A DNA stretch of 64,000 nucleotides from Isoetes taiwanensis (taxonomy: Eukaryota; Streptophyta; Lycopodiopsida; Isoetales; Isoetaceae). The notes under the pieces were generated by a model. That model ran no database searches. It worked only from the letters and a program-made list of their open reading frames with translations, and was not told where the DNA came from. This document shows, piece by piece, positions 1 to 64,000 of the stretch. The stretch spans positions 1,721,288-1,785,287 of the forward strand of contig JAJEKV010000131.1 of the NCBI GenBank assembly GCA_021234155.1. The letters are read 5' to 3'. The stretch's first letter is position 1. Each line of letters opens with the position of its first letter. A program made the position numbers and the translations under genes.

Positions 1-2012
1 GCTAATGAGTGCATTACATCTGGCACAATATGCTCTCATTTTGAAAAATGAATAGAACACGACACTTTGTGTAAGGGCAAGAGAGTTATTTCGAAATAAA
101 AGAAAAAACACACACTTCATTGACAAGAACAGAGATATGCAGTTACCATTCACAATTCAAAAAAGACAAAGGATCAGAGCACCACCACAGTTGTAAAGTT
201 GAGATTGGAACGCATGAACAACGTGCTCTGCAACGGAAGATCATCTCTGCAAAGGATAAGACATAGAAATCATCTCCAAGTGATATGGGATAACTTCTAC
301 CCAAGGGGCCCAATGGCCACATACATAAAGATTGCATCAGCTAAGAAAGCCATTTGTGTGGTGAGCATTGCACAAGAGGGTGAAAAGTGCGTGATCTCTC
401 TTTCTCCCCCTCCCTCCCTCCTGTGCTGTGAGGATGCTGTGCTTAAATACAACAAAATGACGTAAAAACCATTTAGTCTCTGTTCTGCCCTATCCACTAC
501 ATGCTGCCACGTGGAGAATTTTTATCTCTAATTTTGCTTTTTTGTTAACATTTTTCGTGAATACCATTGGATCTATGACAAGTGGTGTAGAACAGACCAC
601 TAACTGATTCCACGTTACAAGGAAGGCAATTTGCATGACTTTCTTGCTATTGGAACCAGTTTCCAATGTAAATTGTCTTTTTTTGTTAGAAAAAACTATT
701 TTATTCTATTTTATTATATACAAAAAATGTATACGTGGGTCATCGAGGAGAACTTTGTTCTTGCAAGTGGCCTTCCAACTCAATGCGTGTAGATTCATCT
801 CTGCACCGAGATTCAGTTTAGAATGATGTTTTCTCCTACAGGCAAGTTGAGGTGGAAACAATCAGGAGTGCATGTTCTTATCACCAAGTGGCCAAATTGA
901 GCTACAAACGGTAATGCAGACGGACACGGAACAACAGATGACTACAAATTGAGAATGTCATGCATGGGTATGCGCATTTTATATTATGAGCTCATACGAG
1001 GCAGGTGCGAGCCCCAGACTGAGGCGTCGAGGGGGAGACAATGTAACAGATACGTGAACAGATGTGGCGAGACAGATGTGGAGAGTAAGTAGGAGGCTGA
1101 GGGATGTAAATGAGGTGAAGGCAGGGAAAAGTGCGGGGTTCGAGGGGGCATGGATAGGTGGTGTGTATGTGAATAGATAGAATAGAATAGAATGAATTTT
1201 TTGATATGGTGTGGTGTTCATATGCATGTTAAGGGGTGTTCATAAGATGGTGAAGGGTTGGACCAATGGGGCCCAAGGCCCATAATGGTGGAGGGCTTGG
1301 GAGAGGTCCCATTTGGCCACCACTAGTCGTTATCTACACTTAGGTGCCGCCACGTGGCCCCCTCCTATTGGTCGACAACTACCATTGCTGTCGGCCTTCG
1401 ACCAACAGAATCCCCGGCGCCGGCGCCGTTTCCGGCCCCCAAAATTCGTCGGAAAACCGTTGCACCAGAACCCTTCAACCCATTCCAACGGCCTCGATCA
1501 TTTCTTATCCTTTGACATCCGTCCCCCGCCGTCGCACCCCCGTGCGGCTATCGTTTATCGTGCACTTTTCCCACGTGGCTGCCCCGGTGCTGATCACGTA
1601 GGACCAAGATGCGACCGATCTGGGCCGTTGAATGCCTAGGAAGGGCGGCACTGGCTATGGAGGGAGGCCAAAAGACAATAATTCAAGCTTGAGCCCCAGG
1701 CCTTGATTCTACTGCAGATCCGGCGGGGACCCATTTGTTTTAAGCATTCAGCTCAAATCCGGCAATTTGCAATGAATAGTTTGCTGTTGGAGGCGAGAAT
1801 GGGGCCCTTAAGGGACCCAATTTGCTCATCCGATTCCCGGAAATGTTTCTTTTTTTCTTCAAATTCCATCCTCTGAGACTTTTCTCCGGCCCCATTTGCT
1901 CAAGAATACTTGGGATTGATTCTAAAACCCCTGCTCTCTTGTCTTGATGCAAAGGGCGCCTCAATTCCGCCTCGGAGCAAGCTGAATCCTTTGAACATTT
2001 CAAGCCAAGAAT
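1..2012. promoter_or_regulatory. Upstream region of the ACR gene, no gene seen
   Basis: I find no convincing coding region here. The stretch at about 1240-1640 is clearly more GC-rich than its surroundings and contains short pyrimidine-rich and CACGTGG-like boxes (near 1349 and 1571), as plant proximal promoters often do. The transcription start of the gene at 2013 is probably somewhere in 1640-2000, but I see no decisive TATA box. A short TAGAA microsatellite lies near 1180. The open frames in this stretch are short and lack family features. Confidence 0.4.
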
Positions 2013-4298
2013 ATGTCGGGCAGAGGATGCCCTTATTTTGATCCTGATTATGATACTCTTATTCTAAGATTACACCCACCAAGGTAGCCATTCAATACGT
2101 TCTCTTCTAATTTTTTTTTAAGAGAATTTGATTGTGGGTATGAGGATTAATCGGCCTTTTTGTTTATTTTTGTTGTTTCAGCGTCGAAATAGACAATGAA
2201 AGCTCGCCCCAAGAAACGCTCGTAAAGGTGAGGCGTGCTGTGCTACTTAACTGGATTTTCTCAATCTTTTGGGGCCATATTTTCACTATCCAAAGTGGGC
2301 AAAGCTGTAAAGCATTATAATATGTCTTTACTTGCAGGTGGACAGTACGAATAAGAACGGAATCTTGCTCGAAGTCGTCCAAGTCCTCACGGATTTGGAT
2401 CTTACCATCTCCAAAGCTTACATATCCTCCGATGGCTTCTGGTTCATGGATGGCGAGTACTTGAATAATCTCTTGTTTTCTTCCATTTTCTTCATTTAAA
2501 AATTCTTACCCATTGTGGCTATTGCAGTTTTTCATGTCAAAGACCAAATGGGCAACAAAATTACAGACGAAAACTTGATTAATTACATTCAAGAGGTATC
2601 TCAAAATGACAAAAACAGAGGAAAACCTTCGGATAAGGGGTTTTCTTCTAATTTCAGATTTGGAGTTTGTTTTGCTGCGTTTTCCAGTCTAAACTGTTTC
2701 TTTTAGTTTGAGTTCTGTTTAGCTGTTAGTTTTAAGTTTCATTTCTGAGAAACGAATGTGGTTGCAGTCTCTAGGAGCAAAGGATGCTTCAAAGAAGAAG
2801 CAGGCAACAGAGGTGAGGACATGTTTGGGAAGAACAGTAAGGCTTCACTGTATAGAAAAACACACTGCAATAGAGATCATTGCCCGTGACAAGCCAGGAT
2901 TTCTGTCTGAGATTTCTGGTGTTCTTAGAGATCTAAACTGCAATGTTGTAGCTGCAGAAGTGTGGACTCATAATCTGAGAGTGGCCTGTGTGGTCTACAT
3001 CACAGATGAAGCCACAGGAGGACCAGTCAAGGATGAACACAAGCTTCTGCAGATTAAGGAGAGACTTTGCCTTGTCCTTGAAGGAGAAGTGTCTAGCAAT
3101 ACTGCCACTACAGATTTCTCCACAGGTATTCTTCATACTGAAAGAAGGCTTCACCAGCTTATGCTTGCAGACTGTGACTATGAGAACTGTGATCCTGGCT
3201 ATGGTGATTCTGATTCTAAGAAGGAACCTCTTGTCAGTGTCCATAACTGTGTTGAAAAAGGCTACTCTGTTGTCAGTGTACAGAGTAAAGACCGTCCTAA
3301 ACTTCTCTTTGATGTTGTTTGCACCTTGACAGACCTCCAATATGTGGTCTTTCATGCTGCAATTCGTTGCGAAGGTCCCTTTGCTTATCAGGTACATTAT
3401 TCTGTCTCATTATTCTTCCAATTTTTGTCTTCTTTTTCCTGCTTGCAGCATTTTGATTCCTTTGCCATGTCTATGGCTTATTTTTCTTGTTCTTGCAATG
3501 AAGAATATGCTCCTTTATCCAGAATCTACCTACTCTATAGAGTCTAGTGGAATGAAGAATCTACTACTCTACAGTTATTATTCCATGTTTTCTCCTATCT
3601 GATGAGGAATATCCTCATGCAAAAGTCCTTCATTCTTTTCTTGTTCTTGGAAAGGATGTACTCAACAGACTCTTCATATGCCTTTGTGTATCAGTTCCTA
3701 ATGTGCTACAATGACTGTCCTACATTGCCAGCCAGCAGCTGACCTTTGTGCATTACAGGAATATTATATTCGACATACTCATGGTTACACACTCACAAAA
3801 AAATTGGAGCAGGAAAGGGTAATTAAATGCTTGAAAGCTGCTGTAGAAAGGCGTGCCTCGCAGGTTGTTCCATTTTTTTATCTCACATTTCCTTGTTAAC
3901 CAACATATTATATATGTTCCTTACCTGCTTTCACCATGTACCTTGCTCTAACTTCTGTGCAATTTCAGGGTGTGAGGCTGGAACTGTGCACTCAAGACAG
4001 GCTAGGGCTTTTATCAGACGTGACAAAGCTTTTTCAGGAGAATGGACTGTCAGTAGCCAAAGCAGATGTCACTACACAGGGAGATAATGCTGTGAATGTG
4101 TTCTATGTCACAGATGTTTCTGGAGGACCTGTAGATATGAAGGCTGTCGAAGCCGTTAGACAAAAAATCGGCGAGACTATCTTGCAAGTTAAGGATCCTG
4201 AATCCATGAAGAAACCTCCACAGCAGATGAGCAGATCTTGGTTCTCCTTTGGCAACCTGTTGCAAAATATTGGCTTTGGCAAGTTGACACAAGATTGA
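2013..4298 (+). CDS. ACT-domain repeat (ACR-type) protein, 7 exons
   Basis: Plant ACR proteins carry four ACT domains, which are small ligand-binding modules known from amino-acid-responsive regulators. Their exact role is only partly known. I read exons at 2013-2083, 2182-2227, 2338-2452, 2528-2595, 2768-3391, 3759-3863 and 3969-4298, giving 452 residues, the usual family length. The protein opens MSGRGCPYFDPDYD. ACT1 (VDSTNKNGILLEVVQVLTDL) starts near residue 40, ACT2 (IIARDKPGFLSEISGVL) near 140, ACT3 (VQSKDRPKLLFDVVCTL) near 275 and ACT4 (LCTQDRLGLLSDVTKLF) near 347. Phases match across all six introns. Five introns are GT-AG, while intron 3 (2453-2527) starts with GC. The start was chosen because it gives the conserved N-terminus in frame. 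I see no frameshift or stop, so this looks like a working gene. Which ACR paralog it is cannot be decided here. Confidence 0.93.
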
Positions 4299-4640
4299 TA
4301 TATTCTTCCTACAGGTGTTTCTGTACCATATATGCCAGTGGACCTTTGAAATTCTATCTTGGCCTTCTTTTATGTCCCTTTGGCATCAATCTTGGTAAAA
4401 GCTCTGCCAAAAAGGGTGCAGAGATGTTGCCTTCTTACCACTCATGCAACTAAAGTTGCAAGTTTTTTTATAGGTGCTGGTATTTCTTACCCTTTTTATG
4501 CTGGCTGCTTTCATTTATCAGGAATTATTTAAGTTGACCTTCTCCTTGTATATATCCAAGCTTTTCGATGAATAGAAAATGTACAGGTAGTTTGTAAGGT
4601 AAGATTTTTTTTATTTTTATACCTTTGGGTTGTTAAGACT
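4299..4640 (+). other. 3' UTR and likely polyadenylation region of the ACR gene
   Basis: The sequence after the stop codon is T-rich with AATAGAAA near 4570, a plausible weak plant polyadenylation signal. In the duplicated copy of this segment the same place (about 6497) reads AATAAAAA. The exact 3' end cannot be fixed from sequence alone. Confidence 0.45.
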
Positions 4641-4900
4641 TCCCTTTCCTTGTTGAATTATTTAAACCCTTTTTTGTGTAGTTAATTTGTATATAACTTG
4701 TACGGTAAAATATTTTATCTTTGGTTATTATAAGCCTTTCCTTTCGAAGGTGGATGGAGACCTATGTGGCATTTTCTTTTAGCAATTTCCTCCATTCCTT
4801 TGGCCAACTTCAATCATTTCATTTATAATTGCTCTCTTTATTTTGGTTGCATTGGAATGTACTTACCCGGCTTTCTTTTAAGGAGGGCTTGCTTTTAAGC
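4393..4900 (+). repeat. Source segment of the duplicated ACR 3' flank
   Basis: This segment recurs, diverged but clearly alignable, in three separated pieces at 6361-6615, about 14035-14136 and 15172-15290. Shared landmarks in order are AGCTCTGCCAAAAAG, CATGCAACTAAAGTTGCAAG, ACCTTTGGGTT, TCGAAGGTGGATGG and TTTTGGTTGCATTGGAA. It is not coding. Confidence 0.8.
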
Positions 4901-5034
4901 TAGGATTGAGATGATGGTTTATGGGTCTCATGTTCATTTTTTACCCTGCGTGTGTTTTTTGATTGTGGTTATAACATGACAAGGCTGGAATATGCATGGA
5001 TATGCTCGTGTTTTTAACAAAAGCTGTAGGGCAA

Positions 5035-5316
5035 GGTTGGATTCACATGCGATAGTCGTCTCCGGCGAACCCTATTTTACCTTGTGTTAATTGAGGATGC
5101 CCGACAATGGGGGTAAAAGAGCATTGGATTTTTCACGGACAATGATGGTTGTGGTGGTGCATGTGATGGCCTAAGGCTGAGTTCACATGCACCTTCACGA
5201 CCCTCACCATCACGTAAAAAGGCTCACCATTTTACGCCGACCATCGCCCACCATCACCAATTTGCACTGGGCAAAACAGGCCCCTTCTCCGACGATGGTT
5301 GCATGTGAACCGGCCC
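5035..5316. mobile_element. Two adjacent short MITE-like elements
   Basis: The unit at 5175-5316 starts GGCTGAGTTCACATGCACC and ends GGTTGCATGTGAACCGGCCC, an imperfect terminal inverted repeat of about 19 bp. It is flanked by TAA on both sides (5172-5174 and 5317-5319). A TAA target duplication and GGCC-type ends are what PIF/Harbinger-derived MITEs show. The neighbour at 5035-5171 has similar but weaker ends (GGTTGGATTCACATGC and GCATGTGATGGCC) and shares the TAA boundary. Neither encodes anything. Confidence 0.55.
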
Positions 5317-5319
5317 TAA

Positions 5320-6360
5320 CAATTAGGACCCCTTTCCAGCGAAGCAAGGGTGCTCATGCTGGGAGCGGGTCTACTTCACCAGAAAGAGGGACCAATTGAA
5401 TTACCCACCCAATATCACGGAGACATTTTCTTCAATTAGGGAGCTTAGAACCAGATTTCAGTGCTTGAGTCTTGTTAGATCGATGTAAAAACCTCTTACA
5501 CTGCAGAGCAAGCACCTGTTATACCCTTGAAATCACCATTGAGCACACCACCAAAGGAAATGCCATCGAACAAAATGCCGACCCAATTATGATATTGATG
5601 TCCAATATCACCGAAGAAAATGCCGACCCAATTATGACATTGATGTCCAGTATTTACAATGCTCAATGTTTTTAGATTTCAACATATGCCAATATTTTCA
5701 ATATGACAGTTTGGATTTATATGGTTGATGTGCTAAGAGAGAAGGCTTTTCCATAAGAAAATGCATGATTCAGGTTATCCATGCCTTGATCAATTGATCA
5801 GTTCAATGCGTTGGCATACCCCAAACTCCTAAAAACTCTAAGCTTGTATACGGGCAAACTATTATAGGGAGTCTTCACTAGTCGAATGTTCTTCTTTGAA
5901 GTCATATTGGAGGTTGTGCATCCCATAGAGTTTCATAGCACTAAGCGATTTCTTTGCTCCCAAGCAAGATATAAGACTCAAAACATGTATTCTTGAGTTG
6001 GAGTTTTTTCGATTCTAGCTTCTACAGTCGTCACATCCTGTTATTTGTTTACAGTGATAGCTAGAAAATGAAGCTTTTGCATGGATGCATGGATTCCAGG
6101 GTTAGACATATAGAGAACTTTTTTTTGAGATAGCTTGCTTTTTATATCAACCTAGAGGCTTCCTTGGTAAGTTTTGCTTTTTTTGCTCTTCTTGTATAGG
6201 ATCTTCTACCAAGATCGCCAAGTTTTCTCTACAAACCTAGAAAACCTATTCTATTCTATTCTATTCTATTCTACAACATGTCTTGTATCATTTTGTATTT
6301 AAATTCTTCCATCATTATGGACGGGTGGCTTAGATTTAGAGTAGACAACCTAGAGTATCA
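5320..6360. other. Non-coding stretch, no feature recognised
   Basis: No supported gene is visible. There is a short imperfect repeat near 5578-5650 (AATGCCGACCCAATTATGA occurs twice) and a small ATTCT microsatellite at about 6247-6274. Confidence 0.5.
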
Positions 6361-6615
6361 AGCTCTGCCAAAAAGTACGAGAGATGTTGCCTTCTTACCA
6401 CCCCATGCAACTAAAGTTGCAAGGTTTTTTTAGTTGATTACTTTCATTTATTAGGAATTATTTACGTTGACCTTTTCCTTGCCAAGCTATTGCATGAATA
6501 AAAAATGTATAGTTAGTTTGTACGATAAGATTTTTTTATACCTTTGGGTTAATAAGACTTCCTTTTCTTGTCGAATTATTTAAGCCCTTTTTTTTCAGGT
6601 TAATTGTATGTAATT
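6361..6615 (+). repeat. Duplicated ACR 3' flank, piece 1
   Basis: This aligns to about 4395-4690 with small indels. It stops at 6615 in the middle of the homologous block, and the match resumes at about 14035. The 7.4 kb between was therefore inserted into the duplicate. Confidence 0.8.
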
Positions 6616-7069
6616 AGAATTAGAATTAGAATTATTGTCCCTAGTGCCCTGAGGCCCCTGGACTGATGTAGCATGGGCGAGCTCCCTCAGGTGGGTGCTA
6701 CTAGCGCATCATGCTGGTTTATTGTAGCCCTTTCGGAGGGCTTATCTTATTTTCTATTGATACCCGCACCTCTCTTATATTTGGCTTCGTGGCCATGCGA
6801 GAATGCTTTGCTATTGCCAGCTTTGAGCTGTACACATTGTGGATTCCACTGCCCTACCTTTAACAGTGGGTCAAATTATGAACCCTCAGTTTTTGGTGCA
6901 TCAAAACTCGAATGTGGAAATAGAACACCAGCCAGCGGGTTGTACCTGCTCTATCCTGGTGGTCGGTCGGAGGTCCCTCACTGTCCCGACACTTAGCTCC
7001 TTTCCCTTTTCTACAATTATTGTGCATAGTCTTAGTGCCCAATAGTGGTGCCCAGCGGACCTGGACTAC

Positions 7070-7151
7070 AGTGACGCCGATTACTATCAGGATTAAAAAA
7101 CCCCGCCCCGAAGGGTTTTCGAGGAAAAACGTTAATAGTAATGGGCTCACT
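7070..7151. repeat. Dispersed hairpin repeat, copy 1
   Basis: The arms AGTGACGCCGATTACTAT (7070-7087) and ATAGTAATGGGCTCACT (7135-7151) pair over about 17 bp with one mismatch and one bulge. The core at 7089-7130 reads AGGATTAAAAAACCCCGCCC then CGAAGGGTTTTCGAGGAAAA, with an inner AAAACCC/GGGTTTT stem. The same core occurs at 44935-44981 and, inverted, at 51053-51104, each time between different self-complementary arms. Confidence 0.75.
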
Positions 7152-7176
7152 AATGCCCAATATTATTATCAGATTC

Positions 7177-7365
7177 CTTTTCCATCATTCTGGATTTTGG
7201 ATTTTTCCCGCTGCCACATCCTTTTTCCATCGTGTGGATTTTAGATTTCCCGCTGCCATTCATCCTTTTTCCATCATTCTCGATTTTGGATTTTTTCAGT
7301 TGCTACTCATCCTTTTTCCATCACATGGATTTTGAAATTCTCCCGCTGCCACTCATCCTTTTATA
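7177..7365 (+). repeat. Minisatellite, about four copies of a 46-bp unit
   Basis: Each unit contains CCTTTTTCCATCA..TGGATTTT followed by a TTTCCCGCTGCCA-type stretch and ends in a CAT. Copies are diverged by a few bases and small indels. It is non-coding. Confidence 0.75.
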
Positions 7366-8396
7366 TATCACAAGTGTATATTTCTATCCTGATGTGTAAT
7401 ATTCTGGCCCCTCCATTGTGCTACCAAATATCTCTAAAACTAAACTGAATTCTGCATTTTTGGATATAGACGGCGTTGGATCCTCTTAAATAATCCTCTA
7501 TAGTCAGTGCAATCATCATGCCGCAGTGAGTGCAGCACGCTGCAGTGGCAGCATATGCTGCTCTTCCAAAATCTGCTATAGCTATCATGTTTTTTCCCCT
7601 TCTTTGTTGTTGCTTTGAAGAGCTTCCTGCCGAAAGCTAAGATCGTTGCAGAAGCCGATGAATGCCTTTGCGGATTTTCATACTAACTGTCTAAATGTCC
7701 AATCCGTCCACAACACAGATGAGCACTATCGTTAGGCTGCAAAAAGCCTAAACTAAACTGGTTAGAACTGATTAGAGCTCCATTCCAGAGCTATGAATAT
7801 GTAGTGATTAATGGCAACATAACATCAAGCATCCAGAGGTCCATGTTTAAAACCCATCTTGAAATATTCTAAATACACTATGTTAGCACAATCTACTAGC
7901 TTCAAATATAGCAATCTCTGATAAGTGTTAAGTCCAGTTTTCTCTTATAAATCCAGTTTTCTATCATGATCATGATCCATGTGCATGCTAAAACCACCTG
8001 GAATCAACCTACCATAGCCAGGATATGCCATATGATCTGCTATGCCCTGTATTAACAATATGCATTCTCCACTAGTGCAGCTAGAAGCAAAACAAGGCGA
8101 TAACCAAGCACTAGCAAATCTAGCTATACAACAACAACACCGACTACATAAGAGCACTGACAAAGCAACAGCAAAGCAACCCAAGCATGTAGCAGGTAAC
8201 ATCGGGCACGCAACTCATGGAAAACAAACTAACGCCAAAGCACAGAAGTCAACCAGCAGATATCTAAGCAGCAAGCAGCCAGTCTGTAACTCATTTTCGT
8301 GTGTACAGGAACAACATAGCCAGCGGATTATTATTATTATTAATACACAGAACACTGGTATCCAGATATGTAGCACTAGAGATTTGAAGATTCAAG
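7366..8396. other. Non-coding stretch, no gene recognised
   Basis: Only short frames without family features are present. This is interior sequence of the inserted block left of the copia element. A short ATT microsatellite lies at 8329-8342. Confidence 0.4.
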
Positions 8397-8719
8397 TGAT
8401 GAAATAAAAGGAAGAGCAATCTGAATTGATATATTAAGATGCAGTACAACTGGTGGCTCGCAAGCCTGAACAAGAAGATAGAAAACTGAACTTAAGAGAT
8501 ACAAGAAAGAGATGCTGACGGAATGAGATGCCGGATGGATTTGTGGCGCTCCTTTCTCCTTTTTATGGTGATCACCCAACGGTTGGATCTATTTTTGGAT
8601 CTTCTGTTGTAACAATCTCTTGTTACATTTCTGTTTGCTGACCTGGTGTAACAATCTCTTGTTGCGTTTCTGTTTGCTGACCTAGAGGCATGCTGATCTG
8701 TCTCTGACAAAACTTAACA
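8397..8719 (-). repeat. Copia 3' LTR (left, minus-strand element)
   Basis: This 323-bp direct repeat is nearly identical to 12984-13306. It contains two sub-repeats of TGTAACAATCTCTTGTT (near 8608 and 8649), so the LTR has a short internal duplication. Confidence 0.95.
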
Positions 8720-8751
8720 CCCCAACTCAGAGCAGATCAGCTCGCACTCTG

Positions 8752-9571
8752 TTAATGATTGCCCCCACTCAGAGAAGAGCTGGCTGGAATCAGACCAATG
8801 TGGGTGCAGAACTGAGTCAGTTTGGGAGATGGGAGAGCTTTAGTGAGCATATCTGCAGGCATGGAGGCTGAAGGACAATAGGCTAAGGAGATGGTGGAAT
8901 TGGCAACGTGGTCTCGAATGAAATGGTAGCGCAGATCAATATGTTTGAGACGCTTATGATTAACAGGGTTATGAGCAACAGCCAAAGCACCCTGATTATC
9001 ATTATGCAGTGGAATTTGAAGAGGGATGTGGAGTTGGAGACTTGCAAGGAGACTGCGTAACCAGATAGCTTCTCGGGTGGCATGAGCTAAGCTTACATAC
9101 TCAGCTTCAGTGGTAGAGAGAGCAGTACAATGTTGTTTAGAACTTGCCCAGCTGATGGCAGTCCCAAAGAATGGTAAAACATATCCGTGAGATGGATTTC
9201 CCGGGTCCTGAGATTATTTGCCCAATCAAAGATCGTAATAACCCGAAGAAAGAACTACCCCCACTGGAAGTGTACAGGAGACCATGATTTAGGGAGCCAG
9301 CAAGATAGCGTAAGGTGCGTTTAAGGGCAACACAATGGGACTGTCGAGGAGAATTGAGAAATTGGGATAATTTGCATATTGGAAGAGCAAGGTCAGGGCG
9401 GGTGGCTTGAGCTGCAAAGTTTAATGAACCAATGATAGAGCGGTAGTGTTCTTTGAAAATAAAGAAAGTCGTGGGAACACGGGGGATCGAGGGAAGGAGA
9501 TGGGAATTGGGATCCAAGGGGAGTGGTCGGGATTGCAATTTGTGAGGTTGTGGCGAAAAGGATATCCGCAA
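8752..9571 (-). pseudogene. Copia pol, RNase H end (frameshifted)
   Basis: Two pieces in different frames carry the C-terminal part of a copia polyprotein. The 9137-9571 piece contains YRSIIGSLNFAAQATRPDLA and a long stretch typical of the RT-RNase H connection. The 8752-8985 piece contains NHKRLKHIDLRYHFIRD and ADMLTKALP, the usual copia RNase H end. Between them the plus-strand bases near 9100-9120 encode, on the minus strand, a STTEAEYVSLAHATREA-like RNase H motif in another frame. The region is broken by at least two frameshifts, so no full-length product is expected. Confidence 0.85.
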
Positions 9572-9665
9572 GGTATTTTTGCCGACCGAGAAACGAGGTG
9601 TCTTTGTATGGGATCATACACCAGCTGGATGCCAAGGAAATAATGGGCCTGCCCGAGATCTTTCA

Positions 9666-10521
9666 TGGAAAAACGTGAGGAAAGTTGAGTCTTAAGAGCG
9701 GAAGATCGGCTTGGGGATGAGCAAGGATGAGTAAGTCATCAACATAAACAAATGATAAAGATGGGGAAGGGCTCTAACTGAAAGTAGAGACTTGTGTCAT
9801 TGGGACAAACAGAAAATCCAAGCTGATGGAGGGCAGTTCTGAGAGTTTGATACCAAGCTCTGGAGGCTTGACGTAACCCATATAAAGCTTTATGAAGCCT
9901 GCATACTGAGTTTTGTGGAAAGGGGAAACCTTCAGGTGGATCAATATAGACCTCCTCGTCAAGATGACCATGAAGAAACGCGTTGTGTACATCCATCTGA
10001 TGAATCTGAAAACCATGAACAGTGGCATAAGCTAAAAGAGCTCGAATAGTAGTTAGACGAGTCACCGGTGCATATGTCTCATCAAAATCGATACCCTCAA
10101 CTTGGCTGAAACCTTTGGCAACGAATCGAGCTTTGAAGCGCTCAACAGTGCCAGTGCTAGAGTATTTGACCTTGAAAACCCATCTGCTCCCAACAATGGG
10201 TCGGTTGGAAGGGCAAGGAACGACTGACCAAGTGTTGTTGTGAGTAATAGAATCCAATTCTACCTGCATGGCCTTGTGCCATTCCATCTTATAAGGAGTG
10301 CGCATTGCTTCAGAGAAATTCTTGGGCTCTGATATAATATCATTTGATAGCATTGCATAATCTTGGGTCCATGAGGGAGGCCTGCGCTGGCGTGTGGGAC
10401 GACAAGGTAGTTCCATCTGAGTGCTTGGAGCCGTGGGATGAGGACTAGGAGGTAGTGAATCATGAGAGGTACTGGGAGAAGCACGAGGGGGTATGCAGGG
10501 GGGTCCATATCGGGATGCCAA
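9666..10521 (-). pseudogene. Copia pol, reverse transcriptase part (frameshifted)
   Basis: The frame at 9739-10521 shows the copia RT hallmarks in order: WHKAMQVELDSITHNNTW, GSRWVFKVKYSSTGTVERFK, GIDFDETYAPVTR, QMDVHNAFLHGHLDEEVY and LHKALYGLRQASRAWY. The catalytic FVYVDDLLIL motif is encoded at about 9728-9757 but in a different frame, so a frameshift near 9765 cuts the enzyme just before its active site. RT would copy element RNA into DNA in a virus-like particle. As written, this copy cannot. Confidence 0.9.
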
Positions 10522-11630
10522 TATCGTAATCGTGGACTATCGGGTTCACATCGGGGATGCCAATATCGTAATCGTGGGCGATTTCTATGAGATTCATGTT
10601 TGGAGGCGTAGGTTCAAGGTGGCATGCTTCAAGTTCATTGAAGGTGGCATTGGGAGTGATTACAAGCTTGTGTGAGCTGATATCATAGAACCTGTGAGGG
10701 CTTTGTGAATGGAACTCAGATCCAATGAACATACACCTGAATCCTTTGGGTGCCAATTTGTGGGATGGAGAGGAGTGCACGAAGGCCTTGCAGCCAAAAA
10801 CTCGGAGGTGGTGATGAGAAACTGATTGAGAGGTCCATTTTTCCTCAGGGATAGCATTACCAATGGCGCTGTGAGTTAGAAGGTTGATGATATATGTGGC
10901 AGTGGCAATTGCTTCCCCCCAGAATTTGTGAGGAACGTTCATGGATAAAAGCAAGGTCCTGGCCATTTCAAGCAAGGTGCGATTGGCTCGTTCAGCACGT
11001 CCATTCTGCTCAGGACAGTGTGGAGAAGAAAGCTCATGGCGAATGCCATGATTGTAACAAAAGTCTTGAAATATATTGGATGTGAACTCGCCACCACCAT
11101 CAGTGCGGAGGGTAACAATTGAGGAGGAAAGGAAATTTTCAGAGCTTTTCTTAAAAAGGATAAAATTAGCAAAGGTGTCACTTTTGGCTTTGAGCAAATA
11201 CGTAAAAAGCTTTCTTGAAAAGTCATCCAAGAGGACCAGGATATATTTAGCTCCATTAAAGGTGGGATATTTGACTGGGCCGATGAGATCTGCATGAATC
11301 AATTCAAGGCAGCGAGAGGCATGACTGGAAGAGAGAGGAAAAATGGATCTGGTGACCTTACACTGGAGGCAAGCGTTGCAAGGGAGATGGGTAGAGGAGA
11401 TATGGTGGAGATGTCCCTGCTTTGGCAAGGGATTGCAGCCGGGATGCACTCGGATGGCCCAACCTTTGATGCCAAAGATGAGTTGAATTTGTTGTGATGC
11501 AGACATTAGCAGAGTCCTCCAATTGAAGCTGATATAAATTCTGATATCGGGTACCAGAGAGAATGCAGGTGCCAGTGGCATCAAAAATCTGATATTGATG
11601 CTGATAAAAGCTCACCCTTAGTCCCAGCAT
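10460..11630 (-). pseudogene. Copia pol, integrase part
   Basis: Frames at 11358-11630 and 10460-11584 carry the integrase. The HH-CC zinc-binding region includes LWHQRLGHPSASRLQSL and CLQCKV, and the catalytic core includes ELIHADLIGPVKYPTFNGAK, TLRTDGGGEFTSNIFQDFC and PEQNGRAERANRTLLEMAR, supplying D, D and E. A frame change near 11584 joins the two pieces. At the C-terminal side a 42-bp direct duplication (about 10503-10588, repeated DYDIGIP) precedes the break into the RT frame. Confidence 0.88.
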
Positions 11631-12886
11631 CGTAATACGATTGATGGAGAGAAGATTTTAGTGAGGTCCGAACATGCAAGACATTTCAATAACCTTAGTG
11701 GAGCCATCGTGAGAACAAAAGAAATGTTACCAATACCAACTCCTTGCAGCCGAGAATCGTCCCCAAGTCTGACAATACGTGGAGGATTAACAGGCTGGTA
11801 GGATGCAAAGTACTCTTTCTTGGGTGTCATGTGAGATGTGGCACCAGAGTCAAGATACCATTGATCAATGTCATGATTTCCCTGGATATCATTGCTTGAG
11901 AATAGGTGATCAAGATCATGAACTGGTTGGATATCAGTGCTTGAGAACAAGTATTCTTCAATTGCAGAATCATCAACAGTAAGGTTGCTCCGTTCCTCTA
12001 TTGGTGCAGCAGGCTTGGAAGTATATGCAGTAGACTTGGAGGTAGGGTGTGGCGTGGTATTCTGGACAGGAGTGGGAAGCAAAGGGGTAGTGATGACTGT
12101 GGTACAATCTTTAGCATAGTGACCAAAGATTTGGCAACGATAGCACTGGATTTTGCTTTTGTCAACTCTGGAACGGCGTGGCTGTGAGTGACCAGAATTG
12201 GATCCAGAGGATTTCTTGGCATTGGCGTACTGCAGAGATTCTTCTTTGGCAGCATGTGAGACCTTCCCCTTTCGCAGTGCTTCAAGCCGGACACGGTCAA
12301 TTGTTGCCTCAAAGCTGAAGTCTTCTACCTTTCCTTCCAAGAAAGTGACAAGATTTCCATAAGAACTTGGCAAGCTATTCAAAAGAACACAAACCTTTTC
12401 ATCTTCTGTTATGACAGCCCCTGTGGCTGCCAAATCGTCCAACAGATCCTTCATGAGACGAACATGGTGATCTACATCATCACCGTCATTCATTTCCAAA
12501 TCGTGAAGCTTCTTTCTCAGCAACACTCGATTGATAGCAGTGGTGGAGGCATATCTCTTGTGTAGGATGTTCCATGCCTCCCGGGCTGTGGCAGCATCCT
12601 TAACCAGCTTGGCAGCAGTATCTCCCAGACTACTGCATATGATCAAATGGGCCTTAAGATCCCGTGTCTCCAAAGTGGCTGGATCTGCTTCTGCCTCTTG
12701 CAGAATGCCACCAGCACCATCACCGTGAGCCTCTTCTTGGTTCACAGGTTTTACCAGATACCACAGATTCTTGTCTTCAAGAATCATCTGAATTCTCCAT
12801 TTCCAAAGATGGAAATTCTTACCCTCAAAACGATCCGTGATTCTCCATTCCGTTTGGTTGCTCTGGGCACCATTCATGGCATACAT
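11618..12886 (-). CDS. Copia gag and protease
   Basis: The 422-residue frame starts MYAMNGAQSNQTEW. It contains the UBN2-type gag domain (RFEGKNFHLWKWRIQMILED, residues about 20-40, through LVTFLEGKVEDFSFE near 185), the zinc knuckle CYRCQIFGHYAKDC near residue 250 (CX2CX4HX4C) and the aspartic protease active site WYLDSGATSHMT near 343. The frame drifts out of register near 11735, before the protease domain is finished. In copia elements gag forms the particle and the protease cleaves the polyprotein. This is the longest intact piece of the element. Confidence 0.9.
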   Translation of the reverse strand: MYAMNGAQSNQTEWRITDRFEGKNFHLWKWRIQMILEDKNLWYLVKPVNQEEAHGDGAGGILQEAEADPATLETRDLKAHLIICSSLGDTAAKLVKDAATAREAWNILHKRYASTTAINRVLLRKKLHDLEMNDGDDVDHHVRLMKDLLDDLAATGAVITEDEKVCVLLNSLPSSYGNLVTFLEGKVEDFSFEATIDRVRLEALRKGKVSHAAKEESLQYANAKKSSGSNSGHSQPRRSRVDKSKIQCYRCQIFGHYAKDCTTVITTPLLPTPVQNTTPHPTSKSTAYTSKPAAPIEERSNLTVDDSAIEEYLFSSTDIQPVHDLDHLFSSNDIQGNHDIDQWYLDSGATSHMTPKKEYFASYQPVNPPRIVRLGDDSRLQGVGIGNISFVLTMAPLRLLKCLACSDLTKIFSPSIVLRCWD

Positions 12887-12969
12887 GACTCTTAAAGATA
12901 GTGAAGAAGATGGAAGAAAAGAAAGGAAAAATAAGATGTGCGTCTTAGGCGGATTTGATCAGCCGAGTC

Positions 12970-12983
12970 GTGGGCCCATAACC
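12970..12983 (-). promoter_or_regulatory. Primer binding site matching the anticodon arm of initiator tRNA-Met
   Basis: On the plus strand the 14 bases GTGGGCCCATAACC directly abut the 5' LTR, with no spacer. From memory this matches the anticodon stem-loop of plant initiator tRNA-Met and not its 3' end. Drosophila copia is known to prime from such an internal site using a 5' half-tRNA. A search against tRNA sequences would confirm the match. Confidence 0.7.
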
Positions 12984-13306
12984 TGATGAAATAAAAGGAA
13001 GAGCAATCTGAATTGATATATTAAGATGCAGTACAACTGGTGGCTCGCAAGCCTGAACAAGAAGATAGAAAACTGAACTTAAGAGATACAAGAAAGAGAT
13101 GCTGACGGAATGAGATGCCGGATGGATTTGTGGCGCTCCTTTCTCCTTTTTATGGTGATCACCCAACGGTTGGATCTATTTTTGGATCTTCTGTTGTAAC
13201 AATCTCTTGTTACATTTCTGTTTGCTGACCTGGTGTAACAATCTCTTGTTGCGTTTCTGTTTGCTGACCTGGAGGCATGCTGATCTGTCTCTGACAAAAC
13301 TTAACA
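12984..13306 (-). repeat. Copia 5' LTR (right, minus-strand element)
   Basis: This is the partner of 8397-8719 and carries the element's promoter side in the minus-strand orientation. The LTR begins with TG and ends with CA on the coding strand. Confidence 0.95.
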
Positions 13307-14034
13307 AAGGAATACAGGGACGCGTAACAAGTAATCTTAGAATGAAACAGAGTTTTACTCATCATTTCAAATCTGAACTATGCAAAATATCCACAGGTCT
13401 TATCTGATAAATAAGCTATGATCTAACAGTAACGGAAATGCTTCACAAGCAACATAGTAATGGACACAAATTATAATCGAAGTATCATATTTGTCTAGCA
13501 AGCTATTCAACAGACTTATCTCTGAATACGGCCCTAATCAGACAATAGCGGAATTTTATTTGCTGCTCTGATTGGTCTGGGTTTAATCTTAAACATTTCT
13601 ACAGAAATTTCTATTACTTACATCTTTGATCTTCCAGCTTGAAGAGCTCCGCTAGCTCTATGGATGCTTAGCCTGCTTGTTCCTTTAAATAATTCTTGCA
13701 GCAATCCAAAAATCTAGTGGATAGATATTTCTTGTACCTGTATCCGGCCTTGTGCGATTTTTTCTTAGCCTGCAAATCCAGCCTCAACCTGATCAATCGG
13801 CCTGACCCTGCATATCCGGCCTCAGCCTATCTATCGACTCCTGATCCCTGCATTTCTGTCCTCAGTATGATCAAATCGACTCCTGGGCTGGAAGTTCGTG
13901 AGTTCCGGCTCCTTTTTTAGGGTTAGCCGATTTTTCTGCAGTGGCTGCATCAGAGCAGATCAATGGCAACGTTTGAGCTTTAGGCCTCCAGCTTCTAGCT
14001 TTGATTTTTGAAGGATGAGCGCCATCACCAGCGG
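13307..14034. other. Non-coding interior of the inserted block
   Basis: No gene is recognised. A loose repeat based on CGACTCCTGATC and CAGCCT occurs at about 13770-13900. The right end reads like a transcript 5' end on the minus strand, but this is only an impression. Confidence 0.35.
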
Positions 14035-14136
14035 AGAGCGGTTATTTGTACAAAAAAAAATATTTATATCTTTGGTTATTAAGTCTTTCCTTCCGAAGGT
14101 GGATGGATATTTCCGAAGGTGGATGGATATGAGGCA
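14035..14136 (+). repeat. Duplicated ACR 3' flank, piece 2
   Basis: This aligns to about 4690-4765 and includes a local tandem copy of TTCCGAAGGTGGATGGATAT. It ends at the hAT target duplication ATGAGGCA (14129-14136). Confidence 0.75.
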
Positions 14137-15171
14137 CAGTGAGGGAATTTGCAACGTTGCATGCCTGTCTTGAGCACTCTGGCCTGTCAAAATTTGCAAA
14201 ATGAAAATATGCATTGCAAACGAAAAGTCAGGTTATGCAGTTTGCTCGTCATGAGGACATGCACCTACAATGAGTGCCTGTCATATGAAAGGCACCATTA
14301 CAATCTTTTCTTGTCAGTTTTTATTAGATTTATATATGTTTTTTTTTAAATATATCTTATATAATATATATGTTATAAAAGATATTATATTAAGTACCTA
14401 CCTACTTACATAATAACCAATAATAAGAGAAAAAAGAAAAACCAATAAAGGAGGAATTTAATTTAGCACAAATAATAATTAAGCATTTAAAAAGCAAAAA
14501 AGGGAAAATCAATGGTGGCGGACTGGTGATGCCTGGCCCTTCATTTCGAATTTCCTTTCTGGATTTTTGGAATAATCCAAATGCATTGCATTCATACGAA
14601 TCCGCAAGAAGGTGGCAAATTAGAAGAGTTTTAGGGGAAATTTGTTGAGGAATTTGGGGAATAGCTATCCTGCATTAATGAAATTATGGCAAATATGCAT
14701 GGTTATTCCTGGAAGTACAGCTATACGTGAAAGGGGCTTTTCTTATCTAATTCATATAAAGACAGACCTGAGATCACACATGGACATTGAAACTTTTGAT
14801 ACAAGCATGGCAATATGTCTTTCAAATGAAATTGTGGAGACTATTGATTGGCAAAGGTGCCTTTCTCATTGGTGAGGAGAGAGAGAGACGCGTGCAGGAC
14901 CTCTTACTTTTGATTGAAACATAATCTGTTGAATTTTTGGCTATTTGATTACATTATCTATTAGATCACTACAAGTTTATTGTGTTTTATTGAAACATCA
15001 TCTTTTGTTGGATAATACAATGTTTGCTTATTTTTGTTTAAAATTTTCATTCTTGATTTTTACTTGTCACATGAAAAGTTCAATTTTAGATTTTTTTTTT
15101 CACATGAAAACCAGAAAATTTTATTGCCTGTCCTTTGAAATATAGAGAGTGCCTTGCAAATTCCCTCACTG
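14137..15171 (+). mobile_element. hAT element with transposase C-terminus, 1035 bp
   Basis: The terminal inverted repeats CAGTGAGGGAATTTGCAA (14137-14154) and TTGCAAATTCCCTCACTG (15154-15171) are perfect over 18 bp. The element is bracketed by the 8-bp direct repeat ATGAGGCA (14129-14136 and 15172-15179). An 8-bp duplication, CAG-type ends and the internal dimerisation-domain ORF identify the hAT superfamily. It is a deletion derivative, since only the end of a transposase remains. Confidence 0.93.
14642..14875 (+). pseudogene. hAT transposase C-terminal dimerisation domain fragment
   Basis: The frame contains YPALMKLWQICMVIPGSTAI followed by RERGFSYLIHIKTDLRSHMD, which matches the conserved hAT dimerisation (Dimer_Tnp_hAT) pattern of P..L..LW...L.IP.S.A..ERGFS with a following K..LR. 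The catalytic RNase-H-like core is missing, so the element can move only with help from an autonomous relative. Confidence 0.85.
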
Positions 15172-15290
15172 ATGAGGCATTTTCTTTTTGCAATTTCCTT
15201 CATAAATCATTTCATTTATAATTGCATTCTCTATTTTGGTTGCATTGGAACAGAGTACTTACCTGGCCTATTTTTAAGTGAGGAAGATCA
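15172..15290 (+). repeat. Duplicated ACR 3' flank, piece 3
   Basis: This aligns to about 4769-4890 (shared TTTTGGTTGCATTGGAA and TACTTACC.GGC) with a 15-bp deletion. It resumes exactly where piece 2 stopped, after the hAT target duplication. Confidence 0.75.
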
Positions 15291-15399
15291 TAAAAGATAA
15301 AGCACCTAATTATAAGATTAAGGTGTCTAGTTTTAAAATAGAATATCTAATAATAATATGAGGCCAATGATACCCCCAACCCAAAACCCCCACCCCCTA

Positions 15400-16450
15400 A
15401 CCACCACAAGACTATGTAAAGACTAAAGATTATGTAAATATATCATCAACCATGGAGTCAGTCGGGCAATACTCCAAAACAATCGTCCTTTTCTTTACCT
15501 CCAGTTTCACATAATGATGTTGGACATCGATGTGCTTCGATTTAGAATGTAAGACTTCACCTTGAGAAAAATTTATAGTACTCTGGTCATCACATAATAA
15601 TTATGTCGATCCCAACTGCACTTTGTTAAAACATTCCAACTTTCTTTGTGATCAAACAAGTTCTCGACTTGCTAAAGATGCAGCAATTTACCTAGCTTCA
15701 GTTGAGCATAATTTGACCCAATGTATTAGTTGCAAAGCTTATGTCAAGACGAGTAGCATTGGGCCAAATACATCAAGGCTCGAACTAGAATAGCATATGG
15801 AACTGATTTCATCTGAAAGGGCAGAATCTAAAGTAGACAAAGAACACTTTTGAGAGCTCATAAGCAAAGGAGTAGGCTGACTTTTAGCATGTTCTAAACC
15901 AAACCTTTTTACCAAATCATCAATATACTTTTGGACGTAGTTGTGACCATCCTTTACTTCTATCCCTAGTCACCTTCATTTCCAAGCATGAATGTATTGC
16001 ACAAAGATCAACCATCTCAAAAGCCATCGAAACATCTCCTTTATGTGATTTAGAAAACTGATATCATTAGCAGCTAATATATCATCAACGTATAAAGCCA
16101 TAATAGCAAACCGTTCGCTTCTTGACATAAAGATTCGAATCTGCTACACAAAGAAGATACATCATGCTGACAATAAGAAAGTGTTCATCCAGGCTTGTGA
16201 AGCCTGCTTAAGTCCATATGGTGATTTTTGCAACCAGTACATCATATTCTCCTTACCTTTAACAACATGTCCAACTGGTTTCTCCATGTGAATTTCTTCT
16301 TCTAGATCATATAACTGTTCAGCAGATGACATGTGAACCTAAATAACATAGTTACCATAGTAAACACTCTCTAAGATAATATGGTTGAGATTCTCCACTC
16401 GCTTAGAAGAAGTTGTGTAGAATACTACAAGAGGCTGCTACTTGTGTTGG
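15400..16450 (-). pseudogene. Decayed Ty1/copia RT-RNase H fragment
   Basis: On the minus strand this region encodes, in scattered frames, YGLKQASQAW (near 16190), an ALYVDDILAA active-site motif (about 16075-16111), QKYIDDLVKRFGLEHAKSQP and SKHIDVQHHYVK near 15530, followed by a divergent RNase H end. Many stops and frameshifts show it is much older than the copia at 8397-13306, to which it is not closely similar. No LTRs are seen. Confidence 0.8.
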
Positions 16451-16489
16451 TACCCAAAGCCAATATTATCATTCTTCAAATCTTCTTAT

Positions 16490-16778
16490 TTAAAAAGGGA
16501 TGGCTTTGGTTTCCGTGCCCAGAACCCCGCATGTAACGCCACATGCGGCGTTCCCTCTTCCCCTTGCGGGATGCGGCAGTACAGATTTTAAATTTTGCGT
16601 TCTCTCCTATGTTTTGGCATTGGGTTCAGAGGGGCGCATGCAAGGTATCCACTTCCACTTCCGACAGTGAAGAAGAGACTAGTCATGAAGGGGTTGTGGG
16701 TATGAAGGAAAAAAATGCAAAAAATAGACATGGCTTGGAGATCAGGCAGCCATATGCTACATAGCCAAAACAGTGGAT

Positions 16779-16783
<5 letters not shown>
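16490..16783. other. Short GC-richer spacer with a small hairpin
   Basis: CCGCATGT and ACATGCGG (about 16526-16547) form a perfect 8-bp stem. A 73-residue frame at 16543-16764 has no recognisable family and is not called as a gene. Confidence 0.35.

Positions 16784-16819
<36 letters not shown>
16784..16819 (+). repeat. Homopolymer of 36 T
   Basis: This tract sits exactly at the left border of direct repeat A. The corresponding place in repeat B has only GGCTTTTTTT. It may be an expanded T run at the element boundary or the A-tail of a minus-strand retroposon. Confidence 0.9.
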
Positions 16820-16821
<2 letters not shown>

Positions 16822-16947
16822 TATAGACCCCCTGTATATTCAGTTGAATACTCTAATTAGTAAAGATAATAAGTTGTCTTATGCCGAAATAAGAAGGTAT
16901 GTCATTCTTTATTACTGTAAATAATTTTCTTATTGTTTGGCTTTGTA

Positions 16948-17053
16948 TGGGTATGGCTTAACCATCAATTGGATGGATGGGGTCAACCATTCCCATGGTC
17001 ACAGTTTACATTATGCAGGGTTCTTGCATGTTTAAATGGTGTGTTAAGCTATA
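16948..17053 (+). other. Inverted-repeat structure in repeat A
   Basis: TATGGCTTAAC and GTTAAGCTATA enclose about 80 bases and would pair with one G-U. The same outer stem is better preserved in repeat B. The inner stem seen in B has been lost here. Confidence 0.5.
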
Positions 17054-17506
17054 CCTCCACGGTTGATGGTGGGTTTTTTTATTTTACTTTAAACTCTAAC
17101 CCTGGTGACATTAGGGCTTTGTTTATAAAAGAAATGAGTGATCGTAATATAATACAGTCATAGAAGCTCTAGTCTAATGACAAATAAGAGCATAGGTTGG
17201 TAAATTGTTGCCAGTTACAGGAAATACGGGCGTTTATAACAAAGATTATATGGTGCTGCCTGCCGACATACGTATATAGTAGATATGTATGTGACTGACT
17301 TTGGATAACCATTAGTAAAACTTACAAGTATATGTCTGCTTTAACTTATACACTAAGGGAATTTGGTAGACATATGTAATCATGATGCTGGTATGGTCAT
17401 CCTTAAGGTATACCAAATGTTAATTTGTATTTTCTATTGTTTAGCCTAGGTGGCAAAATATTTAACTCCAGCTGTAGCAAAGAATTTTGCCTGACCAGTC
17501 TGGATT

Positions 17507-17890
17507 TTGTTTGACCATATCCAATTCCGAAACCTAAATAACCTTTTGGCGGGGTTAATGGGCTATAGCTCAGACGGTGAAGAGTCTTCCAGCTCAGATA
17601 GAGAATGGCTGGATTCTGAGGCTCTTAGGCGTGATTTTGAAGATTGTGGCATCTTCTCTGGTTGCGAAGGTGTAAAGATGGAACCTCGTGGCTCTAGAGG
17701 TAGATCTGGACAAAATAAGAACCCTTATAACAGGGATGATAGAGCTGGTTTTCAATCGGGACCTAGGGCTTCTGGTAGAAAGAGACAAGGGGATTTTATG
17801 GCTGCACAAAGCGTGGATGAAACACAAGAGATAGATGAGGATCTGGAATTGAATCAGGTTCTTAGATTTATGCTTTTTAATAGATTTTAA
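17507..17890 (+). CDS. Small acidic-then-basic ORF in repeat A, unknown function
   Basis: The frame is 127 residues from 17507, or 110 from the better-placed MGYSSDGEE start at 17558. The N-terminal part is serine- and acid-rich (SSDGEESSSSDREW). The middle is basic and glycine/arginine-rich (RGSRGRSGQNKNPYNRDDRA and SGPRASGRKRQGD), the composition of RNA- or nucleic-acid-binding tails. The C-terminus is acidic. Repeat B holds a copy with a 37-bp deletion that breaks the frame, so only A is intact. Its place in the terminal repeat, upstream of the RT, is where a first ORF would sit. I do not recognise the family. Confidence 0.45.
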   Translation: MFDHIQFRNLNNLLAGLMGYSSDGEESSSSDREWLDSEALRRDFEDCGIFSGCEGVKMEPRGSRGRSGQNKNPYNRDDRAGFQSGPRASGRKRQGDFMAAQSVDETQEIDEDLELNQVLRFMLFNRF

Positions 17891-19393
17891 AGCTGACTTT
17901 AGAATAGACATCAGAGTTTCATGATGATGAACCTTAGGGTTTAATTAGTAAAACATATGGCTTACAGCCGGATTATATTTCCTTAAAGGGATTCTTTCAG
18001 CACTTTTGTGACATGCATCTAAAATAGTACATGCATAGTTGAGGTACTCTGAACTCTGATAATGGGATAATTAAAATTAGCTCTGTTTAAAAGAATAGAT
18101 CCTATTGTTTTTAATATTTTGTTTATGCTGTATTCTCATTCACGCATCCAGTTTTAACCCAAGGTGCAAAAGGGACAATGGGTGATCAGCGAAGAGCTGA
18201 AAACCCCATTGTACCTTTTGGCCCTTGCCCTCTTACCAAGATTATTGCTAACAGAGTATTGATTGGCTGCAGGTACGGGGTTTTCCTCCCATTGTCCACT
18301 TTTTGTTCTTTTGGCTTTTTCTGGATGGATGGGTAAGAATCTTACTTGAAGATGCTTTGGTTTAACCGGGACCTTTATCTCAAGATGTACAAAAAGGGAA
18401 ATTATGAAGAATATCAACTCTGGTTACTTCCAGCTGTAGTATGGTGCTGTTTCTTAAATTGCTAGTTTAGCAATAATGGGTTTGGAAAGTTTAACACTTG
18501 GTACAGATTGTCTGAATGGAACTAGGCTGTTTAGCAACAGATGGCCTTTAGTAGTATTTAAGAATATAGATTTGACTCTATAAAATATGTTAAACTATTA
18601 AAGCTGATCGATGTATAAAAAAGTCTTGATACTGCTATATGCTGTTTAATAGTAATAGAATCTTTTTTTTAAATGATACTGGTACAATGTGAGTGTGACA
18701 GGTTTATGCACATTGGAAAATCATAGTTATGATTGATGATAAATTATAAATACTGGCCATGGTTTAGATATGTATCTAATACCAGGCTACTAATGTACAC
18801 TCTTTGGTATAGACTTAGGAATGAATTTGCATGATTATCACAGGTCCTTTAATATTATCTCCCGATAAAATTGAAGTTTATAATATCAAATACATTGGTT
18901 TAAGTTCACAAAGGACATGCAGTTTAATAAGAGACAATACAGTTTAATAGGAGATTGAAACATGTTGAAATGGATTCATGGCTTAAAGTGTACACACAGT
19001 AAGTTTGTTTTTTTAGGCTGATGCCTATCATGTTGGTTTTTTTTTTTAAAAAGTCGTTTAAATGTACTAAGGCTGTGGAAAATTTAAAAATTAATGTCAC
19101 ATAGGGATATATCTTGCCTCTGTGAGAGCTTGGCTATAGAATAATACATCTATCTGTTATATGCCTGCATAAGACATCGAATAAGTTATACAAAGACATT
19201 TATGGTACATAATGTTTTAATGTTTAAAATATTCTATAACTGATAATGCATCAAGGATCTAAGGAGTTATGGATCGGTCATAAGATGCTACACTGGATGT
19301 GCTCAGTCCAGAGGTAGGATTATAATACTACCAAAGGATTGACTGAGGTGGATGTCTGGGCTAGGATTAACTAGGTCAGACCGGCTTTTTTTT

Positions 19394-19514
19394 AGACACT
19401 TCATCACATTGGTACATCCAATGTCGTCTTGGACCTTTCTGCTATGTGTTTGAGCTTTTAGATAAAACCTATGTCTAAGACTTAGGAGATTTACTATTAC
19501 TATGCTTAAATAAG
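19394..19514. other. Start of the element's internal region
   Basis: Sequence after the end of repeat A is not repeated at the end of B, so this marks the repeat/internal junction. It is non-coding as far as I can see. Confidence 0.4.
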
Positions 19515-20024
19515 TTGAGGCATGGAATATTCAATGATATAACAGATATATTTTTTGATTTATACAATACTAAAGAAGTTATCTTACAGGAGAATTATGA
19601 TGATGATGAGGACTTCGAAATAATACCTCCTACATGGAATGCTCAACTGATGGATATCGAGTATGACAAAAATAGGATTGAATGTCCTAATGTTGTTGTG
19701 CAAACTATCATTTGCTGCATCAGAAATATGAAAGTGCATGAGCTTATTCTAGAAAGGGAGGTTATTAGAAAGCCCGAACAAATTTCTGCTGTCACGCACC
19801 TAGGTTTCAATGAATGGCTTTTGCTGCTACCCAAGATCAACAAACTGTCTGATAAGGAAGATGAGGTATGGGCCTTTATATCTGAACTATATGATAGTCT
19901 ACCACAAAAGATATATGAATGTAACAAGGAGGAGGATGAATGCAGCAAAAAATTCATTATTGGAGTGACAGCATTGGAGGATGCTAATGATATTAAAAAC
20001 TCACATGGAAAGGAGAGGTCCTGA
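19515..20024 (+). CDS. Hypothetical acidic protein of the RT element
   Basis: This 169-residue frame starts MRHGIFNDITDIFFDLYNTK and is acidic, with an ENYDDDEDFEIIPP segment and a later KINKLSDKEDEVWAFISELY helix-like stretch. I recognise no domain. It lies between repeat A and the RT and has the same AT-rich composition. A second frame begins six bases after its stop, so it may be the first part of a longer, now interrupted protein. Confidence 0.45.
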   Translation: MRHGIFNDITDIFFDLYNTKEVILQENYDDDEDFEIIPPTWNAQLMDIEYDKNRIECPNVVVQTIICCIRNMKVHELILEREVIRKPEQISAVTHLGFNEWLLLLPKINKLSDKEDEVWAFISELYDSLPQKIYECNKEEDECSKKFIIGVTALEDANDIKNSHGKERS

Positions 20025-20029
20025 TACGC

Positions 20030-21162
20030 ATGAGCAATGCAGAGGCAACCAAAAATGATCCGGATAGCTTTGATGATATTTTTGGAGCAGACCTATTAAC
20101 AGATGAAGATAAAGCAATACTTATCCCGAGTGGGGAAGACAGCAAGATTGACAAGGAAATTGACTTCAAACTAAATCTGAAAAAACTGCCTGAAGTTCCC
20201 CATTATACCCAATAGATTGGTGGAATGTCAGGGGTTGTTATGCAACCAGGCCCTATGGCGAACTAAAAACTTCGGTGCTTTGGCCCCTCTCAGTGAAGAG
20301 GCTTGGTGCATTCTAGGTGATATTACCAAAGAAAAGGCTAGTGAAGCTAAAGCTGACGCTTACAAGATGATCCGGATGAAAAAAACCAGGGTTAAATTGG
20401 AGGTCAATAATCGTTTCTTCGATAAGAGATGCTCTAAAAGTGATCATCTAATTCTGTGCCAAAAGGGCCATATGGCCTACACAAATATCGTAAGAGATGA
20501 CTTCTATTTAAAAAGGATATGGCGCACCATGTGCCCATACTTTAAATGCATTTGCGAGGATAAGATTAAAAAACAAGCAGAGCCGCAACTATAATCCTAA
20601 TCAATGTGAAGAAAGCATGATCTGGTTCGATCGGGGGTGTGGTATCTGTTGAATAATTTGAATTCCATATATCCAAATATGTCTATAGCTGGGAAAATGG
20701 TAGCCTTTAGAAACTGCCTCAAGACTACCTTAAAAGATGGTGTTGCAGCTTTTATTGCATATTTAGAAGTCAGGAAAATACTCATTGACATGACTTTAGC
20801 TCTTGCAGCTGACCCTAAAGCAGATCTAAAGATTTCTCACCCTAAAGGGCTTATGACTGAAGTGTGCGAGAAAACCATTAAACCCGTGAATTATCTGAAA
20901 GAGGCATATGGCTCAGCCAGCTCTTATAGTTACAGAAATACTAGGCAGAATTCTATAGCAAAAACCTAGTATCAGCATGAATCCTCCACCTAGAATTACA
21001 AAAATGCCAAGTACCCCCAGCAAATCTGTTCAGTCAGACTGTAATAATATTGAGGGCTTGGGAACCCCCAGCAATGTGGGACATTCCGTTACAAAAAGGA
21101 GTACGCATCAAGAGCAATTGGAGGTGGGCAGCATTGCACAGGCCCTTGTTTATGATAAATAA
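20030..21162 (+). pseudogene. Interrupted ORFs between the acidic protein and the RT
   Basis: Four short frames follow one another with little space (20030-20215, 20217-20594, 20637-20969, 20977-21162) in three different phases. They include a segment with KGHMAYTNIVRDDFYLKRIW and two Cys-x-Cys-like spots (CPYFKCIC near 20535). The close packing suggests one or two original proteins broken by stops and frameshifts. No domain is recognised with confidence. Confidence 0.35.
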
Positions 21163-21495
21163 TGTACGATTTGTTTCAATTACATTGCATGGGCTTTATA
21201 TATGATAAATACATTGTTGGCTGTTTTGGTTCAATGTTCTATTCAAATACTAGATGGAAATCACTAACAAATCCTAGTTGGATTACACTAACAAGTGTGG
21301 AGACTTCATTATTTATGATGTACTCCTGGGCCATGTGGCTTTTAATATTCCAGATGTCTGGAACAACAATACATATAAGACCTTTATCATCCGTCTTGGA
21401 TATACCTATGTGATTGCTTAATAAGTAGTATTTACCTGGACTGATTACTAACAGTAGATGTTTTTCAGAATTCGAAATCAGTACAAAGGGATACT

Positions 21496-23431
21496 TTGGG
21501 CAGATGGCATCTAAAAGATGACTCTCCCAAACAGAGCTTGAAGATTATACATTTTCCTTTCTTATCTAGAATACTAGATAAGGTCTGTATACCCAAAATT
21601 GTACACCAAATCATGATAGACAGCCTTGGTGACATAAGGCAAGCAATCATGGATGATACCATGTTTGCTTGGAATTACACTGAAAATATGAAGGACTTAT
21701 GTTATAAGCCTTACTATATTTTTGCTCAAGACAATGAAGATGTTTGTCTCTGCTCTATTCCTCAACTACAGAAGTTTATAGATCCAAGCATCGGCCACAT
21801 TAGGACAACCGACTGCAAGATAGTGCAAAATAAACACCTGAGAAAGATGCTTATGCAGGGATTGAATCATATACCAGATAAATGCCTTGTCTGGAAGGAT
21901 CTCAAAAAAGGCATTGAATCCACCATTGACAAACTATTCGAATTACACAGATTCACTTACCCACATATTGAAGACGACATAAGAGCATGTGTAAAGATGC
22001 AGACCTGTGACAGGGACAAAGAACAGATTAGAGATTCCTTTAAAAAGGATAGTACTAGAGAATTCCCACTCAATGATGCTAATGTCGTTAATAGCATTGA
22101 TTGGCTCAATAAATTTATGTATGTCTCTGGAGTGGATAAAGCGACTAATAACCTCGCGTTCATATGCCCGAGACATGTGAGAGAGATGGCAGATAAAAGA
22201 CTTAGAAGTGGAGACTTCAGACAGTTGGAAATGGACCAAGTGGCAGTCCTATGGAAATGCAAAACAGAAATGTTACAGATTCTACCATATATAGAAGACA
22301 CTTGTGAAAAACTACCGTATCTATTAGGGATCTATAAAGCACATAAAAATGATTATCGATGGATTACAAACGCACATGGTACCGTGTATACAAATTTTGC
22401 CAAAGTCATTACTGTAGTACTAAATATGATAATTGAGATCTGGCCTGACATTGCTAGAAAATCCTGTGACCAGTTCTGTAACTTATTCCCTAATAGAGTA
22501 AATCCTAATTGGATGGTATAATCCATCTATGACGTTGTTTTAAATATGCCAGATAAGATCACCGATGTTTTTGTGGCGGATATCACAAGGTGTTATGAAT
22601 GTATACCGCTTATGGGAGATTCTGGTATCTGCCAAGTGATGGCTAATATCATAAATGAAACATGGAACTACATGAGTGACCTACATTACAACAATAAATT
22701 ATGGAGCAAAGGGGACAAAGAAGATCTTTATGTGGCCAAATGGTTTAAGATTGACCCAAAAGGAAAATGCTGGACTCTCTTAACTAAAGAAAATTGCATA
22801 CGGGCCAATCTTTGGTTACTCACCATATTATAAAAGGCCAGAGTACTTGGATACAGACCAGTGGTATACCCATGGGCTTTGCGTGTCTCGCATGGTTTGA
22901 AGCAAAATTCATATGCAACCTGGCAAAACAAGGAAGATATACAGACACAAGTAAGTTTAAACATGTTTATAGATATATGGATGATCTGCTTGCGCTAAAC
23001 TGTCCGGACATAAGGAAATTTCTGAATATGTTGGATGTTGAAAGTAATGAACGCTTACAGATATATGACATGCGTTTTCTTGGTGTTAAAGAAGAAACCA
23101 TATTTAAATTCAAGGATGACCCAGGTTGCAAGTTTGGATATAAAGGAAATTTTTTGAACATCAGTATAGAGGTCTTTAGCAGGGCTAACGGTGTTTACAG
23201 TATTACCAAGTTTGATAAAAGGGATAGTCTTCCATTTACAGCTATCAAATATATACGGGCTAGTAGTTGTAGACCGTATTTTCAGGCGAGAAATGTTATC
23301 CTCTCTCAAATTCTACCATACATGTATATTAATACATGTCCCAAAGCTGCTGCTAATGATATCATGATGATTATAAAAAACTTCATCGATAATGGGTTTG
23401 ATGAAAAAGGTCTCAGAATAAGTGTTTATAA
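21496..23431 (+). pseudogene. Reverse transcriptase of a Penelope-like (EN-) type element, main part
   Basis: Three frames make up one RT. The 21496-22521 frame has an N-terminal segment CLCSIPQLQKFIDPSIGHIR and the RT fingers motif LPYLLGIYKAHKNDYRWITN. The 22546-22833 frame has catalytic motif A, VFVADITRCYECIPL. The 22794-23431 frame has SGIPMGFACLAWFE (motif B region) and YRYMDDLLAL (motif C). LP..G..K.HKN..RWI, CYE.IP and GIPMG are typical of Penelope-like RTs and of RT-only proteins I associate with algae and bryophytes. An in-frame TAA at 22519 and a frameshift near 22795 break it. No GIY-YIG endonuclease is visible. The 3' end lies across the 13-kb insertion, at 36459-36534. Confidence 0.75.
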
Positions 23432-23660
23432 GGGTAAAAGCACGCTGTGGTGTATCAAAAACGTGCATTTTGACGCCACATTTTGGCACCACCTTTGTGG
23501 TAGAATTGGGTGGTGCATACCGAAGCGGAGATTGCGGGAGTGCGAATTAATGAGCGTCGGTTATTTTGAATTTTATGCCACGTCATTGTCCACCTTTTTG
23601 AATTAAGAAAGAATCACCTCTTCCTCTGTTTTTTTGCCGCTTCTTGCCGATTGAACCCTA

Positions 23661-24188
23661 ATGGAGTCGGAATTGAACGCCACTGGTTACACGATGAAAT
23701 CTCTCTTCAAACAAGAGATTGTGCCCCACGAAGATCTAAAGAAGCTTTGGGGTGACAGAGTTCCAAATAAATCGCTACGTATTTTCCCCAAATGTTTTGT
23801 TCAAACCGAAAAATTAAGGCATATGTTTTCTTGTACAAAGTTGAAGAATCCGAGCAATGAACAATACAAAGAGTTCATGCAAATTTACAAAAGAATTACA
23901 GGAAGCCACATACATGGGGTGGAATGGCTCCTGAACCCGGGCAAAGGGCTTATTATCCGTGATATAAAGGGGAGGGTCATTAATTGGAAGAGCTTCTCGA
24001 TTATTATAAAACTCCCGATGAGAAAGCCGAGGCCGCCTCTTCTAGACCCAAGAGAAAGCATAGGCAAATCCAACCCCGACGAGAAGGAAAATAGTAAAAG
24101 TGACAGGGATGATGAAGATGATAGGGAAATAACCAAATCAGGTTCCTCTAGACCACACATTCAATCTGAACTCACAATCAAAACGTAA
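23661..24188 (+). CDS. Hypothetical protein near the left end of the 13-kb transposon
   Basis: This 175-residue frame begins MESELNATGYTMKSLFKQEI and includes FPKCFVQTEKLRHMFSC and GVEWLLNPGKGLIIRDIKG. From about 23990 a different frame (LLDYYKTPDEKAEAASSRPK) reads more like real protein, so a frameshift there is likely and the KPRPPLLDPRESIG tail may be out of frame. It lies 208 bp inside the left terminal repeat. I do not recognise the family. A DNA-binding role at transposon ends would be a guess. Confidence 0.4.
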   Translation: MESELNATGYTMKSLFKQEIVPHEDLKKLWGDRVPNKSLRIFPKCFVQTEKLRHMFSCTKLKNPSNEQYKEFMQIYKRITGSHIHGVEWLLNPGKGLIIRDIKGRVINWKSFSIIIKLPMRKPRPPLLDPRESIGKSNPDEKENSKSDRDDEDDREITKSGSSRPHIQSELTIKT

Positions 24189-24477
24189 AAGCGAGCAATG
24201 TTCTCGAGACCAAAACATGCCATTGCAGGTATGTTCAATTATTAGTTGTGTTACAACAGTAAAAAAATCTCAAGCTTGATCTAGATTGTTTCTATCAACA
24301 CGTAAAAGGTAACATCAAATCCACTTCAAGAATCGCATGTCTACTACCATTTTGCATCATGTTGGTCAGATTGTCATGTTGTGTCTCTATGATGCCATCT
24401 GGGGCATTTCGCAATGGATGCCGAATGATAGATGAGGTATGTGTGGTGGTGGTGAGTTGTTGGCATCCACACCCCAC

Positions 24478-25055
24478 GATCTCCCACCATGTCCCACACC
24501 ACACCCCCCATCTCCCGCCACTACACTCTACCATCTCCCACCGCCACACTCCCACACCACACACCACCACCACACTCCACCACCACCACCACACACACCC
24601 ACCACCATCACCACACTCCTCCACCACCACCACACTCCACCACCACCACCACATTCCACCACCACCACCACACTTCTCTACCACCACCACCACACTCCAC
24701 CACCACCACACCACACCACCGCACTCCACCATGTCCCACACCACAATCCACCACCACCACACTCCACCACCACAACCACACCACACCCCACCACCACACC
24801 CCCACACTCCACCACCACCACACCACACCCCACCACCACACCCCATCACCACACTCCACCATGTCCCACACACACACCACCACCACCACACACCCCACCA
24901 CCACCACCACCACCCCACCACCACCACCACCACCACCACCACAACAGTTGTGTGGTGTGTAATCGCGGCAAATATGTTGTGTGGTGTGGTATGTGGTGGT
25001 GTGTAGAGACTACCTTGTGTTGTGTGGTGTGTGATTGTGGTTTTCCATCAAGACG
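24478..25055. repeat. CCACCA/CACACC array with a GT-rich inverted arm (left)
   Basis: A run of about 470 bp of CCACCA- and CACACC-type repeats (24478-24950) switches at a small palindrome (ACAACAGTTGTG, about 24940) to a GT-rich arm (GTGTGGTGTG, to about 25055) that can fold back on it. The long open frames on both strands here are products of low complexity, not genes. Confidence 0.9.
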
Positions 25056-26500
25056 CGGGTTTACTATGTTAGGAGGTCGACATATACGTGAGTGTTTTGT
25101 TTTGCGTAACTATGGCGACTTGTGAAGGAATGGTTGGCTGCAACATCAGCTAGGTTTGATAGATGCAAGCAACGATTGCAAGCAAACGAGGATAGGAAAA
25201 ATGATATCAAAAGAAAGATTGAGTTGATGGAGCATAAAGCATCGAAATTAGAGCTGATTTGCAATGATGGCAATCAATCATGACAAAGAAATCCGAAAGC
25301 AACAGAGGGTGTTCGGGTTGTGTTTAACCAAAGGATGAAGAGCTAAATGGTACAAAGGTTGATCGGGCTGAAAATTAAATAAGGAATTAACGTAAACTGA
25401 AATTGAGCTAAAGGCATGTGAAGACTTCATCGCTAGAGCTGCTACCTCAATGCAAAGATTTGAGATTTTTTTTCTGAAATAGTGGTCATGACACTCCTTT
25501 AGATCCCGCACTTCCAATGCTTCCCGAGGCGTAAGAAGAGGGTGATGAAGGTTGTCCATTTTGTGGACGTTATCCGAAATGAGAGGGTAAAAATGTTGCC
25601 AGCCAGATAGCGTAATGCACCACCAATATCACATTCCATGTCTATCACACCATTTGAGGTAAATATTATCATCTCTAACCCTCGCCTAAAGACTCTATTG
25701 ATTTTGAATTTGTTTTGCGACACTCTAGAACCCTGCCGCAGCCCCAAAATACATTATGATGAGACATGGCTTTTGGCTTTTGGTGTTCGAAAGTGGTACC
25801 ACAAGAACCAATAGACACAAGTAAGTCCAAAAGAGGGGTGAAAGCAAGGTTCGGAAGTCTCGATGTTTGTACTTTGTCTCTTTCATCCCGGCTTAGTCTC
25901 TTCTATCCCCGCCGGCTTAGTCTTTTTTTTGTCCTTTATTGTATCTAAAGTGCCCCCGATGAGATCGCCGCTCATTTTAGGGCACTTTAGATATATATAA
26001 ACAGAACATCGAAAAGAGAGTAAAAAGCCCGGCGCGCGACCCTCTTGAATGGTTGTCAACTCACCAGGCTTGATATTGTTCGCCGCAAACAATATAGGTT
26101 CGGCCGCAAAACAAGTGCCTTAACTAATGTTTATCGATGTTGTCACAAGTCTACCGACTTAGTGTTTGCGTAATTGCGTAAATTTGAGACCAAGGATATC
26201 CAACAGTTATCCACGCCTCGACGGTTATGAGATCGGCAAGATACCTCCTATTGTACCTAGAATTCACCCCATTTGATACTCCTAAGTCAATCCTAGTCTG
26301 GACGGCGTGGAGACTCCAAAACGAAATTTGGATAGTCAATCGAATCGCAACAGATCAAGTAAAATACCATGCCACATACATGATTTATTTTTGTATTTTT
26401 CTCGGGTCTTCCTCATTTCAATTATGTTGCGTAGATAAATGCTACCGCAACCGGAAGCCATGACGAAGAGATTCCTATTGCATCTGATTTAGGGGAAATT
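25056..26500. other. Degenerate interior of the 13-kb transposon
   Basis: A short coiled-coil-like plus-strand frame (RLQANEDRKNDIKRKIELME, about 25160-25260) and a CPFCGRYPK zinc-finger-like word (about 25550) hint at decayed coding sequence, but stops and frameshifts are frequent. I call no gene. Confidence 0.35.
25942..25993. repeat. Perfect 14-bp inverted repeat with nested inner stem
   Basis: TATCTAAAGTGCCC (25942-25955) pairs with GGGCACTTTAGATA (25980-25993). The 24-base loop itself holds ATGAG/CTCAT. It could be the ends of a tiny MITE or an RNA hairpin. No partner copies were found in the window. Confidence 0.6.
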
Positions 26501-26507
26501 AATTCCC

Positions 26508-27272
26508 TTGAGATTCATTCTCATGACGGGTCCTTCACGAGAAAAAGTTTTGTGTCAATATGAGCCAAATGCGGATCACGGTGATGAAGTTGACAAAGAA
26601 ACTCGGATCCCGGACAAGATGCACGGCTTCAACGAAGTTCAATACAACCTCAACTCTCCTTGTTCGGATTTTAATGGGGTTTTAGGCAAGTTTTATGACT
26701 TGAAAGAGAGATCCTGCGATCTAGAGCGAAGTGACCATCCGTAAATTGAACCATCAAAAGTTCGCTAGCCTCCGGCCCGGATTTCAAGAGTTCTTAGAAT
26801 GGTGTTTTTCAAAATTTGAGATTGCATTGTGGTCCAAAGATGGCTAAGAGTAATGTTGACTTGTTGACGAAAAGTTCTTTGCTTGAGAATATAAGGGCAG
26901 ATTTCTTTTATTTGGAATCGATGATCGCATCCAACACAAAATTAAAAGTGGTTAATAAGCCAATTTTCCTTAAGGATCTGGCCCAAAGTGTACCAGAAAT
27001 TTTGAAGATACCGGTGACAAACACATTGTTGATAGATGATGCAGATATAAGGGTTCTACCAACCGTAGAACACAATGATATGTCCAAATAGTTTTGCTCC
27101 GACGTTGGATTCCAATTTCCTTTGGAGCAACTCAAACCATGGTCGAGGGACTTCGGGCTCGCGAAAAAGTGTGCCCGGCTTTTATGTGAAGGAACATCAA
27201 ATGTGGAACATGTGGGATTCTCAAGAGTCGCTAAATCGCATGAAAATGCTCGACAAGTATTTTCATAAATGA
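26508..27272 (+). pseudogene. FCP1/HAD-type phosphatase-like gene captured in the transposon
   Basis: Three frames in succession encode one FCP1-homology domain. SDFNGVLGKFYDL (about 26665) is motif I, normally DxDx[TV]L. RPGFQEFLEWCFSKFEIALW (about 26778-26835) is the helix-strand after it. KVVNKPIFLKDLAQ and NTLLIDDADIRVLPTVEHND (about 26945-27075) are the K-containing and DD motifs. GFYVKEHQMWNMWDSQESL ends it. Plant FCP1-like proteins dephosphorylate serine or threonine on proteins. Frameshifts near 26750 and 27080 break it, and motif I has N where the second catalytic D is expected. It is a captured or domesticated host gene inside the 13-kb element and is probably not functional. Confidence 0.7.
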
Positions 27273-27499
27273 ATCTTGTAAAACTTTTTTCAAGTCAATA
27301 TAAGTAAAAGAATTTCTATGATATGTGTTGTACTTTTTCAATTTAAAATATTTGAATGGATTGTGAGCAAATGTTCTCGTGTGTGTTTAGAACTAGAGAT
27401 GATAGAGCTTCGCTAGCCCCACGACTATCTAAAGCCAAATACACATCCGGAAGTGGTCTTTGAGTGGAACCGAAATCGTCGTGATTAGCTCCAACCGAC

Positions 27500-28165
27500 A
27501 TCAAAATTTTGGAAGCCGATATGCAAAGGGTTCAATGATCAATTGATCCTCCTCTTCTCAAGGTGATACTTTCATCTGATTTGTGATCATCAGGATTGTG
27601 CCAGATGATATGCATATGTTTGCAGATACATGGAATACTACTTGATTCTCCAAGGGATGAGCCATCCCTTTCATTTCTTTGACCCTCTTTTTCACTCGAC
27701 ATTGTCCAAGGACACAAATAGTTACAAAACAATAAGGAAACATGTGAATCCGGATAAGTGCCGCGACATGTTTTTGCACCGCTTAATGATGGACATCACC
27801 GACCTGTTTTTCGATTGTAAGCCACGCAGTGTCTCGCATACGCAGATATAAACCGTGGATATATCACTTTGATAGCTCGGGCTTGCATGGCGGCGCACAT
27901 ATTGAGAGGTTAGTGCTTGCTCATTGCATTTTGTCATTGTGGCACAATGACAACAAACTTTGAGTGTGTTCACGAATTGCTTGGACACAATAATTTCAGC
28001 TTTACAACCTCGGATGTTGTGAAAAATTCAGAACGCCTCTTCAAACCGATGGTCATTCATGTGGCCTGCCAGATGCTCGTTTATGCACAAATTTGTGAGG
28101 GGGTACTTAAAAGGAGTGAATATATTGTTGCCCTCGATCTAGTAAGTCAACTTAAATGTAAATAG
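27500..28165 (+). pseudogene. Ulp1-like (C48) protease remnant
   Basis: Plus-strand pieces in three frames include HFFDPLFHSTLSKDTNSYKT and a DGHSCGL word (28048-28068) with a preceding Q (CAA at about 28045), followed in the next frame by CQMLVYAQICEGVLKRSEYI. Q..DGHSCG is the C-terminal catalytic signature of Ulp1/C48 SUMO-protease-like domains, which plant transposons often carry. The His and Asp of the active site are not clear. The gene is broken and the call rests mainly on this one motif plus the predicted helix after it. Confidence 0.45.
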
Positions 28166-28639
28166 ACAAACCAAACTTTGTTATTGACAAAGTGTGGTTA
28201 ACTTGAGTTGTGGACATTTCAGACCGTGATCTAGTTGATGTTAGAGTGTTCATGCTTGAAGTTTTAAGATTAGAAGCAACAAAAGCCGGAACCGAGGAAC
28301 ATATGTATTGGGAAGTATAGGTGCATGAGTCACCTCGCACTTAAATCAATCAGATATCTTTCTTATGTACATAATTGTTATTGTAACCTCGATTCATTTC
28401 AATGAAAATTCATATTCAATTCATCTCACAAACAAAGGAATCAAGTGTTTGAGAAGAATTCAAATCTTCAAAAGAAATCAAGACAAACTCATTTTCACAA
28501 ACCGAAGCACAAAACTTCACATGAGTTCGAAAACTACTGAGAATGGTTTTACATTTCATCATCATCGAAAGAACTTGGGTAAATTTCAAAAAATTTTCTC
28601 CTCATCTAAAAGGATCCGACCTATATCTGATCTGCTTTG

Positions 28640-29458
28640 ACGTTTAGTTGGTGGCATGTGAAGTCCCGATTGCAGAATCGTGTTGTGAATACTATGCCTA
28701 AATGCCTTTCTTTGCAAAGATCATAGGCGACGGTTGATCTTTGGCGCCCTTCTTGTAATACATACCTTCTATGACACTATCACCGGGGCGGGGTACCATG
28801 TTCCATTGAGTTGGAAGTCTTTTCTCCACTATCCATTTTGGTTTTGTGCACATCGAATCCAAAAATTCAACCCTCATCATTCCCTTCGGAGCAACAACAA
28901 AGAAAAATTATCACCAACTCTAAGTGCCTCTCGCTAACATCGTGGGATTGGAGGAGAACAAGGACTCTTTGGATTTATGGTCCTCAATGTCGGCATGCAC
29001 ATTGGAGGATGGTACAATAACTTGAAGTTTCCAATCATCAACGTAGTGCTTGTTCACACAACCGCCCCACATGCCATCCAAGCGTGGCTGCGTAAGCATG
29101 AAAGTTCCCTGCAGTGCAACCGCAATGGAGATTCGTGATTGAATGCATGTACACAATGGATCTGCCTAGTGTCCAAAATCCTTTCTGCACCCCATGCTTT
29201 CTTTCTATCTATATCCTCCACCTTGACTTCCCAAAAGAACCTTTTTATATTCTTCCTCTTACTGGTTTCAGATGTGTTCATCCACTCGGATGTTCCACAA
29301 GTAAACATCTCTTCGGCAACTTCTACCACTTCATGAGCATTACCCAATTTTATGCTGCTGTATTTTAATTGCAGTTGTCTTAACCATCTCTTCAACTCAG
29401 CAGCTTTGCCATCGTGTTCACCTTTCCCGTGGTTAGAACCAAAAAAATTCCACATCAA
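28640..29458 (-). pseudogene. DDE-like transposase, C-terminal part
   Basis: On the minus strand MWNFFGSNHGKGEHDGKAAE (from 29456) is followed by LKRWLRQLQLKYSSIKLGNA and later, in other frames, DGMWGGCVNKHYVDDWKLQV and VEKRLPTQWNMVPRPGDSVI. W.FF.S.HGKG..DG.GA.LKR continues directly from the SDGAASQFK motif of the other half at 32580-33779. I know this combination from uncharacterised transposase-like proteins of animals and other eukaryotes, but I cannot name the superfamily. Several stops and frameshifts are present. Confidence 0.55.
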
Positions 29459-29459
29459 T

Positions 29460-32400
29460 ATCTAGCATTATCACAGGGGGGCTTTTTTGTGGTTTTATAC
29501 TTTTTTTTGCATGGTTTTACTATGATTCTGGGCCTGTATTCGTTCATGCATACTATTTGGTATTTCTAGAGTGTCCCTTATCTGCACCGTCCATCTAGTC
29601 CATCTCAAATGATTGTACGGTTGTGGTTTAAGCTTTTTGCATGGATTATCTTGATATGCATTCAAATTAGGCAAACGTACTTTGCTTCTGTCTTCTTCAA
29701 AATCTAGCAAGCAGCCTATTGGTAGTGTGAGGGCGTGGTGCTGGAGTTTCAACTAAAATTTTAGAGGTAAGAAGTGTTGTTTTTCCGTCTCTTGATTTGA
29801 TTGTCTTTACGTGGATTAAACCTGAAGAGCATGCCATTTTCCCTTAAGTAATCTATTCTATTGCAGCGGAGAATGCTTGCAACTGCACATCTGATGCATG
29901 CATGGAAAGCTCTAAAAGTGATGTTTTACAGAACGAGTTACGTATTTGGAGTATATGCTTGCAGACCCATCTTGGGCCCGTGATGCATGCTGGCTCAAAA
30001 AGCCATGTTTCCCGGACCTGCCATGATCTCGATCGTAGAACACTTTTCTGCTCCTTGCTTCAAAACGTTTAGTTCCTCAAAATTCCTATGCTATTATTGT
30101 TCTCGATCGGCAAACACATTCCACCGCGGATCCCCGTTGTCGGATCCCGGCCCATTCCACGACCCTAGTTTGGTTTCCCTCTTTGCCCTAGTTCGCTTTT
30201 GATGCTATTATTGTGCCCATTTCACACAAGGACAAATACCTATTGTTGTTAAATAAAATATCAAGTATAGCAAATATTAATGCTTGCATTCCTCTAATCG
30301 TGTGCGGCGAAAATGAGGAGAATGGCACGCAATGCACGCAACCCACCACGTGCGGACGCGGCGAGTGATTCAAAGCGAAGGAATAACATATGAGATTAAT
30401 CACCCCGCAAGAGGATGCCGCCGCGGCTCAAGAAGCCGAAATCAATGAGCATGTCGAGGTATTCGTAATGCATTACATGTAGATAGAACTCTAAGACAAG
30501 AAGACCACCGGACCGCCTAGCCCCATTAGAGATCCTAGCCCGGTGAGAAGATTAAGAAAAGGGAAGCAATTGTTGAGAATTACGATGATGATGAACCCGA
30601 TTAGCATACATACGCCCGTCCAAGTGACACGATAATTCTGAAACCAACAAGAAGAAATGGAAAAAAAAAAAAAGAAAAGGCCAAAAGCAAGCGGGTTCAG
30701 TAAAACAAAAGGGCCAGTTGGTGGTGATATTTCCATAACAATAGGCATTGGTGGCAATGAGATGTGGATCCTAAAATGATAGATAACATTTTAGAATTTT
30801 TCATGGACCATTGTTATGCGGGACTAGTTGCAACAGAGCGAGGATCAAACCTAGATCACTTGCACTTCCAAGGCACAATTTAAACTCAAAAGCGGTTTGA
30901 GTACTGAGGTGCTGCAAAGCATTATTGAAAGCGACCATGAGATGGGACACTTCAAAGCCGGTAGCAAAAAATAATGTGCGTGGACACTTAAGGACACCAA
31001 GTTGCATTGCTTTGAAGGCATGTTGGGTTCTTGTATGAAAGATTTTGGTAAACCCCATTTCGGTGTTACATTCCATGCATAATGTGTCATCTGCTGAATT
31101 GATGAGAGGAAAAGAGAGATATGCACTTTACTGGAAAGGAGAGATCAAAGATGAGATTTGTTTGGATCCCAAAACCTTCTTAAAAAGGTCCAAAGATTTT
31201 GCAAATTATAGCATGCACAATCGTCGCGCAAAGCCACCTCTAACATATGCAATTACGAGAGATGATTAGAATCGTGCAAATTTTATCTAAGTGCACAATG
31301 GGCTATACCTACAAATGGGCAGAATCTAGACCAAAGAAGAGTTGAAACAGCATATGACTTGATGATGAATCCAGCCCGGGCTACTCGTGAGAAAGTTTCT
31401 TTAGTTTTATGGGGACCGCCACCAACAAACACGACCTGGATCCTCAAGAGCTCGTAGCAGTAATCCATTTGCTAATCCACCAAGGTATTTTGACGAGCCT
31501 CAACCCGTAAACGAAGACCGAGATGAAATTATTGAGGCACATGTTGCAGACCGAGTTCAAAATACAATTGTAGTTGGTGATGCAGGCGATGATGAAATCT
31601 ACCTAACAAACTGGAACTCATCCTTTGTAGCATTTAATGCTTTCTAGTATCACAATGCTAGATATTTTGTTTAATGTCACATTTGCAATAAAAGGAAACC
31701 ATAAAAACTATTTCTTTTCCATCTCTCATTCCTATGTTTTGTTGTACAATTGTTATTGTAATACTTTCTTTCAACTTTGCAATTAACCTCTTTTATCGCA
31801 CATTCATGCGGGATATTGATCACCCCAACATGACACCTATACATAATGCACCACTTGCTCCCGAAGTCAACAATGACAATGAAGCGAAAATTATTATAGT
31901 CCCTTTGAGAGCCCATCGGTGAAAGCGAACCTCAATTAGTTCCTCCGGCATCGGCCGCGACCACCACCTCCATATGGTGAAGACCCCATTGGCGTGATTT
32001 CATTATGGCTAGTCGGATATATCAATGACATGAGGTCATCCATGCAAAGAAATCCGAAACGCATTAAACTCCATTGAAGCCTTTATACATGATGCACATG
32101 TTCGGTTGGGCGTTGATCGGCAAAAGGCGGTTCGCGTACTCAAATCAACAGGCTCCATGCTATTTGCAGACTATTCCTTAGACAAATCAACCAAGATGTC
32201 TCCCGCATTATAGGACACATTTGATTTTAAGGTATACAAACACCATAATATATGTTTTCCATCACACATTGACATTCTATGTCATTTCTACACATTATTC
32301 AATAATATTGTAGTTCTAATGCTTTATAATTTTTTCTTTCATATTTTAGCTTTTTTTTTAAAATTTACATTCTATTGCAATTATTTCCAACATTCAATTG

Positions 32401-32500
32401 TTACCCTAACATAAACCATTGCATTATTAAAAAACATATGAAAATCCCCCTAAGACCCCCTTTGGTTTGGGTGCATATTCACACACGGGGGTCACGTAGG
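29460..32500. mobile_element. About 3-kb insertion splitting the transposase gene
   Basis: The two halves of the minus-strand transposase gene are separated by this segment. It contains decayed plus-strand coding pieces (for example DPKTFLKRSKDFANYSMHN near 31180 and LDPQELVAVIHLLIHQGI near 31430) that I cannot assign. I did not find clean terminal repeats or a target duplication, so both ends are approximate and it could also be an internal rearrangement. Confidence 0.35.
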
Positions 32501-32765
32501 GCAGCGAGAGCCCTTAAATTATATTATATACGTATGAAATTGACACCATATAGTACATTAAATGAAATCTTATAGTATTTCGCACACTTGCACATACCGT
32601 ATACAAAAATTTGTACAAGGATACCCCACAAACGAGGTACGCTATCTACGGTCCACATCAAGGAATATAAGGCATATATGCCCATCCGAGGGCTCTCGTT
32701 GCCCGGAGTGACCCCCCGTGTGAATATGCACCCAAACCAAAGGGGGTCGTTTGTGTACCTAGCCA
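32447..32765. repeat. Inverted duplication of about 65 bp within the transposase gene
   Basis: The segment at about 32447-32517 (TTTGGTTTGGGTGCATATTC then a G run) is the reverse complement, with a few mismatches, of about 32690-32757. The two arms enclose about 175 bp. The right arm belongs to the transposase coding frame, so the left arm is a fold-back copy of coding sequence at the edge of the inserted segment. Confidence 0.7.
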
Positions 32766-33779
32766 CAAAGTAAAATGGTCTAGAAGCCTTGAATTGAGAT
32801 GCTGCACCATCTGAAAACACATAATGTCTCTTTGGAACCCTTCCTTTATGCTCCAGATATTTGTGGTGCTTCATGAAGCAGTGTTGCACGAACAAAGTAT
32901 CGTGTTCCCTATCATCTGATACATAGTAATGTGTTTCCTTGATAATCTCATCTGCCACTGAGTCATAATCGATATGTTATTTGAACCAAAATGGTAATCC
33001 GTTATTGACCCAAATACGATCGACCCGCACCTCCTCTTGTTCCTTGAATGTATAGTTCTGCAAAAATCCACTACCGAAAGACATGCATCTGTTTGGGAGA
33101 TTCTCCAGAAGCTCCTTAAACTGCTTTTTTACGCCATTGGTACCTGAAATTATCGCGATGGAAAGATTTTTAGACGCTCTTCAGGTTTATCCATATTTCG
33201 ATTAATACTTGATGAGTTAGTCTCCTACCGAACTTCGAGGCGATTGTCTTTTCATAGTCAATGTACTCCCATTTCACTTTCCTACTTTTGCCACTTCCTT
33301 CCATGGGACAGGTCTGAAATTTCTTGATTCCACACGACTCACAATTTCCAAGGATGCACCTTCTTGTGAAACTCATCTAATTCACTCTTTGGACACAATA
33401 TAGATCTCCACAAGCTTCACTGTACTTTGCAATTTTATCTTTGGTGTGCCCTGCATTGACCAAGTTCATGTGATCTACAAACATCGCAGGTGCAAGTGCA
33501 ATTCTTCGGATGTTTGGTTCTCATCCCATTGAGTCCATCCACTAGCATTTGCATCCTCACGTGTTGAATGCAACAGCAACTATTGAAGTCCTTCAATTTC
33601 ACAACAAACCAGGGTTTTAGCTTCTCAAAAGCTCGAAGGCGAATCTTAATTTTACGGATGTTGGTCCGTAAAACCTCTTGAACAATAGCATCTCGCATGA
33701 AATGAACACTAAACCTGTTAGGATGTGTATACCACACCAAACCATGCACCATACCATGCCTCACACTCATCATATTCAC
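32580..33779 (-). pseudogene. DDE-like transposase, N-terminal and core part
   Basis: Three minus-strand frames follow one another. From 33779: KLKPWFVVKLKDFNSCCCIQ, QMLVDGLNGMR and a CTCDVC cluster. At 33170-33376: CILGNCESCGIKKFQTCP and KWEYIDYEK, a CxxGxCxxCG zinc-binding pattern. At 32524-32958: HYYVSDDREHDTLFVQHCF and HYVFSDGAASQFKASRPFYF, where SDG..SQFK carries a likely catalytic Asp. The order zinc cluster, D-motif, then HGKG..DG (in the other half) fits a single transposase. It is interrupted by frameshifts and by the insertion at about 29460-32500. Confidence 0.55.
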
Positions 33780-33799
33780 GGAGCAAGCACCTTAGTCTT

Positions 33800-34420
33800 T
33801 TGTGTACATTACCACACACCACACCTCACCCACCACACACCATACCATTCACCACACACCATACACCAAATGGTGGGTGTGGAGTGGTGGTGGAGTGTGG
33901 TGGTGGTGGGGTGGTGGTGGTGGAGTGGGTGGAGTGGTGTGTGGTGTGGTGGTGGGGGGTGGTGGTGGGGGTGGTGGTGGTGGAGTGGTGTGTGGTGTGG
34001 TGGTGGGGGGTGGTGGTGGTGGTGTGTGTAGTGGTGTGTGGTGCTATGATGTGGTGTGGTGGAGTGTGGTGGTGGGGTGTGGTGGTGGTGGTGGTGTGTG
34101 GTGGAGTGTGGTGGTGGTGGAGTGTGGTGGGGGGTGTAGTGGTGGTGGTGTGGTGTTGTGGATTGTGGTGTGATGTGGTGGTGGAGGGGTGTGGCGTGGG
34201 ATGTGTGTGTGCATGTGGTGGTAATGTGGTGGTCACCAAAGATGTGGTGGTAGTCTATGGTGGTGGGATAGATGGGGTGTGGTGGGGTGAGGGGGGGAGA
34301 TTCTCCGATCATACATTAACATGCACACACCCACATGACACCATGGACATAACAACCCAACCCACACCACACCACACCACCATCCGCGACACCACACACA
34401 TCACATCACATCACTTTTAT
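33800..34420. repeat. TGGTGG/GTGTGG array with a CA-rich inverted arm (right)
   Basis: A short CA-rich arm (33805-33868) switches at ACACCAAATGGTGGGTGT to a long TGG- and GTGG-rich run (33869-34295), followed by CACACC again near 34360. This is the mirror image of the array at 24478-25055: long CA arm then short GT arm on the left, short CA arm then long GT arm here. Frames predicted here are low-complexity artefacts. Confidence 0.88.
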
Positions 34421-35940
34421 CCTATTTCGTCGACATAAAAAATCTGCCTAGCCCGCTCTCATAAACACTTCCTAAATTACGTTACACCCCGATAATAATT
34501 ACATTCCTCTTCTAATCATTAGAAAAGGATATGGGTCCTAAATCCTGTTCCTACGTCCATTTTTTGGCGTTTCATTCCCAATTAAGGCCAAATCGAAGAA
34601 GTTCATTAGGCAACATGGTAGGATCCATGTTCGAGAGATCACTACGGCTATTGTAGGGTGACCGAGGAGGGCATTCGCACATGTTAAATGGGGCTGCGTG
34701 ATAAATCTGCGAAGGTGGATATGCCTAAATCCACCTTCTTTGCTGATTTCGAATCCAACCTAAAGGCATACAACAGACTGGATGCTGGGCCTTCAATGGC
34801 TATGCTTGGAGTCAGATTGACAGGAAGAGAGCTCTTAGACAGAGTTCATGAGCTTATGTTACATGCTTTTTGCAAAGGCGTTTCACCACCGGGGGGATGG
34901 AGCAAATCGGCAAACCTCATCTGTTAAATTGGGATGACCGGAAAGCTTAGATGCTTTAGTGCGAGAAAACAATAATTTTGGATGCACCAGTTCTCGAGCC
35001 AGTCATACCAGCATTTCCTGTTGCTTAGGAAATCATGCATGTAAATTTAGTTCTCGGGTACAGAGCTTTCAATGGAAAGCCAAATTTTGTAAAGCCAAAT
35101 TTTGTAAGATCCTTTTTTTAATATATCATACTTTCCAACAGAGTTGTGCTTGAATCGATTGTCTTTATTCAACAAAATTTGTATCTCGGGATCGATTAGT
35201 TATAGCTCAAATATTTTTAGACCTGCACACACACACCCAAAGAAAGGAGTACTCAATTACCATGTTCTAATAATATTCCAAACATTAAATATTGCATTTC
35301 GGACTAGAGTCAACTACACACAATTCACATGCGCATAAGGTATACACAAATCAACGTACAACACAATAACCACCACATGCACCACCATACTAAGCACCAT
35401 AACTAAGAAAACATGATTAACGTAAATAAACTAGCACCCTGATTCCTCCGGATAGTGGGCAGCATGTTCTTCTCTTACATTTCTCTCCAATCTTCTAGTT
35501 CTAACATTCTTTTTGTGTTAGGAGACACTCGGTGTTCTCAATCCAAAATTTTTGAATCTTTTTCTATATGTTCATCTGAAATTGCATCGAATCTTTTAGC
35601 CCTCTTGTAAGAAACCCATTTCCCACCATTGTAATCGATCTCTTCCCTCTTTTTCTTTGCCTTTTGCAGGTTTCTTGGGTGAACACCTAATACCTTTCCA
35701 AGATCTCGGCGGCTGATTTTGTCACTTGTTTCAGAATGCGCGGTGTGGTCTGAGACATTACAAAGGCAGCTATTCTTGGCTGCTAGGCGGTCATTGCTTT
35801 AGTAGAGAGTTTGACATCTGCATGGAGTCCCGAAGCTCCTTTATAACGATGCTCTTGGCTTCCAAATCCTTTAATTCTTCACCTATGAATTTTTTCCAAT
35901 GTTTTATCCCTCAAAAAATCAAGTAAAATTTCTTTCTTAG
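34421..35940. other. Interior of the 13-kb transposon, no gene recognised
   Basis: Frames are short and without family features. A 79-residue frame at 34688-34927 (DKSAKVDMPKSTFFADFESN) is not recognised. A tandem GCCAAATTTTGTAA occurs near 35080. Confidence 0.35.
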
Positions 35941-35943
35941 GTG

Positions 35944-36182
35944 CTATCCTCCATTCTTTTTGGTCTGTTTATGGAAAGACGTTAGTAAACTAAGGACAAT
36001 CACGGCGTTCTTGCTTGCACTTCTTGATGAACCGGATCCTTCGCGCCAATTCCGCAAGCTCAATTTTTCTTCTCTTCTTCTTTTCCTCTGGCCTTTTTCT
36101 TCAACATTTCTTGTTCCTTGGTTCTTCTTCTTTTCTCCCATGCGAAATGCGGTTTGTGTACAGTTACCTCATTGACATCCAT
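35944..36182 (-). pseudogene. Basic coiled-coil-like ORF near the right end of the transposon
   Basis: On the minus strand, from the ATG at 36182, the frame reads MDVNEVTVHKPHFAWEKRRR and then a long charged helix-like run rich in K and E. It passes into another frame near 36060 with IELAELARRIRFIKK- and NAVIVLSLLTSFHK-like sequence. It probably represents the end of a coiled-coil protein. Its position mirrors the hypothetical gene at the left end. I do not recognise the family. Confidence 0.3.
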
Positions 36183-36454
36183 ATCCACAATGGATTGGAG
36201 CTTGCAGAGGAGGGAGCCAAAGAAACGGGGCCTTGAGCAAAGAACAGGAAGGGGCCAAAGAATAGGAATTTGAATTTGAATTTTAGTTTTTGAAATTAGA
36301 ATTTCTCCCACAAATTGGGACTCTATTCTTAAATACCGGCAGCTGAGCGGTGCCATAATTATACTTTCATACCACAAAAGTGGTGGATGCAACGCCACAT
36401 TTTGGGGGGACAGGGGGGACAGCCGAATTGGAACACCACAGCGTGCTTTTACCC

Positions 36455-36534
36455 ATAAATACGTGTGCAACAACGTATTTCCTCATCTAAGATATGATGC
36501 TGATATTCTACAACAATACCTATTGCCAAACTGA
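36455..36534 (+). pseudogene. Reverse transcriptase C-terminal end, right of the insertion
   Basis: After the second ATAA copy the frame resumes from the codon split at 23430-23431 and reads YVCNNVFPHLRYDADILQQY to a TGA at 36532-36534. The hydrophobic pattern suits the RT C-terminus. No endonuclease domain follows. Confidence 0.7.
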
Positions 36535-36725
36535 ATGAGGTATGCTTTATTTAAGTTATCCTTTCTTCAGTTTTTTATTTTTCATCTAAAAAAGTGTTTT
36601 TAGTGGCTGTTATGGGTATGGCTTAACCCCTGCTGTGGCAATGGGGGTCAGCCTTCCCCATGGTCACAGTTAATAATAGATAAGGTGTGTTAAGCCATAT
36701 CTCCACGGATGGTGGTAGGCTTTTT
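36535..36725 (+). repeat. Extra partial unit ahead of repeat B with a nested inverted repeat
   Basis: The segment 36612-36722 is a diverged copy of 36862-36995 inside repeat B, offset by about 250 bp. It holds a nested structure: outer TATGGCTTAAC (36620-36630) with GTTAAGCCATA (about 36690-36700), inner CTGTGGC with GTCACAG, and inmost ATGGGG with CCCCAT. Repeat A lacks this extra copy, as if A were truncated on its left. Confidence 0.6.
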
Positions 36726-39183
36726 TTATTATAGACCCCCTGTATATTCAGTGGAATACTCTAATTAGTAAAGATAATAAGTTGTCTTATGCCGAAATAA
36801 AAAGGTATGTCATTCTTTATTACTGTAAATAATTTTCTAATTGTTTGGCTTTGTATGGGTATGGCTTAACCACTGCTGTGACAGTGGGGGTCAGCCATTC
36901 CCATGGTCACAGTTTACATTATGCAGGGTTCTTGCATGTTTAAATGGTGTGTTAAGCTATACGTCCACGGTTGATGGTGGGTTTTTTTTATTTTACTTTA
37001 AACTCTAACCCTGGTGACATTAGGGCTTTGTTTATAAAAGAAATGAGTGATTGTAATATAGATAGATAGATAGATAGTAGTTTTAACGTCACGCCACTAG
37101 GCAGCATCCAACTGGACATGTGACCACACACCACACTACATTGCTTGGTTGGGCCTGCCCACACTACAGTCATAGAAGCTCTAGTCTAATGACAAATAAG
37201 AGCATAGGTTGGTAAATTGTTGCCAGTTACAGGAAATACGGGCGTTTATAACAAAGATTATATGGTGTTGCCTGCCGACATACGTATATAGTAGATATGT
37301 ATGGGACTGACTTTGGATAACCATTAGTAAAACTTACAAGTATATGTCTGCTTTAACTTATACACTAAGGGAATTTGTTAGACATATGTAATCATGATGC
37401 TGGTATGGTCATCCTTAAGGTATAGTATACCAAAGGTTAATTTGTATTTTCTATTGTTTAGCCTAGGTGGCAAAATATTTAACTCCAGCTGTAGCAAAGG
37501 ATTTTGCCTGACCAGTCTGGATTTTGTTTGACCATATCCGATTCCGAAACCTAAATACCCTTTTGGCGGGGTTAATGGGCTATAGCACAGACGGTGAAGA
37601 GTCTTCCGGCTCAGATAGAGAATGGCATCTTCTCTGGTTGCGAAGGTGTAAAGATGGAACCTCGTGGCTCTAGAGGTAGATCTAGACAAAATAAGAACCC
37701 CTATAACAGGGATGATAGAGCTGGTTTTCAATCGGGACCTAGGGCTTCTGGTAGAAAGAGACAAGGGGATTTTATGGCTGCACAAAGCGTGGATGAAACA
37801 CAAGAGATAGATGAGGATCTGGAATTGAATCAGGTTCTTAGATTTATGCTTTTTAATAGATTTTAAAGCTGACTTTAGCATAGACATTCTCATTCATGCA
37901 TCCAGTTTTAACCCAAGGTGCGAAGAGCTGAAAACCCCATTGTACCTTTTGGCCCTTGCCCTGTTACCAAGATTATTGCTAACAGAGTATTGATTGGCTG
38001 CAGGTACGGGGTTTTCCTCCCATTGTCCACTTTTTGTTCTTTAGGCTTTTTCTGGATGGATGGGTAAAAATCTTACTTGAAGATGTTTTGGTTTAACCGG
38101 GACCTTTATCTCAAGATGTACAAAAAGGGAAATTATGAAGAATATCAGCTCTGGTTACTTCTTATATGCTTATAATTGTGTTGTTCTTGAAATATGTCTA
38201 GGCCAGCTGTAGTATGGTGATGTTTCTTAAATTGCTAGTTTAGCAATAACGGGTTTGGAAAGTTTAACACTTGGTACAGATTGTCTGAATGGAACTAGGC
38301 TGTTTAGCAACAGATGGCCTTTAGTAGTATTTAAGAGATCATATAGATTTGACTCTATAAAATATGTTAAACTATTAAAGCTGATCGATGTAAAAAGTCT
38401 TGATACTGTTATATGCTGTTTAATAGTAATGGAACCTTTTTTTTAAATGATACTGGTACAATGTGAGTGTGACAGGTTTATGCACATTGGAAAATCATAG
38501 TTATGATTGATGATAAATTATAAATACTGGCCATGGTTTAGATATGTATCTAATACCAGGCTACTAATGTACACTCTTTGGTATAGACTTAGGAATGAAT
38601 TCGCATGATTATCACAGGTCCTTTAATATTATCTCCCGATAAAATTGAAGTTTCTAATATCAAATACATTGGTTTAAGTTCACAAAGGACATGCAGTTTA
38701 ATAAGAGACAATACAGTTTAATAAGAGACAATACAGTTTAATAGGAGATTGAAACAGGTTGAAATGGATTCATGGCTTAAAGTGTACACACAGTAAGTTT
38801 GTTTTTTTAGGCTGATGCCTATCATGTTGGGTTTTTTTTTAAAAACTCGTTTAAATGTACTAAGGCTATGGAAAATTTAAAAATTACTGTCACATAGGGA
38901 TATATCTTGCCTCTGTGAGAGCTTGGCTATAGAATAATACATCTATCTGTTATATGCCTGCATAAGACATCGGACAAGTTATACAGAGACATTTATGGTA
39001 CATAATGTTTTAATGTTTAAAAGATTCTATAACTGATAATGCATCAAGGATCTAAGGAGTTATGGATCGGTCATAAGATGCTACACTGGATGTGCTCAGT
39101 CCAGAGGTAGGATTATAATACTACCAAAGGATTGACTGAGGTGGATGTCTGGGCTAGGATTAACTAGGTTAGGCCGGCTTTTT
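36726..39183 (+). repeat. Long direct repeat B of the RT element
   Basis: This matches repeat A (16820-19393) in the same orientation. Relative to A it lacks about 37 bp in the small ORF, about 240 bp after it and a further 22 bp. It has an extra segment of about 108 bp at 37057-37165 that starts with a GATA microsatellite. The small ORF is therefore broken here: only 37594-37866 remains open and it starts in the wrong frame. The repeat ends at GGCTTTTTT, where a minus-strand LINE fragment is attached. Confidence 0.85.
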
Positions 39184-39189
39184 TCTTTC

Positions 39190-39515
39190 TTTTTTTTACG
39201 GACGAAAGCCAAAAAGTTTATTAATTAGAAAGTACAAAATTTACATGTCTCATCTAACTGTGTAAGCACAAAAATGATGCCACGGGAGCACGAGCCTGGA
39301 GCACAATGTGCTTACTCCAGAAAGGGAGACTAACGATAAGAATCAATTCAAAGATATTGAATCCAGATGCGTTCCATCATTTCTGAATCAAGAGAGGAGC
39401 ACTCATAGGCTGTCAGTATCTTTTTCTGGGCCACCGTAATAATACCATGTGTAGATGAATAAATGCCTTGGAAGATGTGGTGTCTACGATGCTCCCATAT
39501 CGACCATAGGAGCTT
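39190..39515 (-). mobile_element. LINE 3' end, minus strand
   Basis: This is the reverse complement, with few differences, of 43628-43948, the 3' end of the LINE to the right. It starts with a T run (the A-tail), then ACGGACGAAAGCC. It is a strongly 5'-truncated insertion, as is usual for LINEs, and has no coding capacity. Confidence 0.85.
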
Positions 39516-41809
39516 CTTTTTTTACTTTTTTTAGTAGCAGATCGAGGCGAAAAGGGAAGAAGAAGTTGGTTGGTGCCGATCTTTCAAAAGTTCAAACGCC
39601 ATTTGTGACATTTGTGTGAATAAAGTATGGAAGCAAGAATCAGTTTTGTCGATGCTGCAGGGATGAGAAGCTTCCAGTTTCTTTAGTGAAGAAGTATTTG
39701 GCATGTTTCTGAATTTGAACGCATTGCACTACCGGATTGAAGCATGCAGGTACTTTAATTCATTCTTCATGTATTCTTTTTGCATTATGATTGAAGCATA
39801 CCTTCTATATTTTGCAGGTACTTTATACTTCCCTTTTTCAGATTTTCTTGGCTTCAATCGAGAATATGCGTAGACTTCATCCGAGTTGATGCTGGAAACT
39901 TAGATACCTTTGTTTTCCAGAACAACAAACTTTCACGGTATCCAAATGATTCGGCAAGAATGTTCAAGATTTTATGCCTAGGTAAGCAGGTTTCAAGATT
40001 TTCGTGTTAGGTTTAGAGGAAACAGGTCTGTAGAGGAAAAGTTAGATAAAGTTTGGAACTTGCCTAGCTTAAGAAGCATCTGTTAAATAAATTATGGCCA
40101 AACATATGCAGTCGATTTAGGTATTGTGAATAATTATGTCCTGTTTGCATCTTTGCATCTATCCTCTGGTCGCTTCCTTGGGTTGGTCACCAGATAGGGC
40201 TTTTGGAATTTTATTTATGCTGTTGATGTTGCTTCCTTTGGAGTATTATTTATGATGTTAATGGCTTCCCTTTTCCAGATATTTGTAGTTTAACCTTTTG
40301 CTAACTCACAATAGCTGGTCTGTTGAATCGCATATGCCATTCCTGGATGGAGGCCATCACTAGGTAAGCTCTTGCTTTGAGTAGATGATTTTTTCCATGC
40401 GTTGATTCTTATAAGACAATCTATTCTTAAAATTTTGAGATTGCTAGAACAGATTCTAGCGAGTACGATAACATTTCGGGAATGATGCATGGCCAAATGC
40501 AGGTCTTAAGCTCTTCTGAAAGCAAGTAGGAAGACAAAGCAGGATGTGGTTCTCTTTTCCCCATTATTATCTACATTATTTGAGAAGCCGTTGGCTAATG
40601 TAATTTGCATAATGACTTTATGCATGCACGGGCAGCCAAGTAAAGACACAACCTGGCATTTCATCCCACCAATGAAGTTGTGCTATTGTAAACCATAATA
40701 TGTAGTAAAGCTTATCTGTATTCTTAGAAAACTTATCTATATTCTTAAAAAGGTCCTCTGTGTTTTTTTTTTTTTCATTACTACAACGTTTGCGATATTC
40801 TAATTGCTTAGATTCAAAAAAAAATCTTCTTCGAATATGTTTGCATGTAAAAGGATTGTACTGTTAATAGCTATATTTATTATTGCTCAACAATGATTTA
40901 TTATTGTTTGGATTATCTTTTAGACTATTTGTCATTGTTTTGCATGTATTTGTATCTAATATAATTGTGATTTGCATGTGCAGATTTGGAAAAAGGTACC
41001 TAAGTAGCTAATATTGTGCAACTTTTAGCTTTTCGCATTATTTTCCTAGCAAGCAAATCAACTTCATCAGCATGCTCCGTCTATGCAGTAAAGCTCTCTC
41101 TCCAGTTTCGCTTTTGTGTGGGCATTAGCTTGAACTAATTCTTTTTTCTGGTAAAGTTCTATCTCTGCTATCATGTAGAATGAAATCAAGAAGCTTTGGT
41201 TTTAATCTCAAGCTGCTACTTCAAATAACTTCTAGCTTCTAACCATAAACCTTGCTGGAAAACATAGTAAACATGTAACTCTATGCTGGATTGTAGCAAA
41301 ATATAGCTATGCCGCGCTTTTGTATTTTGTGGCAGCGTTTTATTTTATAATACTCAACGTCAAGCACAACATGTATTGCCTCATGTTGGATGGTAGCTTT
41401 CTGGTTGAACGAGATTTAGAAAAATATAACTTGGCTGATGATTATGGAATGGGCACATTATTTGGTGCAGGCGTTGGTTATCAAATGAATTGTAAAAATA
41501 ACGAAAGGGCATGCTCGGATAACATAGATAGCTGAGGAAGTTATTGATGTCAAATTGGTTCAACAATGCCTAGCTTCTGAACCTTGCATGCAACAGCCTT
41601 ATTCTTTGTAAGAGCGGGTACATACCAAAATGTCATACGTATTGTTAAAAGATTAGATTTTAGATTTTATGTTATGCAGATAACCAGCAAGAGGTATTCT
41701 CAGAAGCAGTTTGCTTTGCTCCAATGCACTTTGAAGATCCTTTGGAAAATTGCATACTGTAAGAATGGCTAGACATAAATGTGAATTTATTGGGCACATA
41801 AGCAAAACC
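39516..41809. other. Non-coding stretch, no gene recognised
   Basis: I see no supported coding region, terminal repeats or known element. Short homopolymers occur near 39520 and 40775. Parts read like plant intron sequence, with several GTAAG and TTGCAG words, but I could not assemble an exon chain. Confidence 0.4.
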
Positions 41810-43590
41810 TTCCAGTTGTATACCTTAAGCTTGATTTTGCAAAGGCTTTTGACAGTGTTAGCTGGGAATTCATGCGTCGCTGTCTGTTAAGACTGGGATT
41901 TGGGGAACAATTCACATTAGATGTTATGAAGCTGCATGTCTCTGCTCGTTCCATGGTGAGCCATCAGATGCCTTCTCACTCGGTCGTGGTATTCGCCAGG
42001 GATGCCCTTTAGCACCACTGCTTTTCACAATTGTTGCACAGGCTTTGTCACGGTTATTCACCGCCGCAACCACAGAGGGACTTCTCCATGGTCTTGCAAT
42101 GGAGGATGGCACACAGGAGGTTTGCAATCAATATGCAGACGATACGTTCCTCTTTCTAGTCGCTAATGCTGAGAATCTTGCAGATGCCAAATTGCTCTTA
42201 GACACTTTTTCACTGGCTTCCAGTGTCCTTGTGGGGTGGCAGAAGTGTACAGCTTTATGGACATTGGATACTCCGACTCCAGTGTGTGTTCATGATTATC
42301 CATGGAAATTACTTGCGCATGGACAGGCCATCAAGTTGTTGGGGATTCCAGTTGACATCCATGTTACTATGGAGCTGCATGGGAGGAGATCATTAAGGGT
42401 TTGGAGAAGCACTTGTTCTGGTGGTCCACCGCAAAGTTGTCTATTGCGGGTCGCATTACATGGCCAAGTCAGTCCTTAGTAGTACCCTTGTTTATATGGC
42501 ATCCATTCTGCTAGCCCCACAGAACAAAGTACGTGAGCTCATTGCAGTAGTTCGGAACTTTATATGGGCGGGTACTAAGGAAGGTGCTGTGATTAAGGTG
42601 GCGTGGTCGAAGTGCATCCTTCCCAAATGGGCAGGTGGTCTGGGTATGATGGACTTCTCACTGCAGAGCAAAGTCTTTATTTCAAAGTTCATTTGGAGAC
42701 TCCTGAATGGTGAAGATGATTCTTCTGGTTTACGCCTCTTTAAACAAGCTCTTGGTCATTGTATCCCTCTATGCAAAAAGGGTGTCAAACCAGTCCTACC
42801 TTGGGCATTATTTCAGAGTCTGCAGCCTTTTCCAAGTGCTTCTCCATTTTTGTGTGGCTTGTTAACAGCATGGGAGGCAGTCAAACATCTTTTCTGGCCA
42901 TGCCCTTCCATCCCGCCCTATTGGAGACTCCATGGTGGTGGGCACCACTACCCTCTGCACCCCCTCGGCACCTCCACCTGGCAAGATCGGTTCATCCCCT
43001 TACACAGGCGATGGATTACGCGGCGTTGTCTCTATTCAAGCATGGTACGGTGGATCGCCTACTATCTTGGCTCACTTTCGGGCAAGGTTCCCGCTCTCGT
43101 TGGGATGTGTCTCTATGGGAGAAGGTCGCAAACATTTGCCTCTTGTAGTGCAAGTTGGTGTTGCTTGAAAAGAGTGCCATGGACCGCCATGAAAATATTC
43201 ACAAAAGGCAAGCACTTTGTCAGATCAGTATATCGCCTTCTGTTAGCACCACAGCCCCTCCAGTTGCCAGATGGGTGGCATCTACAGGTTCTACATCGCA
43301 CTTTGTGTCGCACATGGCGATGGCTTTGGGATAGGTTGCTCCACCCTAAAGTCTCTGTACTATGGTGGCAGGTTATCCACAGGTGCCTGCGCGTTAATGC
43401 CTTCCGACATCGCTATGATCCTCGCATATCTGCAGTATGCCCGCTCTACCTTTCAGCCGTTGAGACTCTTGAGCACTGTCTCTTTGATTGTCCAGAGGTT
43501 CAATCAGCGTGGTCTTGGCTACAAGGCTTGTTTAACAGTACTTTGGACTGCCGATGCATCCTCTTGGCGTCCTATCCTAATGCATGACCC
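41810..43590 (+). pseudogene. LINE ORF2: RT and zinc-binding C-terminus
   Basis: Motif A reads YLKLDFAKAFDSVSWEFMRR (from about 41819) and motif C reads QYADDTFLF (about 42130). Downstream come FIWAGTKEGAVIKVAWSKCI and LPKWAGGLGMMDF, the usual plant L1 spacer, and then the zf-RVT region (VLWWQVIHRCLRVNAFRHRY, CPLYLSAVETLEHCLFDCPE) ending near 43590. ORF2 normally nicks target DNA and copies its own RNA there. The endonuclease half is missing and at least two frameshifts (about 41950-42040 and about 42420) disable the rest. Confidence 0.85.
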
Positions 43591-43955
43591 TCAGCTAAAC
43601 AGAGGGCATTCCATCTTGGTTCTGGTTGGCTCCTATGATCGATATAGGAGCGTCGCGGACACCACATCTTCTAAGGCATTTATTCATCTGCACATGGTGT
43701 TATTACGATGGCCCAGAAAAAGATATTGACAGCCTATGAATGCTCCTCTCTGGATTCAGAAATGATGGAATGCATCTGGATCTAGTATCTTCGAATTGAT
43801 TCTTATCGTTAGTCTCCCTTTCTGGAGTAAGCACATTGTGCTCCAGGCTCGTGCTCCTGTGGCACCTTCTTTGTGCTTACACAGTTAGATGAGAATGTAA
43901 ACTTTGTACTTTTCATCTGATTAATAAACTTTTTGGTTTTCGTCCGTAAAAAAAA
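41810..43955 (+). mobile_element. L1-type LINE, 5' truncated
   Basis: The insertion starts inside the RT domain and ends GGTTTTCGTCCG followed by an A run. It contains the last part of ORF2 with frameshifts and a 3' UTR. The 3' end is shared, inverted, with 39190-39515. I found no clear target duplication. Confidence 0.88.
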
Positions 43956-44917
43956 TAAATGTGATATATACATGTTTCTATTTTTCTAACATATGCAACT
44001 ATCATTTTTTGGAGATGGAAGTATATGCAATTATAGCACTTCTGTTTAAGATGGAAAGTTAAAGGACGTATAGTGACACCGTCAATAATTCTCTTAATCG
44101 ATTGGTCTATTATTCTATATGTATTACAAGAAATACAAGTTCTTAACAGCACTTTTAAGAAAAAAAAATTGTGAGGTTTATTTTATAGATGGATTCATTT
44201 ACAAATGTATCATTTCAGATGATTTTCATCCACAGTGAAACCAATTGAAGATATGATCTTTTACAGAATTCAATGGTTTAGATATATTATTGGGAGACCT
44301 ACACGCATCAAGTCTTATTTGGTCCAACATGAATTGTGCCCAGAACGAATGTTTTTGTGAAATGATTTATTAACCATCGATGTCTGGATAATGGGATGGA
44401 ATCACAATTTTTTAACCAACACAACATAATGAAGATTTCAGAATGAAAGCATGTAATGCTAAATTTCATGAAATTTGCCATGTCAAAAAGTTCATTGTCA
44501 TTAATAGCGATGTGTAATGCTCATGGTCTAGCAACTTATTAGTAAATGTTTTGAGCTGTTAGGAAACCGAGAGGAAATGTACGTTCTTACTGCTATAGTT
44601 TTTTTTATCTTTTTGTTGTTGATTCTATGGCTTTATACGGGTTGGTACCATGCCTGCAGAGTAGTTGGTGTTGGCGTTGCATGAAAGTTTGTAAAGCGAA
44701 GAAGATGATGCATCTCATGATATTTCACACATTGTGGAGATGGTATGAGAATCATGACTTAGACTTGCTTCTCATTCATCTCAGCAGATTTTCTACAATG
44801 GTGGATAGTGAGTAGCCGCACACATGCGAACTACCCACAAAAAATAAAGGGAAAATCCAATTATATCATTTGGACCCCAACAAAATACAATGCTAATAGA
44901 GATTGGGCTAGTGTACC
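43956..44917. other. Non-coding stretch, no gene recognised
   Basis: The stretch is AT-rich with only short frames. A 62-residue frame at 44627-44815 has no recognisable family. Confidence 0.4.
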
Positions 44918-44998
44918 TGCCGAAAGCTTATCACCGGGATTAAAAAACCCCGCCCTTTTGGGTTTTCGAGGAAAAACCCTAGTGATAAGCCTTCGGCA
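44918..44998. repeat. Dispersed hairpin repeat, copy 2
   Basis: The arms TGCCGAAAGCTTATCAC (44918-44934) and GTGATAAGCCTTCGGCA (44982-44998) pair over 17 bp with one G-U-type mismatch. The core GGGATTAAAAAACCCCGCCC then TTTTGGGTTTTCGAGGAAAA is the same as in copy 1 but for a few bases. The arms are unrelated in sequence to those of copies 1 and 3. Confidence 0.8.
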
Positions 44999-45577
44999 AG
45001 GGGCTTGGACAAACGTAAGGCATAAAAATCGCTCCCAAAACCCACGAATGGAAAAGTCGAAACAGATGCCATGGCTAACCCTTGCACGCACATCACCAAC
45101 AAAACAACAAGACAAAAACAAACCTCCCGGTGGAGGAGGATTCTGTGGCGTGCCACGCCGATAAAAATACAACAACAAAGAAGGGGGGGAGGGTGGGTTC
45201 AAAGAGAATAAGGTACTGCTGAGAGAGAAGAGGAAGCGCCGATGAGAAGTCGATGCAGAAACGCGCCTAAAATAGCGAACTCCCAACCAGAACGGGCATG
45301 CGCCGCCCGCATGCATGCAAAACATGCATGCTCGTCCCATTCTAGAATGGCGATCCGATGTCTCGGATCGATGGGATTAGGGTGTTCCTTGCTTTGTGTT
45401 TAGTTTTCATGACCTCTTACTCTTGCTGCCACAAGGTCCAACTTTGCCACTTCCATAATAGACTTCGTCTCTAAAGAGTGAAGAGCAACATCTACAGCTG
45501 GAGTACAATATCTATTTGTCACAACGTGAATACTAAAAAGCAAAGAAACCTTTGTATTCTTAAGGCCTCTGCATCAC
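44999..45577. other. GC-richer non-coding stretch
   Basis: This segment contains CATGCATGC-type palindromes near 45310-45330 and the inverted words GATCCGATGTC/TCGGATCGATG near 45351. A 159-residue minus-strand frame spanning the hairpin is not supported as a gene. Confidence 0.35.
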
Positions 45578-45705
45578 GGTCATTATTTTTGTCAAACAAT
45601 ATAGACCTCGGCTATTATTTTTGTCAAACAATATAGACCTCGGCTATTATTTTTGTCAAACAATATAGACCTCAGTCATTATTTTTGCCAAACAATATAG
45701 ACCTC
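45578..45705 (+). repeat. Minisatellite, four copies of 32 bp
   Basis: The unit ATTATTTTTGTCAAACAATA plus TAGACCTCGGCT is repeated about four times. The first two junctions are identical and the last copies carry one or two substitutions. Confidence 0.9.
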
Positions 45706-46342
45706 TTGCTGATGCCACCAATTACAAGTTTTATTATGGTATAATAATGCAAGTTAACATCTTAAGCTCGATATTGCTTATGGAGACCTACAAAAATGAA
45801 AAGATAATTCAGAGAATAAAGGCTTAAAGGCTCCACTGGACCGCTTAAAAAGCAATGTGGAGAGGGTTGATGAGTACAAGAGTTTGTATTGATTATTGTC
45901 TTCAGGTTCTGTCATGAAGTTATTTCGAGCTTTTTCAGCCCAGTTTTGAACAATATTTTGCAACATCTGTTAATTGCAAATTGCAAATATGGTGTTTACC
46001 ACTTTGATCATCGAGGCAATGTTCTCGCAATTTGTAGCGATTTTGCTCTATGTGCATGAAATGCTAGAAATTTAATGCAAAAAGTACATGACACGCAAAA
46101 AATACATCCACAAATGCCTAAACCATGACAACCCCTAAACTAATGCCCTAAACTATATGAACTCCACTACATCCACCCATTATGTTCTATATTATGTTTT
46201 TTGTTTTTCTTACCCATTTCATGCCCTCATGGCTAATGCCTAAACCCTGAACCTTCACACTTGGCACTCCAGCACATCTACAAAAATGATTATATTTATA
46301 CATTCTTATTCCACCTATAAACTACTTTAGTCACCCATTCAT

Positions 46343-46371
46343 GCCCGGCATCGCCGGGCACACGTTTCTAG
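46343..46371 (+). mobile_element. Helitron 3' terminus
   Basis: A perfect 7-bp hairpin GCCCGGC-ATC-GCCGGGC (46343-46359) is followed after 8 bases by CTAG (46368-46371) and then T. This is the diagnostic Helitron 3' end: hairpin, short spacer, CTRR, insertion before T. I could not identify the matching 5' TC end, so the length is unknown. The minisatellite at 45578-45705 may lie inside the element. Confidence 0.7.
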
Positions 46372-49300
46372 TTTGGACGAATGATAAGAACAAGACCTAA
46401 AATAGAGTTTAGATATAAAGCTATTACAAATTCATTAGCATCGTGATCTTTAGAAGAAGAAAGGGGCTCCATGTTATATTCTGGCATATAAGATTCTTGA
46501 GGCCTCTGGTCATTGAAAGAACGTTGACTTCTTTTTTTTTTTTTGGCATTCAGAGGAATGGCGAATTAAGAAAGTGCCATTCAAATAGAAATACAGAAAA
46601 TTTATCAACCCTTCACTCGAATTGCTACTTTTATAAAATATTCTAAATTTTTATATCCATATTTATTTTTTCATTCATTTCTAATTTATTCCGCATACAT
46701 TTAAATTGTGTCACTAATTTGGATTCAACTTCAAACAAGAGCTTGTTACAATAGACATAGATGTAGATGTCTGGGGAGGAAGATTATTTAATGCCAAATG
46801 AATTGTAATTTAAAAGGCTAATATACCTTAGTGTGGTGTTTGCAAAATTGTCAATGACATGAGATATGCTAGCATAAAGCAATAGTAATACAAAATTGTA
46901 TGATTAATATATAATGGACTAAGGGTATGCAGTTCAATGTGCTTGTGAGGGTCTAAAGGTCATGTTCTTCTTGTCTCATTTGAGAATGAGCATTAGTACT
47001 TGTGATTCTTGTTTGAATGCCATCTCACAGGTCACATTAAAATGTCGTTCCATTGCCTATTTTTAATGCGTTAATATTGTCACTTGTTTGGAAAACATGA
47101 TACTTTGAACTTCATGTAGCACAATGAGAAGACAACAATTTTTTTTTAAGAATAAAGGTTAGAGAAGGTCATGAAAGTAATCTGGACTAGGCAACAAATA
47201 TGAGCAGCCCATAAAAATGGCAGTCTTGTATATTAATTCGTATTGAGTAGACTATTCATTTAGCAAATTAGAGGCACACTTATACTGAAAATTTCTCTTA
47301 AGGGTCTATTGATATTTTCCGGAAGTTATGCCTTGCAGAATTCTAAACCTTGTTCATAAACATTAGGTACCCTTACTTCCTTATTGAATGGCACGTCAAT
47401 GTGTTATGTTGCGACACATTTCAGCACTCTGTCCTGCATCATCAAAACTTTCCTGGCAGACATCTCTTCTTTGGTTGATGGAGGCCTTGGCACACTGGTT
47501 GATGGAGGCCTTGGCAAAACGGGTTTGAAGACCAAATGGAGGCTTTTGAATACTTCTTTCTTTTATCATGTCTGCTATACATTTTTGACAGAGAAAGAAT
47601 TGCTTTCACACTTGTTAACACAATGACGACCTTTTATGTCACTTCAAGCAATGGGCCACGCAAAATTTGCAATGGCATACCAAGAGAATTCTTGTTTTCC
47701 TTGTCGGCAGTCATAACCATGGCATATGCACCAAAGTTGGCTGGCTTATGCACGTAAAGGTAAAATTTTAGAGGTCTCTTTAAGTTTACCAACAAATGCT
47801 AGTAAGGGATATGGTCTATCCTTGATGCATATGTGCATGCAAGGAAAAGCAGTTGTTGAAACTTTCAAAGGGTAACTTTATTGTTATTTCTTGAATCACT
47901 ATGATATCAGCATCTATCATGCAAGAGCAAATTCGGAAGCCTATTCACTTATTTAAAGAATAGGCTTACAAAGAGATGGTTTTGGACCATCACCATTTCA
48001 GCCTAAAGCTAGTAAGGATTGTTGAATGAAGCCCTCAGGCTTCGTCATTAGATGCTTCAAAAGGTACCACCCTTGTTCAATAGGACCATTATGAGACACG
48101 TGATCTCTTTCATAAGATGTCCAAACACAATACTGTCTAGTAGAATGCAATAATCTCTGTCTATATTCAGCAGGGTAAGATTAACAAAGCCCTTCATTAC
48201 TTTCAAAGAATGCCAGAGCAAAACATGGTCTTATCCTGCTACACTATGATATCAGTATATGGGCACATGGACAGTCCTAGGTTGCTTTCAATTGCTCTTA
48301 GCCGTATCAAGATACAGCTTCATAGAGTTTTGTATTGGTATGGACTTAGCTGAAATAAACTGAGTATTGCAAGTTAAGGATCACAATTCCAAACTGGTCA
48401 GGTTCATGAGTGAAGGGGTAAGATTCAACACTTCAAGAAAGGCCCAACAATTTAGCTATAAACTCATCATGTTAAGGGTGAAAGATTGCTCGCAAGACAT
48501 ACATACACGCTTCCTATATTAACATGCTCGAGTTCTAGCTCACGGTAAAATCAACAATTTAAAGCATTGGATTTGAATGTGTTGTGTTCTAAATGGTGAG
48601 GTAAAATTTATCTAAAAACCTCTGTCGCATAAATATAAATAGTTGGAATGAGTTCTTTGGCATGACCATGCCCATTTATGCTTGCAAACAATACTGTCAA
48701 TGATGTGTGATCATGTTTGGGCATTTTGCTTGTGTATATCTATGGTCTCCAGATTTCCATACGTGCTAATAATTTTGTTCCAAATTGTAACATGTAGGTC
48801 ACTACTATTTTGTACCATGCTTTTATTCCAAATTGTAACATGATCACAACTATTGTGTACAATGCTTCCTTGTATATGCTTACCCTTTGATGAAATTGCC
48901 CACAAAGAATTGATTTGATGTTAAAAGTTGTATGGCTACTCTATTCTTTTCATTTTGGTTTTCTTTTTTGTTTTCAATATTCTTGCCAAGGGTTCAATGC
49001 TGCTTGATTGTTGTAGGATCAATGACGCCGATAGATGCAACTTTAATTGGATTTAACTATCCACAAAAAGGCTAGTGTACATCTTAGTTAAGCTCCACTT
49101 AGTAATAACAATAAAGGCAAGAGTAAAAACAGACCTATTAAAGTATTTCAAAATGATGGAGTTTGAATTCAATTGCTGCTTTCAACATCACACAGTACAG
49201 AAATCCCAAATACATCGACTTTCTCCATCTTCCATGAGATATATGTGATTTCAAATTTTGTCAAAAATCGTTGAGGAATTATGGGATTCAATGAAATCTT

Positions 49301-49561
49301 ACCTATAATAGAAATATTGTATAAAGTTCAAAGAAGCCATTGTTGCATGTCTGCATATCAGCCATTTCTTCTAAAATGGCACATTAGTAGGAATAAATGT
49401 GGAAGGAAACAACTCTCCATACGGAAGCTAGAACACCAACGATCGATCATGAAGGTCTTCCTCGGATGTTGCCTGTAGCGTTAAATGTAATGCGACACTA
49501 AGTTAAACAATTAAGATGCAAAGGAAAATAAAGCTTCTGAAATAATAATGGCAATCCAGTT
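46372..49561. other. Non-coding stretch, no gene recognised
   Basis: I find only short frames. A tandem pair of the 24-bp unit GGTTGATGGAGGCCTTGGCA(N4) lies at about 47474-47516. Nothing else is supported. Confidence 0.4.
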
Positions 49562-50639
49562 TCACCACTTGAGACCTTCCTTTCTGGTAAACTTAGCCAC
49601 TGTTATCAACATAAATGAAGGGTATATGTTCTCTTGTTGCCAGCTGAAAGTTCCAACAGTATACTGCAAAATACCAACAAGTTCCAATATTATATCACAT
49701 TGTATTCTGAATGTCAGGAAGATGCAAAAGAAGAATATCAAAGAAAATGTCTTTCTCCTACTGACGATGCGTGTGTGAAAGTACACTAGTCATGACCATG
49801 CCCAGAAAAAACCATTACTCTGTAAAGGCTTAAGAGATTAGTATGACCTCCTTGATTACTTAATATGATACAACTTACAGGTTTGATAGAATTCAAGAGC
49901 CTTGTAGAAGTAGCATTTGTCAAGTACTTCTGGTTCCTGCATATATGGTAAATAAATTTAATAATTGGAATGGATGACACCCTCATTCTGTAAAGAAACA
50001 GTCTAAGTGTTTGGAATCACCAGGCAGAAACTTGAATCCTTAGTAAGAGCTGCTTACCTGATATTGGGAGGATATGTCAATGTTTTTTTCTATTCGCAAT
50101 GCTAGTGGTAATTTGGTGCTTCTAAAATTATCTAGACATAGCCAATCCAAGGATTGGAAGGCCATTGGTCTAGAATAATTGCTGCGCCTCCCCTGTGACT
50201 GCGACTGCGATAAATTTTATTAATATATATTGTTTGTTTCCAGTAAATAAATAACCTTTCTCTTGAATTATGCAGTAAGCTGCAAACAAAATGACATCTA
50301 TGTGTTTTAGCTCATCCTTAAAAGCAACTAATGTCATCAATGTCTTGGCCCCATTTTTTACCATGCCATGTCAACCAGCAATTGACCGCGTTGTTCTGGA
50401 TTGGAAATCCAACTGCCTTATATATAATAGAACTTGCCTTGCCATGTCTGATGGCAGGTACTCGATTTTCAATTCAGCAAACCAGCCACAACACTGGTTG
50501 ATCAAGACAACATGAAGTGATAGCACCTTTCTAGACAATACTCGACCTTTATTCATCTCTCATTAGGACCTTATTGGTCCTAGAAAATTTCGAGCTTTCT
50601 TCATCACTACCAGCGCCATATAAATCCCACATTGGAACG

Positions 50640-50985
50640 AGGCCCACAATGCTACCTGCGCACCCATTTGCCCATGAAAAGACGCAGACTCAATGCCTCC
50701 ATTCGCCAAAAGGGGCACATCATCTTGCTAATTGAGACAGGATGGGATTGGTGAGCCACGTCGGACAGGCTCATTAATGCTTGCCAAATGGGAGTTATTG
50801 AGGATGAATCTCATACCCTTCAAAGTTGCCCGGCCTATGATCAAATCCGGACGCCTTATGTCGAGTTGGTCGGGGCACGGCCACCGCTACATGTGACATT
50901 GAGCACGGCATCCGTGACAGTGCTAGGATCATACCCAGAGGTCATGGACATGCGAGATCAGCTATGTCCTCGGGCACGCGCTTGA
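50640..50985 (+). pseudogene. Non-LTR retroelement C-terminal fragment
   Basis: A GC-richer patch encodes RRRLNASIRQKGHIILL- and GVIEDESHTLQSCPAYDQIR (50788-50860). [IV]EDE.H.L..CP.Y..IR is the pattern near the C-terminal zinc knuckle of many non-LTR reverse transcriptases. Upstream frames carry stops. It is a small fragment, possibly belonging to the same insertion as the SINE-like sequence just downstream. Confidence 0.45.
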
Positions 50986-51041
50986 CATGTACATACACAT
51001 TTATTTCATGATGATGTATATTTGTACAGTTTGACATCATT

Positions 51042-51114
51042 CTTATTACTGCCACGATTTTTCCCTCGAAAACCCTTCGGGGCGAGGGTTTTTTTTAACC
51101 CGGACAGTAATAAG
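51042..51114. repeat. Dispersed hairpin repeat, copy 3 (inverted)
   Basis: The arms CTTATTACTG (51042-51051) and CAGTAATAAG (51105-51114) pair perfectly over 10 bp and enclose, on the opposite strand relative to copies 1 and 2, the core TTTTTCCCTCGAAAACCCTT then CGGGGCGAGGGTTTTTTTTA. Confidence 0.78.
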
Positions 51115-51455
51115 TTTGCTGCGCTCCTTCTGGGTCCCATAGGCCGATTGGTCTCAGTGGACGATAAAAAACTATTCTTATTTTTATTCTTATTCTTATT
51201 CATCTCTCTTCAGGACCCTTTTGGAAATTTTGAAAAAATAGAGACGCAAAAGTAACTATTGCTGCATGTTTTTTCATAGGTTTGTTATGCTTGGTAGATT
51301 CTACCTTGCAAGGCTGAAAGTGGTATTTTTGTTGAAGCATTATAGATGTACTTTCTGCTGCAATGTTTGACCTTCCAGTTGTCTCTTTTTTTTCTCCGTC
51401 CCATAACCTATTAGGTTCCCGTGGACGTAAAAATTCGTCTTCTCTTATCTTTGCT
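51115..51455 (+). mobile_element. SINE-like 3' ends, two related copies
   Basis: TCCCATAGGCCGATTGGTCT then CAGTGGACGATAAAAA (51136-51172), followed by a TTATTC-type microsatellite tail (about 51176-51202), is repeated in diverged form at about 51399-51436 (TCCCATAACCTATTAGGTTC then CCGTGGACGTAAAAA) with a TCTTCTCTTA tail. A short conserved end plus a simple-repeat tail suggests a SINE or the end of a small non-LTR element. The 5' part is not identified. Confidence 0.45.
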
Positions 51456-52385
51456 TATTCTCTTTATCCCAAACTACAATTAGTTATATCTACAAAATTC
51501 AGGTAGTTGTAGTATTCACAACAAAAAAGCACAACGAACTTTATCAGATGTTATAGTTTTTTAAATTCCTTTATCAGATATTTATAACTCGGCTATGTAA
51601 GTTTGGTGCATAAGATTCATAGTACCTGATTTATTGGTGGAGTATGTGGGACAAAAGAAACCTTGGTGTTTTTTGCAAATCTGTACATGAAGTAAAATAA
51701 AGTTGAAATAGAAAATATGTGCCTATAATCCACTTAAATAGATAAGAATCCTTGTTCACATCTAACCTGTCTCTAACCTGTCGATGTATTGTTAATAATA
51801 TCTCCATGATGAAAAAGAAGAGCTTTCAGATTCATTGCCTGCGAATAAAATTAAATCATAATTTCATGAATGGTCAAATAAAGCATTCGTCCTTTGAACA
51901 AAGAACCAAAGATATTCTTAAGACCAAGTAATTTTATCAGGAGCAGGATTTAAGAGAGTTATCCTTTTTTTCCACAATGTGTCACCACAAGTATATTCTA
52001 GATTATCAACTTTATATCTTGAGTGAAAGCTTGAATTTCCATGTTATCTCATTATTAGAATGAGAGAGACTCATATCGTTTATTATCCCAATGTTCATAC
52101 TTTTCAAACAAAGATCTACCATGAAATAGAAACTCATAACATTGAAATGCGTAATAATATGCATGGAACAGCACCACTCCTTAAGATGAGCAATCAAACC
52201 ATTGTTTCATCATGTAGATAGAAACTTACTCAGAGTTGGACAAGTAAGGCCCACCATCAAAATAGTCCCCAAGAAAAATTATTCTATCTGGTTCTAGTGG
52301 CAGCACAGATGATCTAAATGCGCGTCGCTTGTAGATGTCAGAATAAAACTGCGTGATCTTCAGTGCCATTGAACCTTCACGAGAC

Positions 52386-52633
52386 AATAATAACTGCGTG
52401 CCAGGCCCGATATAGCAACAATCATGTATGGTGGTTAAAGACTAAGAAAAAAGTGTCTTGGTTCTGCAAGTACTTGCAGAGTTTAATTAAAATAGCTAGA
52501 CCATGGCCATCGTTGCAGGAAAGCTTCCCTGCATTATTTATATGGTACAACAATAACTGCATGCCAGGCCCGATATAGCAACAATCATGTATGATGGTTA
52601 AAGACTAAGAAAAAAAGTGTCTTGGTTCTGCCA
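52386..52633 (+). repeat. Local duplication of about 80 bp
   Basis: 52386-52466 and 52551-52633 are near-identical (CCAGGCCCGATATAGCAACA then ATCATGTATG.TGG). The first copy overlaps the 5' edge of the phosphoesterase exon at 52230-52393, so the splice acceptor region has been duplicated. Confidence 0.85.
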
Positions 52634-53199
52634 TGGATCTGCAATGCAACAACTCACTACTATAAGCAGAACCATTGTTACACAACCATCTGCCACAGGT
52701 AAGTGTCTCAAAGTAATAGACTCAAGTCCGGAGACTTGAACCTCCCTGCAAAAAATGCAGCAAAAAATCATTAGGATTACCTTCACATTCATAACAATCT
52801 GGCCTGCATAACCCTCTACCATTAAGAATGCAGTTCAAAAGAAAATAAGAACTCTCAATATGCCTTCCACAGGAATCCTTTCGCGGCATTACATATTCCA
52901 CCAATGCACCTCAAATCCTGGTAAATGGTATCTGCAACGAACTGACCATTCATGTTTGAAGCAATAGTTTATGGTTTCAGTGGACAAACAACAAACAACG
53001 AAGCAACAAAAGTTGCTTATGAAGGTAAAGTATCAACTTCTAGTAAATGGCATCTACAAAGAATTGTCCAATTCACACTTGAAGCAATAGAATAAGGTTT
53101 CAATGGAAGCAGACAAAGCAACAGAAAATGCATATGAATATCAAAGACACAACACAATTCCTAGTTGGGAATTTGAGGTTCTAAGACGAAGCTTGTAAT

Positions 53200-53850
53200 A
53201 AAGCACCTTTGAATTGATTGACGTTGTCATTCTTGCAATACTTTCGTCCATTCTTGCCCTCCGCAATAAGGCCAAGGTTCTTTGCCAATTAGCCTGCATC
53301 TCCTCTGTCGAACACCACTTTCAAAGTTGCATTACGGGCTTATCAAATAATGCAGCGCTGCCATGCTTTAAAGGTGCAAACTGCTGCATGCTTTTAAGGT
53401 GCAAATAGACACAACAGGATCTGGAGGCACATCCTCCAGCTGCATCTCATCAAAACATCTCAATGCTTTCTGACGAGATCCATGTTCTACATAGTTTTAT
53501 AATAAGTGCAGTCCAACAACAATATTTTGGTATACATTGAAAGCATGCTGTGGTTATCCACAAACAATATGCCCTGATATGAGAGATGTCCAAGCATGTT
53601 CATTACGGGGAGATAATTTGTTAAAGACTTGCTGGGTATCAGCACCACTACCACATTCAACAAACATAAGCACAAGATAATTACCCACTGTTGAATGCGC
53701 TTGCAATCCATTTCCGCAAAAGTGGTTGTGAAACCCCTTGGCATACTCCAAGTTCCTATCTTGTCTGCATTTCTGCAAGTTACTAATAATGCCCTCTATC
53801 AGAGATTGCTCAGCCAAGCTGGCCAGACGACCCAGTGCTTTGTACCTATA
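53200..53850 (-). pseudogene. PPR protein pseudogene fragment
   Basis: On the minus strand STVGNYLVLMFVECGSGADT, QQVFNKLSPRNEHAWTSLIS and GHIVCG (53554-53817) match consecutive plant PPR repeats of the PLS type: a VGN.L..M...CG...A..VF..L..R....WT.LISG rhythm. After the stop, other frames continue with KALRCFDEMQLEDVPPDPV and LKACSSL, the next repeat. Intact relatives guide organelle RNA editing or processing and have many more repeats. This piece of about two and a half repeats, with stops and frameshifts, is a relic. Confidence 0.75.
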
Positions 53851-54208
53851 TACCTTTAGAATGCATTTTTATCTAAATTCTTACCGTTTGTAGTTCCCTG
53901 GATGTCTGTATCAGAATGTGCAGAACACTACCCAGAACTTCTTTTAGTTTTGGGCATTTTGGTTGCAAAATGTCTATATTCAGCTTGTCTTACTTGCCCC
54001 TAGTATTCTGAGGCTCTTTCTTCCAGCATCTTGCAAGCATCTGCCATAACTGCCTTTGACTTGGAATTTTCATGAATTTCTGAAGTCGTAGACGAAATCA
54101 AACGATGGAAATAGTAGCCACCTGCACAAAAGTCTCACCTGTCAGCAACGTGGACACTCTGAAATTGCTTAAAAATGTCAACTTATGTTTCTGCAAACAT
54201 GCCAAAAA
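53851..54208. other. Spacer before the tandem array
   Basis: No gene or repeat is recognised. Confidence 0.4.
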
Positions 54209-57200
54209 AAAAAACCCGGCCTAACCTAGTATCCTAGGTTAGCATCAGCTTCAGTCAATCCTTCCTCTGTATTATCAATCCAAAAATTTGAACGCATTCA
54301 AACTTGGTACTTGTGTTCCTTTAGTCTGTTATCCTATATAATATTTGAGACAAGGTAACTAAATAATCTTTTATCTACGAGAAAATACTTCAAACTGTAG
54401 CCAAAACACATTGTAAACATCTATGTCTTATATCATAAAATCTGCAAATATCCCTTATATCTATAACATTTAGAAGCTATTGTAGTATTAACCCAATAGC
54501 CAAATTTACCACTGTATTGATCAAGCAAAAGAAATAGTCTTTCATCCACATGTTGTAGTCTGTTACATGTTATACCACTGTGACAGCTTATTTTAACATC
54601 CTAGATGCTTTAGACTAACCTGAATATATCATGATATATCGATAAGCCAATGGAAAAGTTCAAAAAGCATGGTTACAGTATGCCACTGCGCAATCAGACT
54701 ACTCATTGATTATATTCACTTAAGCTACAGCATAGCAAGTTCATGGGCTTAAATGCCATAAATGATAACAGCGTTTACCATACAAAAGGAAGAACTACTT
54801 CCTATCAGGTAGAGAGAAAAATAGTTTCCTGTCGTGATGAGACTTTTTGCAACAGTTTCTTGAGTGCTCCATATCCACTTGCAGCCAAATACCAACGTAA
54901 ACAGAACAAAGGAATCACAAAGAGAGGAGGGGGGATCCGTACCTGCAGCCAAACAATACTATGTTAGCATGAAAATGGTAACATAGCAAGGGCCAAAAGG
55001 TACATTGGGTCCCCTCGGCTTATGGCCGATCACCCTTTGTAACCCTTTGTCCTTGATTAGTAGAAGCAAGAAATGAAAATGCAACACAAGAATTGATTTG
55101 AATACATTTAAGATCTTGCAAAAGATCATGTGTTTTAAATCAGAAATGTACAGGGTGCTTATCACTCGTAAGCTGTGCATCATGATCTGGCTGAGCACCA
55201 CTTAGCATACAGTAGAAGATAAACTAATCATAAAGCGAAATGCTATCACCAAAGTGCTTATCAATCGTAAGCTATGCGTCATGATTTAGCTGAGCACCCC
55301 TTAGCATTCAATAAAAGTGAAACAAATCGTAAAGCAAAATGCTACCATCATTTTTGTAAAGTGTCTAGATCGGCCAGATATTGTGCAAATCTGCAAGGCT
55401 CATTTAAACATTATAAATAGTATCTGATATTCATAGTTGTTCATTTTGAACAGATTGTTCTGAAGGCATTATCTTCTTGACTATTCCATATCCAGTTCCA
55501 GTCTTCTTGTTATCTTTGGGCGTCTACTCACTCAACAAATTTCATTATAGAACATATAGTCCTAGGGATTTTCTTATTTGGAAGTCGGCATCATTATGAC
55601 ACATGAAGCGATAACGCCTTTAAGCGATCAGCCATATTCTTAACCATTGAGTATATGAGTAAACCAATTGCAAGACGAATGCTTTTGTAGCAGAGGCATT
55701 GGCAAGAATGGAAGCGCAACAAATCGAATGCGATTAAGATGAATGCGGCTGTGTTAGGTCACTGCAACATTAGGTCACAAAAAATAGGGTAATATTTTAG
55801 GGCACGAAACCATTAGCACAAACCAGTGTGAGAGAAAAGTTAACAAATGTCGCCCATGCCTGTATGCACGAATATTCAAGGTATTTAAGATAAAAAAGGA
55901 GAACTGCATATGTAAATGCCCTATTGACAGTTTTATGTCATGCTTCTAAGGTAACACAGGTGCCTCTCTAATAAGCTAAATGCCCATTTGACCATTCTAC
56001 GTCATGTTCATGTGCATGGGAAGAGCCAAAATATGGCACCCATATATGCATGCCTGCTCAAATATACAAGGTAACCAAGATAAAGAGGAGATCGACATAT
56101 GTAGAGACAAGATTATACCTCACAGAATCAAAGTGAATGAGGACAAAATATCAGTTCCATGATGTTTCAAAGGCATGCCCAATTAGTAAAATAGATGCCC
56201 ATTTTAATGTTTTATGACGTGTTCATAATTATAAAAAAATCCTACCTCCAACCGTAGGATAGTTTAGACCTCCGAATGGAAATGCTGCATACTAGGGAGG
56301 AAAGACCCCACCATTACAGCAGAGGTCTGACCCTACCCTATTTTTTACTAAAGCCCTAAAGCTGATCTTATCATCAAAGTAGTATATGTAACATTTAGAA
56401 GCGTGCATCATTGGATACCATTGTATCCCATTTACTTGGCCGAGTGGCAAAGCCTAATGGCAAGATAATGCAAAGGCATCTAGTAAATATCCATTTTATC
56501 AAGTAAAAAGCCAAAAGCCATATGATTGTATTATGCAGTTGAAATATGAACATACCTTGCTATTTGCCTCTATGGGCTATAATATAACTGTTGCCATAAT
56601 TTAGCAACATGGCATTATCTCACAATAGACTCAGCACGTAGTCACATGATTTTCCAGCTAAATTTGCCCAATCAAATTGTATGCCTGTTCCCTATTGGGA
56701 AGAAAGAAAACTCCTGTAAAAGTTCAACAGTCATAATGCTGGTATAAGAAAAATCAGTACATAGATAGAATGCATGATTGATAGGATTTAGACTGAAGGA
56801 CACAAGCAACTCCAGTTAAACCAGAGAATTGAAGTGTCTAAAAAAAACCCGGCCTAACCTAGTATCCTAGGTTAGCATCAGCTTCAGTCAATCCTTCCAC
56901 TGTATTATCAATCCAAAAATTTGAACGCATTCAAACTTGGTACTTGTGTTCCTTTAGTCTGTTATCCTATATAATATTTGAGACAAGGTAACTATGTAAT
57001 CTTTTATCTACGAGAAAATACTTCAAACTGTAGCCAAAACACATTGTAAACATCTATGTCTTACATCATAAAATCTGCAAATATCCCTTGTATCTATAAC
57101 ATTTAGAAGCTATTGTAGTATTAACCCAATAGCCAAATTTACCACTGTATTGATCAAGCAAAAGAAATAGTCTTTCATCCACATGTTGTAGTCTGTTACA

Positions 57201-60200
57201 TGTTATACCACTGTGACAGCTTATTTTAACATCCTAGATGCTTTAGACTAACCTGAATATATCATGATATATCGATAAGCCAATGGAAAAGTTCAAAAAG
57301 CATGGTTACAGTATGCCACTGCGCAATCAGACTACTCATTGATTATATTCACTTAAGCTACAGCATAGCAAGTTCATGGGCTTAAATGCCATAAATGATA
57401 ACAGCGTTTACCATACAAAAGGAAGAACTACTTCCTATCAGGTAGAGAGAAAAATAGTTTCCTGTCGTGATGAGACTTTTTGCAACAGTTTCTTGAGTGC
57501 TCCATATCCACTTGCAGCCAAATACCAACGTAAACAGAACAAAGGAATCACAAAGAGAGGAGGGGATCCGTACCTGCAGCCAAACAATACTATGTTAGCA
57601 TGAAAATGGTAACATAGCAAGGGCCAAAAGGTACATTGGGTCCCCTCGGCTTATGGCCGATCACCCTTTGTAACCCTTTGTCCTTGATTAGTAGAAGCAA
57701 GAAATGAAAATGCAACACAAGAATTGATTTGAATACATTTAAGATCTTGCAAAAGATCATGTGTTTTAAATCAGAAATGTACAGGGTGCTTATCACTCGT
57801 AAGCTGTGCATCATGATCTGGCTGAGCACCACTTAGCATACAGTAGAAGATAAACTAATCATAAAGCGAAATGCTATCACCAAAGTGCTTATCAATCGTA
57901 AGCTATGCGTCATGATTTAGCTGAGCACCCCTTAGCATTCAATAAAAGTTAAACAAATCGTAAAGCAAAATGCTACCATCATTTTTGTAAAGTGTCTAGA
58001 TCGGCCAGATATTGTGCAAATCTGCAAGGCTCATTTAAACATTATAAATAGTATCTGATATTCATAGTTGTTCATTTTGAACAGATTGTTCTGAAGGCAT
58101 TATCTTCTTGACTATTCCATATCCAGTTCCAGTCTTCTTGTTATGCTGGACGTCTACTCACTCCAACAAATTTCATTATAGAACATATAGTCCTAGGGAT
58201 TTTCTTATTTGGAAGTCGGCATCGTATGACACATGAAGCAGCAACGCCTTTCGCGATCAGCCATATTCTTAACCATTGAGTATATGAGTAAACCAATTGC
58301 AAGACGAATGCTTTTGTAGCAGAGGCATTGGCAAGAATGGAAGCGCAACAAATCGAATGCGATTAAGATGAATGCGGCTGTGTTAGGTCACTGCAACATT
58401 AGGTCACAAAAAATAGGGTAATATTTTAGGGCACGAAACCATTAGCACAAACCAGTGTGAGAGAAAAGTTAACAAATGTCGCCCATGCCTGTATGCACGA
58501 ATATTCAAGGTATTTAAGATAAAAAAGGAGAACTGCATATGTAAATGCCCTATTGACAGTTTTATGTCATGCTTCTAAGGTAACACAGGTGCCTCTCTAA
58601 TAAGCTAAATGCCCATTTGACCATTCTACGTCATGTTCATGTGCATGGGAAGAGCCAAAATATGGCACCCATATATGCATGCCTGCTCAAATATACAAGG
58701 TAACCAAGATAAAGAGGAGATCGACATATGTAGAGACAAGATTATACCTCACAGAATCAAAGTGAATGAGGACAAAATATCAGTTCCATGATGTTTCAAA
58801 GGCATGCCCAATTAGTAAAATAGATGCCCATTTTAATGTTTTATGACGTGTTCATAATTATAAAAAAATCCTACCTCCAACCGTAGGATAGTTTAGACCT
58901 CCGAATGGAAATGCTGCATACTAGGGAGGAAAGACCCCACCATTACAGCAGAGGTCTGACCCTACCCTATTTTTTACTAAAGCCCTAAAGCTGATCTTAT
59001 CATCAAAGTAGTATATGTAACATTTAGAAGCGTGCATCATTGGATACCATTGTATCCCATTTACTTGGCCGAGTGGCAAAGCCTAATGGCAAGATAATGC
59101 AAAGGCATCTAGTAAATATCCATTTTATCAAGTAAAAAGCCAAAAGCCATATGATTGTATTATGCAGTTGAAATATGAACATACCTTGCTATTTGCCTCT
59201 ATGGGCTATAATATAACTGTTGCCATAATTTAGCAACATGGCATTATCTCACAATAGACTCAGCACGTAGTCACATGATTTTCCAGCTAAATTTGCCCAA
59301 TCAAATTGTATGCCTGTTCCCTATTGGGAAGAAAGAAAACTCCTGTAAAAGTTCAACAGTCATAATGCTGGTATAAGAAAAATCAGTACATAGATAGAAT
59401 GCATGATTGATAGGATTTAGACTGAAGGACACAAGCAACTCCAGTTAAACCAGAGAATTGAAGTGTCTAAAAAAAACCCGGCCTAACCTAGTATCCTAGG
59501 TTAGCATCAGCTTCAGTCAATCCTTCCACTGTATTATCAATCCAAAAATTTGAACGCATTCAAACTTGGTACTTGTGTTCCTTTAGTCTGTTATCCTATA
59601 TAATATTTGAGACAAGGTAACTATGTAATCTTTTATCTACGAGAAAATACTTCAAACTGTAGCCAAAACACATTGTAAACATCTATGTCTTACATCATAA
59701 AATCTGCAAATATCCCTTGTATCTATAACATTTAGAAGCTATTGTAGTATTAACCCAATAGCCAAATTTACCACTGTATTGATCAAGCAAAAGAAATAGT
59801 CTTTCATCCACATGTTGTAGTCTGTTACATGTTATACCACTGTGACAGCTTATTTTAACATCCTAGATGCTTTAGACTAACCTGAATATATCATGATATA
59901 TCGATAAGCCAATGGAAAAGTTCAAAAAGCATGGTTACAAGATGCCATCAAGAAATCGCACTACTCATTGATTATATTCACTTAAGCTACAAAGATAGCA
60001 AGTTCATGGGCTTAAATGCCATAAATGATAAAAATAAGCTTACCATACAAAAGGAAGAACTACTTCCCTATCGTAGAGAGAAAAATAGTTTCCCCGTCGT
60101 GATGAAACTTTTGCAACAGCTTCTTGAGTGCTCCATATCCACTTGCGACCAAATACCAACGTGAAATGTAACAAAGGAATCACAAAGAGAGGAGGGGATC

Positions 60201-63200
60201 CGTGACCGCAGCCAAACAATACTATGTTAGCATGAAAATGGTAACATAGCAAGGGCCAAAGGTACATTGGGTCCCCGGGCTTATGCCGATCACCCTTGTA
60301 ACCCTTTGTCCTTGATTAGTAGAAGCAAGAAATGAAAATGCAACACAAGAATTGATTTGAATACATTTAAGATCTTGCAAAAGATCATGTGTTTTAAATC
60401 AGAAATGTACAATGGTGCTTATCACCGTGAAGTCGCGGCATCATGATCCGGCCGAGAAGCACCACTTAGCATACAAGAGAAGATAAACTAATCATAAAGC
60501 GAAATGCTATCACCAAAGTGCTTATCAATCGTAAGTTATGGCGTCATGATTTAGCCGAGCACCCCTTAGCATTCAATAAAAGTTAAACAAATCGTAAAGC
60601 AAAATGCTACCATCATTTTTGTAAAGTGTCTAGATCGGCCAGATATTGTGCAAATCTGCAAGGCTCATTTAAACATTATAAATAGTATCCGATATTCATA
60701 GTTGTTCATTTTGAACAGATTGTTCAAGGCATTATCTTCTTTGACTATTCCATATCCAGGCCCAGTCTTCTTGTTATCTTTGGACGCCTACTCACCCAAC
60801 AAATTTCATTATAGAACATATAGTCCTAGGGATTTTCTTATTTGGAAGTCGCATCGATGATGACACATGAAGAAACGCCTTTCAGCGATCACCATATTCT
60901 TAACCATTGAGTATATGAGTAAACCAATTGCAAGACGAATGCTTTTGTAGCAGGCATTGGCAAGAATGGAAGCGCAACAAATCGAATGCAATTAAGATGA
61001 ATGCGGCTGTGTTAGGTCACTGCAACATTAGGTCACAAAAAATAGGGTAATATTTTAGGGCACGAAACCATTAGCACAAACCAGTGTGAGAGAAAAGTTA
61101 ACAAATGTCGCCCATGCCTGTATGCACGAATATTCAAGGTATTTAAGATAAAAAGGAGAACCGCATATGTAAATGCCCTATTGATGCTTTATGTCATGCT
61201 TCTAAGGTAACACAGTGCCTCTCTAATAAGCTAAATGCCCATTTGACCATTCTACGCCATGTTCATGTGCATGGAAGAGCCAAAATATGGCACCCATATA
61301 TGCATGCCTGCTCAAATATACAAGGTAACCAAGATAAAGAGGAGATCGACATATGTAGAGACAAGATTATACCTCACAGAATCAAAGTGAATGAGGACAA
61401 AATATCAGTTCCATGATGTTTCAAAGGCATGCCCAATTAGTAAAAATAGATGCCCATTTTAATGTTTTATGACGGTTCATAATTATAAAAATCCTACCTC
61501 CAACCGTAGGATAGTTTAGACCTCCGATGGAAATGTCGTGATACTAGGAGGACAGACCCCACCATTACAGCAGAGGTCTGACCCTACCCTATTTTTTACT
61601 AAAGCCCTAAAGCTGATCTTATCATCAAAGTAGTATATGTAACATTTAGAAGCGTGCATCATTGGATACCATTGTATCCCATTTACTTGGCCGAGTGGCA
61701 AAGCCTAATGGCAAGATAATGCAAAGGCATCTAGTAAATATCCATTTTATCAAGTAAAAAGCCAAAAGCCATATGATTGTATTATGCAGTTGAAATATGA
61801 ACATACCTTGCTATTTGCCTCTATGGGCTATAATATAACTGTTGCCATAATTTAGCAACATGGCATTATCTCACAATAGACTCAGCACGTAGTCACATGA
61901 TTTTCCAGCTAAATTTGCCCAATCAAATTGTATGCCTGTTCCCGATTGGGAAGAAAGAAAAACCCCCGTGAAAAGTTCAACAAATCATAATGCTGGTATA
62001 AGAAAAATCAAGACATAGATAGAATGCATGATTGATAGGATTTAGACCAAGGACACAAGCAACTCCAAGTTAAACCAGAGAATTGAAGTGTCTAAAAAAC
62101 CGGCCTAACCTAGTATCCTAGGTTAGCATCGCCTCAAATCCTTCCAATCGTATTATCAATCCAAAAATTTGAACGATTCAAACTTGGTACTTGTGTTCCT
62201 TTAGTCCGTTATCCTATATAATATTTGAGACAAGGTAACTATGTAATCTTTTATCTACGAGAAAATACTTCAAACCAGTAGCCAAAACACATTGTAAACA
62301 TCTATGTCTTACATCATAAAAATCTGCAAATATCTTGTATCTATAATATTTAGAAGCTATTGTAGTATTAACCCAATAGCCAAATTTACCAATCGTATTG
62401 ATCAAGCAAAAGAAATAGTCTTTCATCCACATGTTGTAGTCTCGTTACATGTTATACCACCGTGATGTACCATTTTAACATCCTAGATGCTTTAGACTAA
62501 CCTGAATATATCATGATATATCGATAAGCCAATGGAAAAGTTCAAAAGCATGGTTACAAAGATGCCACACCGAATCGACTACTCATTGATTATATTCACT
62601 TAAGCTACAAAGATAGCAAGTTCATGGGCTTAAATGCCATAAATGATAACAAATTTACCATACAAAAGGAAGAACTACTTCCTATCGTAGAGAGAAAAAT
62701 AGTTTCCGTCGTGATGAGACTTTTGCAACAGTTTCTTGAGTGCTCCATATCCACTTGCGTACCAAATACCAACGTAAATGTAACAAAGGAATCACAAAGA
62801 GAGGAGGGGATCCGTACCTGCAGCCAAACAATACTATGTTAGCATGAAAATGGTAACATAGCAAGGCCTCGGCTTATGGCTGATCACCCTTTGTAACCCT
62901 TTGTCCTTGATTAGTAGAAGCAAGAAATGAAAATGCAACACAAGAATTGATTTGAATACATTTAAGATCTTGCAAAAGATCATGTGTTTTAAATCAAAAT
63001 GTAATAGTGGTGCTTATCACCGTGAAGTCGCATCATGATCCGGCTGAGCACCACTTAGCATACAGTAGAAGATAAACTAATCATAAAGCGAAATGCTATC
63101 ACCAAAGTGCTTATCAATTGTAAGCTATGCGTCATGATTTAGCTGAGCACCCCTTAGCATTCAGTAAAAGTTAAACAAATCGTAAAGCAAAATGCTACCA

Positions 63201-64000
63201 TCATTTTTGTAAAGTGTCTAGATCAGCCAGATATTGTGCAAATCTGCAAGGCTCATTTAAACATTATAAATAGTACCTGATATTCATAGTTGTTCATTTT
63301 GAATAGATTGTTCTGAAGGCATTATCTTCTTGACTATTCCATATCCGGCCCTAGCCTTCTTGTTATGCCGGACGTCTACTCACTCCAACAAATTTCATTA
63401 TAGAACATATAGTCCTAGGGATTTTCTTATTTGGAAGCTCCAAGCATCAGATGACACATGAAGCAAAGAACGCCTTTCGCGATCAGCCATATTCTTAACC
63501 ATTGAGTATATGAGTAAACCAATTGCAAGACGAATGCTTTTGTAGCAGAGGCATTGGCAAGAATGGAAGCGCAACAAATCGAATGCGATTAAGATGAATG
63601 CGGCTGTGTTAGGTCACTGCAACATTAGGTCACAAAAAATAGGGTAATGTTTTAGGGCACGAAACCATTAGCACGAACCAGTGTGAGAGAAAAGTTAACA
63701 AATGTCGCCCATGCCTGTATGCACGAATATTCAAGGTATTTAAGATAAAAAAAGGAGAACTGCATATGTAAATGCCCTATTGACAGTTTTATGTCGTGCT
63801 TCTAAGGTAACACAGGTGCCTCTCTAATAAGATAAATGCCCATTTGACCATTCTACGTCATGTTCATGTGCATGGGAAGAGCCAAAATATGGCACCCATA
63901 TATGCATGCCTGCTCAAATATACAAGGTAACCAAGATAAAGAGGAGATCGACATATGTAGAGACAAGATTATACCTCACAGAATCAAAGTGAATGAGGAC
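54209..64000 (+). repeat. Tandem array of a 2.63-kb unit, about 3.7 copies
   Basis: The landmark GGCCTAACCTAGTATCCTAGG starts at 54218, 56851, 59480 and about 62102, giving spacings of 2633, 2629 and 2622 bp. The last copy is cut by the window end. Copies 1 and 2 are nearly identical. Copy 3 is clean to about 59935, then it and most of copy 4 carry many small differences concentrated at CAG/CTG sites. No gene with family features is seen in the unit. Short minus-strand frames recur in each copy (for example PPLFVIPLFCLRWYLAASGY next to a TTGGCTGCAG acceptor-like site, near 57450-57580), so an exon cannot be excluded. Confidence 0.95.
55157..55350 (+). repeat. Internal duplication inside the 2.63-kb unit
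   Basis: Two diverged copies of about 100 bp follow each other: GTGCTTATCACTCGTAAGCT (55155) and GTGCTTATCAATCGTAAGCT (55255), each followed by a TGAGCACC.CTTAGCAT word. The same pair is present in every unit of the array. Confidence 0.8.

Follow-up and report, generated by a model that had tools for sequence, protein, structure and literature searches.

The window considered here, a stretch of 64,000 nucleotides from the genome of Isoetes taiwanensis, raises the question of how a reverse transcriptase (RT) gene that lies between two long direct repeats, and that has no recognisable endonuclease beside it, might be expressed and might reach new sites. Three wider questions about Penelope-like elements (PLEs) stand behind it: how those that lack an endonuclease leave telomeres, how PLEs choose their sites, and for what reason their introns are retained. 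We consider it probable that the locus belongs to a Penelope-type family without a recognisable endonuclease, which is expressed by splicing, integrates at T tracts and uses an RNA in its pseudo-LTR (pLTR), a second hairpin or both as a handle for the RT. The features on which this reading draws are as follows.

16784..16819, +, 5' boundary, a T36 run made up of the encoded T tract and additional T
16820..19393, +, left pLTR, with T8 tract (b) at its end (19386-19393)
17558..17857, +, predicted exon 1 of 100 codons, at first acidic and further on RG-rich, with the conserved donor CAG|GTT at its end
18160..18310, +, conserved structured RNA with a three-way junction, in the pLTR within predicted intron 1
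19590..21163, +, predicted exon 2 (ORF1), decayed; acceptor AG at 19588-19589, stop TAA at 21160-21162 directly before the donor
21469..23431, +, predicted exon 3 (RT, 5' part), broken; acceptor AG at 21467-21468, phase 0 with exon 1
23432..36454, strand not assigned, nested DNA transposon, not part of the element; terminal inverted repeat GGGTAAAAGCACGCTGTGGTGT, target site duplication ATAA at 23428-23431 and 36455-36458 (by eye)
36459..36539, +, 3' end of RT; stop TGA at 36532-36534, donor GAG|GTATGC at 36540
36633..36669, +, hairpin X, with compensatory changes, just 5' of T tract (a)
36721..36727, +, T tract (a), the start of the right pLTR
36728..39184, +, right pLTR, ending in CCGGC-T6 plus a T-rich junction (CTTTCT8)
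37575..37833, +, copy of exon 1 in the right pLTR, frameshifted, 259 nt
37906..38041, +, structured RNA of the right pLTR, part of its 5' arm deleted
54204..64000, -, tandem array of a non-autonomous relative, unit ~2.63 kb; T junctions like those of the element wherever they can be read
54902-55055, 57535-57686, 60167-60314 and 62779-62909, structured RNA in the tandem array

What the repeats at 16820-39184 enclose is one decayed member of a retroelement family. The first-pass annotation had described same-orientation repeats of ~2.5 kb around an RT gene, and these are real: aligned on the same strand, 16813-19392 and 36721-39184 share 2236 matches against 53 mismatches (97.68% identity), on top of which there are indels of up to 222 nt. 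The RT frame between them is open over 21445-22521 and 22788-23606, of which the element's part ends at 23431, and resumes at 36459 beyond a 13-kb nested DNA transposon that was recognised by eye from its 22-bp terminal inverted repeats and the 4-bp ATAA duplication. It is damaged further by a TAA at 22519-22521 and a frame change near 22790 and, relative to copy E1, 8 residues are missing after GIPMGFAC.

Searches of the I. taiwanensis assembly indicate that the family is large, with at least 142 to 150 scored matches per search, 2265 to 3304 first-look candidates for RT and ORF1, and many open RT frames of 640 to 750 aa. A search for further copies with the internal part set between repeats and with open reading frames found them in the plant host. 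Long same-strand repeats flank the internal part at 7 of 10 other loci (E1, E4, E5, E7, E8, E9 and E10; they were not seen at E2, E3 and E6), and the arrangement is thus above chance; at three of the seven the direct repeats are in tandem. The pLTRs of the family measure ~2.2 to 3.0 kb. A text search for the word Penelope gave no occurrence in two Isoetes genome papers (PMC8566536, PMC10541799).

Each pLTR copy that was read contains a covarying RNA of ~150 nt, folded around a three-way junction, and a model of this RNA found 29 same-sense matches. Compensatory changes occur in 18 of its 49 pairs, against 7.5 in shuffled alignments (0 of 500 shuffles), in a structure derived from the same alignment that was used for counting; 94.2% of cells are paired, and when the structure is slid by -1, 10 pairs with double changes remain. 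On four of five measures the value was reached by 0 of 500 shuffles, and on the remaining one, further pair types, by 15 of 500. A hammerhead, which is a common though not a defining feature of PLEs, was not found in the pLTR, where this other folded RNA stands instead. Rfam gave no hammerhead or other known ribozyme for the whole window at gathering scores. With the limit set at E 5, the right repeat and four loci of 10 kb yielded no ribozyme and four chance matches; with the limit at E 10, the structured RNA itself matched nothing but miRNA, sRNA and lncRNA models, all of them far short of their gathering scores. The junction GUGAUCAGC..GCUGAAAA was also considered as hammerhead-like, and this was dropped after inspection by eye, as neither its spacing nor the G.A pairs to be expected agree with a hammerhead. 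The motif GCTAA..GCAGGTA is present in 21 of 27 segments; the CAGGTAC of the structured RNA resembles a recursive splice site, and since its bases pair with GUACCU, we would say only that it may be one.

The same RNA recurs in the array at 54-64 kb, which reads as an RT-less relative of the element with the same kind of ends; neither ORF1, RT nor exon 1 was found in 54204-64000. The relation of the array to the element emerged from a search for empty sites, in which 34 flanks were compared with the sequence examined and no usable empty site was obtained.

The outer ends of these elements bear on the manner of their integration. The internal T8 tracts become T10 or longer at 35 of 38 outer ends, the three irregular ones being L051 and E7, which are without a T run, and the right end of the window copy, in which the run is interrupted. 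On the 5' side, T tracts were found at 15 of 16 further left ends (T10 or longer) and at 6 of 6 loci in a second sample, in which the row printed for E10 is not a 5' end; on the 3' side, they were found at 5 of 7 ends plus one interrupted, at all 8 anchored ends of 12 fetched (L097, L098, L099 and L101 have no 3' anchor), and in the array at 54-64 kb. Internal junctions served as the comparison for the T runs, as they did for the donors after stop codons described below. The T runs suggest annealing-primed integration into T tracts, and the extra T may stem from slippage or from the target. We propose that the RT would bind the element RNA via the pLTR RNA and/or hairpin X and would start copying at the U8 tract, paired with the 3' end of an A tract in the target, so that new copies would come to sit in T tracts. 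Tandem arrays might arise where an old copy offers its T tract as a target, or where tandem or read-through RNA is copied. The T tracts might instead derive from a polyadenylated antisense RNA template, whose poly(A) would appear as T on the 5' side; this would suit the long 5' runs (T10-T36), and passages of PMC3846280 propose antisense templates for PLEs. We regard such an origin as unlikely, however, given that runs of T13-T27 are found at the 3' end too, and that both ends coincide with internal T6-T8 tracts.

The coding layout departs from what had first been read. The "one or more extra ORFs" placed between repeat and RT by the first-pass annotation turned out to be pieces of one decayed ORF1 exon, which is ~525 aa long and intact in other copies. 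The extra ORF that it placed inside the repeat does exist, intact in the left pLTR and frameshifted in the right, but it is most likely no additional gene: its conserved donor and phase point to exon 1 of the coding region. The donor CAG|GTT ends this exon in 16 of 17 copies, with variable letters 3' of it; the exon is free of stops in 12 of 14 copies, has at least 150 scored matches in the genome, and is preceded by a 5' leader that cannot be aligned between copies. It appears to be under weaker constraint than the RT (median pN/pS 0.48, highest 0.63, n=36 pairs, versus 0.23 for RT, with silent sites near saturation in many of the exon 1 pairs); the four least diverged pairs have dN/dS of 0.18-0.25.

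Both the ORF1 block and the RT block are in phase with exon 1, and each runs from a conserved acceptor to a stop codon that a conserved donor follows at a distance of 0-11 nt. The exon 2 acceptor AG is present in 11 of 12 copies. That of exon 3, at phase 0, was seen in 13 of 13 copies where it was found (the row for E3 shows a position other than the true RT start) and in 19 of 19 scored among 20 further copies, the one left out by the script, L034, fitting by eye; a branch-like CTRAY precedes it in 16 of 19, versus 2 of 19 in a control stretch. The ORF1 stop with its donor (TAAT|GTACG in the window, mostly TAAG|GTATG in other copies) was found in 12 of 13 copies and in 10 of 20 further ones, the other 10 having none within 351 nt, and three of five divergent copies have TAG|GT at the end of ORF1. 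For the RT, stop and donor are together in 9 of 9 copies and in 18 of 20 further copies (15 by script, 3 by eye); no acceptor for this donor, that is, no 3' exon, was identified. Intron 1 is present at the eight loci with exon 1 upstream of ORF1 (the window, E1, E4, E5, E7, E8, E9 and E10), and the conservation of the splice sites indicates that introns are kept in genomic copies, as in other PLEs. When all 150 listed exon 1 matches were set against the first 82 of 150 ORF1 matches, 35 of the 82 had exon 1 on their upstream side at a distance of 1860-2950 nt and 25 had it downstream (control, 1); the first 62 of 150 RT matches entered the same count, and 96 of the 150 exon 1 matches had neither an ORF1 nor an RT neighbour among the matches listed. 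The linkage window covered only 1-4 kb upstream, and an exon 1 fused to ORF1 would therefore stay invisible.

As exon 1 is in phase with both blocks, and each block runs from an acceptor to a stop and donor, this layout predicts two alternative cassette exons, ORF1 and RT, and thereby two proteins with a common RG-rich N-terminus. Exon 1 would be spliced to one or the other, judging from the sites and phases alone; the shared N-terminus would probably be RNA-binding, and each stop would lie close enough to the last junction that nonsense-mediated decay would not be triggered. A single mRNA of exons 1-2-3, on which ribosomes reach the RT by shifting to the +1 frame at the ORF1 stop or by reading through it, would be in keeping with the +1 frame of RT across the exon 2/3 junction in the copies compared and with the position of the ORF1 stop directly at that junction. 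It is nevertheless improbable: the codon preceding the stop varies, the end of the RT exon has the same layout of stop and donor, and the exon 1/3 phase is conserved whereas the exon 2/3 phase is not, because the TAG|GTATG of divergent copies would put RT in frame 0. Just as doubtful is a repeat-borne ORF that serves as an independent small gene of the element. Such a gene could make use of the ORF's own ATG, and the open frame often continues past the donor (up to 200 aa), some alignments across subfamilies extending up to 10 residues beyond it and two of them reaching residue 110; but 16 of the 17 copies keep CAG|GTT with varying sequence beyond it, and the conserved N-termini of the downstream blocks have no conserved start codon. 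Alternative splicing of a shared exon 1 remains the reading we prefer.

The group to which the RT may belong is suggested by its motifs. Those named in the first-pass annotation as Penelope-like (LP..G..K.HKN..RWI, D.TRCYE.IP, GIPMG, YMDD) are present, and the layout fits as well; together with one weak outside match they support a provisional assignment to a Penelope-like retroelement. In Pfam, with E values up to 1 admitted, no RT family was matched by the RT pieces of the window; two intact copies match only RVT_1, at E 3e-4 and 7e-4, below the family cut-off, and one of two RTs matches a group II RT model of NCBIfam at E 0.04. Two ORF1 proteins gave no match in NCBIfam, and ORF1 gave only weak ones in Pfam (E 0.05 or worse); PHROGs returned nothing for one RT and one ORF1, PDB sequence searches returned chance matches only (E 0.05 or worse), and no relatives were found among viral contigs. 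Single-sequence structure prediction of the two window RT pieces produced no usable fold (mean pLDDT 36 and 32). The sole outside relative found among genome contigs is a decayed RT fragment of animal type, L030, in a mussel-symbiont assembly, which contains GIPMGTNCAP and was matched with E values of 2e-7 to 5e-6, the target being 8 kb long; another candidate, L029, was a chance match. The Naiad/Chlamys elements, which Craig et al. are said to have described in 2021, reportedly have the signatures CxC, GH.(T)xD, GIPMG..C.P and YDKRD and an N-terminal GIY-YIG domain. Their RT signatures look like those of the present family, which also has the above match to the mussel-derived fragment; the N-terminal GIY-YIG domain reported for them was not found here.

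That no GIY-YIG endonuclease is visible was likewise supported: Pfam recognised none among the ORFs of the window with a limit of E 1, nor, with a limit of E 10, in four intact proteins, two from ORF1 and two from RT. ORF1 is without a detected relative, and "no endonuclease" thus has to be read as none recognisable. Among 52 of the 150 listed matches, those entered on contigs of known length >5 Mb, none lay within 200 kb of a contig end where 1.1 would be expected (contig ends may not be chromosome ends), and three telomeric repeats in a row, the repeat being taken as TTTAGGG, were not found in the sequence examined. A telomere-type endonuclease-less PLE of the Athena/Coprina/Selaginella kind, merely drifted inward, could be imagined from the lack of GIY-YIG and from reports of such elements in Selaginella (PMC9033089 and PMC12477314), but it is very improbable with these positions and with T tracts as the element ends.

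The family can be placed beside known systems as far as passages of the relevant papers describe them. It shares with canonical Penelope/Poseidon elements such as PAc of Anolis (PMC11167929) the pLTRs, which are arranged in tandem there, and the tandem and partial-tandem copies; a start site of reverse transcription, internal in those elements and only proposed here, that is set by sequence common to the RNA and the cut target DNA; and the conservation of a folded RNA in or close to the pLTR, which is a hammerhead there and a different RNA here. It differs from them in having no recognised GIY-YIG, pLTRs of ~2.2-3.0 kb, a coding region predicted to be split into exons, and T-tract ends. In Penelope of Adineta vaga (PMC3846280), the pLTR likewise holds the start of the ORF, one family has a spliceosomal intron and intron-containing copies have been mobilised; only 12-22 residues are encoded in that pLTR, in contrast to a whole predicted exon of 100 codons in Isoetes, and the passages describe no second protein, whereas two are predicted here. 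With the endonuclease-less Athena/Coprina, Selaginella and conifer PLEs (PMC9033089, PMC12477314) the family has in common the lack of a recognised GIY-YIG and the occurrence in plant hosts. In the terminons of those reports, the RNA has next to a ribozyme motif a short segment that is complementary to the end of the target; the Isoetes family differs in being interior rather than telomeric in the matches checked, and it would anneal to A tracts through U8.

More tentatively, and as a possibility on which we would place less weight, the family might represent a PLE lineage in which three properties are combined: two proteins made through mutually exclusive cassette exons that share an exon in the terminal repeat; annealing of U8 to A tracts without a GIY-YIG nuclease, with ORF1 serving as a nuclease of a new type or as an RNA chaperone; and a new catalytic or RT-recruiting pLTR RNA that also mobilises RT-less satellites. 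Many of its copies have open frames, the T tracts are a simple predicted target, the predicted splice junctions are explicit, the RNA covaries strongly, and the RT-less satellite could serve as a natural test of which parts of the RNA are needed.

The two same-orientation repeats that the first-pass annotation placed around the reverse transcriptase (RT) gene of the copy at 16820-39183 are genuine: 16813-19392 and 36721-39184 share 97.68% identity over aligned bases, with several indels, and between them are situated a broken RT and a large DNA transposon:

23432-36454: nested DNA transposon of 13,023 bp that splits the RT, with the 22-bp TIR GGGTAAAAGCACGCTGTGGTGT and the TSD ATAA, both recognized by eye

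The RT continues at 36459, beyond the transposon, and stops at 36532-36534; without the insert the element is ~9.3-9.4 kb long, in agreement with the earlier estimate. Low-complexity stretches rich in CCA or TGG occur in the transposon, as do minus-strand ORFs, one of which contains the motif SDGAASQFK; the ORFs tested had no convincing match in Pfam. Elsewhere in the window lie a Copia-type element (8397-13283, minus strand), whose flanking direct repeats are identical over 300 nt and which is therefore a young insertion; a pair of 266-nt inverted repeats (39248-43894, 92% complementary) flanking LINE-like RT ORFs at 41862-43587; and a 274-aa open frame (2723-3547) that by eye looks like a host ACT-domain protein.

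The copy belongs to a large family. Among the best 142 of 3304 candidates scored in the genome with the window RT piece, and the best 150 of 2392, 2265 and 328 scored with the RT N-terminus, ORF1 and the repeat-borne ORF, respectively, open frames of 640-750 aa (RT) and 515-575 aa (ORF1) are numerous. Ten other loci (E1-E10) were examined as 20-kb stretches. The repeat-internal-repeat layout recurs at E1, E4, E7 and E8 with direct repeats, or pseudo-LTRs (pLTRs), of ~2.0-3.0 kb, the left repeat of E4 being cut by the edge of the fetched stretch; left and right pLTRs are 94.2%, 95.6% and 98.75% identical in E1, E7 and E8. Tandem copies, repeating every 6.8-7.2 kb, are present at E5, E9 and E10, and no long repeat pair was found in the stretches of E2, E3 and E6. 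Median pN/pS is 0.23 for RT (28 pairs), 0.27 for ORF1 (10 pairs) and 0.48 for the repeat-borne ORF (36 pairs), and by such sequence comparison purifying selection is acting on all three coding blocks.

Assignment of the RT to a known type is less straightforward. No Pfam RT family matched the window RT pieces; two intact RTs matched RVT_1 at E 3e-4 and 7e-4, under the cut-off of that model, and one of them weakly matched a group II RT model (E 0.04). The reported lack of a GIY-YIG endonuclease holds, none being recognized when the window ORFs were searched at E up to 1, or at E up to 10 in four proteins (two ORF1, two RT). The sole relative found outside this genome came from a search pattern designed to include a known animal motif: a decayed fragment containing GIPMGTNCAPLLADLFLYSYEA on a contig (L030) of a Bathymodiolus-symbiont assembly, evidently a contamination in which an animal RT fragment like that of Penelope-like elements (PLEs) was filed as bacterial. 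The motifs of this fragment, like those of the Isoetes RT N-terminus (CPC, GHIRTTD, YDKRD), presumably resemble the Naiad branch of PLEs. We noticed no such element in the portions available of the literature on plant or lycophyte PLEs, PLE alternative splicing and PLE structured RNAs, and a prior account might exist in Gladyshev and Arkhipova 2007, Craig et al. 2021 or Lin et al. 2016.

In a count of how the coding blocks are placed, which used the best 150 matches of the repeat-borne ORF (read here as exon 1, 100 codons, RG-rich), the first 82 of ORF1 and the first 62 of RT, an RT follows within 1-3 kb in 40/82 ORF1 matches (mirrored control 0); exon 1 lies 1860-2950 nt upstream of ORF1 in 35/82 (1-4 kb searched), 3-7 kb downstream in 25/82 and on both sides in 13 (control stretch 1), and no opposite-strand ORF1 or RT occurs within 5 kb of the exon 1 matches in the same lists. 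CAG|GTT stands near residue 100 of exon 1 in 16/17 copies, the subsequent letters varying among subfamilies; cross-subfamily alignments mostly stop at residue 89-107 (two extend to 110), and the exon 1 leader could not be aligned. ORF1 begins right behind an acceptor in 11/12 copies, as does RT in 13/13 found and in 19/19 scored of 20 further copies, a conserved ATG being absent from both; a branch-like CTRAY precedes RT in 16/19 vs 2/19 control stretches. ORF1 ends in TAAG|GTATG, TGAG|GTATG or near variants in one branch (12/13, and 10/20 in further copies) and in TAG|GT in a divergent branch (3/5 fetched; L087 has lost the GT and L091 is without an ORF1 end). The RT stop lies 1-11 nt upstream of a donor in 9/9 copies and then in 18/20 further ones (a script identified 15; L079, L080 and L082 were recognized by eye), the two copies without it, L067 and L072, having C-termini that differ or end early. 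Because of the acceptor at the start and the stop and donor at the end, the ORF1 and RT blocks look like internal exons, each with its own stop at the exon end. The end of exon 1 and the starts of ORF1 and RT are all in phase 0, and therefore both joins, exon 1 to ORF1 and exon 1 to RT, are open. Frameshifting from ORF1 into RT is a possible alternative, and we prefer alternative cassette exons because the phase between ORF1 and RT differs between branches whereas that between exon 1 and RT does not. By the established rule, a stop codon this close to the final junction would be expected to evade junction-dependent decay; no 3' exon beyond the RT donor was identified.

The ends of the elements are marked by T tracts. 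At internal pLTR junctions these are T6-T8, the tract at the pLTR end (b) reading GG[C/G]T8AGA[C/T]AC and that at the pLTR start (a), just behind a hairpin (X), T7-T9-A. Outer-end tracts exceed the internal ones: T10-T30 in 15/16 and T11-T36 in 6/6 outer 5' ends (window included), and, at outer 3' ends, T15-T27 in 5/7 of a first set (the window's is interrupted, E7 has none) and T13-T25 in 8/8 anchored ends of a second set of 12 fetched. In four new copies (L057, L064, L065, L066) the stretch in front of the 5' T run resembles the 3' end of another pLTR, so that old copies seem to serve as insertion targets. By eye no duplication other than T was found in five elements with both ends fetched; the 52 RT matches checked are all more than 200 kb from a contig end, and no telomeric triplets were present in the sequence examined. 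According to the portions of the accounts available, reverse transcription in PAc begins at an internal site where the RNA is homologous to the cleaved DNA (PMC11167929), and terminons are reported to attach to overhangs aided by complementary repeats (PMC12477314). By analogy, we propose that priming follows the same logic here, with U8 of the element RNA and A tracts of the target.

Hairpin X (37 nt) has 97.4% of cells paired in 13 sequences, with three pairs changed on both sides; among 500 shuffles its covariation score was reached in none, its both-side pair count in 28 and its pair types in 353. Hairpin and T tract are duplicated inside the pLTR of the window's subfamily (16964-17004 and 36872-36912), which suggests a nested use of the boundary signal. 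A second RNA of ~150 nt, in the pLTR and inside intron 1, folds into a three-way junction of 49 pairs with 94.2% of cells paired in 11 sequences (slid controls: 40-53% paired, 3-10 compensatory pairs). Compensatory changes affect 18 pairs vs 7.5 +/- 1.8 in shuffles (0/500; 11 sequences), and the column-shuffle z is -10.9 (12 sequences), both values being favoured by a structure derived from the same alignments. Its model has 29 same-sense matches in 264 kb, including six from the window; the sequences used to build the model necessarily match it. On the reverse strand its hairpin gives 21 weaker echoes, and Rfam contained nothing convincing for this RNA. The RNA also occurs in a second feature of the window:

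54204-64000, minus strand: tandem array with a unit of ~2.63 kb, a non-autonomous relative with T-tract junctions and folded RNA of the same kind

Its junctions lie at 59476 and 56847 (b) and at 58868 and 56239 (a), its 3' end is a T11 at 54214, and four units carry the folded RNA. No exon 1, ORF1 or RT was found in it by tblastn, which gave only chance-level other-strand matches (E 0.7), and we read the array as a probable RT-less satellite of the element family. The pLTR RNA is shared by RT-less relatives and the autonomous copies that were read, which suggests a cis-acting role for it.
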